From: Medicago truncatula
Lineage: Eukaryota > Streptophyta > Magnoliopsida > Fabales > Fabaceae
DNA: 64,000 nt
Direction: 5' to 3'
Assembly: GCF_003473485.1 (NCBI RefSeq)
Contig: NC_053042.1
Span: forward strand, 7,277,501-7,341,500
A program made the translations under genes and the position numbers. Below the pieces are notes generated by a model, which was not told the origin of the DNA, ran no database searches, and saw only the letters and a program-made list of their open reading frames with translations. Shown here one piece after another: positions 1-64,000 of this stretch; position 1 is the first letter of the stretch, and each line of letters starts with the position of its first letter.

Positions 1-10
1 CGTTCTTATC

Positions 11-3000
11 TCAAAACCGGCAAAACTTCCTTTTCTGCTTTACAAAAAACAGATCGTACAGTTAAGACTTACCATGCAAGACAGTATCAAGTATTTGGAT
101 ACACAATGCAAATATCTTTGGTTTACCTCGAATTTTCTTCTTTCCTGACCGTCTATGTATGCCATAAGTTCCTCTTGTCTGATCAAAGCTTCGTATAAAG
201 CCTGTTTAAAACACAGAAAACACTGGTCTCTCTTTATACATATACCAAATTTATCAATTTAGAACTCAGCTAGTCTTACTTTAAATGGTAAACTGTCAGC
301 TGCCGAGGAATGGTTTAAGCAGTGAATAAATAGTGTAAAAAATATATAGTCGGCCACAAAGTAAGCTCTTAAGTTTTTCTATGCATGTCTAACACAGTAA
401 TATACCTACAGGTCAAGTGCATAAACTCAAGACTCGGAAGATATGGTTACATTTAATGCTTAAGGTTTATCTAAATAAACTCATTAGATAGATGCGTTAT
501 AACTTGAAATTCACAATCGGAATATGATAACTGAGCAGACTATTGGCATACAGGCCAATTCGTTGGTAAATAACAGCACAGCATACAACATTTATCCTTG
601 AAACGGAGAACTCATAAAACCACAGGAATTGCAATTTATTTAGCATGAAGCAATAGCGCGAGTTAAATTTTTTAAGTGAAATACAGTTACCTTCTTTGTA
701 GTAATCAATTCAGCTTCCAATGCATCCACGCGATAAACAGCAGCATTCAGCAGCTCCTCTTTCTCACATGGCATTACATTAGGTTTTGACTGCAGCATTA
801 CAACCTTCTCTTCAAGCTCACAAAGGCGTTCCAAAGCTGATGGAGCAAGTTCTTCCTTTGTCAATATGGGAGCAGGTGACAGGGGTAGAGATTCCTCCTT
901 GATTATTGGTTGGACACTGTCAGATTCATTGTCCTTTATTCTCTTAGTCATACGAAATGCTATTGAGCGAGCAAAAGTAAAAATGGCAACAAAGAAGCCA
1001 ATTATAATAGCCCAGATATATACACGGTTTCCATCCGATCCTCCAGGCCTCGATAGATATTTTTCTGCAAGAAATAACAAATACATTACAAACAAATATT
1101 TTTTTCTTGGATGCCAATAACTAGTAAAACATCAAATCTAAAACCCTTCCCTTCAAAAAAAAAAAATCAAATCTAAAACCCAATACATAAAAAAAAAAAT
1201 TATATTGATATAGTTGAAAACGTACAAATTCCTTATATTTTTACTACAAAGAAAATTTTACTTTCTTACACAACTGATGCATAGTGTTGTGTTTTTTTTC
1301 TTAGGTAGCGGGTAAATATACATCAATCAATTCAAATCTCTGGAAAACAAAATGAAGCTCAAAACATTTAAAGGATATTGTGAACATTTAATTCTTTGTT
1401 AAAACATGTATGTTGTATAAAACCATAACCACATTCTAGTTGAATATTTCATATATTAATAATGGCGCCATATCAAATTGAATAACTATCCATCAAGTGT
1501 CCAACCTGTTGAGCCATGTGAGTTTTTAGTTGAAACTTGTTTCTCCTTCCACGTAACATCCACAGTCTTGTCAACCATGGGAACATACTCATCATACTCA
1601 GGTAAACCGGCAGAAAGACCAGCCCTACCAGCCAATCTTGCCTGTACAAACACCAAAACAGTTGTATTAATTCATTGTAACATGTATGTATCTAATCTAT
1701 CTTTTGTTTCTTCCATTTGCAACAACAGTATCAATCTCATGCCCACTTACTTCTTCATGGACAGGAGTCAACCTAGGGTTTGTATAATTCCCACTTGCTT
1801 TGGGGGAAGTGATATCTTCAACTTCAGATCCTGATTCTGCTGTTGATGTATCACTACTTCTTATCTGCACCTAAATCCAAACTGCTTATCAGAAATATAA
1901 AATCCTAAAATTCTAATTTATTAAGTATTTAAGATGGTATTAGAAACTATACCATTGGAAAGGATGCCTTATCACATTCAATCACTGTCCCCTCATCATT
2001 AGAAATAGTTACTATCTGTCTAGAACATTGTATTTCACCATTGAGAACCATCTGCATACAAACAACTGTTATAGCTAATTTACAGATGCATAGCAGAAGC
2101 AATGGCAAGATAACTGGTACATATTTAGGGAAAAATGAAGTCTAAAATAAATTAAAACCTTCAAAATGTTTGGATCCTGCCATGGCCCTTTATCAGACCT
2201 CATACAACCACCTTGATCTATACAAGTACAACTACCACCAAGAAACTCTGGCAGCTCACTGAAAAACCACACAGATAGTGAGAATGGCCAGTTGATAATA
2301 CAAGTTGATTGAGAAATAACACGATTCAGAACATCAATGCATAGTTACCTGACATCAATAATTTCAAACAACTTACTCTGGAACTTGTTTCCAAGAACCT
2401 AACAAAAAATCAGAGTCTGTCAACTATGAGAGATCATTATTTGATTGAAATACTATGAAAATAAACAAATATACCTAGTAACTCAAACAATTAATACATA
2501 CATTTATCTTTGAACTAGTTTTGGGATCAAGAAATGTTTTCACTGTGTTCCAAAGTAGCTTGAAACCAGGACCAGCGTTGATTATAAACATTCGACATAA
2601 TGTCTGCATTGAATCATTTACAGGTTAGAAGAGTGAATAGAACAATAAGTTTAGAAGCCATGAAGAATTGAAAACTATAAAAAAAAAAAAAAAAAAAATT
2701 ATGATAAAAGCAACATACTTCGGGATAGTAGTCACCATCAATTTTCTGCAGCCGCTGGATGAGTTCACGTGCAATTTTGGAGAAGTTTTTGAAACCCTAC
2801 AAAGCATAAGGAAGAATAATGCAAACAAATTATTGACTAAATTTTTAAGTCAAAACAGTGCCAAGAAAACTTTCAAGCCAAGATTATTAGACAGTAAACT
2901 TACCACACCATGAACATCCAAAATGGTTGTACTTGAATCTATATGTCTCTTTGCAGCAATAGAACAAGCAGGAAACTTAACAGCAAACGTTTTCTCAAAA

Positions 3001-4929
3001 CCCTGTACATGGTATTTTAAATACCTTTCCATGGTAGTTACTTGCATAAGCTTATTGGGATCAACTTTACCTAGCCTCTCAATATAAACAGGTCTTCCTT
3101 CTTTATCAACACCATGATAACCATGTGGATAATATTGTAGGACTTCGTCCAACTCACTGAACTCAAAATCCTAGATAGAAAGAGAGGAAACCGAATCAGG
3201 TGTAATACGAATGATGATCAATTCAAACATGATCAACCAAAGAAGAAAACAAAATAAAAGGTTGGGTGTATTCAGATTGGATGAATCACCTCCATAATTG
3301 TATCAGTACCATACTCTTTCCTCCACTGGATCATGTTAGCCCACATGAGCTTTGCCTTTTCAATATCAAATTTCCTCGCTTTCAAGAATCTGCAATAAAG
3401 TCAGCTAATTCAAATTTGCAAATAATCCAAGGTGAACATGTGTGTAAAATCTTTGGTGTAGATATGCAAAGATACCTTCTATCAACAGCATAAAATGTCA
3501 CAATTTCTGTATGTAGTTTGAAATATGAATGTTGTGATGACTCGTAGTAAGTAAATGAGTGAATCATCGATTTAGTCCCATAATTATAGGATTCAAATTT
3601 CGTCCCTAAAATTAAAAATAAAAAATAAAAAATCCAAAATGACCTCCAAGATAGAACATCCTCAACTACATTATTACCTCAAAGACAGTTTAAGGACTGA
3701 ATTGAACAACCCAAAAGGATTAATACCCGTGTTGTCAATTGCAGATTGTGGAAAATAGTGGTTTGCTCAAATTTCACTACGCAACAATGCTATAGTCACT
3801 ATTTCACAATATTTTGTACTAAACAGTGTATCGATTATTCATTCAAATTCCGCTATGCAACAGCGCTATACCGCTGCTACAGCCGCTATTTAACAATACT
3901 AGATTAATCTAATCGAGAATTTACAACTTCATTGATTATTCTGCAAATTACTCAAAGCCTACAAGGCTGCAAATTCAAAAACTATATCAATGACCCACTT
4001 TAAGCATAGGTATAACAAAAATCATTAACCTTGCATGTGTTATGATCATTGCAATCTTTATAAGCTACTAGAGAAATGAGGGAATCAACAACACAACAAC
4101 CGAGGCTTATCCCACTAAGTGGGGTCGGTTACATGGATCAAATTATGCCATATATTTTGGTCCAACTCATTAAGCTCTAAACTTTTTCTCCTTATTAAGT
4201 TCTTTAAAGTTTTTCTAGGTCTTCCTCAGACACTAGTGATATGATTATCCTCAGTTGACTATATTAGGCATCAAATGCCAAGGTAAAACTTTATGGAATC
4301 ACTCTGACCTTGACGAAAATGGATCTTAAACATATAGTTAAATTAAAAGGCAATCAATAAGGAGCAATAACCTCAATAACATATGATAATCATCATGTCT
4401 TGATGGCAACAAACAATCTGAAATTAGTGAATGTCGAAAAGCATCCACTGCTTGTAACTCCTTAACATCTCTAACATCTTCAATGGCAAGCGAATTACTC
4501 CGACTAGGATTCTTTCTCCGGCTGCTTTTCTTCCTAAGAGAATGCCGAAATTTACTGGAAGCATTTATGACTTTCTTTTTCAAACTTCCATTTCTTGTTC
4601 TCCTATTATCATCTTCCGAATTCTCAAAATCTGATTTCCTCTGCTCTCTTCTTTCATCGTTACCAGAAAAACCTTCAAAACCTAATCATCATCATCATCA
4701 CAATTATCAACAATCCAAAAAATAAATAGATAAATAATTCTTGATTTATTTGTATTAATTAGACGCTGAGAAGCTGGGAATTTAAGGTTGAAACCCGCAT
4801 AGCATAATTGAGCTGACATAACCTCAATTGAATTGATGAAAAGAGATAATTATAAAAAATAGATATAAAAGAATGAAAGAAAGAAAAATACTGACATGGA
4901 CGAGCGAAGCGATCAAGAGGACCAGACAT
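11..4929 (-). CDS. SFH: SEC14-like phosphatidylinositol/phosphatidylcholine transfer protein with C-terminal nodulin domain (14 coding exons, 620 aa)
   Basis: Family role: binds and exchanges phosphatidylinositol and phosphatidylcholine at membranes and supports phosphoinositide signalling in polarized growth. Coding exons, all with GT-AG borders: 4896-4929, 4372-4681, 3290-3389, 2904-3170, 2719-2796, 2502-2603, 2349-2398, 2159-2258, 1953-2051, 1751-1864, 1506-1641, 691-1064, 127-201, 11-34. They sum to 1863 nt in one frame. The start [16 protein letters not shown] is typical of plant SFH proteins. A lysine/arginine-rich stretch follows, then CRAL-TRIO-N with [12 protein letters not shown], then the CRAL-TRIO lipid pocket (roughly residues 150-325, with [11 protein letters not shown] and ELPEFLGG). 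A hydrophobic segment lies near residues 478-500, followed by a coiled coil and a basic tail ending KRKFCRF, as in the Nlj16-like nodulin domain that binds PI(4,5)P2. The last coding exon is only 24 nt. Which of several SFH paralogues this is cannot be decided here. Confidence 0.93.
1131..1181 (+). mobile_element. Micro-retroposon-like insertion in an SFH intron
   Basis: Identical 16-bp direct repeats at 1131-1146 and 1166-1181 flank a 19-bp insert that begins ttcccttc and ends in oligo(A). This is the layout of a LINE/SINE target-site duplication around a near-empty insertion. Confidence 0.6.
3728..3903. repeat. Dispersed MITE-like repeat in an SFH intron
   Basis: This segment has weak terminal inverted repeats (gtgttgtcaattgc on the left, gctatttaacaatac on the right). 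Its interior repeats GCTAT/AGCG words, for example gctataccgctgctacagcc. Such 'gccgctatttgacaa' blocks are recalled as common in legume introns; this comes from memory, not a search. Confidence 0.4.
4085..4330 (-). mobile_element. Non-LTR retroelement 3' fragment (LINE/SINE tail)
   Basis: Read on the minus strand, this ends with a GACCCCACTTAGTGGGATAAG word followed by a run of TTG-like units. That end is shared by many plant LINE and Au-type SINE copies. It lies in the 982-bp SFH intron (3390-4371). The 5' boundary is uncertain. Confidence 0.4.
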
Positions 4930-5459
4930 GTGGAGAATGGAATGGTGAACAAATATTGGAGAATTTGTGAAATAATGGAAGCATGAAAATAGAAAGAAAG
5001 AAACAGAAAAACAGAACAAAATTTAGAATATTAGAATATATTTTTTTAGATTAGATTAGATGGTAGTAGGTGTCGGCAGAAAGAAAAAAAAAAAGAGTTG
5101 GAATGAACGGAGAAGAGAAGAAACGGTGAAAAGGAAATAATAATAATGTAACAACGAAAACAAACTGTTAATCAATGTATTTATTAAAGTCAGAAACGGT
5201 TTGCTTCTTTGTTCTTTCAGCTTGCCAAGGCCGCCACGATGTTTTTGTATTATTTTAATTAAGCTAATGATTGAATGAGTAGCTTTTTTTTTTCTTTTTT
5301 TTTTTGGTTTTGGTGGGTAGCTATGACTACAAGTGAAAGGAACATTTATTTTTACTTTTGCTTTTTATAAAATATTTTTTTTATTTTTATTCTTGTTTTC
5401 AAAGTTTATATGCTAATTTTTTATTTTCATACAAGTAAAAAAGAAACAATGTTGCATTA

Positions 5460-5715
5460 TACTACCTCCGTTCCTATATATAAAATCCTTTTATCAAAAT
5501 CACGGAAATTAATATAGTGAATATTTGTATAAAAGTTGTTTGTAATCATTATTGTTTTTATAATTTTATCCTTTATGAAAGATGGTTAGTTTATGTTTTC
5601 AACATGATATTTATTGTTCATTCAAGAAAAATATGTATAATAAATAAAGGTATGTATGTAAAGAAATAATTAATGTAGTTGGAAATAGCAAAGGGGTTTT
5701 ATAGAAAGGGACAAA
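5460..5715. mobile_element. Stowaway-like MITE
   Basis: The left end reads ctacctccgttcctatat after TA. The right end (aaaggggttttatagaaagg) is its imperfect inverse. It is about 250 bp and A+T-rich with no coding capacity. Confidence 0.5.
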
Positions 5716-5908
5716 AAAAATTCTCAAAATACACGTCGCAATTTTATAATGTGCATTATTCACATAGATGTTGTATGATTTGTATTAACGAATATTTTCA
5801 AAATATAAAATTTTTATAATTTTTTATTATATATAATTAATAATATTAATTATCAAGGTTGTGTATTGACATCTGTACCGTGATTGATTGCAATATATAT
5901 TTCAGAGT
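5716..5908. mobile_element. Decayed copy of the MITE family seen at 61712-61964
   Basis: This follows the 61.7-kb element along its length: the words ctcaaaata, tgtgcattattcacata, aatattttcaaaatat, tataattttt and gttgtgtattgacat recur in the same order. The TA-flanked ends are degraded. Confidence 0.5.
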
Positions 5909-6070
5909 CTTGTTAACGAGTGTCCCGATCACTCTTTAAGTATCTCAAATTTAGTAATTATACTTTTAAAAAGTTAACAATTACAATTTCCAATGCATTC
6001 ACAACTTTTTATTTAAAACTTACAATTTAAAGTGTTTAAAGAGTGTCTCAGAACACTCATTAACATTTCC
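5909..6070. mobile_element. Foldback MITE (family with copy at about 25030-25225)
   Basis: The ends gtcttgttaacgagtgtc and gaacactcattaacattt are inverted copies of each other, and a second inverted pair lies just inside (cactctttaag/tttaaagagtg). The same ends and spacing recur near 25.03-25.22 kb. Confidence 0.5.
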
Positions 6071-6654
6071 CTATATTTTAAAACGGATAGACTAATACAT
6101 AAGCCGGAGTTTGGAGAAAGTCTTGGTTGGTCACAAACACAAATCAAAACTACTTAGGGGTAAACACATAGATGACAAAAATTAAAAGATAAAAGTAAAA
6201 AATGATATGACTAATTTATTTTTCTATATGAATTTAAAAGTGCAAATACAAATCCACTATAAACCATTATTTACACTTGAATAGAAGGCAAGCGGGCAAC
6301 AAGTTGCGCCGCTAGACCTTTTTGGATGGTAAAACCAATCATCGTGATTCGTGAACACAACATTCATGGACCTAGAAGACATGACATTATTATGCATGAC
6401 ATTTTGAACTTTATGCAGAAGCTCAACAGTCTCTAATGCTAGGAAACCGAAAGTGTCAAAAATAAATGATATAAAAAACATGTTAATTATCAGAACATGC
6501 TTTTTCTATTAATAATTTTTTCTAATTATGTGTGTGCGCTTCTAAATATTTTTCATTTAGGATTGTGTCTATAGAAGAGTCGCTGAGTTTCAAGTATGTG
6601 ATCCTCTCTTATCCATCTTAAAATACCTTTTTTTCATGTGAAAACCGGATGATT

Positions 6655-6699
6655 AAAAAACTGAATCTTTTTTGTCAAAAAAAAAAAAACTGAATCTTT
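6655..6699 (+). mobile_element. Micro-retroposon-like insertion
   Basis: Identical 16-bp direct repeats (6655-6670 and 6684-6699) flank the 13-bp insert tttgtcaaaaaaa. Confidence 0.5.
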
Positions 6700-6931
6700 A
6701 ACGTGCCGGTAGCGTTTCATTTTCCGGGTCCTACAACAAGTAATGCGTTATTATTTTCCAATTCCGCCATGTGTCTTTAGGTAGATCCACTATTATTATT
6801 TTCTCAAAAAAACTTGGCTGGAACTAACTCACCGTCATACGGAGGTAGTTGGTGGCTACGTCCAAATTCTAAACCTTCATCTACTCGTTTTCCTTTTACT
6901 TTTCTCATTCATTATTAATTTGGAGTTAATA

Positions 6932-7067
6932 CTCTCTGTTTTAAAATATAAGCAAATTTGACTTTTTAAGTTCATTCGATTAATGATGCATGTGGTCCGG
7001 ACCACATGCATCATTAATCGAATGAACCTAAAAAGTAAAATTTGCTTATATTTAGAAACAGAGGGAG
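6932..7067. mobile_element. Near-perfect palindromic Stowaway-like MITE
   Basis: The arms meet at a central ggtccggacc and pair over almost the whole 136 bp. The ends are ctctctgttt and aaacagagggag, flanked by TA on both sides. A longer relative lies at 23169-23363. Confidence 0.8.
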
Positions 7068-7106
7068 TATTAATGAGCCAGAATTTTATCCAAAAGTCAA
7101 TCATGT

Positions 7107-7393
7107 AATCCCTCCGTTTCAAAATGAGTGTCCTTTTAGTCAATTACGCACATATTACATTAAGGAATGAAATAAAGTAGTCAAATATCATAGCAATTTT
7201 ACCAAATTATTCTAATCAACTATTTATTTGTTTTTAATTAAAAAAGAAATATTTTGAAAATAGTGTAACATAGTATTAATTGAAGCGTATAATTAAAAAG
7301 AAAAATTTATTATTGCATTGAAAACAAGTGACATTTATTTTAAAACACTTTTTTTTTTTTTTTTTGTTAAAACGACACTCATTTTAAGGGAGT
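7107..7393. mobile_element. Stowaway-like MITE
   Basis: The ends ccctccgtttcaaaatgagt and actcattttaaggg form terminal inverted repeats beside TA. The interior is A+T-rich. A long T run at about 7349-7365 interrupts the right arm. Confidence 0.65.
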
Positions 7394-7592
7394 ATAGTTA
7401 TTTATTCTACTAGAGAAATTGGAGTACTGTAAACTCACACAAAGCTCTTACTATTTTGGTACGATACGCAAAGATGATATTGGCCAATAGTATTTTACTG
7501 GTTCTGCGTGAGTTGGGGACCAAAGGGAAGTATTGACGAATGACTTTCCTTCAGCCGAAGGCATTGTTTGACCTTATTAAAAACCAAATGCA

Positions 7593-8145
7593 TATTTGTA
7601 CTCAACATTTGTTGACCTTTCAACAGGTAAGATTTTCTAGTAGCCCTACTATAATTTAAGATATTTATAAAGTAATATCGATAGGTGACACACTCTAATT
7701 GACCAATAATATATACTATTAGTACCTTAATGGTACACAAATGGAATTCTATATTAACATCATCCAACTTATTGTAGGCCCTATTGCATTGACATGCTTC
7801 TATTTACAATTAGTATAGTTTTAGAACATGGAAAACTGTTGTTAACATAAATTAATGTATGCTTACGTAAGCTTTATGTCCATTATTATACAAAAGTCTC
7901 AAATTAGGTTGTGCTTTGATCTCATAATTCCATATTTGCTGACCGTTAGATCAAGATCAAACAGTGACATTTGAAGCACAAATTATCTAATAATCACCGA
8001 GGTGATAAGGTATAATAGACTATAGAAACATGTCAATGCCACGGGGCCTACTATAAGGTGAATGATAATATTATATCTTCAATCATAAGGCTACTAAAAA
8101 CTCTTACATGTTGAAAGGTCAACAAATGTTGAGTACAAGTTGTAT
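7593..8145. mobile_element. Foldback element with long imperfect inverted repeats
   Basis: The left arm from about 7595 (gtactcaacatttgttgacc) is repeated inverted at 8113-8138 (ggtcaacaaatgttgagtac). The pairing continues inward, for example taggccctattgcattgaca against tgtcaatgccacggggccta. No ORF is visible. Confidence 0.6.
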
Positions 8146-8356
8146 GAAAGTGAGATTTTGATGAGTGTGTACTTAGTAAGTTATAACCAATAAGATTAAG
8201 TTGACTTATCTAGAGTTAGCTGTAACTAAAAGTGTGCTTGTGATTCTTTGATGATAATTGTTTTTTGATCCATTTTTGTAAGTTCATAAATCATCTGATC
8301 AAGTCCTCACTGTAACCATGTCTATATATACAAGTTTTCTATAAGCAAGTCTACCT

Positions 8357-8411
8357 AAAAAAGTAAAAATAATTAAACGCATAACAGAAAGTAAAAAAGT
8401 AAAAATAATTA
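8357..8411. repeat. 19-bp direct repeats around a 17-bp insert
   Basis: Identical 19-bp A-rich copies at 8357-8375 and 8393-8411 flank aacgcataacagaaagt. The layout matches the micro-insertions elsewhere but the insert lacks an oligo(A) end. It is probably in the BBD 3' UTR or flank. Confidence 0.5.
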
Positions 8412-8630
8412 TTCACATCAATATCCTAAGGAAGTTAAAAGCAATTACATGTAAACAGTTTTTCAGGATTGAAACAAATAACAGAAAAATTACACATGAT
8501 ACATTAGCATTAATGTTTAAATATATACAATTATTCACAGACAAAGACATTATATATATATATGTATATATATAGACCAGACAGCAACCAGCTATATCCA
8601 AATCCTAGACTGTCTGTACAATTGAAGAGT

Positions 8631-10941
8631 TCAGGACCTGCAACAAAATAAAATTAAGTTGTCAATTTTATGCCTTGGTAAAATTGTCATATAAAATTAA
8701 TTTCATACCTTTTCTTCATGTTTTTACCAGCCCTATGTTGATTAAGTCTGTCCCTCCACAATGCTGGAATTGCATCAGAAACATGAGAGGTGAAAGTAAC
8801 AAGATCAGAGAAGTACAATTTATATTCTAGTCCACACAAGAAATGTTGAATTTGCATAAAAATAATTGATTTTATTCAAATTATTCTCGTAACAAGACCC
8901 TCTCATGTTGGAGAGTAACATGACAGAATCCCCATCCAAGAGGAAAAATAACAAGTTGATAGCTCTGACCAATAATAGCAAAAACATCAAACTATACCTA
9001 TAACTAGGCCAATGAACAAAATCACTGGTCTATTCGCAGTTACTATCATCATCGATCAAAACATAAAATCATAATCAGTAAATGATTGAAATAATCAGAA
9101 GACCGTAATTACCGGCATCATCATAACGCTCTTCATCAACAGCTTTCAACATGTTGTTCAAAAGATTAAATTCATCGGTTTCAGCACAAGGTTGACCATT
9201 TGGCCTGCAATGTCACTTGTGGTTAAGAGGCATATTTCAGGAAGCAAAGGAGTAATATTGCAAACAAGTCAGTTGCATTGCCTTATGACTATAAGGTATT
9301 TCACAAACATACTTGTCCATTTCAGTAAATAATCGACCATCAAAACTAGGGATCTGCGTTGGCAATTTGCCTGATTCAATTACTCTCATTCCATCACTGG
9401 ACGCCAAGTACTTGTTGACTTGTATTGGCACCTGCGTCATCCGTAAAATAGTAAAATGCTTGATCAACTATTTTAACAAGTAGAACTAAGGATTTTCCAT
9501 CCAGTATTACAGGGAAAAAAATCAAGCCGCAATGTATGGCAAAATTGATTAACTGTCAAGCCAAGCCGTAGGAGAATGCAATATGCACAAGTGATGATGT
9601 ATTCAAATGTATGAATTTTCAAATACTACCTTGCATCTTACTGCAATATTGATAGCATCAGAAGGTCGAAGGTCAAAGCTCCTACACTCTGCCTCATTTC
9701 CAACCTATACCAAATATAACTAGATGTGAATGTTGCAGGTTTATATCATATTTTTAGGGGTGGGAGGGAGGATAAGGAGTACAAAGTAAATGCCTTGGTA
9801 AGATACAACTGAGCAAAATATGCCTCATCGACTCTCCTAGTAACTCTGACAAGTTTGACCTGCAAAAGCAAGGAATGACATGATGGAAAGACCAAAATAA
9901 AAATAGGATTAGAAATAAGAGTATAAAAAGAAACGCAATCATACTTGGTAACCCATTTTGCCGATCATCTCCATCACTACTTCATATAATGTAGGCCTAG
10001 CCTGACACAGCAACCAAATAGTGAGAATCAACGTGGCTAAATTACATAGAACCAGAATCTTTCTGGGTCAAACAATTGATTGTTATATATCTCGGAAGAA
10101 TGAGGAAAAGAAGTCTTGACAAACATGTGACGGTGACATAGTGAAATTCAACTGACAAAATAGACATACAATTGAAACATTGCGTACTGCTGCCAGTAGT
10201 AAGACGCTTGGCATCTCCACTGCAAATAAAGACATTCCAAAAAATTACAATGGTAAAGATATATAATAATCAAAATCAAATCCAAAGAACTAAACTTCTA
10301 TGATTAAACACATATAGGGTGTGAGAAAGACATACAAACAATTATAGGTAGAAGTAAGTCAGACCCATCTTCCATTTTCAAAACCATAGCAGGATGTGGT
10401 GAATAATCAGGAAGATGACCTCCCTGAGGATTGTTATGGACACATCTCAAGTGTTTTCCATCCCTCATTTTGATTATGAAACCATCTGCTCCACTCTTCA
10501 CCTCAACTAGTCAACAAAATCACAGAACAATCACATACAGAAAATCCTAACGACGAACCTCATGCAAAAATGCTAGTAAACAAAATACTAAACTATAATA
10601 TCAGCATATTGTCATATCGATCATACTTGAATTAACATGTAGTAGCTAAACATACCGGCTTCAATCACACTTGAACTAACATAATCTTCATCTTTTTCAT
10701 TGAAACTTTCTGCCATACTTCCACCATCATTCGAGGGTGAATTTAAACTACAATGCACTACTGTCTTGCTCTTCCGCGTGTTTATGTGGTAAGAAAGGAA
10801 ACTCCTCTTAAATTCCTTGAGTCCCCAAAACTCAGTTTTAACACATCTAACATTCATTGGTCCAATCAGAGGAAGGGTACAGAACCCTGCAACTTTAGGA
10901 TGAATAGAGGGACACGCAACTGGTCCTTTCAGAGAAGCCAT
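8631..10941 (-). CDS. BBD: Bifunctional nuclease in basal defense response (BBD), DUF151 + UVR, 325 aa
   Basis: Family role: plant BBD proteins have RNase and DNase activity and are linked to wounding and abscisic-acid-dependent defence. Coding exons: 10656-10941, 10336-10506, 10170-10219, 9945-10001, 9794-9859, 9630-9704, 9313-9431, 9113-9204, 8709-8763, 8631-8637. They sum to 978 nt. The first about 90 residues look like a plastid transit peptide. The DUF151 core follows, with KMRDGKHLRCVHNNPQGGHL, SFDLRPSDAINIAVRCK and VPIQVNKYLASSDGMRV, then a C-terminal UVR motif (LKAVDEERYDDAALWRDRL). The ATG at 10939-10941 is the first in frame. An AG acceptor 10 bases upstream implies a 5'-UTR intron. 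The exon ending at 9794 is followed by GC rather than GT. Whether it is BBD1 or BBD2 cannot be told. Confidence 0.93.
9794..9859 (-). other. BBD exon 5 with non-canonical GC donor
   Basis: This 66-nt exon encodes VKLVRVTRRVDEAYFAQLYLTK. On the minus strand it ends AAG|GCATTT. The next exon (9704 to 9630) follows a normal AG and continues in frame with VGNEAECRSFDL. No nearby GT keeps the frame. Confidence 0.8.
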
Positions 10942-11154
10942 TCTCAAAACCTACAAACACCAAAAGAAAATAAGCATGTCCACATTATTTATCTTGGAAT
11001 AAATAAATAAATAACTCATTTGCGCAAGAATAACTCCACAGAATTCATCAATGACAAAAAAATTAACATTTCATTTATGCACACAAATTGGTTGAAAGCT
11101 TAACAATATTTCATGACAAGTCCGTACTTGCACTTATACTATCTAAAATGGGCA

Positions 11155-11443
11155 TGTTTGGATTGACTTATTTAAGCTTATCTACCGGCATAAACACTTC
11201 TGAGATTGTTTGGGGGAGCTTGTGAAAACGACTTATGACACGTTCACAAGCTGTTTTCAACTTATTTTCATAAGTTCTCCAGGATAGGTTATGAAAACAA
11301 CTTATAGCTTATATGAAAACAATTTGACTTTATTTTACCTTTTATTATGGAAATAGATTATATAATAAATAAGCCACAAATTAAGCACTTATTAAGCAAC
11401 TTTATCATATATAATCAACAAATAAAGTTGTGTTATCCAAACA
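11155..11443. mobile_element. TGTTTGGAT-type MITE, copy 1
   Basis: The ends are tgtttggattgactt and ttatccaaaca. The interior repeats the words gcttatgaaaacaactt and ttcacaagctgttttcaact. Related copies lie at about 37733-38000, 45700-45890 and 55611-55840. It sits just upstream of the BBD coding region, possibly in its leader intron. Confidence 0.55.
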
Positions 11444-12156
11444 AGGTCCAAGTCAAATAAAAAATCAGACTATTTAAATTAGTTCTGGCATTGAATTAAA
11501 GAATTCCTAATTTTGTTGCATCTAATTCTAATCTAGATGAATCCATGAAATATAATACTATAAAACTTGTTTACAGTTGGTAAAATCATAGATTAATAAA
11601 TCAAAGTGATGAAGGAAATAAAAAAACACAAAATTATAAAGAATTGAAACATGGATGCATGAGATGTTAGTAAAATTAAATAAATTGATTGAGATAATAA
11701 TAAGTGAATAATTTTTGTTGATACCTTTTTTATTTTGTGAGATTAATAGAGAGAGTTAATGATTATTATGAATGAAGGTTGGAATAGAAGAAGCTAGTTC
11801 TGGTTCTGGAACCGATGATGATCATTCAGCGCAACAGAACAAGTTTGGATTATGTTTATGTTCTTTCCTTTCCCACGTAACCGGTTTTACCGCGGGTCAA
11901 GTTTAGTGGATGAGATAAGACAATAAATGGAACTTCTGTTGTGTTTGTGGGTGGGACCCGATCACTCATTTTGTTAAATTATCAATAAAAATAAATTCAA
12001 CAAAAATAATATACAAACATTGTCCAACCTTTCAAAGATACAAACATTGTCCAAGTAAGGAATCAAACGAAAGAGAGATTGTTAAAAATTTAACGTTATC
12101 ACAAATGCCACAATTCCTTCTATCACAAAAATCAATAAATATTAACCTATTTTTTG

Positions 12157-12895
12157 GGTGGCATTTCACACGGGAAATGAAAGTTGGATTCAATGATTAG
12201 ATTAAAGTGTGGGAAAGTTGGATTCAATGATTAGATTAAATGAAGAATATATTCTTAACATGCTTTCTCAACACTAGATTTTTCTTCACACTATCTTCCA
12301 ATAATTTAAAAATTCCGAAAATTAATTTTCAGAAATTAAAAAAATTGAAAAAAATTCACATAATTTTTTTAAAAAAATTATGTAATTCATTTATTGAATG
12401 TTAGAATTTTTTTTTGAAAAAATGAAAAAAAAAATTCCAGAATTTTATTTCAAAAACCTTATTTTCCAGAATTTTATTTTCTTAGAAAAATAAAAAACTT
12501 CAATTTCAAAATATTTTTTTTAGGATTTTTAATTTATTTTTCAGAATATCTTATTTTATTATGAAATTAAAAAATATATTCTTTTTAGAAAAATAAAAAC
12601 TTATCTTAGTTTCCAAAATTTTATTTTTATTAAAATATTTTATTTTTCAAAAAAAAAAAAATCTAACATTCAATAAATGAATTACAGAATTTAAAAAATA
12701 TATATTTGAATTTTTTTTATATTTTTTTAATTTCTGAAAATTAATTTTCAGAATTTTTAAATTGTTGGAAGATAGTGTGAAGAAAAATCTAGTGTTTAGA
12801 GAACATGTTAAGAATATGTTCTTCACTTAATCTAATCATTGAATCCAATTTCCCATGATGGGAAAGGATTAACCTTTCCCATGTGAACACACACC
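12157..12895. mobile_element. Mutator-like foldback element with 9-bp target duplication
   Basis: A 739-bp non-coding element begins GGTGGCATTT and ends ACACACC. TATTTTTTG stands on both sides (12148-12156 and 12896-12904). The arms (for example cactatcttccaataattta against its inverse near 12757-12780) pair over hundreds of bases around an extremely A+T-rich core. A 9-bp duplication is characteristic of Mutator-like elements. A 35-40-bp stretch near the left end (gttggattcaatgattagat) is duplicated in tandem. Confidence 0.75.
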
Positions 12896-12904
12896 TATTT
12901 TTTG

Positions 12905-13021
12905 TACTAAAATATATGTCATTTGAGCATATTGCACATGAATTAAGATTTGTATGTAATTTTGTAGGATAAAGAGAAATTATGCTAACTTTACAAAATT
13001 ATTTTTAACTTAAAATAAATC
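12905..13021. other. A+T-rich spacer
   Basis: No gene or recognisable element seen. Confidence 0.4.
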
Positions 13022-13171
13022 GACAGAAAATTATTCTTTTGAAGAAGCTAAATTAGTCCACCTAAATTGGTATCAAAGAGAATCGAACCTGAGACTTCGA
13101 GGAGGAGCACACTCTCATGTCCCAGGTCAATACCACTGGGTCAATCAAAGTAGGTTTGACAGAAAATTATT
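13022..13171 (-). mobile_element. tRNA-derived SINE with 14-bp target duplication
   Basis: gacagaaaattatt stands at 13022-13035 and 13158-13171. Read on the minus strand, the 122 bp between carry an A-box-like TGACCCAGTGGT, a B-box-like GGTTCGATTC, and an end cttcttcaaaag. It is too irregular for a functional tRNA gene. The short body suggests a tRNA-head-only SINE. Confidence 0.65.
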
Positions 13172-14946
13172 AGAAAGTGGAAAGGTAATGTTAACCGGTA
13201 CTCCGGGGTTACTAGTTAAGAAACAAATATAGTATGTATTGCATTGAAAATTATGTTGTCAATTCCTTAAAAGTCAATAAAGTGTCCTTTTTAATTTAAA
13301 ACATTCTATTTATGGTTTTCTTAATTAGTGCCTCGGGAGGACCGGTTAACATGACCCATTAAATTATTGGACTTGGATAATTATTGAGTCCCACTAAAAT
13401 ATGAATTGTTTGAGAAAATTAAAAAAACTTCTTTTTTATAGGAATTAGAAAATTAAAACAGAAAATATATAAAAAAGAGAAATTAGAAAATATTAAAAAA
13501 AAAAAGTAATAATATTGCAAAATGATTTATTGATATCGTAAAATGATATAAAATAAGATAGATATTTTTAGTTAGAATAATGTCTATTGTGAGAACAAGG
13601 GAGTAGTATTTAATTATATCATATTAGCGCAAAAAAGAAGAAGTAATAAAGATATCCTTATTCTTAATCATAAAACAAATACTTCCCATAATGTTAATAT
13701 GTTCAAGAAGGTTCAGTGGTCTTGGAGATGCTGCAATTCTAATTGTTTAGTTTCTCTAATATTGCAATTCTAGTTGCAACCATTACACAAGAATTCGTAC
13801 GGGTCGGTGTTTAGGGTTGTGAGTCCTATAGAGAGATATACTTATGTTTGGAGGTGTTTGAAACAATGACGGGTAATTAAAAGGGTTCTTAAATTCAAGG
13901 TATCCTAAAGGTTCCATCGCCTATTGAATCTTAGAAGGACATCAACACACTCCCTCTCGGTAGTTCTACAAACGGGCAAGCTTATCTCGTCTACCTTACC
14001 AAGGTGAAAGAAGAATGAAATTAATGGACTAATTTAAGTCATGAAGCCACATGTTTCCCAAATTAATTACTGAATCAATTACTTCATGATTAAGACAGAT
14101 ATTCACCAATATTAGGTACGTCACCTCCCTAAGTGCCTTTATATCAGGGTTATGTTTCAGAGGAGACAAATCTTGCGCACGAAAGTAAAATTAAATAGGA
14201 TTCAAAAAATAACTAGATAAAGACTTTAAATTAAATAAAATATTCAACGTACAAAATAGAGGTTCATCTTAAAACCTCAGCCTAAGAGAAATTACAAAAA
14301 AATAAAAACATACCCAAGAGAAACTCCTCCCTTGAAACTCATAGTGCATGCCTTCCTTTTAAATCGCTTTGTTATGAATGAGAAATTATCAATGAAAGAC
14401 TTGGTATTTCGAGAAAAAGTTTCCACCTGAAGTTGGGCTAAAAAATTGGACTTTTCCACTTAAAATTAGCAAAAATCAGTCCTGGCCCTATTTTCACCAT
14501 GCTCAGGGCGCATGAGTGTGCAGTCTGATGCATAAATGCATGTGTTCTTCGTCCTTTTGGGTGTTTGTTTTCATATAAGATGTCTTGGGACTTGAGAACA
14601 AAATTTCTCCCTCCGTAAAGTCTTATGAGGCCTATTACATGACTCAAATATAGAAAGCATTACAAATGTCCCGAAATCATAACCAATTGTTCTAATACTC
14701 ATCTATTCTTGATGAAAAATCTTTTGAAAATGACTGAAAAACATGTTAAGAATAACGTAAGATGACATGTTATCAACGAGAAATGTAGCTTAATGGAAAT
14801 CCACGAGTGTAATAAACGAAAAAGAGAAATTTTTGTGATGCGTACAGGTGCAGTTTGCAAGCAAGCCATGTCTGTCTAGAAGTAAAAAGCGTGCATTGTC
14901 TGTTTATTTATTTATTTAAAAACATATACAGGAAGTTAGTAGTATG
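13172..14946. other. Intergenic stretch without a recognised gene
   Basis: No supportable coding region, tRNA or long repeat was found. The ORFs in it are short and have no recognisable motif. Confidence 0.4.
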
Positions 14947-14991
14947 ATTATAATTGTGTGTGTTCTAACAAAAAAATTATAATTGTTTGTG
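14947..14991 (+). mobile_element. Micro-retroposon-like insertion
   Basis: Direct repeats at 14947-14962 and 14976-14991 (15 of 16 bases equal) flank the 13-bp insert ttctaacaaaaaa. Confidence 0.5.
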
Positions 14992-15199
14992 CGAAACTGA
15001 TTATGCTCATTCATTCTTTGATTTTCTAGCTAATATGTAACATGGCTTTTGCTTCTGGTAGGTTTCTGGTAACGCAATAAAAAATGTGGTGTAAGAATTC
15101 TGAAATAAACAGGCTTGTGCCAAGTCTATTGTACATGTGAGTTAGACTTTCATATATTGACAAATTACTCTCATCATTTTTGCTTTATCATCTTGCTGC

Positions 15200-16040
15200 T
15201 ATCTATGTTGAGTTGTTATTAGTTTGTGTTTCTTCTTCCATCTTTTGATCGGTTATGCATCATTTGTGCTTTCATATGTGTGATGCGCTTGTGCACACTT
15301 ACTTTTCCTATATAATTAGTTGTAAGCTCACAATTCAATCTATGAGAATCCCACTTTTCCTTATTCAATCTTCTCCTTCTTCTTATTCTCATATGTGCTT
15401 TTTCATCTTAACATGGTATCATTCGTTGTGTAGCGATCCTCCGCAGTTTGCCTTCGTTCATCGCAATGCCACCTAGATTGGCTCATGTTCCTACGGTTGA
15501 CCCTTCTCTGCATCAAACCACACCCTTCTTCGTTCATCCGAGCGATGGTCCTTCTTCCGTCTCTGTTACTCCGGTTCTTTCCGTTCTTGTGCTGGTTTTG
15601 TGTACAGAGCTCTAGGTGCAAAAATGATGCTTGGAATCGTTGTAACATGCTCATTCATTCTTGTATCATGCATGGATTCAGTGGATGATTCTATCGGTCA
15701 ATTAATATATTGTTTTCATGGAAAACTATGCTGATCTTTGACTTGATTTGAAGGAGTGTTTTACACAAGGGGGTCTGATTCATGTCTTCAAACTGCAACA
15801 AGAAATCTACTCTCTCAAACAAGATTCTCGATCAGTAACTGAATTTTACCCTGAACTCAAAATTCTTTGGGAAGAATTAGAGATCCATATGCCTATTCTT
15901 AATTATACTTGTTGCACTAGATGTTCTTGAGATGCTATGTGCACTGCTAGAAATAATCATCATCTCTTACGTGCAATTCATTTTTTCACTGAAGTGAATG
16001 ATACTTTTTTCACAAGAAAACAAAATTATAGCACTAATTC
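15200..16040 (+). pseudogene. Decayed Ty1/copia retrotransposon 5' end (LTR end, primer-binding site, gag)
   Basis: A putative LTR ends in aaca at 15413 and is followed by tggtatca (15414-15421), the start of the usual initiator-Met-tRNA primer-binding site. Gag begins at 15466 with MPPRLAHVPTVDP and HPSDGPSSVSVTPVL. It then breaks frame and resumes as FTQGGLIHVFKLQQEIYSLK (from 15761) and ILWEELEIHMPI (near 15859-15894). After a stop it continues with ARNNHHLLRAIHFFTEVNDTFF near 15942-16008. No protease, integrase, reverse transcriptase or second LTR is recognisable downstream. The left LTR boundary is not fixed. Confidence 0.7.
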
Positions 16041-16582
16041 AATTAACATCACACTAAAGGACTTAAGTCTCGATTCTGACAACTTTAATTTAGCCATGTT
16101 TTCCCTTCTCTTGGCTTTCCTTGATTTTGATTCTTCTGTGTTAGATTTTTCATCCTCCACAACACTACTGTTTGATGAAGTTGACTTGCTATAACACCAA
16201 TTATTATTTTTATTTTTTTAAATAAAATCCGAACTCCGGTCAGCCAATGCATTGTAATCGTCCAATAACAAAAAAACCATCAACCTGCCCTGTCATACAA
16301 CTAATTTCAAAATGGAAACTATCGCGTGAAACTCGATTCACATACCTCTATGATCTAGGATGTTTTTAGTATCTTCTTCATCTAACATAGTACCTATCTA
16401 TTTTGTCTTTTATTTGTATATATATAATCATAATAACTCGTCAATGTTCAGATCAAGTATTTGGATTCTTGTTTGAGGCCTTATAATATGCAGTGTTTAT
16501 TTATTAATGGAACCGCAACCCGGCACCTAGCCTTTGGTTTCTCCGGCGAGTTGAGTTTCAGTGGAGCTGCTGCCTGCGTTTT

Positions 16583-17262
16583 GATAAGATCATTAGTCAT
16601 TTAAGTTTAACCATTCTTCTAATCAAATGAACTTTGGTAAGGAAATGATCATCAACTTTAGAACATTCTTCTAATCACATAAACATTGGTAAGGTATGTA
16701 TTAGTCATCTAATTCTCACAAGATTAGCTTTGATAATGTCATTAGTCATCCAAAGTGTGACCATTTTTCTAATTAAATTAACTTTGGTAAGTTCACTAGT
16801 CATCCAAGTTTAACCATTATTCTAATCAAATGAACTTCAATAAGGTAATCAGTCTTCTAAATTTCACCATTCTTCTAATCAATTAAAATTTGGTAAGGTT
16901 GTTAGTTATCAAATTAATTTAGGTAAGGTCATTAATTATCCAAAGTTTGAACATTTTTCTAATCAAATGAATTTTGTAAGGTCACTAGTTATCTGATTCT
17001 AATTAAATTAACTTTTATAAGGGCATTAGTAATCAAGGTTTGAACATTATTCTAATCAAATTAACTTTAGTAAGGTCGTTAGTCGTTAAGTTATAACATT
17101 CCTCTAATAAAATCAACTTTGATAAGGCCATTAGTCATCAAATTCTACTTAAATTAACTTTGGTAAGTTTAGCCATTCTTATAATCTAGTGAACTTTGGT
17201 AAGATAACTAACCATTCATGTTAGACCATTCTTTTAATCAAATGAAACCTGATAAAGGTTAT
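16583..17262 (+). repeat. Degenerate tandem array, unit about 50-60 bp
   Basis: About a dozen diverged copies of a unit containing ggtaaggtcattagtcatc, then an aagtttaaccattcttct-like part, then aatcaaatgaactttggtaa. Spacing varies because copies have lost or gained pieces. No ORF runs through it. Confidence 0.75.
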
Positions 17263-17509
17263 TACAGCTGCTAGGGGCGTTCGTTTCATATGGTTCATAA
17301 TTCCCCTTGGAACTATGGCCACTTATTCTCAACTTGTTTTTCTTAAACGTGTTTGGTGTAATAATAATAGTCATGTTCTCAAAAAATATTTGGTAGAGTT
17401 TCTATATAGTTAGTTGTTTAATTTGTAACAAACGTGGGAATCTATTTCCTTAACCTTCACATTTCTCGAAATAATTTTTCTGCAAATACTCCTTGGCTCA
17501 TATCTATTA

Positions 17510-17752
17510 CTGCTTCCGTTCCATATAGCAAGTGAGTTATTTCAATATAATATTAATTACTTTTTTTTCAATTATAAATTTAATTAATACTACTTTAATC
17601 ACTTCTCATTAACTTTATATTTATGATAAGGAGGAATGCATCAATACTTGTCAAGAAACTCAAAACCATTTTTCGCTTTCTTTCACTTATACATTTTTTT
17701 TTAATATGTGTGAAATGAACAAAAGACTCACTTATAATAGGATAGAAGAAAT
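17510..17752. mobile_element. Probable Stowaway-like MITE
   Basis: The left end (ctgcttccgttccatatagc, then aagtgagtt) is mirrored at the right end by gactcacttataataggat. Confidence 0.45.
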
Positions 17753-18046
17753 ATCCTTTAAAAAGTGGCCGTAATTGGGCTTTATTTTATCTTGTGAATG
17801 TACAACTAATCCACTCATTAGAGTCATGCATGAGTTTGAGCAATTGTGACGGTTTTTTTTTTTCTTTTTAAGAAAAATGTTTGTTAATTATCTTGGGCCT
17901 CAATTTTTTTCAAAATAAAATTAAACATTGTTTCGGGGACTAAAATGACATTCTTTAATGACCGGTAAAAATGACATTCTTTATCTATTAAATCAATAAA
18001 CTTCCTAACAATGGTGTATAGAAAGATACATTGATATCTAATTATG

Positions 18047-18303
18047 AGTAAAGACTCAATTTAATCTCTCATAGTTTTCTCACAGTCATTTTACTCTTTG
18101 AAAAAAAAAAAATCAAATTGGTTCATGACATTTTCATATGTGAAACAAATTAAATTAGGTCATCTATTAAGATGAGTCAAAATTAACACACGAACTAATT
18201 TGTCTCTCATATTAAAATGTCAAATATCAATTTGAGTATTATAATTTTTTAGGGATTGAATTGAATTACGAGAAAATTATGGGGACAAAATTGAGTATTT
18301 ATT
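18047..18303. mobile_element. Foldback element with terminal inverted repeats
   Basis: The left end (agactcaatttaatctctca, then tagttttctc) matches the inverse of the right end (gagaaaattatggggac, then aaaattgagta). The interior is non-coding. Confidence 0.45.
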
Positions 18304-18334
18304 TTATAAAAAAAAAGGATTTAGTTTTAAATAT

Positions 18335-18450
18335 ATATTTTTATATGTAAACGAAGTGATAAATACAAAGTCTCAGATTCAAAACCGAATAAAAGTGTCA
18401 AAACTTGCAATATCAGCATTACAAGTTGAGCTAAGTAGTAGGAACCTGAG
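18335..18450 (-). mobile_element. Probable tRNA-derived SINE head
   Basis: Read on the minus strand, TAGCTCAACTTGT resembles an A box and GGTTTTGAATC about 50 bases on resembles a B box. No clear target duplication was found. Confidence 0.35.
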
Positions 18451-19554
18451 TTATAAATTTTAAAGAGACACTCCCAATTTTGAGCCGATCATTTATATTA
18501 TGATTTATTATTACACAGGTCCACTGCACGTTTTTATTTGATCTGTCAAAATAATACTCCGCGACCAACCACCCACTCCTAGCCACCACCATAATCAATA
18601 GTATAACCAAAATAAATTTTCTAATCACTACTTTTGTGTGTAAAAAAAAAACAATACTACTTGTTGTTAATCAAGCTGCCCATCATCATTAATTAAGAAA
18701 GTTGAACAACCATAGAGGTTCAATTAATTAATGCTTAAGTTAGCTCAGGTTAATTTGCAATGGACATATTCAGTCTCTTTCCTACTTTTCCTAAATTTCC
18801 TTAAAGTTTCACGTATGAAAGCTCCGGTTAGCTGCCATTTCAATAAAATGATGTTTTTAACACTCATTTGTCTAACACCAAATGCATGCATTATGCATGA
18901 TATATGCTTTGCGCTCCTATTCGCGTAAAATGTTTGGTATCAAAAGAAAAAGACGTTACATCATTTAAACATCTTAAGATATTAGATTTATAGATTATAT
19001 TTTTTATATATCAAACATTTTACATATTCATAGACGATGTGAAACTAAATTGCTCACGCTTCTAACCCTGTATTATACATTCCAATAATATACACTAATG
19101 GATGCCATACATGTGAGTAACAAAAGTTGGAAAAGTTATGAGGTAAATTAGTCAACAACAAACAACAAAAGTGGAGAGTTGGGTGAGACTGTGTTTCTTC
19201 TTTTGTCAGTTTCTGAAACTGGAAGCAATGATATTGTCCCTTTTTTTTAGCATATATTTATGACTTTAATTTTCTTTGAATCTTAGATATGTCATTCAGC
19301 AGCCAGAGATTTTGTCTTCCTTAGTTTGGAATTTGTTTTTTTTTTATTTGTTTCACTGTTTCCCATAAGAAGGAAATATGCATGTAGAAAAACTTTGACA
19401 TTTGAATTTGACGGCAGACACTTAATTTCCGAGCACATTTTATACGATTTCAAAGTTTCTCTAGTTAAATAAACGCACATGTATATTTTGCATAAAACTT
19501 CAGAAAGCATTATACATATTTTTCATAATGTTGTTTTCTACTAACCATGTCTCT

Positions 19555-19599
19555 AAATATATGACCTATTGCCTCAAAACAAAAATATATGACCTACTG
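19555..19599 (+). mobile_element. Micro-retroposon-like insertion
   Basis: Direct repeats at 19555-19571 and 19583-19599 (16 of 17 equal) flank the 11-bp insert cctcaaaacaa. Confidence 0.55.
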
Positions 19600-20214
19600 A
19601 AAACTTCTCATTCTTATAGTTATACGACTCATTCAAATTTACAGTGTTATTAATATTTTAAACAACAAATAATATGATAGAAAAGATGAATCAATTTTCT
19701 CTCCTAAAGTGTTAAAGTGAAAAATCAATATCAAATAGTAACAAATTTAGTGTTAATAATAATACTATTAACTTTTGAAGTTTATGTTGTTTGGTCAACA
19801 AATTAAGTCTTATCTTGTAAATTAATTTTTTTGGAAGGAAACAAATTAACATATACAATTCTATCTTGTAAATATAATATGATCAGGTCTATTTATTTAA
19901 TAAACAATATCAAAATTGATATAAAAGTTAAATTAATAAAAAAATAACATATTCTATCTTTTTTGGAATTAAAAAATAAATAACAAGGAAGAAGCATCAG
20001 TTTCTTTTCCATTTTATTTTATCCCATAGCATGTCTTGGAAAAGGATATACAATTGCTGTGTCTGATAATGCAATTGTTGTGTCATATTGTACAAATTTA
20101 TATATGTGTTGGTGAATCTCCTCAGATGTACCATTTTACTATATATTTTGGTGTGCTTTGATCATGGGCCATATTTTTCAGAGGACTACTTGCATTTTGG
20201 TGCTGGCTTGCGTT

Positions 20215-20330
20215 GGCGAGTAGCTCAACTTGTTATAGCTAAGAGTTAAAAAGTTGCAAGAGTAAAACAATGAGAGATCAAACTCCGGCAAAGGGGAAAA
20301 ACTAATATTGTACTTGCATTTGCTTATGCA
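20215..20330 (+). mobile_element. Probable tRNA-derived SINE head
   Basis: TAGCTCAACTTGT (A-box-like) is followed about 50 bases later by AGATCAAACTCC (B-box-like). Its A box equals that of the 18.4-kb element, which lies on the other strand. Confidence 0.35.
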
Positions 20331-20481
20331 AAATAAAATGAACATGCTTGATGCTTCAACAATATGTATTAATCTTTGGATGTCTCATAAGTAAGTTAGT
20401 CTTATCAATGAGAAGTTCAAATCAATAAATTCATTATATCTCATTCGATTCAATAGTGAAACTTATTGATTTAAGAGTAGT

Positions 20482-20647
20482 GATATTTGTATAAATATTT
20501 CTGACAACTTTTATGACAACCTTCTTTTTTTTCTTTTTTTATTGGTCAAAAACAATAAAGATAAAAAAAGAAAGAGAGAATAAAAATATAATATAAGTAT
20601 AAGAGAAAGTTGTTCAAAAGTCGTCACAAAATTAATATTCAAATATC
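20482..20647. mobile_element. Foldback MITE
   Basis: The ends gatatttgtataaatatt and aatattcaaatatc are inverted copies, and pairing continues inward through ctgacaacttttatgacaac against gttgttcaaaagtcgtcac. Confidence 0.55.
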
Positions 20648-20732
20648 ATTTCTCTTGATTTATTGGTGAAAACAAGTTTATAAATTGTACAAGACTTATC
20701 TTATCTCCGTAGTATAATACTATAAAAATTAA

Positions 20733-21131
20733 GGAATTTATACGGTACACTCACAAAATGAGGTGTATCGATACTCTTTCTTCATAATTTTATAAATTAA
20801 CGATCATTTTTTATGAAATAAATAACTATTTATCAATATTTATATTTTATAGAACATCATTTCATAAGAAAAAACACCAGTTTATTGTTTAAAAGAATCA
20901 TAGTAATTTTTTTACATATTATCGTAAAATATAATCAATATTGAGTGCTAAAAATTAAAAAAAAAAAAAAATTCGATAACACTTTTGATGAATAAGATTT
21001 AGTTATAATAAATATAAATGATAGAAAATAATATTTTTCTTTAAAAAATAACTCATTTAACCATTAATTTAAAGAGTAATTAAGTGTACCGGTACACTCA
21101 AATATATTGGATGTACATAGAATTTGCCCTA
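20733..21131. mobile_element. Possible foldback element with degenerate ends
   Basis: ggaatttatacggtacactc on the left resembles the inverse of the right end (gtgtaccggtacactc, then gtacatagaatttgcc). The interior is A+T-rich and non-coding. Confidence 0.35.
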
Positions 21132-22261
21132 AAAATTAACCTATATATTATTCCACAATTTTATTTGATGATATCAATAAATTTATTTGGGTAAGGAAAA
21201 GCAAGAAACATGAAAAATATCTAGAATTAAGAACCATTGAATTCCTCTTCATAAGTTTCATTTTTAGGGGACATTATACCCCGCAAAGATATACTACTAT
21301 CAATTTATCACACATGGGCTATTTTGCCTTCGGGATTAAGGAAAACCAAAACCGAATGAATGAGAATATTATTAAATGCACGTGCACTGTAGACTCTTGT
21401 TAGTGCTTAAATTACACTGGATGAAATTGAAAGATCGACATGAAATGACATCAATAGCCAATATGGACCGATCATAGATTATAATATTTTCTTTGTCACG
21501 AAATGTTTACACAAGTTGAGACCCAGGATTAGAAAAAAACTCCAAGTTGAAACCCTAAACCCTAACTCCTAGTTTTAATAAAATTCGAAAGAATCTCAAA
21601 TTTCGTAGAGCGCTTGACTATACATATTAAGTACTTTGACATTGTACCGAGCTTATAACTTTAGTTCATCCCAACACATATATACATCCAACAATCTAAA
21701 AATATTAACAATCAATGTGAGACTTCAATTAAACTTCAATAATTTAAAAGGCATATTACAAGGTACATTAACATATATATTCCTTTCTTTTGCAGTAGGA
21801 TTGAAAGGAATAGGACTATACCCTAGACCGTACCGAGCTATATATGATAAAGATGATAAAGAAGCACCCAAATTGAATTTGAGTTGATTTATGGCACTTT
21901 TATGCTATGTACTATCACATGCACATGGATGTGTATATCATCATCATGTACACAAACTGAAATTTGGTCGTTATACGTCTAACATGTAACGACCTACTTA
22001 TCTGTTAAAGCAAACGCACTTCATAAAGAAGAAAGCCTGAACCAGAATAATATATCGTGGTCAATTTTGTATTGGTTTCTTATAATTTACAAGAGTTCTC
22101 TTTTTCTCCGTCAAAATAAGTATATATTTGATCACTTTGCTAAAACATTTTTATTGGATTTTGCACAAGGTGTGTGAGTGTTATAAGATACAACTGATTG
22201 CAAATTCCTATTGAAAAAGAAACATCCTAAGGTGTTTTGCGTGTGATATTCTATTCAACAT
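21132..22261. other. Intergenic stretch without a recognised gene
   Basis: Apart from the telo-box at 21550, nothing coding or repetitive could be supported. Confidence 0.4.
21550..21565 (+). other. Telomere-like motif (telo-box)
   Basis: aaaccctaaaccctaa is two units of the plant telomere repeat. It is far too short for an interstitial telomere; such motifs also occur in promoters. Confidence 0.5.
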
Positions 22262-22308
22262 ATATATAAGATGATTGTTTTGTTTTTGAGGAGATATATA
22301 AGATGATT
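22262..22308 (-). mobile_element. Micro-retroposon-like insertion (minus orientation)
   Basis: 15-bp identical repeats at 22262-22276 and 22294-22308 flank a 17-bp insert. On the minus strand the insert reads ctcctcaaaaacaaaac. Confidence 0.55.
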
Positions 22309-23168
22309 CTTGAAAATAAAATTATACATATATGATAGTGTAGTTTCTTTTTTGTGATATCAAGTTGACAATGAGATTTGGTATCTCATGGTATATTCTT
22401 TCCAATTTTACAACTTAAAGGAGAGTATATTTATGTAAGACGAATTCCTTGGCAACTTAAAGCAAGCATACTTGGTGTGGAGCATAATTTGGAAATGTTA
22501 TGGGCATTAGAATAACAAAATTAACTTTTATAATTAAAAAATATATTAAAAATTGTATAGAATTTAAACCTTTTTAGGCGTTTTTTATTTGACAAACTCA
22601 TATTAATCATCATTTGATTTATTGTGTGATAACTGATAAGTTAAAAATTGCACAGTTATAATAATAACTTTTTTTAAAATGCAATATTTTATATCATTTT
22701 TATAGTTTTTTTTTCAACTAAAAGGAGTCGGTATCCATATGTGATTTGTCGTTGCATTGTTAAATCATTTTATTTTTAAACAACAATATTTATTCATTCA
22801 AAATAATAAAGTGTTTTTTTTTATGGAATACATCAAATAGGGTCACAAATTCAACATCATTAAAAATGAAATGATAAATCCTTAAATAAACTTCCAACAC
22901 TCAAGTCAATATCATATAGCGGCAAAATGCTTATAAATCAAAACCTTTAAATATTTGTAACATCCTAGACTGTTTTCTTGATTGACGACTCACCCCACAA
23001 AGCAACACGAGTTTTTTCAGCATGTTTTATCCTCACTTTCACGCTTTTCGAAAAACTTTATATAAGGTCACCAATCCTAAAATTGCTCCAAGTCAAACAT
23101 GCTTATCTATGGAGTTCTTATGTAATGAACTACCGAAATGAAGATGCTTCGTGTTGATATAGTTAGTA

Positions 23169-23363
23169 CTCCCTCCGTTTTTAAATATAAGCAAAATTAA
23201 CTTTTTAGATTCATTCAATTAATGATGTATGTTTAGATTCATTCAATTAATGATGTATGTGGTCCATAATATTGATGTATGTGGTTCATATTATGGACCA
23301 CATACATCATTAATTGAATGAACTTAAAAAATCAATTTTGCTTGTATTTAAAAACGGAGGAAG
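23169..23363. mobile_element. Stowaway-like foldback MITE with internal 28-bp tandem duplication
   Basis: The ends ctccctccgtttttaaata and tatttaaaaacggaggaag are flanked by TA. The arms pair as in 6932-7067. The left arm contains a 28-bp unit (tagattcattcaattaatga...) repeated in tandem at an offset of exactly 28. Confidence 0.75.
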
Positions 23364-24445
23364 TATCAAATAATTCTTACATGCCTTCCTTCAACCATGT
23401 TGTCTCATTCATGTACGATCTCATGATCCCTCCAGGGTCGTATCTGAGGCAAGGCGAAGAGGGCGATAGGCCCCAAAAAATAAGTACGAAATTTGGACCC
23501 CAATATTTTTTAAGAGTCTATTAGGCCCAAAAAAAATTGCTTAATTGCTTAGTTTTTTTGTATCGAATTTGATGTTATATATATTTATTAGTTAGAATTC
23601 AAATTGTAGGTTCGTCCTATACCACCAAAATCTTAGAAACAGCCATGGATTCCTTTCTTCCAATGTGATTCAATTTGAATAGTAGATGGCAGGAGCCGCT
23701 CATTGTCATGCTTTGTACATCGATGATAATTTCGCGTCTTCATTAGCCTTGAACGATTCACAATTATTAGACATTAGTTATCATTTTTTTTTTGACAAAA
23801 GAAATTAGTTAAACCGCGTTGAAAATTACGTATTTATAACATCGATAAAAAAAAAAAAAAACAATGATGCTTATTTTTTACTATTATTATAACTAATATA
23901 AGAAGACTAAATTAAATTTGGGACCCCTATGTTGAAAGTGGAAAAGCATTTCATTGGCCCAAGAAACCGACCACCAATCCCTTTTCCACAGATTGTCTCC
24001 TTTTTCAATTTGTTTTTATGGCAACAAATAAAGAGCTCGTACGTAGTAGTAGTAGTAGTAGAAAGAAACATAAAGAGGTGAGCACATCAATTATTGGAGT
24101 AATGCAACAAGGGGGACCTTATAATAATAGGAATGAGCGTCGACATAATATAAATATAAGATGATTTTGAAGACAGTTTCTTTTGTTTTACTTCCTTTGG
24201 TGGTTTCCAGAAAATTCTTCAAGGGGTGTTTTTCATTTTTCTAAAGAGTTCTTGGCCACTAACTGGTAAGGCCTAACTTATGGAAAGTTTTGCTTCTTAT
24301 AAACATGGTTTTATTGAACTAAAATTGATTTTGTCTCCAAACCTCAAAATGACAAATGACAAGGAGATCATATAAAACAGCTTTTGCATTAAATTAAGAA
24401 AAACATCACTTGATAGTTTTATATTAAAGGTATCCCATTTAATTT

Positions 24446-24492
24446 AAATACATTCACACTTTTTTGTTTGGTGGTAAATACTTTCACACTTT
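24446..24492 (-). mobile_element. Micro-retroposon-like insertion (minus orientation)
   Basis: Direct repeats at 24446-24462 and 24476-24492 (16 of 17 equal) flank a 13-bp insert. On the minus strand the insert reads accaccaaacaaa. Confidence 0.5.
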
Positions 24493-25029
24493 AACACACG
24501 CCAATAATATACATTATATATAAATACTCGAGTATATTCTTTCAGTAAGGAAGAAGATCCTAATTGTAAGAGGGTCACTTTTAATATAATAATTCATGAC
24601 GTGGTCAAACTTTATGCTATATTGTCCAGGACCAAACTAGAAATTACCTCTTTCATCTTGATGACCAGGTGGTATCATCACATTCCACTGGTATATATAT
24701 TTGTGGCAGTGATTAAGTTGGTCAAATGACAAAATTTTAAATAATTAATGATTACAAAGCTAGTTTGTAAAGATTAATGAATACAGTGATCAATTTTTAA
24801 ACGACTCCTAATTACAAGGATAAAATACATATTTAAGCCTTTATTTATTTATTCTGATCACGGATTTATGAAATGAAAACGTAGCCAAATGGAAGCCATA
24901 CAGAAGATAAGAAGAAGAAAAAACAAGCACACTAATTGCTGGTATTATAAAAAAATTGCTTGTTAATTTTTTATACATAATACTTGTTAACAAAACTTAC
25001 AATATAAATCTATACTTATAACAGTTTTT

Positions 25030-25225
25030 TAAATAAGGTCTTATTAACGAGTTCCTCCGAAGTACTCTTTAAGCCTTTTAAATTAAGTAATATTTTTTTA
25101 ATTTCTTTAATAATATTAAAGTGTTTAATTTTCAATGTACTTTATTACACAAACTTTTATAAAAAAAATTGTCATTTAAAATGCTTAATCAATGTTCCAT
25201 GAACATTAGTTAACATTTTCATTTA
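25030..25225. mobile_element. Foldback MITE, second copy of the 5909-6070 family
   Basis: ggtcttattaacgagttcc and actctttaag on the left, and gaacattagttaacatttt on the right, repeat the end words of the 5.9-kb element in the same order. Confidence 0.45.
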
Positions 25226-25616
25226 AATAAAACAAAGACTAAAAATATCTTAGTTTGTAGTAGTCATTAAAATAGTACTCTTTTTAAGGAACCAATATAA
25301 TTACTTCAAAAGTTAGGTCAAGGGAACAATTCATGACCTGACTAAGTGACCATTACCCGTACAAAGCTCATTATGTCACATATCAACTAATTTAAACTTT
25401 CAATAACTAATTTAGAGGTTTATAATAATATTAATGCAAAGACAATTTTAAATAACATTTTTGATATACATAAGTATAATTAACCGTATAAATAAGAAAG
25501 ACAAGGAGATATGAGACAAGTTTTTTTTTTTTTTTTTTTGACAAAATAAGACAGGTCTTCTTCAATGGAATATGCGGTGCAAAATAGACATATATTTATT
25601 AAAAAACATATGGATT

Positions 25617-25667
25617 ATAAAGTGGATTACGTTCTTGTTCAAAAAAATAAATAAAGTGGATTACGTT
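25617..25667 (+). mobile_element. Micro-retroposon-like insertion
   Basis: Identical 17-bp repeats at 25617-25633 and 25651-25667 flank the 17-bp insert cttgttcaaaaaaataa. Confidence 0.65.
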
Positions 25668-27660
25668 AATTCATGAATAACCTACGGTAATACACCATAT
25701 GTTTTCATAGTTAGATCAAATATAGTTACTAGATCTTAGCATGATTCTTCATTAAATTGACTTTGTTGACACCCTCCAAAGCAAATTCCTAATATGAAAG
25801 TTTCCAAACACAAACACTGCACAATCCAGAAATCTTGGCAATGTGGGACTAAAATAGAACTTTGATATTCACCGTCACATCTAGCATGAGTTTGTGTATG
25901 ATCTATAAAGCGGCTATGATCGATGCTATGTTAGATGGGTTAGATCTGATTCTCAAAAGCTAACTCGTACGATGAGGGATGCTCAAACACACAAAGACAT
26001 ATATATATATGTTACATAAATTTAAAACTTTGAGAATGTGGGACTCAAATACAATTTCGTTATCATGTATATAGAATATTTCACTCTCAAAGTGTTCTAG
26101 TCTTTCTCTTCACCTCTACAAGAGTGCTACATCACTCTACTTGTATCAAATTTTGAGACATATCAAGCTTACAAAAAAAACTAACATGCATGTTGTCAGA
26201 ACTATTTGTGTTTCGCAAGGTTTACAAATCAAAGAAAAGATAAATACATTATATCATTTTTAATTATATATTTAACTTTAAGTGATAAAATAAAAACAAT
26301 GATATTTTACTAAATTATTCATCCAAATTGTCGAGCTAAGAAAGTTATAAAAAACCATCCATCCATCACTTAATTTTCTTTTGAGCACATGGAAATATAT
26401 ATAGCAACCTAGTAGCATATAGGCTCTCTCCCTTTACATGTAATATGATTCTATTTCTAATGTGTTTGTACTGAAGCCCTCACTTTTCATCAAGTTGCTT
26501 ACATATGGAATTCAGCTTTGAGGATACTAAAATCTTTCCCTCCTTATGTGAGGTTACTATCCCTTAAGGGACCACTTTGATCTCTCTCTCTCAAGTATCA
26601 CCACCTATATCAAAAAATATCAGTAACACACTAACTGAACTTTACACTCTATCGACAATAAATGAGTGTAATATTCACGTGTATGGAAACCGCATTTTTC
26701 AACAACCAACTTTTGGTGTTATTTTGTGTTTTGTTTTTCTTTGCTTGTTTTAGTTTTTAGCTACTCCCTATATAAATGGTTGGTAAATATAATTAAGTTT
26801 TCCACCATTAAAATAAATGCATATTGTAGATCACAACTAAATTTTTTTAATATATTGAACACCTGAATTTCCTTAGTTCAAAGTTCAATTACCACTCAGG
26901 TCTAATATAATGCGCAATCTATATTAATGTTGTAAATCTTAATATATCAAACTCGATTTCTACTAATAAAGAAATCGAAGTTCATTTTTTGTTTTGGATT
27001 CAACAAATCTACAAGAGTTGAGTAAGTTTATGCATATTAATTGTAAGGGTTTAGGTCTAATAATAAATATACAAGTTATGGATCCGGAGGTTCTAGATTT
27101 AAGCCTTACTATAGTGTCCTTGGAGGGGAAAAGTATCAACTGTTTTACAAGTGTTTTTGAGCTCTAAAACCTTTTCTATTTTAGACCCAAAATTTTTATT
27201 ATTAAAAAAACTGATGCATATTCCATAATTTCACTAAATGTAGTTTAAGAAATGTATTTCTTTCCGTACGATAAAAAAAATGATATGACATGTAAGTACA
27301 ATTCATATTGGAGTATGCGGGCTCTCCATTTCTTAACACTTAATGTGTGTGAATCTTTACTTAATTGAATACAGACCGCATGTATTAGAATATGAAGCAA
27401 ACAATAAACCAATGATTATACTACCAAAAGAGGTTGAGATTTTGGTCAAATATCTTCTTAGTAACTAGAGCTCACATATTATAAATGTAGAGAAATGAAG
27501 TGTCCGAAATTCGAACCCCAACATCTGCATATATGCAAAAAATGGTTGAATTTTTCAATACGAAATGAATTCAAATTCAAAATTTGACTCATAAAAACAT
27601 TCATATTTAATTTCCAACATATGTCAAATTAGGATTACCAAATGTAGAGGAAATCCATAA
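25668..27660. other. Intergenic stretch upstream of the bZIP gene
   Basis: No gene recognised. A possible SINE B box on the minus strand (GGGGTTCGAATTTCGG) lies at about 27507-27522. The ORF at 27665-28138 is a low-complexity pyrimidine-rich promoter/leader and not a gene. Confidence 0.4.
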
Positions 27661-27916
27661 AAACATGAACAAGAAAAATGATGACGACACTACCCCTGGT
27701 GGAATTGGAGGGTTGCGAAAGTTATTTCATCTTTGTTCTCCACCCCACATTCCAAATCACGCTTCCCTCTTTACCTGCCCCACCATACCCTATGCCCCAT
27801 TTGCTTTTTCCTCCATTTTCCATTCTTTATTTTTATTGTTTTTACTTTATTTTATTTCAACAAAAAATAAATGTTTTCCTTTCTTTTTCACGCTCCCTTA
27901 CTCACCTTTTTCTCTC

Positions 27917-27923
27917 TATAAAT
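27917..27923 (+). promoter_or_regulatory. TATA box of the bZIP gene
   Basis: tataaat follows a CT-rich stretch and precedes the C/T-rich leader. Transcription would start near 27950, giving a leader of about 550 nt, in keeping with uORF-bearing S1 bZIP mRNAs. Confidence 0.55.
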
Positions 27924-28134
27924 TAACCCTTCAACCCCTTCTATTACTTCCTCTTCTCCTCCCTTCTTCTCCCACCCCTAACTTTCTTAATTACACCCCT
28001 ACTTTCTGCTCTCTTCTCCCCCTTCTTAAACCTTTTAGTTTTGTCTTAGGAAACCACACCCTTGTTTTTTTTTTCCTTAAAAAAAACATTTACTTCCCGT
28101 GTGGTTCCTCTTGTTTTTTTAAATTTCTCTTCAT

Positions 28135-28149
28135 ATGAAATTCTCTTAA
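28135..28149 (+). other. Minimal uORF in the bZIP leader
   Basis: An ATG followed after three codons by TAA (MKFS). It lies 5' of the longer uORFs. No sign of peptide conservation. Confidence 0.35.
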
Positions 28150-28172
28150 TAATTTAATTAATTTGAATATTG

Positions 28173-28226
28173 ATGCTGAACATCTTCATATTGTTCATGC
28201 TTCACATTCATGTCTCCAGTTCTTAG
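28173..28226 (+). other. uORF overlapping the start of the sucrose-control uORF
   Basis: A 17-residue frame, MLNIFILFMLHIHVSSS, overlaps the first 17 nt of the sucrose-control uORF in another frame. A ribosome that starts here would bypass that start. Confidence 0.5.
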
Positions 28227-28335
28227 TGAAATCCTACGTTCCGGATTTATTATAGATTCTTCCCTAAGACGTAGGACCCACTTAGTTCAATCTTTCTCTT
28301 GTTTCTTCCTCTATTGGTTCTATGTTTTTTCATAA
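28210..28335 (+). CDS. Sucrose-control (SC) conserved-peptide uORF, 41 aa
   Basis: The frame encodes MSPVLSEILRSGFIIDSSLR at its N-terminus and ends LYWFYVFS. It closely matches the conserved peptide uORF recalled from S1-group bZIP leaders (AtbZIP11 uORF2). Family knowledge: high sucrose makes the nascent peptide stall the ribosome, so translation of the downstream bZIP falls. The stop (28333-28335) lies 163 nt before the main ATG. Residue-level match is from memory, but the agreement over the whole peptide makes chance very unlikely. Confidence 0.93.
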   Translation: MSPVLSEILRSGFIIDSSLRRRTHLVQSFSCFFLYWFYVFS

Positions 28336-28375
28336 ATCCCTTAACATCACTCCATTTTTACGTTACATTATATAA
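28322..28375 (+). other. uORF overlapping the end of the SC-uORF
   Basis: A 17-codon frame starting MFFHKSLNITPF begins inside the SC-uORF in another frame and ends 123 nt before the main start. Confidence 0.45.
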
Positions 28376-28498
28376 TTATTACTATATAACATAGTCATAA
28401 CTAAATCTAGTATTAAGATAAGATTTATATCCTTTATTTTTAGTTATTTTTTGTCTTTGTTTTGGAATTAAAAAAAATATTGAAAATATTTTTATCCT

Positions 28499-28981
28499 AT
28501 GGCCACATCTAGTGGAAACTCTAGTGTGTCAACAAAATCTCAAAGCTATGGCTCTGAGGAAGATTTGCAGCTTCTAATGGATCAAAGAAAAAGGAAGAGA
28601 AAGCAATCGAACCGCGAATCGGCAAGAAGATCAAGGATGAGGAAGCAGAAGCACATGGATGATTTAATTGCTGAAGTTGAAAGACTAAGAAATGAAAACA
28701 GTGAAATACTCACAAGGATGAACATGACAACACAACACTATCTTAAAATTGAGGCAGAGAATTGTGTTCTAAGGGCTCAAATGTGTGAACTTAATCAAAG
28801 GCTACAATCATTGAATGATATCATCAACCTCATCAACATAACAACTACTACTAATGGAGTTAATTATCAAAATAATGATTGTTTTTTAACAATTTCAGAT
28901 AATTGCTTCATGAATCAAATGAATATGTCATATCTTAATCAACAACCAATTATGGCCTCTGCAGACATGTTTATGTGGTGA
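28499..28981 (+). CDS. Group S1 basic leucine-zipper transcription factor (bZIP11/44 type), 160 aa, intronless
   Basis: Family role: S1 bZIPs heterodimerise with group C bZIPs on G-box and ACGT elements and reprogram amino-acid and sugar metabolism under low energy. The basic region spans about residues 28-50, with the invariant N-x7-R (N38 to R46) in NRESARRSR. A long zipper follows from about residue 56 (DDLIAEVERLRNENSEI). The C-terminus ends PIMASADMFMW. Length and lack of introns fit the group. The SC-uORF upstream marks it as one of the sucrose-repressed members. A polyadenylation-like aataaa lies at 28995-29000. Which S1 paralogue it is cannot be decided. Confidence 0.95.
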   Translation: MATSSGNSSVSTKSQSYGSEEDLQLLMDQRKRKRKQSNRESARRSRMRKQKHMDDLIAEVERLRNENSEILTRMNMTTQHYLKIEAENCVLRAQMCELNQRLQSLNDIINLINITTTTNGVNYQNNDCFLTISDNCFMNQMNMSYLNQQPIMASADMFMW

Positions 28982-29354
28982 ATTATTGAACCTCAATAAA
29001 ACAAAGTTAAAGTCCAAGGTTGTTCTGTTGGAGCTGTGTCATGAATCATGCATGTTGTGGAATAATTGAGTGAGGGTGAAAATTAGTAACTAGGGTGAGG
29101 CAATATTTATTAAGATATATTATTATTTAGATTATATTAGATTGGCAAAACTTGCAACAAAAAAAAGAGTGGAAATGACATATGAGCTGTTGATATAGGT
29201 TGCTTTAGTACTACTCAACATTGTCCAATATTAAAAAAAAGATGTTTGTGTAAGTGCTTTATTCTATGCTTTTTTTATATATATTAGTTTGTATTTTGTG
29301 AGTGTGCTTTTCTAGATGTTAAAATAGCATTGGTTCTTTTCTTACCAATAAAAG

Positions 29355-29409
29355 AGGTGCTTGATTCTCCTTCTCTCTCAAAAAAAAAAAAGGGGTGCTT
29401 GATTCTCCT
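29355..29409 (+). mobile_element. Micro-retroposon-like insertion downstream of the bZIP gene
   Basis: Direct repeats aggtgcttgattctcct (29355-29371) and gggtgcttgattctcct (29393-29409) flank a 21-bp insert that begins tctctctc and continues as oligo(A). Confidence 0.6.
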
Positions 29410-29799
29410 ATAAAAAAAGGCGTTTGTCTCTATCAACTTTTATAATAGAAAAATAGTGATTACTATCTTTATTTGATGGCAACATGAAATATGAAATATG
29501 CTCACAACTTTCATCTTTTGGACTATAGCTTGAGGACTAATTTTTGAATGGACCTTTCTAATAATATATTTTGTGGGAATTGAAGCTTTAATTATTTCCT
29601 TATGAGTTTAACAATGTTGTCATCTGATTCACACTCATATGAAACTTGTTTCTAGACATAACTCTATCAAATTTTATTTAATTGCTTCATGACAAAAACG
29701 AAACTAGAAAGTAAAGAATAAACCAACATTTAAGACAAGGGCAAACACATATTTTACTAAATAATTTTTAAATGTGTTTTGAGAGTGATAAAATTTTAA

Positions 29800-30299
29800 G
29801 GGTTAAATATGTTTTTGGTCCCTATAAATATACCAACTTTTTATTTTAGTCCCTCTAAAATTTTCCTTCAACTTTTAGCCCCTATAAAATTTTCTATCTT
29901 TACTTTTAGTCCATCGTTTAAAGTAAACTCATATGTAGAATTCATATTTTTAAATAAAATTTTGCAGAAAAATGTATAATATTACAAGGATCTCTCCTAA
30001 AAAAGTTTAGAATTTTTTACCAAAACATGAATTAAATATGAATTTTTATATTTTTGACGGTAAAAAATTCATATTTAATTCATGTTTTGTTAAAAAATTC
30101 TAATTTTTTTTTGGAGTGATTTTTACAATATTTCATACATTTATGCACAGTTTCATTAAAAAATACAAAAGTTTACTTAAAAATAGGGACCAAAAGTAGC
30201 GATTGAAAATTTTATATGGACTAAAAGTTGAAGGAAAATTTTAGAGGGACTAAAACAAAAAGTTGGTATATTTATAGGGACCAAAAATATATTTAACCC
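29800..30299. mobile_element. Mutator-like foldback element with 9-bp target duplication
   Basis: A 500-bp non-coding element begins gggttaaatatgtttttggt and ends accaaaaatatatttaaccc. aaattttaa stands on both sides (29791-29799 and 30300-30308). The arms pair for most of their length (ccctataaatataccaactt against aagttggtatatttataggg). Confidence 0.8.
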
Positions 30300-30360
30300 A
30301 AATTTTAATATATACAATCTTATTTGCAAAGTTACATCCTCGTTGTATAGAACATAATTT

Positions 30361-30414
30361 AAACTTGCCCATTAAATTCACTCAAAAAAAAAAAAAAAAA
30401 CTTGCCCATTAAAT
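30361..30414 (+). mobile_element. Micro-retroposon-like insertion
   Basis: Identical 17-bp repeats aaacttgcccattaaat (30361-30377 and 30398-30414) flank a 20-bp insert: tcactc followed by oligo(A). Confidence 0.65.
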
Positions 30415-30430
30415 AAAATCAAATAAAAAT

Positions 30431-30610
30431 TGATGTTGGTTAGTTGGCTTGTACCCCACAAGAGCATGGTTCAACTCCCGCTACCAAGATCTCCTTGAAA
30501 AAATTGCACAATAAACACTTCAATTTTGCTCTCGGTCGGGTTGTAACTCCAGGTAGTTTGCTTTTGTGTGTAAATCGGATCGTGTTGTGGCTCTCCGTCG
30601 GATTTTTTCA
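30431..30610 (+). mobile_element. Probable tRNA-derived SINE
   Basis: ttagttggcttgt resembles an A box and GGTTCAACTCC at about 30468-30478 fits the B-box consensus. A G/C-richer body follows. The 3' end is uncertain and no clear flanking duplication was found. Confidence 0.4.
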
Positions 30611-30984
30611 AACAAATGAGTAATTTTAACGTATCTATTGAACAACGATCCTTGTTGATGGGTAACTATTTTCCAACTCGTCAAACATTTTCCCTACTAA
30701 GCCATATGCTTCAACTTCAAAATTGGACCAGGCTTAGTTTCATAGACCTGAGAAACATTGCAGTACAGCTTTTCACTAGGTTTTTTTTCTTGAAACTATT
30801 CACTGTTAGACTTTTCAAGGAAAAATACTTAATGAATCTGAAAGGAAATTTACAAGAAGTTGCAAGGAATTGTAAAATGTCCCCACAAGATACATTCGTT
30901 GAACACAGATCAAGTGGGCAACACTTAAATTGACCAAAAAGAAAAGTATTCACTTAAAATCATTATATAAATCAAGGATTAATT

Positions 30985-32079
30985 ACACATAAATAGAATA
31001 CAAGTTGACAACAAGCTTCGCCGCTTGGTCTTTTGGGTGGCAAAACCATTAAGTAAGGTTTTGCAGTCAAGACTAGACCTTGTATGGAGACTATAACCTG
31101 TAGAAATATTGTTGAAACACGTCGAACCCAACACTCATTTTTGTTTCCGCTCCAAGTGTTAAGTAGATTAAGGCATAAAAAGCCACACATTTTCAAATTT
31201 GGATTCAACTTAGAAGAGCTGCAACGATTGTGGAAGTAGACTTGCTGCCATAAAAAAATGTCAGACTTGAAATAAAAAGTCGCAAGAACATGATGTTAGT
31301 CAGATAGGGTATCGTGAGCCACATACCGGCGGTACATTGGGAAAGCGGAAGCCACCAAGAAAGTAAAGATCGAAAAGAAAAGACCGTCATGGTAAGAAGT
31401 CCCTTCACTCCCTTGTGCTCCAATAGTTACAGCCCGCGTGACATTCATCATTGATTCATAAACTCGAACAAATATTGAATCTAATGAGAATAAAAGAAAA
31501 GCGTCAAAGAAAGCTAAAAGCATGTTGAATTCTATGGTATTCAGACCACAATTTTACATAGTTATCTACTTATAGTAAGTTCTAAATTCAAATTTCAATC
31601 ATTGAGGAAAAAATTGACAAGCTTTTGATAAGGATATATCACAAAAAATAAGCCTAAGACCCTTTGGATATGACAAGTCCATCAGCTTGAAAAGGGAAAT
31701 TTAGTACTAATGTGAATATTATTACAAGCTATTTTGTAAAAGGAATGGATTAGTGAACAAACTTACCTGGCAAATTCTTCTCCAAAATCTTCCAATCTTT
31801 CAGGAAATAGGTTCATTGTAAACCCGAATAATTACGATTAGAACTGAAACAAAACCATGCTTTGTTCATGATGTTACCTTCTTCGACAATATACTGTCAC
31901 GAATAAAGAAATGGTGTGGAGTGTCACTGACAGTGCCAAATTGCTTTAAACTTACAAATTTGCTCATAATTTCGTCTTTGAAATTTATATGGTATGAACT
32001 GCTACTATAATTGCATAAGGGATGGTTGAAATTAGATGGAGATGAAATGGCTGAAATAGGTTGGACAATTTCCATCAAA
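30985..32079 (-). pseudogene. Ubiquitin-conjugating enzyme pseudogene (UBC25/UBC24-PHO2 class)
   Basis: Family role: large E2 enzymes that pass ubiquitin to substrates; PHO2/UBC24 controls phosphate transporters. From the 5' side: 32079 to about 31881 encodes FVSLKQFGTVSDTPHHFF and ends at a donor-like gt. About 31810-31767 gives KDWKILEKNLP, also with a donor. About 31480-31320 gives SIFVRVYESMMNVTRAVTIG and SYHDGLFF, then loses frame and resumes as FPNVPP. 31208-31040 gives LCLNLLNTWSGNKNE (keeping the active-site-type Cys) and QVIVSIQGLVLTAKPY, then loses similarity. The frame breaks, an insertion before SYHDG and the missing C-terminal part mark it as non-functional. Its 5' part is duplicated at 33672-33955. 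Confidence 0.7.
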
Positions 32080-32275
32080 TTTCAGAAATAAAAATCCCAT
32101 TTAAAACTAATTAGAATCTACTTAGGAACATATGTTTTGATTGTTTAGCTGAAATTAAAATTCATGAGTCCCACATTGGTTGTTTTGTAAATGAAAAGGA
32201 GCAAGTTACCTATAAATTAAATGAGGGACAAGATTGATTCTATAATGTCCATGAGAATCGAAAAATACAGTGATG
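32008..32275. repeat. Segmental direct repeat, copy A
   Basis: From ttgcataagggatg to the atgagaatcg word this stretch reappears, diverged, at 33672-33955. It covers the 5' end and upstream flank of the UBC pseudogene. Confidence 0.7.
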
Positions 32276-33671
32276 TTCATTAATTTGATGATTTTTTTAC
32301 GGAAAAATCATCAAATGTTAATTAATAAATAGTACTGTTATGTTTAAACCACCACTTCAACTGGTTTCCTGGTAGTATTATTTATTAATTTAAATGGAGA
32401 CAAATTTCGGAATGTGTTTTAGAACTTTAAAGAATGATCCGAAAACAAGACTTTTAAAGAATGTGTTCTAGACATGTAACAAGACTTTTTTTAAACCAAG
32501 ACATGCAAATAATTAATCTGATTGCTTAATTAATAAATATTGCCATTATGATTTCCATTGAAGTAATGGTTTTCAAACCACTTCAATGGAAACATAATGC
32601 TATTATTTACCAGCACTAATTTTATGTACAAAAATTTCTTCTTATTTCCAATGTATTTAATGTACAACATGCTGTCAACCACTACACTATTAATATATTT
32701 AATTATATATAATAAAAGATTAAAAAATTGATATTTTGAAAATATTCAAGATAAATTAAATAATATTTTACATGCTAACATTTGTATTTATAAAATGGGG
32801 TCAAAGTAAATTAGGTGAAATGGAGGGAGTACAATTTTGAAATGTCAAAAACTAGTTCAGAGTGATTCAGATCAAGCTGAAGCATTGGCTTCAAAAGAGG
32901 GCTTACAATTTGCAAAGGATATGATTTTCTTGAACCTAGTTGTGGAATGATATTATTCCCTTAACACAATTAAAACAATTGCAGACCAGCAGTAAAATCA
33001 CTCCTATTTAGGTGTCATAGTTGAGGATTGTGTCATAGTTGAGTACAATATGATCATTACGTGTGAGAAAAGAACTTAATAAAAACATAAAACGATTAAA
33101 GGGGTCTATGAACTCGAAATCGCAAATGGAAGGGTTTTCTGAGAGAGGGCCGAGAAGTTTCACCCGCACAAAGGAGAAGGTTGGACAAACATTCAGAGTC
33201 TAAAGCAACACACAAGAAATTTGATTCACATTAAATTCAATTTTAGATGAAAGTAGTGTGAGTGAATATGGAGATAGACATTAGAAGAGTCATACCAAAC
33301 ACAGTATCAAAGTACAACGTAGCAATTATGGTCTCAAAATGGGTTAACAGTTTGGTCTGCCCACAAAGCTAAATACACAATGACATTAAAACAGAAACAT
33401 GAATATGAAAACTCACATTATGCATTTAAAAATAAAACCAAAACTTTGAATTATCTGATCGTCACAGGGTGTTGCTTGTATGTATTTAGTGTTATACTCA
33501 ACGGAGTTCGAGTTATCTGATCATCGCCAAACGATGCGCCACCATAAGCCCATCGACGCGATGGTTGCTTATAAGTTCATTATAATCTTTTCCAATGTCA
33601 GCAACAGGCTGAAAGTACCAAACCAATAACTCATATCAGTATGCTAAATTATATAACTCAGTTTTTTTGCC
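32276..33671. other. Spacer between the segmental repeats
   Basis: No gene. A 14-bp-stem hairpin (atttgatgattttt/aaaaatcatcaaat) lies at about 32283-32316. Around 32340-32610 inverted A+T-rich blocks contain tttaaaccacc/aaaccacttcaa words, suggesting another foldback element. Confidence 0.35.
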
Positions 33672-33955
33672 TGTACAATTGCATAAGGGATGATTGAAAT
33701 GAGATAGAAATGAAATGGCTGAAATAGATTGGATACTTTCCATAATGAATGCTGATGGAATCAAATTTCAGAAATAAAAATTCATTTAAAACTATTTAGA
33801 ATCTACTTAGGAGCATATGTTTTGATTGTTGAGCTGAAATTAAAAATCATGAGTCCCACATCAGTTGTTTCGTATATGAAAAGGAACAAGTTTTGTATAA
33901 AATGAGGGACGTGGTTGATTCAATAATGTACCATGGGAATCGAAATATAGTGCAT
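33672..33955. repeat. Segmental direct repeat, copy B (duplicated UBC pseudogene 5' end)
   Basis: Shared words in order include ttgcataagggatg, gaaatggctgaaata, tcaaatttcagaaataaaaa, gaatctacttaggagcatat, tcatgagtcccacat and aatgagggac. Minor indels separate the copies. The rest of the pseudogene is absent here. Confidence 0.7.
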
Positions 33956-34269
33956 ATAATCAAATTTGAAATTGGTTGATTAATAGATAGTGCTGGCATG
34001 TTGTCCATTTTAATGGTTTTTAGACTGCTTTTAGTGGTTATTAGACCAGTGAGATGGATTCATGACATCACTATCACTACTTAGACCACTTAACCGGATT
34101 TATGGCGGGGCGGCACTATTTAAGTGGCTGCACTATTTAAGTGGTTTTTAAGCCCATATACCTTAGGAACAAAAATAGTTTTATTTTATAATGTTTTTAG
34201 ACCACTTATTAGGTTGGATAAGTTTGGACGCTCAAATTTAATTTGACTATGTTAGCAAATAAAGATGAC

Positions 34270-34770
34270 GCTTAATACAAAATGAGGAGTTCTGGTTAAC
34301 CAAAATGTAGGAAGGGTTACGGATGAGATGATCATTCATGCGGGGAAATCGGCTACCATTCCAACAGGGATGTAAAGTATGGTTCCCTAGACCAAAATTC
34401 AAGTACCATTGAATTTGTCTGCGACTTGATTGATGCAGATTTAAGAGCTTGAAACACTTACCTTATCAATAATATTTTTTTACCGGTTTGAAGCGACGCA
34501 AATCCTTCAAATTCTCATTTCCTTCGGAAATCAAATGACACATTTATATGGGGAGCTAACAAAAATTGTGTTTTATCGGTGAAGCTGGCATATAAATTTT
34601 TGAAGGATAAGAATGAAGTTTTAGTGTGGACTAAAATCTGGAAACTAAAAACCATCTCTCTTCATACTCACTTCATTTGGAGAATGTTACATGGAAGGAT
34701 TAATGTGAGGTCATCTCTTTTACAAAGTGTAGTTCATATACAAAATCTACACTTCTCAATTCAATAAGAT
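34270..34770 (+). pseudogene. LINE (non-LTR retrotransposon) remnant, reverse-transcriptase zinc-binding region
   Basis: Broken frames give LIDADLRAWNTYLINNIFLP, FGNQNDTFIWGANKN and, from 34579, KLAYKFLKDKNEVLVWTKIW followed by HFIWRMLHGRINVRSSLL. This order is that of the region between reverse transcriptase and the zf-RVT domain in plant LINEs. The finger itself is truncated and there is no upstream polymerase. Confidence 0.7.
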
Positions 34771-35606
34771 ATCTTTTACAAATGACAAAACCGTGAAAGA
34801 TTTCACAAGACCCGACCCAAAATAGATAATACTTTAGAAACGATATGCTTAGACTTGTGATTAGATATCTATCATTGAATTTTATTTTATTTTGGATTAT
34901 ATCTTTAAAATTCATTACTTTCTAGTCAAAATATTATTTTTTGACTCATCGCTAAAGTATAGTATTAAAAAGTCAGAATTAAAACATTTTTCCTAAGTTG
35001 AAAATTGCAATTCAGGTTGCATCAAGTCGGCAACCTTCATGATTTATTAGACTTCTAAAATAAAAAGGTTGACTAACCATAGTCTGGTTGGTAAATTTAT
35101 GTCACAAAGGTCATGTCATTTTCATAATTTCATTTGTGAGAGTGGTCCATTCTCCATATACTATATATTAGAATTATTGCTGCATATAAAACATTAATGA
35201 ATGAAGATATTTTGGTATGCGTTTTAGGTCAATAGTCGTAGTGAGACCATATTACAAACTGACAACAAATGGAAGCATGGGTAGGTAGTCAACGACTCAC
35301 TAGTCAGAGTTGAAGAATCAATGGATGATTCTCATCCTTTCAATTATTACTTCCTAAAATGATAGTACATTCATTAGTGTAATTAAAAATCAATTTTAGT
35401 AAAATATCAAAAACTAAACAATACTATAAATATTTGATTTGAAGTCTCAATCATAGTTTTTTTTAGAGAGAATAACCATGTGATTTTATTAGCAAGAGCA
35501 CTTAGAAATGATGATTTGAGTTTCTTTAGGTTAACTAGAGGTCATGTTTTTTAGTTTAGTCTTGAAAATACAGTAGCATTAATTTTTTTTAAGAAAAAGC
35601 TTTGTC

Positions 35607-35652
35607 ACATATTTTGATCTTGTCCAATTCAAAAAAACATATTTTGATCTTG
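35607..35652 (+). mobile_element. Micro-retroposon-like insertion
   Basis: Identical 16-bp repeats acatattttgatcttg (35607-35622, 35637-35652) flank the 14-bp insert tccaattcaaaaaa. Confidence 0.6.
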
Positions 35653-35909
35653 ACCGACTCAAATTATTGATCTTTACGATAATCTGGTGAGTGAATATAC
35701 CTAATGTAAAACAAAAACATGTGATTTCACTTAAAATAAAGTTTGCCAGTTGATCTCATTTAAATAATGTGTACTTTAGATACAATAAAATGTAAACTAA
35801 GTGTACTTACCTGAAAATTATTACAAAAGGAATGAATGGACATTTGCCTACATGTGAGAGCCTATAGTGCGGTCCATGTGTTAGAAAATAAAGCACAAAA
35901 TCCCGTTAA

Positions 35910-36120
35910 TCTGCTTATATAACTCTTTTTTTTTTTTTTTTTTTTTTTTATAAATCGGTATCTTCCGCGCGCAACTGCGGAGACTAATCCCTCGAGTATT
36001 ATGAGATTCAAATGGGAGGTAGACTCTCCCTAAGAGTTTTAACGTTGCTGCATGTCCAAGACTGGATTCGAACCTAGGCTAGAAGAGACTTGTTTCATCT
36101 CATCTAGTCTGCTTATATAA
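35910..36120 (-). mobile_element. tRNA-derived SINE with 13-bp target duplication
   Basis: tctgcttatataa flanks the element (35910-35922 and 36108-36120). On the minus strand it runs from a tRNA-like head with B box GGTTCGAATCC (about 36065-36075) to a long A tail (the T run near 35926-35950). Confidence 0.8.
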
Positions 36121-36599
36121 TTCAACATAACATGCAAATATTTTATTTTGAAAAAAAAACATTTAAATATTAAAGTCTCTAAAAAAATTATTTATTAAAT
36201 AAAATTTGAAAGAGATTAATATTTAATCCCCATCAGCACACATAGTAAAATATTACATATATATTTAATATGATGGGCTGTGATTCCGAACATACAATTT
36301 GTGTGAGTTTCACCATTAATTTTTAATAACAAAAAAAATAATCAATGCCTATTTTGATCCTTTACATTTTTTTTTTGGTTTAATCTAGTCTTTGATAAAA
36401 AAAAAAATAGTAAATTAGTTCATGGCAATTTCATACATTGGATAAATTAATTAGTCTTTGACTCATGATGAGAGGGGACTAATTTATCCACATTCGTAAA
36501 AATACAAAGGACAAGAACAAAAAAAGATAGATATCAATTTTTATAAACAATTAATGAAAAACAAATTACACTATCTACAAACTATGTATCATTTCACAA

Positions 36600-36985
36600 T
36601 GGAAGCATATCCAAAATTTAACTATTTGATTAAAATTAAAAGAGTAAAAAACTTTGGAGCATATCAATTAGTACCATATCCATAATTAAACAATTTAATT
36701 ACAATAAAAAGAGTAAAAATAATTGTGGAGCATCTATCAATTATATCCATAATTAAAACTATTGAATTAAAATGAAAAGAGTAAAAAAAAGGAAAGAAGC
36801 GAAGGAGAAGCAAAAGAAAACTCAACTTTGTACAATTTTGGGAGCCTATCAATTATATCCATAATTAAACTATCTAATTAAAAATTAATTAACTGAGTAA
36901 AAAAATTCGGAGCATGTGAATTAGTACCAATTAGTACCATATCCGTAACTAAAGTACAGTATGTAATAATTAAAATTTGGAGAGT
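36600..36985 (+). repeat. Degenerate tandem repeats just upstream of the RING gene
   Basis: About five diverged copies of a unit containing ggagcatatcaattagtacc, then atatccataattaaactatt, then aaaagagtaaaaa. They end about 120 bp before the likely TATA box. Confidence 0.6.
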
Positions 36986-37002
36986 AAAAAAGGAAAGAAA
37001 GC

Positions 37003-37165
37003 GAAGAAGAAGAAGAAGAAGAAGAAGAGAAATGACGGAGAAAAACAGCATAATAACGGTTTCTGGTTCTTTACTTTCCACCACCATCCACGCACACACG
37101 CGTTCTTCTATATAAATCAATCAATCACACTCCCTTTCTTCTTCTTCTTCTTCTTCTTCTTCTTC
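37003..37165. repeat. Opposed GAA and TTC microsatellites around the RING-gene promoter
   Basis: A (GAA)n tract at 37003-37027 and a (TTC)n tract at 37136-37165 are complementary and enclose the TATA box. The TTC tract would lie in or at the start of the 5' UTR. Confidence 0.7.
37108..37116 (+). promoter_or_regulatory. TATA box of the RING gene
   Basis: ctatataaa lies about 25-30 bp before the TTC-rich likely leader. Confidence 0.5.
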
Positions 37166-37732
37166 ACTCTTTCAATTTCTACTTTCTAAGTAATATTCAC
37201 ATTTCTTTTTTCTTTTACTTTAATCAATCAATCTTCTATGCATTAACTCTACTTCTTTTCACCATGTTTCCAAACTCTAGCTACAACTTATTATTCTTAT
37301 TATTATTGTTGTTGTTTAATTGTAAAATTAACAGGATTAGCAATTATTATTAGTATTATTCATGATTTATGGTTTAATTATTTTACCTCAACGACGTTAA
37401 ATCATGTTGTATTTGATTCACTATTTACTGTCGAGATTGGTAGAATTACAGTGACAGTTAATGTCATTTTAGCACAAGCTAAACTTATTTGGAGTTTTAA
37501 CAAATTTACGCATGATTTTGTGAACTCACTTTTCATCCTAATATTATACAATTAGTAATATGTATTGGCTTTTTGCGTATATGGAAATCTTGTATTCAAA
37601 CTTGTTTTATACAAATTTGCTAGATTGTTTAATGTTTTGTGTGATTTTACTTATTAAATGAGATTTATAATGAAAAACTGGATTATTTTTTCAATTTTTC
37701 TTCTATGCCTTTGTGTTCACGGTATTTAGAGT

Positions 37733-38000
37733 CTGGTTGGATTGACCTATTTGAGTTTATCTATTGATATAAGTTTTGTGAGACTATTTTAGGAACTTAT
37801 GAAAACAACTTATTTTATGACCTTGTTCTTACGTTGTTTTTAACCTATTTTCATACGTTCTCCAAGATCGCTTATGAAAACAACGTATAGCTTATACGAA
37901 AACAATTAACCTTATTTTATCTTTCGGTGTAGAAATAGCTTATACATAAGTGTGTAAATAGCTTATACATAAGCGTGTACCTTATTTTTATCCAAACAGA
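37733..38000. mobile_element. TGTTTGGAT-type MITE, copy 2, in the RING 5'-UTR intron
   Basis: ggttggattgacctatttg to tatccaaaca, with the shared interior words gcttatgaaaacaac and aaatagcttatacataag (the last duplicated). Confidence 0.55.
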
Positions 38001-38492
38001 GCCTTAATTTATGATTGTTGTATGCAATTATCAGATATGTTTGTTGATAATTGAATATTATGATGCCATGCTCACTAGAACTAGATCTGTAAGGGCAACG
38101 AAATCAGGAGCATTAGAGTGTGCTTGTTTATTTAGAGCTTTGGAATCTGGATGTTTTTTAATGCTTGTTTACCGATTTGAAATCTCAATTTAATCTTATG
38201 GCCTTTTCGTTTGTTCTTCAGGAGGAAGTAGGATTACAGTTTCTCGTTGCTGGAAATTAAGGTTTGCTTTTGACTTTTCTATTGTAATTTCCTAGAGCAA
38301 GAAATACTGATTGATATGATTTGTTAATGCTAATCCTAATAAATAAATCTGATTCTTTGATTCTGACAGTATTTATCTATATATCTACTATTTATTGGAT
38401 TTTTATTTTATTTATAAGCATGCCTTGAATAGCAATTTTCTATATATTTACTATGTATATTGACTATTTTGCATGTCTGCACTGCAGGTATC

Positions 38493-40641
38493 ATGGGCTC
38501 AGCTTGTTGTGTCCCGGCAAAGAATCATAATGTTACTAAAAGTACTGGAGGTGAGAGTTTGGATAGAGATGTAACACGATCACCGTCATGGAGCTTTCGA
38601 CGGGATAGTCGTGGGCGTTCGATGAAGTTCTCTGTCGACGAGGCATTGGCTGAGAATATAATGACACCTTCTTCCGGTAAATGCTAAACTCTAAATTTCT
38701 ATTATTTTGTCTTCCACCACAAGGATAGTTGATTATATTACTATAGTTGATTATATCACAGCCAGAGCTCCCAGCTTTGGAGGAAACTCCTAGCTCAAGG
38801 CACATGCTCAAAAATAGAAAGATTAAACGGTCCTTACGTGAACGCCGTTGCTCGGCCTTCCTTATACAACCATTCTCTCTCCCATAACTAACTCTTCAAT
38901 CAGAACACATTTTCTCTCCTTAACTGCATATCCCTATATTTGCTTCTTTAGTCCTATGGGAATAGACTTGTAGGATCTTGTCTTATGTTTGTATTTCAGT
39001 AACCCATAACATAATGTTTGGCGGGTCTGAGTTAGAGGTTAGGGGGATACAACAATTAAAACAGTTGGAATTCAATCTCCTGTTTGCGAAAACCTTTTGT
39101 GGACAGCAATTATCCCTTGAGAAATACTACTCGGTTACCCTCAGCAGACCTTGTCATTAAATCATCAAAGCCCTTAAAGTATGCTTATCCAAAGATTAAA
39201 GCTAACCAATATTTATACCAAGCTAACCATTAAATCATTAAGTAAATAACAAGAATGTATGTTTATGTCATAATTGGTTAGGTTTATAGATATCTTATGA
39301 AAAATGAAAAACTTTGCTGTTCTACACTTATGTGCATCTGATCTTGATCATACGTTTCTTTATATCATGTGTTTCTTTGTTTGTGTCCTTTTCTTTTGCT
39401 ATTTCCCATCTAGTATAAGATTTTTGAACTTGGTTCATTTTATTGAATGGTCCTAGACATTGTTTAACTGTTCAAAATGCTGTTTTTATGCACTTTTGTT
39501 TGTTCCTTGGTTGCTGTTTTCATGTTTGCCATTGATTTTTCTTTTTTTTTCTTCCTCTATGTGCTCTTTGCAGATCTGTCAATGTCAAGCTATTTTTCAA
39601 CAGTGGTTAGTTTTGATCAACTGATTTGGGACTATAAAAGTTATATTGCATAGTGTTATTTTTAGGCTTTGTACTATAGTACTTAAACTCACAGTTGTTT
39701 TTGTTTTTGTTTTTGTTTAGGTGAAGGATCCAGGAGAGTCTTCAATACCAAATCATTCATTTTCATTACCTTCAATTTTCCCAACACCTACAGCAGGTCC
39801 ATCATCTAGTCGTGATCATCGTCATCATCACTCCAACTCTACCCCAACAAGATGGGCGCATCGTTCTTTGGGACAGCTTTCCGATAATCAGATGATCACG
39901 TATCTAAAATCACCAGACAGCTCAACTTTTGAAGGAAGGGCATCATTTGTACTCTCCACTTACAGCAATGAAGTTGAAGCTGGATCCCAATGTGGATCGT
40001 CCGATCGCTGGTCAGTGCACACCTTTTCTGAGCTGGTGTCCTCCTCACAAAGAGGAAGGTGGTCTTTTGACAGTGAGTGTTTTGGCTCGGGTCGTCGCAA
40101 GATAAGTGCATCCAGTAGCAGGTTGTCAAATTCATCTTCCATGGATCTACAATCTTGTGGGATTTGCATGAGGCCTTTGTGTGACAAATCAGCAGGGATC
40201 AACCAAAAGTTTATTGCCAACATTGATCTCTCATCTGTTGCTATACTAGCATGCAAGCATGTATTTCATGCAGAGTGCTTAGAGCCTATGACTGATGATG
40301 CAGATAAGTATGATCCACCGTGTCCAATTTGTATGGTTGACGATAAGCATTCTTCGAAGGGTTCCAAAAAAGGTTTTTGGGCTGAAGCAGAGACAAAGGC
40401 CAAGAACCTGAAGATATCCAGAAAGCGTGTTGTTGATAGCTATCTTGATGGTGGTTCTGATGTTTTTGATCGCCAAGAAGATATTGAATTGCGAGGAAAG
40501 GTTTCAAAGAGTGAGGCTAGCTCCAGTACGAGGAGCTCTGTTGGAAAGCCCTTTTCACTTGTGTCAAAGTGGAAGCGATCTCTGTCGGAGGATGATTCTC
40601 CCAGGAACAAAGGCATTTGGCCAAGATATAGAAAAAGTTGA
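38493..40641 (+). CDS. RING-type zinc-finger protein with N-myristoylation-type start (378 aa)
   Basis: Probably an E3 ubiquitin ligase; substrate unknown. Coding exons 38493-38676, 39574-39605 (32 nt) and 39721-40641 are joined by GT-AG introns and total 1137 nt. The N-terminus MGSACC is a candidate site for myristoylation on Gly2 and palmitoylation on the cysteines, suggesting membrane anchoring. A long Ser-rich stretch follows with RWAHRSLGQLSDNQMITYLK and RGRWSFDSECFGSGR. The RING spans about residues 218-276 (CGICMRPLC... LACKHVFHAECLE... PPCPICM). The tail is basic and Ser-rich and ends WPRYRKS. An AG five nt before the ATG shows that the start exon follows an intron, so the leader is spliced. 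A possible non-coding exon lies at about 38221-38261. The start is the first ATG in that exon. Confidence 0.9.
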
Positions 40642-40863
40642 GTTCCATATCTGCTGTAAGAATTAGCCTCTTTCTAATCAAAGAAGTAATATAACCCCGT
40701 CAATTTAGAGTATTTACTATTTTCTTTTTCTTTTGGGGGTTTCTGAATTTACTAGATGTGGTCTAACTTTAGTGACAATTTGAAATCGTTTTAAATTTAT
40801 GGGAAAATTACCCACTTCCCCTTGGAGCAATTGAAATGTCTCTTGCAATGATGCCTAAAACTT

Positions 40864-40924
40864 AATATGTTGATCTCTCTGTTTTTTTTTGTTGGTTAAA
40901 TAGAGGGAAAATATGTTGATCTCT
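40864..40924 (-). mobile_element. Micro-retroposon-like insertion 3' of the RING gene (minus orientation)
   Basis: Identical 15-bp repeats aatatgttgatctct (40864-40878, 40910-40924) flank a 31-bp insert. On the minus strand the insert reads ttccctctatttaacc, then aac and oligo(A). This is the longest insert of the class. Confidence 0.6.
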
Positions 40925-41055
40925 TACGTTTTAATAAAATGACAGAATTGTGCAAGTTTCGTCACGAGTGAAAAGGGTCTAGGGAGTAGAAAGAATCTGA
41001 TGATTGTCATTTGTCACAGGAACAGTGAATGTTGTGATTGATAAATGTTGGCTCA

Positions 41056-41094
41056 CCTCTGATGCTTTTGAATTTAGTGCGAAAGCATCAGAGG
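41056..41094. repeat. Perfect 13-bp-stem hairpin
   Basis: cctctgatgcttt and aaagcatcagagg pair around a 13-nt loop. It lies about 415 bp after the RING stop, between two convergent genes. Confidence 0.6.
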
Positions 41095-41956
41095 CGACTT
41101 TTTTATTGCCAAGTAAAACATGGTTACCAAATGCCAGTAGTTATGCAGTAGGTTTTTTCATTCAGAAATATTTCTCAGACACAATCCGACATCAAAACGT
41201 GTGTATATACATTTTCTGATTTTTATATTATCTTTCTTCTCTCCTTGCTTCTAACACCACACATGAGTATTTTATACGGTGTATCCAACTTTTATGTGTC
41301 TAAATACACACCTAATTGGGAAACTAGAGTGCATACCAACTGGAGTAGATCTGGACTCTCTTTTGTATGGGTGGAAAGGGGAATAAGTGTTTGTTTACTT
41401 GGAAAGGAAACATGCCAATTTATCGCATGATTTGTGCATTTGAACCATCAATTTATTTGAATAATTATCTTAGCAACACACTTTTTAATATGTATTGATA
41501 TCACTTCTCTTTTCTTGAACGATATTTCTACTTAACACGGGGTCTATATCTTGTAGTTAACACCAGCGTGGTTACAATGTTTGTGTAGAGTCAACGAACT
41601 ATTACAGTTTCCAATTAGGTAGAACAATTTATGCTACCGTTCTTTAAGTTTGAATTATTCAACAATATAAACTATAACGACATTTGCCCATTGTGACTCA
41701 AACAAACGTAATGTGATATAAATCATGATAATGGACATGCAAATGAATTAGTTGGTAGGATGATTCTGCAGTCTTAACCAAAGAGTTGTGTTATTTGAAC
41801 ATTAAAATACAAACACAGTGATACCATATATGCTTATCTTTATCTTACTTTTTACTATTTTCTAAGATTTACACACATTTTAAAAATACACATAAAAATC
41901 AAAGAATGTTGTTCTACTTGACATCAAAATTTTGAAGTCACAATATCAAAATATAA
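41095..41956. other. Convergent intergenic stretch
   Basis: Contains the 3' flank of the RING gene and, probably, the 3' UTR of the Rossmann gene. Nothing else recognised. Confidence 0.4.
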
Positions 41957-44900
41957 TCAGTTACAAATAAAAGGGTTTTCTATCTGGTCAATTATACTCT
42001 GCAAACCAGATCTGTAATCAGGGTAAAGTAGTTGCACCCCAAGTTCCTTCTTCATCAAGGCATTTGACACTCTCTTCTCACCCCTTTTATTTCTTGTTTT
42101 TACAATTGACCAGTCTTTCTGCTCCAGATGTTGCAAGTTCAAGTCTGGCCACTTTTTCTCCACCAATTTCCTTGCATATTCAAATACTTCTTCCCTTGGA
42201 GCTGAATCATCATCGACAATATTGTAAACTACCCTGAAAATCATGTTCAAGATTGCAATCAGCAACTAAAGTCATTTGTGATTTGTCCACTTTTTTGTTT
42301 ATTAGAACTCTGATAGTAAGCAATTCATATTAAACAAATGATGGAGATGAAGGTAGGAAATATTAGAGTCTGTTCTGTATGTGAAAACATTTTATGTTTT
42401 CATTTGTTTTTCACTATGTTATCTGTTTTCAAATTTCACAGAAGGAAACAAAAAGTCGTTTCATGAATCATTATCATGTTCAAACTTCAAACAATACAAT
42501 AATTTTATAATTAAATTTAAAAAGTAAAAGTAGAAAATACAGTGTCATTTTATCAAAACAAAAATGCCTTTATTAGCAGTAGCACACCACCCATTCCTGT
42601 CGATATAAATTCTGAAATGGTGATGATACCAGCTATTACAGTCTGTGTGTTCGTGATGAAGGAATTCTGCTGAATCTACAATTTAAGATCTGAATTTGTT
42701 GATAGCCTTGTCAGTTCAGCCTCTTTCACGTGTATCTACAATTGTTGTTGCTCTGTTTGGCAAAATATCCAACATATAGCAAACCTTTCATCTGTTTTAT
42801 ATTGTACACTTTTTAAATTTTTAGTTACAAAAAAAAGAATTTTCAATAGGGTAAAGTTTAAATGAAGTTCCTTAACTACTGTTGGTACTGTGCAAAAAAG
42901 ACAGTTATTTTCATAAATACACTTGAAGGCACCTGTTGATTTAGTTTTTGACAGTTATATTTGCATTTAGTACAGAACTGCGTCTAAGTTTTATCCTTTC
43001 CAATACGCATGGTGAAGGCATTGAAAGATCTAGGTAACTTCAGCCATGCAGACAGTTCATTGTAACAGTAATAGACCTTCTAGTTTCAACTACTTCAGAC
43101 TCAACCTACCTGTTTGCTTTACTGTCGGAAACTTTTTTCTAGCTTTGTTCAGAAAATTGTGACATATATGTTAATATATTCAAAAAGGAGGATTTAAGAC
43201 AGGAAAAGGCGGGTGGACCTAAGGGTAAGTGGGCCAAGCCAATTATCTGGGCATTATTAGTATTAGTTGAGAGCTGGCCATGTAATAAGCTATTAATAGT
43301 TAGTTAGATTGTTATAAATAGAGAGGAAAGGAAGGTTGAGAAGGGGACAGTTAGTTGGTTGGTTATTAATTGTGGGAGGAAGAAGGTGCGTCAATAGTAG
43401 CCATAAGTGCCTGACAGATAAAAGTAAAACTAAAAGTAAAACTCTTCTTATAATGGAAATTCACCTGGAGGAAGAAGGTGCGTCAATAGTAGCCATAAGT
43501 GCCTGACAGATATCATCGACATGAACTCTGGACGTATATTTTCGGTGTTTTCTCCTCTTCTGACCTTCTGACAAGGGCTTCTGCTTGATTATTGTATCGA
43601 CGGCGCTAAAACAAAAGAACTGTTTATGCTAGATGAATATAAAATACTAAAAATGACAGGTAAATGACAGAGAGACGAACCATGTAACCATAACCACAAT
43701 GTTATAATTTAAATCCCTGATAATAGCTACTGTCTCATATCATATGCTATTTCACTTATTAGAATGACATATCCTTGGAATGACAAGCTTGAATTCATAA
43801 TATACAAACATGACTTGGATGATAAGTTAAAACAAAAAAGCTAAGTACCTTCTACCAGGGCCATAGATACCTCCCAATCGAAATAGTAGTGGTGAGAGCC
43901 CGATATGGTGAGCCAAATTTGACCAGCCTAGTTCAGAATTTAACCTTAATTTAGCTGACTCATTTTCTGGATTTGTAGGATAACTGCCACATAACGAACA
44001 TACACAATAAGAGCCAATAACGGAGTAGTTTCAGAACTTTTGGAAGAAAACAATTGTTTTATTTCGTTACACTATCTTACTCCTCATCTACCAATTCACC
44101 ATCACAATCTCCATACACACCTGCAAGCAAGACAGAAAATGTCTTAATTTGTGAACATTTTTCCATATCTAAGCAGGCAAGCAGCAGCAGCACATGACTT
44201 GTAGTTGTGCAGACCTGATTCTTGAAACTCTAAAGCATACCATCTATCAAATCCTATCTCAGTATATTTATCTATATGCAAAATATGCTAGCTTTTTTAT
44301 CTTTACAGTATGTCTGTTTTTAATTTTTATCATTAACACAAAATCTTTCTTGATAGCTATAAAAGTAATCTAACAAACCTTAAGCCAATCCAGGGAATTT
44401 AATAACTCAATGGTCAAACTGTTGTTTGTTTTTGGAACAAATAATTAAGCTTATGACTGATGTTGACGGATTAAGTTTATTTACCCCTAGAAACACAGTT
44501 TGGAGATAATTAACATAACTCTACTTTTGGAAAAGTTACTTGGTGCTGTATTATTTACGCAGTTTGAATCCATGAGAATCCAAATAAAAAAGGCCATAAA
44601 GCAGGATTAAACAGTTGAGGAAACCGTAAGTTTCTTGTGTGAGCAACTAACAGAAAAAATGTACATCACAATGTGTGGTTCCTCATCACTTTATCACAAA
44701 ACTTTTAAGTAACTCCTTCTGACTTAAGGACGTAGCTTATAATGTCTGACTTTAGAATTGTTACGAGAGTGTAGAATTTTCAACCATCTACCAGCAGCAA
44801 GAATCATTTTATGAAAAACACACAAATAAAAAAAAGGTGTCTTCCAACTATCAAAGTTTACTTGCTTTGATCAGCTAGAGTATTGTATCAAAATTTACGC

Positions 44901-46263
44901 AATAATTCACTTTTTGGAAGGAGAATAACAAGGTGAAAGCACAAAACAGCCCGTTATTCCATTCATGTCCATGAACAAAAACAGTGACATTAAACTCATC
45001 ACTGATTTTATGGAAGACTTACTGGTTGAAGACAAGTAACTGAGCCACTTAAGATCCCCATTGACTAAAGAGCTTCTTATAAGTTCTTCATGCTGAAGCA
45101 TCTACGCATCATTCAAATACGTAAGTAAAAAGGGAAAGTTGAAAGAAATTATCCAAGAATACAAAATATATTCAGCAATGGTAACACATAAGAGTTGTTC
45201 TAATAAGATCATACCGGGTCACCAATGCCCACAACAGGGGGGACCGAAACAAGAAAGTGAGTATAATTTCTCAGTTGTTGTAGGATACTCGGACTGCAAA
45301 ATAATTGTCTGTTTTATGGCTAATCAAGGAGAAAAAAAGATAATGAAAAACAACAAAAGCATATTAGAATGGTGTTTACCAAAATTACAACTTATTATGG
45401 TTATATTTGTATGCATTCCTTTGAATATCATAAAATTACAATTTATTATGAGTCAAATTAGGCCTTATCTTTAATCTTTGTGGAACTTGGTTTTTCCAAT
45501 AATGACAACATAATGTAGCACCGACACTTCATATTTAAGACACAAGTCAGGGTTTGATACTGACACGTGTAGTTACATTCAATCATTCTATTTCCTCAAA
45601 TTATTATCAGTGTTACTGTTAATATGTAGATGTTCTGTCCGCTATCAACGAATAAAAAAACAAGGTCCATTATAATCCTCAACTTGGGCCTCTAGGCACT
45701 ATTTGAATTAGCTTATTTGAGCTAATCTACTAACATAAGTACTTGAGAAACTGTTTGGGAGAACTTATGACATGTCTATAAGTTGTTCTTGACTTATAGC
45801 TTATATGAAAGCAGTTTTAACTTTTGTTATATTCTAAATAACTAACTTATAAATAAGCACATAACGTAAGAGCTATAAGCACTTAATTTGACTCACTCAG
45901 GGTGGTTTGCATCAAAGAGGTGAACATGAAACCCCATATCTTCAAGCTTCTTCTTCTTTACATGTGTTGTGCAAGTCCCAGATACAGTCCTATCAAAAAC
46001 CACCAACCCAATAAGAAAAAAATGAACTTTTTAAGAAGAATGAAACAAAGAAAGAGAATTAGTAGAATGATGTTATCTAACCATCTTTGGTTTTGAAGTT
46101 TGCGTGCAAGGGTTTGGCCGACAAATCCCAATCCTAGAATAAACATGCTGTTTTCAGATTTTGTTGATAATAACGTTGGTGTTGTTGTTGACAGTGAGAT
46201 ACGAACATTTCTGTGAACATGTCTATGTCCATGGCGGAGACAAATCGGTGAACCAATTTCCAT
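41957..46263 (-). CDS. NAD(P)-binding Rossmann-fold protein (atypical SDR, YeeZ-like), 341 aa
   Basis: Probable nucleotide-sugar-epimerase-like or atypical short-chain dehydrogenase; substrate unknown. Coding exons: 46082-46263, 45897-45989, 45215-45293, 45023-45101, 44081-44120, 43849-43983, 43465-43605, 41957-42233. They sum to 1026 nt with GT-AG borders. The first about 38 residues are rich in His, Arg, Ser and Thr and may be a plastid transit peptide. The dinucleotide fold follows with MFILGLGFVGQ (GxGxxG at residues 44-49). Later comes FLVSVPPVVGIGDP, then LSSTSVYGD, where SDRs have their Ser, then LLFRLGGIYGPGRS and SRVHVDDICQAL, both typical of extended SDRs. The usual YxxxK is not plainly visible. 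Exon 7 is partly duplicated in the next intron. Confidence 0.88.
43180..43374. repeat. Possible LTR-like insertion in an intron
   Basis: gccatgtaataagctattaa and a TATA-like tataaatagagagg resemble an LTR promoter region. It abuts the duplicated exon segment. No target duplication or partner LTR was found. Confidence 0.25.
43375..43512. repeat. 46-bp direct duplication of an exon edge
   Basis: The 46 bases at 43467-43512 (end of exon 7 of the Rossmann gene) recur exactly at 43375-43420 inside the following intron. The 46 bases between them contain aaagtaaaact repeats. Confidence 0.9.
45700..45890. mobile_element. TGTTTGGAT-type MITE, copy 3 (partial), beside exon 2
   Basis: The shared words gcttatttgagctaatctac, acttatagcttatatgaaa and aataagcacataa appear in family order. 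Its right end lies within a few bases of the exon-2 donor at 45896. Confidence 0.45.
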
Positions 46264-47177
46264 GTCTTACACTGTTAGTGTAATTTTTTTACACTTTAAT
46301 CAATTATAGTTTTTTTTTTATTTACAGACTTAATAAATCAATTGTAGTGGTATATCATTAAAACTAACTAACATTAATTATAATTACAAATATGATGGGG
46401 CTGGCTGTGATTGGAAGACAATATAAAAACATTGATGATGCAAAAAAAAAAAAATGAGAACACCTTAGAGCAACAACGAGAAGGTAAATCGAAAAGATGT
46501 GTATGCAGTTTATAACCAGATTAAAAGAAACGAGAACAGACGTGTTCGTTCGTTTCTATTTTTCAATTCATTTTTAAATTAAATTTCAGTCATGTAGTAA
46601 AAGTCTATAGTTATTCTCTTTCAAAAAAAAAAAATTGTCTTATTCATTTATCTGTCATATGGTCACCTACCTATATGTAATAAACGTGGTAGTTGTGTCA
46701 TAATTTGATAAGAAGGACAATCAATTACTTGCAACCTATTTCTGGTTTCTGTTGTTCCATGCCATACAAATTGGTTAGTTATTATTTCCTTTAATATGGT
46801 CCTATGTCATAATAACATATATTTCATTTCATAGTTATATTTATTACGTAACTTTTTCAATCTTAGTGCATAGTTATTATTACTACTTGTTAGAATTCAT
46901 AAAATTATCACTGTTTTATATGTTATCATAAACATTGAGAAAATCTCCCCTCTTAGATGCAACTATAGCATAGCATATTCTTAAGAAACAGCACATCCAC
47001 CATAATTGTATAATAAAGTATTCTCTCTATTTATCTATTCCATTAAAATTTCTATTTATCTATCATTATACTTTCATGTACTCATTTTTTTTTTTTTGTT
47101 ATATGATGATGATATATGAATTTGTTGAAACTTAATTGGCATATTTTGCAGTTGAAGAGAATATAGAGAATAGAGAA
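46264..47177. promoter_or_regulatory. Head-to-head intergenic region (Rossmann gene / TLC gene)
   Basis: About 0.9 kb separates the two divergent ATGs. An AG acceptor just before 47152 suggests that the TLC leader is spliced. No TATA box could be assigned with confidence. Confidence 0.45.
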
Positions 47178-49887
47178 ATGGAAGAATATATTCAAAAGAC
47201 AATTGTGGTTGGAGTTTTTTCATGGACAACAACTTTTCTTGTAATGAGGAAAATCTTTCCAAAACGTTCATTTGATTTCTCCAACAGGATTGTCTCTACA
47301 ATTCATGCAATTTTAGCAGTAACATTGGCTACTCTGTCTGTTCAAGATTGGAAATGTCCAATTTGTCCTGTGGCCTCAGATTCTTCTTACAAACAGGTAC
47401 TTCAAATTTTATTTATTGACAATAAGTACTTATTAATTGATTACTTCATTCAATTTATATATATTGTAGGATATATCATTTCTACTTAATTGGTGTGAAT
47501 TGTTTATATGTTTAAAATTTGATCAGATGGAAGTTCTGGCAGTGAGCTTATCATATCTAATTTATGATCTAGTGTGTTGTTTATTTGATGAAAAATTCAA
47601 TTGGGACAACACTATCCACCATTTGGTAAGCATTGTTGGACTCATAGCTGGCCTATGCTATCAAAAGGTAATTAATTAATCACTCCAATAATTCAATAAT
47701 TATTTCTCATTCTCATATTAATCATTAATTGCTTATTTAGATTCTAATTTATTGGATAGATATTAATCAGAATGATTTGTTTAACTTTACAAAATGTGTC
47801 CAAAATAAAAAGTGTAAATTGTCTGATCAGACAGTCCAAATATGCTACTGTCATTGTGTGATTGTTGACAATTGATTTCTTGTTACAATAGTTTAGAGTT
47901 TGTTAAAGGTAGTTGAAAGTGTTGTTTGTGCCAAGTGTGAATTGGATGGAAATGTGAGTGTTGAAAATATACAAGCGAGAGGATCCATAAATTTAATGCA
48001 TTAAGGTTTTTGGCTAAAGATTTCGTATCCAACTCATTTATGTGGTTGTTTTTGGTTCAATGTGGGTGATCTTTGGGGTTCCCTTCACCATCCAAATGTG
48101 GTGTCAAAGTCGGCGTGCTCCATTGAGTGTGGCCAACGGCAATGCAAGTGTAGGTGGATGAAATTCTACTCAAGGGGGAGTGCATACCCGGATGAATGGA
48201 TGAACTAACATTTGAGGGAGAGACTATTGAGTCTAATGTGATTGTATGAAAAATTGAGTGTTCGGTGATATATAAGTGAGAGCGCTCAAAAATCTACTCC
48301 CTCCGTCCCTATATGTAAGCACATTTTCCCTCTAATAAAAGGGTGCTTACATATAGGAACGGAGGGAGTGTATTTTAAGGTTTTGGATAAAAATGCGGCA
48401 TCAATTCACTTATATAGTTACTCTTGATCCAGTGTAGATGATCCCCCAGGGCTCACTAAGCTGTTAGTATCACCCAATAAAAAGTTGGATAGAATTAGTT
48501 GCAAATATTCTAGCTTTGTTAGAATCATACAAAGTGTATCTAGTGTTTATGGTAATGAACTTTTCTCATTCTATCAAATTCCAAACAATCAATATTTCTA
48601 TTATGTCAATACAGATAGATTAAATATTTGCTCATCAAGTTTGCTAATAAAATTTTGTATCATCTCTTTCTCAATTTTTCAATGCTGCCAATTTGGTTTT
48701 TTACTCTAAACTTTTGTGTTAATTAATATGGGGATTTGGTGATAAGGTTGTAACATTCTGTTATGAATATGAATGAGCAGTGTGGCTCAGAGATGGTGGG
48801 GGCAGTGTGGGTAACAGAGATGTCAAGCCCATTCTTGCATTTGAGGGAGCTTCTAAAGGAGCTTGGTTATAAGGACACTCCTCTTAATTTGACTGCAGAT
48901 GTAAGTAAACCACTATTAAGGACATACCAAATATTTATTTTGTGCCAAAGAACATTGCATGTGTAATCTGTTTAAGAAAGTGATAGACTTTACACTTTAG
49001 GTATATATCTTATTCCAGGCTATTTTTGTTGAGCAAGTAATTTTTTTTGGAGTTAACTAAATTCTCTATTTTTAAATCAACCAAATCTAGTTCTATTTTC
49101 AATTTTAATAGACCTAAATATCTTGTCTCTCCATTTACTATCTAAAGTACTCGAGGGTTTATGATGAATTGGAATTATGAATATCATTTCAAGAGTTTAG
49201 AGATGTGATAATAAGTTAAAAGAGAAAATCAATAAAATTTAAAACATTTCTTAGCATGTAAGTAAGAATGGAGAGCTAGAAGAAGGAAAACTTTGGAGAA
49301 TTTCTGCTCAAAATGAAATTTACTATTTTGATTGATGAGTTTTTATCAGAAAATAGTTTAAAACAATATGATGGATTAAGTGTGTGAATATTTTGAATAA
49401 AAAATAATATTTTAAAAATTTTAAGCAATGAAATAACTTAATTATAATATGAAGGATTAAAAATATAAGTCACTAATTTATCTGCACAATACTTTATACA
49501 TGTTTGAATTAGCTTAAAATAAGCTAACAGATGAGTTTGTATGGTGTGCAGATTTTATTTGCTTCAATATTTACATTTGCTAGGATGATGATTGGACCTT
49601 GTATCACCTACGTAACATTAACTTCCAATAACCCATTTCTCATCAAGGTATAACAATAATAATAATAATGTGTTACCCTTAATACTATAATACTCATTGG
49701 TTTATGATCACATTTTGTCCAATTCCTTTGACTATTACAGGCTATGGGATTGGGTTTGCAGCTGGTAAGTACATTCTGGTTCTACAAAATTGTAAGAATG
49801 ATGAAATACAAATTAACCAAGAAATCATCAACATCCAAAAATGGCATCAAGCACACCACCAACATCAAAAGCAAGACATCTAGCTAG
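47178..49887 (+). CDS. TLC (TRAM-LAG1-CLN8) domain membrane protein, 240 aa
   Basis: TLC proteins are multi-pass membrane proteins linked to lipid sensing or ceramide and phospholipid handling; the exact role of this plant branch is unsettled. Coding exons: 47178-47396, 47527-47667, 48781-48900, 49552-49647, 49741-49887. They sum to 723 nt, each in phase 0. Hydrophobic segments lie around TIVVGVFSWTTTFLVM, IVSTIHAILAVTLATLSV, VLAVSLSYLIYDLVCCLF, HHLVSIVGLIAGLCYQ, ILFASIFTFARMMIGP and a last one ending TFWFYKIV. The adjacent His-His pair (TIHHLVSIVG) is characteristic of TLC domains. The tail is Lys/Ser-rich. The start is the first ATG in the final leader exon. Confidence 0.88.
47955..48470. 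mobile_element. TRIM-like element with two diverged LTR-like repeats in a TLC intron
   Basis: The left unit holds gcattaaggtttttggctaa, atttatgtggttg and ttcaatgtgggtgatct. The right unit holds ttttaaggttttggataaaa, cacttatatagttactc and ccagtgtagatgatcc. The non-coding middle has gtgtggccaacggc. The right unit is split by a 72-bp MITE. Recalled legume TRIM LTRs share the 'ttaaggttttggataagaat' and 'cagtgtgggtga' words. Confidence 0.5.
48297..48368. mobile_element. 72-bp Stowaway-like MITE nested in the TRIM-like repeat
   Basis: ctccctccgtccctatatgt and acatataggaacggagggag are near-perfect inverted repeats with a second pair inside (gtaagcac/gtgcttac). TA precedes and tgta follows. Confidence 0.8.
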
Positions 49888-50702
49888 CTGACAATTCTAC
49901 ATCAATCAGTGTTTGAGAATTTTATGAATCCAATGAACGATATAAAGTACTTCAAAGTGGCCCCTTCAATCATTAATTTGCTTGTGTGAATTGAGACATA
50001 AATTTCGTACATATCTTCATTGGACAAATCTTGTTTTAATATTATTAAATTTAGAGGTTGCACACAAAAAACATGATGTGATAACATCATATGTGAGTAT
50101 GGTTCTTAAAGTAGAGCAACAGGGTTTATTCATCAAGGTTCACTAAGTGGAATAGAGTCAATTAGATGATTCAGAAAATGTCATACTTCCTAACCACACA
50201 AGTAAAGTAGTGTTACACCATTCACAAGTTTTATTTTCACCATTGCATCAATAAATTCCATTGTTTTACCTTTTATTTAATTTAATGGTGAGATTTATTG
50301 ATTCAATGGTAAAAACAAATGTGTGCATGATTCAACATTTATCAGCTTTGCCCTATCATATATATTAAATTTAATTCTGGATTCTTTATCTATAAATCTT
50401 TTTTTTCAATTTCCTTTCGATTGAATTGAAGATTTTGTTAGAGCTCAATAGTGTAACATTTCATCACATTTACTAATTTAAACTCAAAAATATTAAGAAT
50501 ACTAAACTCAATAATACACCAAAATTTCTTGCATTGGGACATATAACTGAACCAAGCAGTAAAACACCACAAAATTAGCTATTGATTTCACTAATGATGC
50601 ATGCTTAGCATCCATTTGCCTGAGAAAACAGTATATGAACTCTTGCCACTTCATAAATATATATATATTGCATTTTTCAGTATGCACTGGCTCAGAAAAA
50701 CC
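49888..50702. other. Convergent intergenic stretch
   Basis: Carries the 3' flanks of the TLC gene and DCAF13. No other feature recognised. Confidence 0.4.
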
Positions 50703-53700
50703 TCACTCAACTTCTCTGATAATTCTTCTTTTCCGCAACGGCTTTGTTGTAACACTCCCTGGGGCACTGTGAGCTTTCCTCCTCTCTTCCTTCTTTTTCT
50801 TAGCATCAGCTATAACACGTAACAAAGAAGAAGCCTTGTATATCGGTCTTGGTAAGTGTCTATGCCTTGCAATACGGTTAACTTCAGGCAGGTGCCTGTA
50901 GCGTTTCTTTATGGCCTCGTGATAGTCATGCTTCTTCTTTTCCCTCGGAAGAACCTGTGGCATCATCATAAACAGGTGAATCTCGGAATGAACTGAAGGG
51001 CCTCTCAGAAGAGAAATTATTAAAGGATAAACCATAGCCAACCAACAAATTGAATAACAAAATCACAGTTATAATAGAATTTCAATCTTAGTACAACATG
51101 AACCACAATTAATAGATGACAGTTTTTTTTTTTTTTTTTTTTTTGTGTGTGTAAAAAAAGAGGATGAATGAAATCAACTTACTACTCCAAGTTGTTCTGA
51201 TGCTTTGGCCTTCCAAAGTCTGAGGTTAGTATCATCACTTCCTGAAATAACATAACTTCCATCGCCACTGAACTTGACACAGAATACCCTGTGAACAAAA
51301 GAAGAAGATTAGCTGCCATAGAGCAAGATAAGAATATTTCCATAAACTCGACACAAACAGCAAAAGAAATCTTTTAAACAGCTGAGGTATGTATCGTTCG
51401 AAAAGTTAAGCGGACAATTAAACACAACAGAATGTTCAGTGCACAATATGTATATTGAGTGAACCTTTGCATTCTTTTAGTATGATAAATCTCTCTGCTG
51501 TGACCACCATTATAAGGGAAGATTCTCACCTACAAATGAGAAATTGTTAATACATAAAACTCTAACTCAGTAAGAAGATAAAATGACAAGGTTATAATGA
51601 AGTCTAAGGGAACTAACTGTTCTATCATAAGATCCGGTAACAAATTCTCGACCAGTTGGTGAGTAGTCAATATCCATCCTGTAGAGTGAAACATGAAAAT
51701 GTTAGTATGACGAATTGCAGAATTACCAAATACTGTGAAAATTTACAGAAAATTCATTATTACACTGCAGAAACGTGATCTTTATGAACACATTTGGCTT
51801 CACCCAATTTCCTGGAATCATAACTATAGCAGTAACCATCTTCATTTGCCTGCATGCCAATAAAATTTGTCCACAAGAATTTAAATATCACTAAAATTTT
51901 GATTTTGTAATACAACTACAAAAATCGTAAACAATAAAAGCATCAGAACCACTGGACAAATTGATCAGATAAACTTACCACTGTAAAATTTATGGGTTCC
52001 ATTGGATTCCAAGCTATAGAATTGGTTTTGGTCTGTTACATTAGATAAAAGTTTGTATAGTCATGACTCATGAATATAATATATTTGGAATTAAGACCAA
52101 AATATATGAAGAAAAAAAAATCTTTAACACAATATCAATTATGTAGTTACGAAATGTGCCAAGGATATGTATAATCAAAAGAAAAATAATAAGGACCTCA
52201 ACTATCAGTTTAATAATAATTACAAGACATACCAAAATCAAAATATATGCCATGATTTAAACTAATGATAATTGATAAGAGATCATTACCATCATTATCA
52301 TTTTCCTTACTGGGGTATCCATCCGTAAATCATACAGATTTATGCTCCTGTCACTGAAAATACAAAAAATAAACAGTTCAAGACACGAGAATGAAAAGCA
52401 CACTCAGATGATATTGCTCCTATGTAAGTAGTAGATCAAAACTTGATTTCTAAATGAGCATAAAATGCAAACCAAAATAAATATAAATCAGTTCTTTATT
52501 AAATAAATTCCTTCCTATAAGTAAGATGATTAACATTGTTGACCATATTTAACTAAATAAAACTAAATAAAAGCCAAGACTAACTAGATTAAGGTCAATA
52601 TTGTCAATGGTGAATTGAGGGGTGTTGAGTTAACGGAATTGCCAGATGGCAAGTAAGGAGGAATGAAGAGGATGAGGGAATCATGAGAGAGAGTAGGGGA
52701 AATAACTGAAAGGGGAGAGTAATATCTGAGACGTGGGTAAGGATTTGGAAGGGCTGTGTATGAGAAACAGTTTTCATCTGAGAAGGGTAGTTATCACTAT
52801 TAGTCTATCTAGATTAGATGTACCATTTCTACAAGGAGGTTATATCTCCATTCATTGTAATCAGCCACTGTTGTATTGTAATTGCAGAGAGTTCCCCTTA
52901 GTGTTAATTATATAATCCCGTATTTATTCTATTTTTAGCATTGAAATCAGCATTGCAGTGTACCTAGCTGAGCTTGCTAAGAGATTTGGTTCTCCTGGAT
53001 TAAAGCGGACAGAAATCACCGTATCTGATCCCCATACGAAACTATTTACTGGCTGAGACCTGCAGAAAGGAAGTAACAACAGCATAAAGTATTAAGAGCC
53101 TACAAAAGTAGTCGGTGATAGTAAAATATGAAAACTAATTAGAAACTGATATCAAAACCTGTTGTGATTCCATATATCTACTTGAGCGCCACCTGTGGCA
53201 AAATGCTCGCCGTCCCACTGGTGATCAACAGCGCTAAAAAAAAAAAAAAAAAATGACTGTAAGCATAAAATTATAGTAAAACAAGAAGTTTTGATATCTT
53301 CCTGAAATAAATAACCACCCTATGACTTACCAAAATGCATTTTTCCAAACATAAACACTTGCCGGCTAGGGAAAAAAGTTCAAAAAAGTTGATTAGTATA
53401 TCCAAAAGAAAATTTTACAAAAAAAAAATCCTCCAGCACAAAATTCCACCTCAATAGTTGTCTTAATTGAGCCATCTGAGTCCCCAAAAGAAGCAACAGG
53501 AACATTCCAAAGTCTGACACTGAACACAAAATTCCAGTTCACACATCAGAAAAGTTACATCAATGACTAAAGATGTGAGTTTAATATAATAATAGTAAAA
53601 GAAAAACGAAAAGAGGTTGGTACTTACGTGGAATCAGTTCCACATGAAACAAGAATGCGGCCATCTGTCGATGCTGTCAGGCCTCGCACAGCACCTTGGT

Positions 53701-56354
53701 GTCCAGGGAACTGACAGACAGTCCGTCTTTTTTCCATAAACAAAATGACAATATTAGATACATAATAACACAGTCCCACAAGTTGTAACCAACATGAAAA
53801 TCCTTCCTCCCATCATTGCCTAAAGTCTAATTAAATAAGCTGATGCATGGCCATTCACCAATATTTTTCTTATCCATAACAAAAGTTTGATGTATTATTA
53901 TTTAATTTTATCATATAAGAAACAAGATTTTTTTATGATCACTCTTCAGAAAGCAAATATATCCCAAAACATTTAAAATTGCTAAGATAATAAAGTACAT
54001 CTTGTACTTGATTCTAGATTCTTGATAGAAACAGAACATTTAAAATTGAAAGAAAAAGGTATATTTTACCTAGCAGCTATATCCCAAAGACGAATATCTG
54101 CAAACACAATAAACACAAGTGTGAATATAGAAGTTTAAAACGGATTGAGTATCAAGTAAGGAAAAGGTGTAATGGCACTAGTATAGAGAGGGGTAGGGAG
54201 ATGAAAAACCAATGAAAACAAGCACCAGAATGACACAGCCAAATGTGGGGGACAAAAAGGAGGAGTAATGGCACAAGATACAAAATTCACACGAGTTTAT
54301 CCTCTAAATGTTTTATGGTTGTTTGACAACTATCTATGAGAATTATGCAAAGAGAACCATTATAGTTTAAACAACTGTCCACTTTCATAATAAGCATGAA
54401 AACATTAGCTTTGATTCTTGCCCCACTTATAAGGAGGTTGGAAAATATTGAGCCAATTACATGTGTAAAGCTACAAAGTTAAAGAAAGGGTTAATATATA
54501 TATATTTACCTCACTGTAATATTAGCGGTTTCTGGTTTACCCCCGGTAAAAAAAATTGTTTAAATTCAAACCCTGTAATTTGAAGATTCTTGGACCTTCA
54601 TGAATTTTGTTTGTACAAAATCGATGATATAATAGGGGGCAAAATCCGCTCAAATTACAGGGGGGCAAAGTACCTTCAATTTTGAAATTTGATGTCATGA
54701 AGGTCCAAAACCAAAGAATGTTCAAATTACAGGGTTGGAATCTAAACAATTTTGTTTACAGGAGGGGTAAACTAGAAACCGCTAATATTACAGGGGGGGT
54801 AAACATATATTAACCATTAAAGAAATGTTAACTAGAAGTCAGCAAGATCTACCAAAATTAGAGTTTGGCTGTTTGATAAGTCGAAGTAATGAAAACTACT
54901 CCTCTATCTAATAGTTAACTGATAATATTGTCAAGATGCAAACTCACTCAAGCAAAAGAATTTTTGTTTTCTCGATGTGTCCCAGTTAAAATATATATCA
55001 TAATTACAAATATTAACAATGTCCTTTAATCTCAAAGAATCTTGTTCTTCCTGGATCTAACTATCTACTGAACTCCTGAAATTAAAATCCGGTATCCAAC
55101 TTATATTTTGAAAATTGTTAAACTGATGCACATTTCAAGAAAAAGTATAAAAGTGTATGTTTAATTATCATAAAAGTATTTCTTCAGAGATGTAAAACTG
55201 TCTACAAGTTTATTGACTGGGAGTAAAATTGTGGTTGATGTATCGTCACTAGGAAAGCATTGTTTGTGACCAAAGATTACAAATAGCCTAGCAGAGGGGT
55301 CCAAGTCGACGTGTTGAAAAACCACCAATGGGTCTGGTTTGGTATGGTATGGTACCAAACCAAACTTTCAACAGCATCAACCCATCACTCTTCCAATCTT
55401 TCTCAACCCATTAGCATAACCATAACCATTCTAATTTCGTATTTATTTCCAGATGTCATTTTAAATCAATCCGAAAGAATAAAAAATCCATCAAATGGCA
55501 AAACAAGTTTTACCCTATCTTCTCTTCTAAACTTTTCCAATCCTATATCAAGTGTACAACAATACAATTAAGCCATTAGCTAAGCATGGAATTGAAGCAA
55601 CATGATTAAAGGGTTGTATGAATTGACTTGCTTATGAGCACTTTTGAGACGGTTTTGGAGAGCTTATAAAAACAGCTTTTGACATGTTCATAAGCTGTTT
55701 TCACCTTATTTCCACAAGCTCTTCAGGATAGCTTATGAAAAGAACTTATACTTAAAATGAAAACAGTTTAACTTTATTATACATTTTGTCATAGAAATAG
55801 TTTATACATATGCACATGATTAAATCGTTCATCCAAACAGGACCTAAGTAAGGAAGATTGAAGTACCTCCATCCATTGAACCAGAGAATACCTCTTTCAA
55901 CTGACTAGGGTTCTTAGCCATGCACGAAATTGCATCGACATGTCCATCCATTGCTCCTATAAAAGGTCTAGCAAAAATCTATATCCACAAAAAAAAATTA
56001 ATATCAATAGCAAACATAGTACAAATCCTATCCTACAAAATCATATTCACAATAAAAAAACACGGGTGACAAATATGACCTTATCCAACTTCACTGCATT
56101 AAGAGCACGAACATATTCCACCGCCTTCTCTTGAGGACGAAGAATTGGATCGTAATTACGGAACACACGCTAAAAAAAACAAAAGGGCAATGTTAGAATA
56201 ATAAAAAGATTATAAATTTACATGAATTAAGAAGAATGAAGAGGTTTAACAATAAAGGGTCGTGTTGTGTGTGAATTGAATGAATTACCTGAAGGTCTTG
56301 GCTTCGTTCTCGAGTGAATTCCTCGGTAGAGCGTGATATAACTTTGATCTTCAT
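50703..56354 (-). CDS. DCAF13: DDB1- and CUL4-associated factor 13 / Sof1 homologue (WD40 + Sof1 domain), 452 aa
   Basis: Nucleolar WD40 protein of the small-subunit processome needed for 18S rRNA maturation; also reported as a CUL4-DDB1 adaptor. Sixteen coding exons: 56289-56354, 56080-56169, 55867-55978, 54070-54097, 53628-53726, 53450-53519, 53331-53365, 53159-53233, 52964-53059, 52290-52353, 51979-52032, 51764-51849, 51618-51678, 51465-51529, 51183-51288, 50703-50954. They sum to 1359 nt. N-terminus MKIKVISRSTEEFTRERSQD. WD units include SGSMDGDIRLWDIA, VSCGTDSTVRLWNV, TGSYDRTVRIF and SGSDDTNLRLWKAK. The Sof1 tail has YRHLPEVNRIARHRHLPRPI and ends RKRRIIREVE. An in-frame reading continues upstream of 56354, but the first family-type Met is the one used. 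The 1.77-kb intron 3 carries two MITEs. Confidence 0.95.
54488..54816. mobile_element. Mutator-like foldback element with 9-bp target duplication, in DCAF13 intron 3
   Basis: A 329-bp element lies between copies of ttaaagaaa (54479-54487 and 54817-54825). The ends gggttaatata and tatattaacca are inverted. The arms pair through gtaatattagcggtttctgg and aaccgctaatattac. Confidence 0.8.
55611..55840. mobile_element. TGTTTGGAT-type MITE, copy 4, in DCAF13 intron 3
   Basis: It ends with catccaaaca. The interior words acatgttcataagctgtttt and gcttatgaaaagaactta match copies 1-3. Confidence 0.55.
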
Positions 56355-56384
56355 TGTCTTTGGAACAACACCAAAAAGAGAGAA

Positions 56385-56546
56385 TATTTCAGTTTTGAAC
56401 TTCTCCAAATTCAATAAAAAGCTTAGAAGTGGAGGTGTCAATGAAAACAGCTTATAGCTTATAAGCTATTTCAGTTTCGAACTTCTCCAAATTCAGTAAA
56501 ATGCTTAGAAGTGGAAGTGTCAATGAAAACAGCTTATAGCTTATAC
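56385..56546. repeat. 82-bp tandem duplication in the DCAF13 leader
   Basis: The unit beginning tatttcagttttgaacttct and ending cagcttatagcttata is repeated at an offset of 82 with a few substitutions. It begins 31 bp upstream of the ATG, so it probably lies in the 5' UTR or at the transcription start. Confidence 0.8.
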
Positions 56547-57150
56547 GAAACAATTTAACATAAGCAATAAACGGCGAACAAAAGCAAGGCACTTTGATAT
56601 ATGCACACCTTTACCAACAGCGAACGGAGGAAGTAGCAATAAACGGCGGAGAACTGTGGTGGATTGGCGGTGGTGCTTGGAGGGGTCTTAGTTCGGAATT
56701 GGCACCGTAGCCGGAGATGATGTTGTGTTAGGTTGAAGGTGAACTGACCTAGGTTTTATAAATGGGCTTATGCTCTATGTTTAGGTCAGCCCAAATCAAA
56801 GACTCTAGAAAAAAAATCTTACTATAATTTATACGCATTAACACAGAAAAAAAAAAATAAATAAAAAAAAAAAGTGAATAGTTGAGCTTGTACGAAAATT
56901 TTTAGTTAGAATGAAAATATCATCCAACAATAATCAACTCTATTTTTGTTTTTTAATAATATGGGATGATTGGATCAAGATAGTTCAACGGTTCTATTAA
57001 AAAGCTGTGTTATTGAAATATGTATAAACCAATGCAGATTGATCTAGTGAGAGGAAGAAAAAGACTTAACGTAATTATTCTATGAATCGTGCTAAGAGCA
57101 CAAATTAAAAAGGTAAAATCGAATGAAATGATAAAATTTGCACTTGAAAC
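56547..57150. other. DCAF13 upstream region
   Basis: Likely promoter around 56600-56760 (a G/C-richer stretch). No TATA box assigned and no further gene. Confidence 0.4.
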
Positions 57151-57206
57151 GATAAATTTTTAAGTTTTTTTTTTTTTTTTTTTTGTAAAGGATAAATTTT
57201 TAAGTT
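57151..57206 (-). mobile_element. Micro-retroposon-like insertion (minus orientation)
   Basis: Identical 16-bp repeats gataaatttttaagtt (57151-57166, 57191-57206) flank a 24-bp insert. On the minus strand the insert reads ctttac then oligo(A). Confidence 0.6.
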
Positions 57207-57546
57207 ATTAAGTAAACGAATTTCAAGAAAATATTTCTATATTTTGTTGAAAAATATTGAGACAAATGGGTCCTAAATTATTTTCAAATTAATATTCTAA
57301 ATTTCTTTATATTTATATTTTAATCTTTACCATAAAGTGAGCTAAAAAAGTTCTATTTCTGATTCTTATTTTGAATTGAAATTTTTGTATTTTTAAAATT
57401 ATATCATAATGATATAATAGATTGATACATGAAATTAGCATTATTAATTAACGGGTTTTAAGCTGTGTCAGTAAGTATCGATTGTGTTATTATCTAAGTG
57501 AAAAGTTTCTTAAACAATTGCAATTCATCATATATTATCATCATAA

Positions 57547-57597
57547 TAGTAGAGTAGCTTCTCTCAAAAACAAAAAAAAAAGGTAGTAGAGTAGCTT
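57547..57597 (+). mobile_element. Micro-retroposon-like insertion
   Basis: Identical 14-bp repeats tagtagagtagctt (57547-57560, 57584-57597) flank a 23-bp insert that starts ctctcaaaaac and continues as oligo(A). Confidence 0.6.
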
Positions 57598-57929
57598 TTT
57601 ATACAAATATGTTGTGGCAAGAATATTACATGCTTGAGTCATTCAACCATTTAGTTCATGATAAGCTTTTCATGATAATGAGACTATCAACAATAGAATA
57701 TACTTCAAAAATTCAATAAAATATACTCTCTTTTTTTACACCACCAACAGTAAAATAAACTTATTGAAGAGTGACACATAGAAGCAATGTAAACACTCAA
57801 TTACTACGTACTTTCAAACTTCACTGTTTATATAGATGCAACACAATTCAAATCCTCATAACAACCATAGGTTTAATACTTCTAAAGTCTTCCCTCCTTC
57901 TACATTTCAAAAAGGAAATAATACAAAAC

Positions 57930-57971
57930 ATATAGTTGTACTTTTTTTTCAGCACATATATAGTTGTACTT
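57930..57971 (-). mobile_element. Micro-retroposon-like insertion (minus orientation)
   Basis: 14-bp repeats atatagttgtactt (57930-57943, 57958-57971) flank a 14-bp insert carrying a T run and cagcac. It is probably in the 3' flank of the peroxidase gene. Confidence 0.45.
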
Positions 57972-58143
57972 CTTAAATAAATATATTTAGTACCATGCTT
58001 CTTAGGCACAGTACCATGTTATTAAGGAAAAGAAACACAAAACATAACACTCAATGACTCTTAATTTTTTTGGTGTTAACCCTCCAATTATTAGAAGGTT
58101 CCTAGACTCAATGACTCTTAATAATAATATAAAACTATGCTTC

Positions 58144-59845
<1,702 letters not shown>

Positions 59846-59923
59846 TGTGACAAGTGACTGCAAAGAGGCTTGTCTGATGATTATTAATATTGTTGTGTGG
59901 CATATTGGATTGGATTGTTTGGT

Positions 59924-59931
59924 ATATATAA
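59924..59931 (-). promoter_or_regulatory. TATA box of the peroxidase gene
   Basis: tatatata on the minus strand, about 80 bp before the ATG at 59845. Confidence 0.5.
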
Positions 59932-60959
59932 TGCTAAAGGATCAAACCACTCACTACTATCTTCAACAAATTAATCACCTAATGTATGCAAGTAGTAAAC
60001 TTATGACTTTATCAACATGTTCTGTCCTAGCCCCACCTATGATGCAATATGTAGTGGTTCTGGTTTACCTGCTCCTGGACCTTATCAAAACAGTGTATAA
60101 CTGATTTGCTTAAAAGGATTTGATTCCAAATACTAGTTTAAGTTAAAGGGTCAAGTGCAGTGCAACGTTGTAACATTTGTTCAAAGACTGAGATTGTAAT
60201 ACATTTGTTCATGTTTATGACAAAGTATGAAGTGGGTAAAATATGTTTCCTTGATTTTGAATGTAACAGACACTGCACTTTTACACACTTCATTTTGAAG
60301 CTAATCTTTATCACATTATCTAATTTACCATGTCTTTTATCATATTACCATATGGTCTAATGATATTAATTTTCATCGACTGTCAGTGTAAAACTTTTTT
60401 AGTTTTTACGCTATCTTTTTTTTTGAATCAGCATGCATGAACTTTTAGTTAGATTTGATTAAAGTCAAATGATTTCCATGATCTAAGGGTTACTATTAAT
60501 ACTATTATATTGTTTCATTATTAATGAAGCAGTAGAAGCATATTTTCTTCTCTAGCTGACGCATGGGATTGATCTCTAAAGGCCTTTTACGTGTTGAAGA
60601 TCTGAAAATTGAAAGTACTTTCATGTACCTGCAGAGACACCGCGTTAGATAGTTATGTTTAAAGATTAACATTTTGTTCTTTTTGTGGTTTTCTACTTGA
60701 GATGCAAGAAAGGAAGATGAGTAGCATTCCACATAAAGAATAAGTAGAATGTGAACACACTATGTAGTGATACAGGCAATGTGTGAATTTATCAACCTCA
60801 TAGCTCATACGGTTATGTGATTTATGACTTGGTCGTATGAAAAGTTAAAGCTAGAATGCAATTTAGTGATTTAGGAAAATAAATAACAAAATGGACCAAT
60901 CTTTGAGGGATGTGTTCAATTCAATCAATTGTTCTATGTAGAAAATCATATAGTCAAAT
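59932..60959. other. Peroxidase upstream region
   Basis: Promoter and intergenic DNA of the peroxidase gene. No other gene or clear repeat recognised. Confidence 0.4.
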
Positions 60960-61130
60960 AAACTTAATATACTTTTTTTTTTTAGATAGACGCAATGATA
61001 ATAATCACTTTATAACTCACACACATAAGTGGATGAGTTGAGGTTTGAACTCTAATCATGATGTCCAAACTAACAATTTCGACATTTTTGTAAGTTGAGT
61101 TAGGACTTACTGACAAAACTTAATATACTT
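60960..61130 (-). mobile_element. tRNA-derived SINE with 15-bp target duplication
   Basis: aaacttaatatactt flanks the element (60960-60974, 61116-61130). On the minus strand it runs from AAGTCCTAACTCAACTT (A-box region) through GAGTTCAAACCTC (B-box-like) to an A tail. Confidence 0.8.
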
Positions 61131-61299
61131 AACAAGTAAACAACATAATTAATCATATGTGTTAAGTAATAGATAAAATCTAAGAGCTTGTAAGAGGTTT
61201 ATTTACCAAGCTCTATGGCCCCTAGTTTAAGCATTTTACCGTTGTAAAGAAACTGAGGAATGACTGAACATAAAAACCTTGTTTTGATATTTGAATATT

Positions 61300-61345
61300 A
61301 AAACTAATTCTATCGTCTTGACCAAAACAAAAACTAATTCTATTG
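61300..61345 (+). mobile_element. Micro-retroposon-like insertion
   Basis: Direct repeats at 61300-61315 and 61330-61345 (15 of 16 equal) flank the 14-bp insert tcttgaccaaaaca. Confidence 0.55.
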
Positions 61346-61551
61346 CAAAATGCAAATCACAAAAGCTTTTCCTGTCAATGGTGTTCATTTCATCCAATTA
61401 TTACTATATATCAACAGTCCCCTTGATAAATAAGGACAAGGTGACAGTAAAATTTTATTATCCATTTTGTTATTCTTTTGATTTGATTCCTCGGAAAAAT
61501 AGCAGAACTGACACCAGATCGCTGATCATGAAATACTGATGATGATAAACA

Positions 61552-61998
61552 TTTAAAGTTTCCTATTTGAATGCAGAACATGCTATGTTGGTGATTAGTT
61601 TTATCTTAGCAATAAAGTTTCCTATACAAATGTAGAGCATGTTGTGTTAGCAGAAATACAATAATATCTTGGGAATTTTACAGAACATTGTATGTTCGAA
61701 ATTAAATGTTACTCCCTCCATCTCAAAATAATTGTCACAATTTGACCGTGTGCACTATTCACATAATCTCGTTTGACCATATTTTTGTACTATATAAAGA
61801 CAAATGTTTGTGAATAAAATGTTCGATTTGTCTCAATGAATATTTTTTAAAATATCAACTTTTTATAATTTTTGCTAATATATAATGAAAGATATTAATG
61901 GTCAAAGTTGTGCATTGACATGTGTCAAAGTCAAAACTGTGACAATTATTTTGATACGGGGGAGTAGCATGTTCTGCATTCAAATAGGAAACTTTAAA
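61552..61998. repeat. 34-bp perfect inverted repeats enclosing a MITE
   Basis: 61552-61585 (tttaaagtttcctatttgaa, continuing gcagaacatgcta) equals the reverse complement of 61965-61998. A third, diverged copy in the left orientation lies at about 61614-61645. Confidence 0.85.
61712..61964. mobile_element. Stowaway-like MITE
   Basis: ctccctccatctcaaaataa with ttgtcac, and gtgacaattattttgatac with gggggag, are terminal inverted repeats. TA stands on both sides (61710-61711 and 61965-61966). It is 253 bp, with a decayed relative at 5716-5908. Confidence 0.8.
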
Positions 61999-62294
61999 AA
62001 TAAAGAGTTGAATATGTATGACAACACACTTTGCATTGCTATCATCCTTCAAGGCTTTCAACAGGGTCCCCATTTTTAAGGGCTTACTGATCTAACTTCA
62101 ATAATTACATACAAATATGTACAGTTTTACATGAGTTAAGACCTATTATACTGCAAGTCATTATAATTGTATATCTCACAAGTGGCTTCAAACACTACTG
62201 ATACAAAACTATATTAATCATGGTTCTACACCACCTAATGACAGATATGTATGAAAGTTAATATTGAAATAACATATATACATGTTTAAGAAAG

Positions 62295-63880
62295 TTAAGG
62301 TCGTGGTACACACAGTTGCCTCATCGGTGTGAGCAACCTCGCAAAACGTAGGGGCACATGAGCCTTGATATATGTCCCTTGCTCGGTATATTCCTATATA
62401 CAAATCCGATAAAGTGTCAGGAAATCCAACAATAACAAATAGGAAAACACTAAACATTGTTGAATCTGCCAGACTATGATCAACTGGTAGATATTGATAA
62501 ATTAATTACTTACAGTTTTCTCAACCATTCCAACTTGGTGTATGGTGCTGAGAAGGTCCCCATTTTCAAATGGTAACAAAGCTTCCACCCATACCATGGA
62601 GTCCTGTTAAAGAATAACAGAATTTTAACCAGCAAATGTAAATAGTTCTAACAAATGGACCGCATGATATCGAAATCATATTAAAACAGGCTTCAACTTC
62701 GTACCTTTAGTTTGTCTTGAACTGCATTACAGAATTCTTGTATGCCATCGCCACTTAAGGCAGATATGCATACAACATCATCTCTTTTTCCAGCTTCTAG
62801 CCTGATTTTCTGGGGATCACTAGCCCTGTCGATCTGCCATAAGAAAAAGATATGCCAAAATTCTCAAGTTGTAACAGTTAAACTTCAAGTGCACAGTAAA
62901 GTGGATGAAGGAAAAACTATTCATTCCTAAAGCAATAGAAGTACGCATCGTAGTCTAATCTTAAGAGAATAATTTCATTGCTATGAGAAACTGATAAACA
63001 AAATTAAAATGACAGCCAGTTTTGAACCAAAAGCAGTCCAATGTAGACCATTCTTCAAATCCAGGAATTGATTTTAAACCGTTATGGTAATTTCCCAATA
63101 TGTAATATTAATGATGATCTTAAATGATATGATATTATGAAAATAAACAATGCATAAAAATGCCAGTATGACAACTTTTAAGATTAATAGCCATATTCCC
63201 TCTTGTTGCCGTCATGAACCAACTATCCTAGAAGCAATAAGCACATAAATGGGTTTTATTGTTATAACATGTCTTCTCACACAAGCCCTTTTGGGTTGAA
63301 AGAAGGACAATGCACTGATCCATCTATCTTCAGCTGATTTGTTTTTGCAGTTCAAAATGGGGGGTGGCAATGATCAAACTCTTGACCACTTGGTCACAAG
63401 AGACTCTGAAAACATTTATGAACAAACTATCCTAAAGGCTTAAGCAATTAGTTTATATAACATGAATAGACGTTTAACTAGAATAATCTCAATAAATTAT
63501 TTGATCACTCTGCTTTCAAATGTCTCAGTCCTAAAGCTAGTCCTTCACATAAGTGAGAATTTCATCCCAAATAATGTGGTATAGGTTTTGATAGTGTTAT
63601 GAATAGAATTAATTCAGAGTTAACAAGGATATCATGATATTTCTCAACAAAAAAAAAAAAGGATATCATGATATTGTTCATTAAATGAAACAATAAAGAA
63701 ATTAAAAAATGAATTTGTTATAAAACTTGAAGGACAAACTGCAATAGTTGTGTAAAGGAAAACCAACAAAACCATTTTCAAAATACCTTGTTCCAGACCA
63801 TCAGCGTTGGGATTGATGATACATCTAGTTCTGACAGAACTTTGTCCACAGCATTTATCTGTTGGTCGGCCAGGGGGTGA
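62295..63880 (-). CDS. HFLX: HflX-type GTP-binding protein, 3' part (gene continues beyond the right edge)
   Basis: HflX GTPases bind 50S-type ribosomes and split or rescue them; the plant form is probably plastid-targeted, but its N-terminus is outside the window. Coding exons visible: 63787-63880, 62705-62833, 62514-62603, 62295-62393, all with GT-AG borders and one frame. The protein reads HPLADQQINAVDKVLSELDV, then IPTLMVWNKID with the G4 motif NKxD spanning the first junction, then VVCISALSGDGIQEFCNAV with the G5 SAL. The C-terminal domain follows (DSMVWVEALLPFENGDLLST, then AHVPLRFARLLTPMRQ). It ends with CVPRP and TAA at 62295-62297. The G1-G3 motifs and the N-terminal HflX domain lie in upstream exons not in view. 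Confidence 0.88.
63625..63675 (+). mobile_element. Micro-retroposon-like insertion in an HflX intron
   Basis: Identical 17-bp repeats aaggatatcatgatatt (63625-63641, 63659-63675) flank the 17-bp insert tctcaacaaaaaaaaaa. Confidence 0.65.
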
Positions 63881-64000
63881 CTGCAATTCATGAAAATAAT
63901 TGATGAGATATGTTGTAAATCAACACCAGAAGTTGTCTAGTTCTTTTAAATTCCTTTTCTCGATAAATAAAATGACTCCTAGAACTTCTACTGATATATA

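Follow-up and report, generated by a model that had tools for sequence, protein, structure and literature searches.

Oligo(A)-ended micro-insertions in Medicago truncatula as probable footprints of aborted target-primed reverse transcription

The genome of M. truncatula contains a dispersed class of very short inserts, each ending in oligo(A) and lying between two copies of a short direct repeat, which are very probably footprints of aborted target-primed reverse transcription (TPRT) by an L1-type (LINE) enzyme. We studied the class in a window of 64 kb, meaning the whole stretch of DNA analysed here, and A-tailed micro-insertions recurred in other stretches of the 430-Mb genome. Beyond what a first-pass annotation of the window had described, the insertions were abundant and halted at a near-constant 5 to 9 nt past the tail.

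All 16 sites of the first-pass annotation showed the layout of direct repeat, insert and second repeat copy at the given starts, with the A end on the + strand at 11 sites and on the - strand at 5. The target duplications (TSD), previously put at 14 to 17 bp, measured 14 to 18 bp, or 22 bp (one mismatch) when the site at 29350 was extended. An unbiased scan of the window (effective repeat at least 13, offset 20 to 50) returned 21 short-range direct repeats, compared with means of 0.08 to 0.28 (maximum, 2) in five null models of 25 runs each; 17 were oligo(A)-ended (null, 0 to 0.04). A chance origin of the window sites was rejected on this large excess over all five null models. The 17 A-tailed repeats were the 16 sites plus one at 17942, and the remaining four, not flagged as A-tailed, started at 12011, 12435, 47026 and 54756. 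To the 16 sites we added 12011 and 17942, together with a 39-bp insert at 19811 and a 40-bp insert at 58049, both longer than the others added. Two previously weak candidates, at 23771 and 25510, were borne out as TTTTGTC-An inserts whose duplications are degraded (score 9 for the former, 5 for the latter), and inspection of a third, 18624, by eye gave no clear duplication. Two full SINE-like elements were found at 60960 (141 bp, TSD 15) and 35910 (185 bp, TSD 13). Searches of the window for RNA families and tRNAs returned nothing, and no paralogous empty sites for the insertions were found within the 64 kb. The features are as follows (TSD in bp).

1131..1181, + strand: micro-insertion, TSD 16, TTCCCTTC-An
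6655..6699, + strand: micro-insertion, TSD 16, TTTGTC-An; 3' end in common with a ~490-bp retroposon
12011..12054, + strand: micro-insertion with short tail, added, TSD 17, CCTTTC-AAAG
14947..14991, + strand: micro-insertion, TSD 16 (1 mismatch), TTCTAAC-An
17942..17983, + strand: micro-insertion with short tail, added, TSD 16, ATGACCGGT-A5
19555..19596, + strand: micro-insertion, TSD 14, TTGCCTC-AAAACAAAAA
19811..19873, - strand: A-tailed insert of 39 bp, added, TSD 12, end TTTCCTTCC-A7
22262..22308, - strand: micro-insertion, TSD 15, CTCCTC-AAAAACAAAAC
23771..23812 (ends approximate), - strand: degraded micro-insertion, TTTGTC-A10, TSD ~12 with mismatch
24445..24492, - strand: micro-insertion, TSD 18 (1 mismatch), CCACC-AAACAAA
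25510..25560 (ends approximate), - strand: degraded micro-insertion, TTTGTC-A19, weak TSD, score 5
25617..25667, + strand: micro-insertion, TSD 17, CTTGTTC-An
29350..29409, + strand: micro-insertion, TSD 22 (1 mismatch), TCTCTCTC-An
30361..30414, + strand: micro-insertion, TSD 17, TCACTC-An
35607..35652, + strand: micro-insertion, TSD 16, TCCAATTC-An
35910..36120, - strand: SINE-like element of 185 bp, TSD 13, A24 tail
40864..40924, - strand: insert of 31 bp, TSD 15, TTCCCTCTATTTAACC-AACAAAAAAAAACAG
57151..57206, - strand: micro-insertion, TSD 16, CTTTAC-An
57547..57597, + strand: micro-insertion, TSD 14, CTCTC-AAAAACAAAAAAAAAAGG
57930..57971, - strand: micro-insertion, TSD 14, ATGTGCTG-A6
58049..58122, - strand: A-tailed insert of 40 bp, added, TSD 17, end AACACC-A6
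60960..61130, - strand: SINE-like element of 141 bp, TSD 15
61300..61343, + strand: micro-insertion, TSD 14, CGTCTTGACC-AAAACA
63625..63675, + strand: micro-insertion, TSD 17, TCTCAAC-An

Just before the A run, the annotation had most often read pyrimidine-TC. At the window sites the C was present in 16 of 18, but the full Py-T-C motif in only 9 of 18. In a set of 31 inserts whose pre-tails were cut by eye and which included one tandem copy, L016:4370, C preceded the tail in 25; binomial p was 3.5e-11 for a probability of 0.24 and 2.5e-7 for one of 0.35. The automatic catalogue likewise gave 25 of 31. Two pre-tails were recurrent: TTTTGTC-A10 was found at 1404 genome places versus 56 for the reversed control, and TTCTCTC-A10 at 468 versus 28. 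The generic YTC-A10 was just 1.4-fold above control. A branch-point (lariat) origin of pre-tails such as TTCTAAC was dropped after inspection by eye, since most pre-tails do not fit it.

The same enzyme might have used ordinary mRNA 3' ends as templates, leaving extremely truncated processed pseudogenes. The longer inserts at 19811 and 58049 resemble 3'-UTR ends as judged by eye, poly(A) sites of M. truncatula are described as YA (PMC4117952), and L1-like retrocopies are reported from dicots (PMC4838847). However, mapped poly(A) sites of this species are given as UA in 60% and CA in 22% (PMC3832601, Table 2), against C before the tail in 25 of 31 inserts, a usage that is not mRNA-like. This excess of C makes mRNA ends unlikely as the main source, identical pre-tails of 6 to 7 nt recur hundreds of times, and overall we regard an mRNA origin as quite unlikely.

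Reading of 49 TTTTGTC places revealed 23 micro-insertions that have target duplications, where the null gave 0.44 of 43 and at most 2; in these 23, just 3 to 9 nt stood ahead of the tail and the body of the SINE/~490-bp retroposon family was absent; in 16 of the 23 the duplications were exact. A retroposon body ended identically at nine places, six places lay in another repeat, and the leftover 11 included two weak matches with longer pre-tails (L053, 52 nt; L071, 14 nt and of low complexity). One body-bearing copy (L072, extended by L102) formed an element of ~490 bp with the TTTTGTC end, lying between the two copies of an 18-bp duplication (one mismatch); for another, L037, no duplication was found in the 1.5 kb examined upstream. 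Body ends of the form GAATGAATGAATA...TTTTGTC-A10 numbered 152 versus 0, and a first look gave 1953 candidates for the retroposon, 40 of which were scored. At least one likely template can be named: a dispersed retroposon of ~490 bp that ends in ...TTTTTGTC-An and has TTTTGTC as its 3' terminus. For TTCTCTC, 17 of 20 places read were micro-insertions (score at least 9, pre-tail 3 to 9 nt), compared with a null of 0.825 of 20 for any match scoring at least 9. In the case of TTTTGTC the insert corresponds to a retroposed RNA's 3' end, and for TTCTCTC one copy (L085) carries a 37-nt body; a 6-nt pre-tail by itself cannot prove which RNA was copied.

The shared TTTTGTC end and the exact duplications support the earlier proposal of target-primed insertions that retained almost only the tail. 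As for its suggested LINE, SINE or mRNA templates, a short retroposon now stands for one pre-tail, and mRNA is disfavored as the main source. A 3' end common to body-bearing and micro copies also fits full-length insertions that later lost their bodies by deletion, with tail and duplications remaining. Such deletions, however, would time after time have had to end precisely at the inner boundary of the first duplication and 5 to 9 nt short of the tail, and the duplications have stayed exact at 16 of the 23 TTTTGTC micro-sites; we find this origin hardly credible.

Duplications were analysed in a catalogue of 264 kb, which contained 54 raw matches versus a null of 0.6. Seventeen rows were removed by eye, comprising 14 rows (13 places) in other repeats or with an unclear tail, two mirror rows and one tandem copy, and 37 sites were kept for TSD statistics; some removals, e.g., L014:5000, were a matter of judgement. 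The removal list of a 294-kb catalogue covers 18 places: the same 13, the tandem copy, three of L029-L030, and L023:7455, which was retained in the 37-site set. The TSD were 12 to 22 bp in size and exact in 27 of 37 sites (null far lower), in keeping with the roughly 7 to 20 bp of L1-type insertions, and poly(A) stood at one end, adjoining the second repeat copy. The final TSD base was T in 23 of 37 sites (p = 3e-4). The first base was A in 26 of the 37, and the base ahead of the duplication was T in 20. Around the putative first nick, for which a TT/AAAA-like site would be expected, +1 was A in 20 of 22 and -1 was T in 13 of 22, A being favored by the alignment. The A-rich duplication start noted in the annotation is present, yet it is partly built into the alignment because tail A's and target A's merge. 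A motif look for LINE reverse transcriptase in the genome stretches examined gave no convincing match.

Repair of staggered double-strand breaks, in which fill-in duplicates the ends and filler is added without a retroposon, has a similar duplication geometry, and small tandem duplications from complementary-end breaks have been described (PMC8355091). Yet the inserts are not generic, having an oriented A tail, C before the tail and recurrent TTTGTC or TCTCTC; 17 of the window's 21 short-range repeats are A-tailed, and the micro-insertions have a 3' end in common with a retroposon. We therefore consider break repair highly improbable.

Aborted target-primed reverse transcription, as suggested by the anatomy of the sites, would start with a first nick at a T/A-rich site, and cDNA synthesis would be primed at the poly(A) tail that a retroposon RNA carries. 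Copying would cross the tail and ~5 to 9 nt of pyrimidine-rich 3' terminus, the length observed, and then halt. A cut in the top strand would follow at a distance of some 12 to 20 nt. The 3' end of that strand, in many cases T, would then be linked to the cDNA end, which is purine-rich, probably through pairing of 1 to 3 nt. Repair would then produce the observed arrangement of duplication, a few nucleotides, A tail and duplication.

Among 45 curated A-tailed inserts in 294 kb, 31 had a pre-tail of just 4 to 11 nt, mostly 5 to 9, and 9 a longer one of 13 to 57 nt. Pre-tail length was not cleanly independent of tail length, falling as tails lengthened (Spearman -0.43, p 0.015, n = 31). Five 3' ends did not fold better than their shuffled versions (z, -0.79 to +0.39), so a terminal hairpin in the retroposon RNA is not supported as the copying block. 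Alternatively, an exonuclease might trim oligo(A)-tailed RNA to ~6 nt at the bound reverse transcriptase, followed by run-off copying of these tiny templates. The similar length of 5 to 9 nt across different sequences and the lack of folding support for a structural block favor such trimming, but there is no direct evidence of such RNAs and inserts of 13 to 57 nt occur too (9/45), and we consider it unlikely. Tentatively, TPRT in this plant may instead have an abortive phase in which the tail and ~6 nt are copied and the hold on the template 3' end is often not cleared, a proposed likeness to abortive initiation by RNA polymerase. At places with an intact end and ten A's, micro-insertions outnumbered body-bearing copies by 23 to 9 (TTTTGTC) and 17 to 1 (TTCTCTC).

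It is as if retroposon copying into the chromosome often halts soon after its start. Since the class is dispersed and its remnant length near constant, LINE activity in this plant may commonly result in tail-only insertion, and by rough extrapolation the genome perhaps holds tens of thousands of sealed records of LINE nicking. Micro-insertions are so short that repeat annotation cannot name them. They would account for some oligo(A) tracts and some short duplications of plant DNA, and they could serve as small, cleanly polarised insertion markers. A testable question is whether the halt of the reverse transcriptase 5 to 9 nt past the tail reflects host defence or a property of the enzyme.

Among the matches listed, no plant report of a tail-only insertion class was recognized by title or opening of the abstract. 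Simple poly(A)/poly(T) insertions by human LINE-1 include a ~120-bp poly(T) insertion in a NF1 disease allele, for which an origin from a severely truncated Alu, L1 or processed pseudogene is considered possible (PMC3219598). Like the sites here, that insertion is tail-only, and it is ascribed to an L1 endonuclease-dependent process; it is a single allele with a long tail, whereas the class observed here is dispersed, its tails are mostly short, and a near-constant 5 to 9 nt of the template remain. Poly(A) ends are listed for 224 of 233 flowering-plant L1 families (PMC3747384, Table 3), and relaxed 3' recognition has been proposed for plant L1 lineages (PMC3747384). Plant L1-clade LINEs and poly(A) SINEs share such ends with the micro-insertions but have bodies, whereas the micro-insertions have none and are presumably immobile. 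Small tandem duplications from break repair likewise show a short duplicated stretch at the site, but are described in the abstracts without an A tail or a retroposon 3' terminus (PMC8355091, PMC5730883). LINE-1-like retrocopies of dicots, to which one of four polymorphic Arabidopsis retrocopies was assigned and another left open (PMC4838847), have poly(A) and a target duplication, as found here, and a TTAAAA-like target, to which the A-rich duplication starts here may correspond, but are long gene copies, unlike the micro-insertions.

The first-pass annotation had listed 16 sites in the window (first-copy starts 1131 to 63625) at which two copies of a target duplication enclose a short insert ending in oligo(A), and all 16 were present with the layout described. 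The window was scanned for direct repeats of effective length at least 13 at offsets of 20 to 50, and 25 runs were made under each of five null models, which used dinucleotide shuffles, both whole and local, and Markov 3 and 5 sequences. The scan yielded 21 repeats, versus null means of 0.08 to 0.28 and a maximum of 2 over the five models. Seventeen ended in oligo(A), versus 0 to 0.04 in the nulls.

Further features of the window
12011: repeat without a flagged tail (window scan)
12435: repeat without a flagged tail (window scan)
47026: repeat without a flagged tail (window scan)
54756: repeat without a flagged tail (window scan)
17942: further member of the class
19811: longer insert, 39 bp
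58049: longer insert, 40 bp
35910: SINE-like element, 185 bp
60960: SINE-like element, 141 bp
12212-12854: long inverted repeat, MITE-like, arms of 143 nt, 92% complementary
29800-30299: long inverted repeat, MITE-like, arms of 130 nt, 91% complementary
16564-17266: diverged tandem repeat block, units of ~53 bp
58144-59941, minus strand: ORFs of a peroxidase-like gene, named by eye from translation

The repeat at 12011 reads CCTTTC-AAAG, which fits a class member with a short tail. Four A-tailed insertions lie within 1 kb (57151-58122) on the downstream side of the peroxidase-like gene. A RING protein encoded in the window matched legume sequences, the top hit at 98% and the best named ones, from Lathyrus oleraceus and Trifolium pratense, at 72%.

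On the tail strand, the order was duplication, short pyrimidine-rich piece, A-tail, and duplication. C directly preceded the tail in 16 of 18 window sites, compared to 42 of 147 A-runs in the window with poor duplication scores (Fisher p ~1e-6). Adding 13 sites of the initial 200-kb sample brought the count to 25 of 31, a set that includes one tandem copy and whose pre-tails were delimited by eye; C made up 39% and T 42% of the six bases preceding the tail. An automatic catalogue, with pre-tails of 4-11 nt, also gave 25/31. The last base of the duplication was T in 23/37 cases (p 3e-4). mRNA 3' ends, one of the templates suggested earlier, may have given rise to some longer inserts. PMC3832601 gives mapped poly(A) sites in M. 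truncatula as UA 60%, CA 22%, and GA 11% (plant average, 38, 28, and 14%), and C in 25 of 31 would be unexpected from such sites (p 3.5e-11 at 0.24; 2.5e-7 at 0.35); relative to this usage, mRNA is therefore disfavored as the main source. In the window tails at 19555, 22262, 24445, 57547, and 61300, a C interrupts the A-run at a similar position (AAAC to AAAAAC); these tails may have been copied from an A-rich 3' end of yet another template. At one sampled locus (L014:6571), two successive tails, TACTTTC-A14-TTC-A14, between 12-bp duplications resemble the product of a switch from one tailed RNA template to another. Elsewhere, one micro-insertion was present twice, ~190 bp apart (L016:4370 and L016:4561), apparently by duplication after insertion.

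Pre-tail patterns were counted in the genome (429,922,655 bases, 42 contigs, the window being on contig 1), with each pattern read backwards as control. TTTTGTC followed by ten A occurred 1404 times versus 56 reversed, and TTCTCTC followed by ten A 468 times versus 28. Since YTC in general gave only 15,657 versus 11,064, it is mainly certain specific ends that are in excess. These two were followed in depth; other window pre-tails include CTTGTTC, TCACTC, CTCCTC, and ACC-ending ones. The 49 places of the TTTTGTC sample lie on contig 1 but not in the window, and consist of 40 pieces plus nine of the ten first loci (the tenth, L036, 44 bp from L035, was left out). Micro-insertions (duplication score of at least 9, pre-tail of 3-9 nt) made up 23 of the 49, with a mode of 6 nt (9/23), and a null with swapped downstream flanks gave 0.44 per 43, with a maximum of 2. 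The remaining places comprised 9 with a shared body, 6 in another repeat, and 11 that were left unassigned, two of which (L053 and L071) gave weak hits for a duplication, their pre-tails measuring 52 and 14 nt. Among 20 TTCTCTC places on contig 1, 19 reached a duplication score of 9 or more, 17 of them with pre-tails of 3-9 nt; the others were L088 (12 nt, score 9) and L085 (37-nt body). No duplication was found at L097.

The nine TTTTGTC body copies end in ...ATTTGAATGAATGAATATC..TTT..TTTTGTC-An, with variation. Extension of one copy (L072) upstream by L102 revealed an 18-bp duplication with one mismatch around the element, which identifies it as a retroposon of ~490 bp before the tail. A second copy, L037, aligned with it over 485 columns (71%); no duplication was found in the L037 flanks. 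Searching the genome with 128 bases of the 3' region, taken from L079, gave 1953 first-look candidates, and all 40 that were scored matched at 91-100%. GAATGAATGAATA stood 3-20 nt before TTTTGTC-A10 at 152 body ends versus 0 reversed. None of the nine copies was truncated within ~110 nt of the tail (in pieces of 251-261 bp); one (L054) had an internal deletion. In the stretches examined for reverse-transcriptase motifs, no convincing LINE candidate turned up. Of the LINE, SINE, or mRNA ends proposed as templates, a retroposon end is the likely one for the TTTTGTC pre-tail; C before the tail in 25/31 speaks against mRNA as the main source. A second dispersed repeat, ending in GACAATTTATGGTTTTTGTC-An or similar (L035, L038, L056, L062, L066, and L074), has a TTTTTGTC end in common with the ~490-bp retroposon.

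Since both patterns themselves disfavor pre-tails below 5-6 nt, remnant length is estimated with less bias from 45 curated inserts in 294 kb (the window and 23 stretches of 10 kb; pre-tails of 0 to 60 nt allowed). Pre-tails measured 0-2 nt in 5 inserts, 4-11 nt in 31 (5-9 nt in 27), and 13-57 nt in 9. The five shortest include a pair at a single locus with A-rich repeats (L019) and window site 57151, which had been rescored with a mismatch; the mode thus lies near 5-9 nt with few tail-only cases. The window was denser in this 4-11-nt class (15 in 64 kb) than the other stretches (16 in 230 kb). Scaled up to 430 Mb, the density outside the window corresponds to ~30,000 inserts, a rough figure because stretches were hand-picked and curation was by eye. 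Pre-tail and tail length were weakly anticorrelated in the automatic catalogue.

Intact TTTTGTC-A10 ends belonged to micro-insertions and body copies in a ratio of 23 to 9, and TTCTCTC-A10 ends in a ratio of 17 to 1; these ratios hold for intact ends rather than all body copies, as tails and ends erode and 40 of the 1953 candidates were scored. The inserts combine an A-tail, target duplications, a common 3' terminus, and a short remnant. An L1-type nick of the target may be followed by priming on poly(A); copying would then fail early, and closure would proceed via T:A pairing at the end of the duplication. None of five folded 3' ends formed a hairpin better than shuffles. Simple poly(A) insertions occur among human disease alleles and parallel these micro-insertions. 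A further parallel is the ~120-bp poly(T) insertion in NF1, for which the authors of PMC3219598 consider a severely truncated Alu, L1, or pseudogene as a possible identity.
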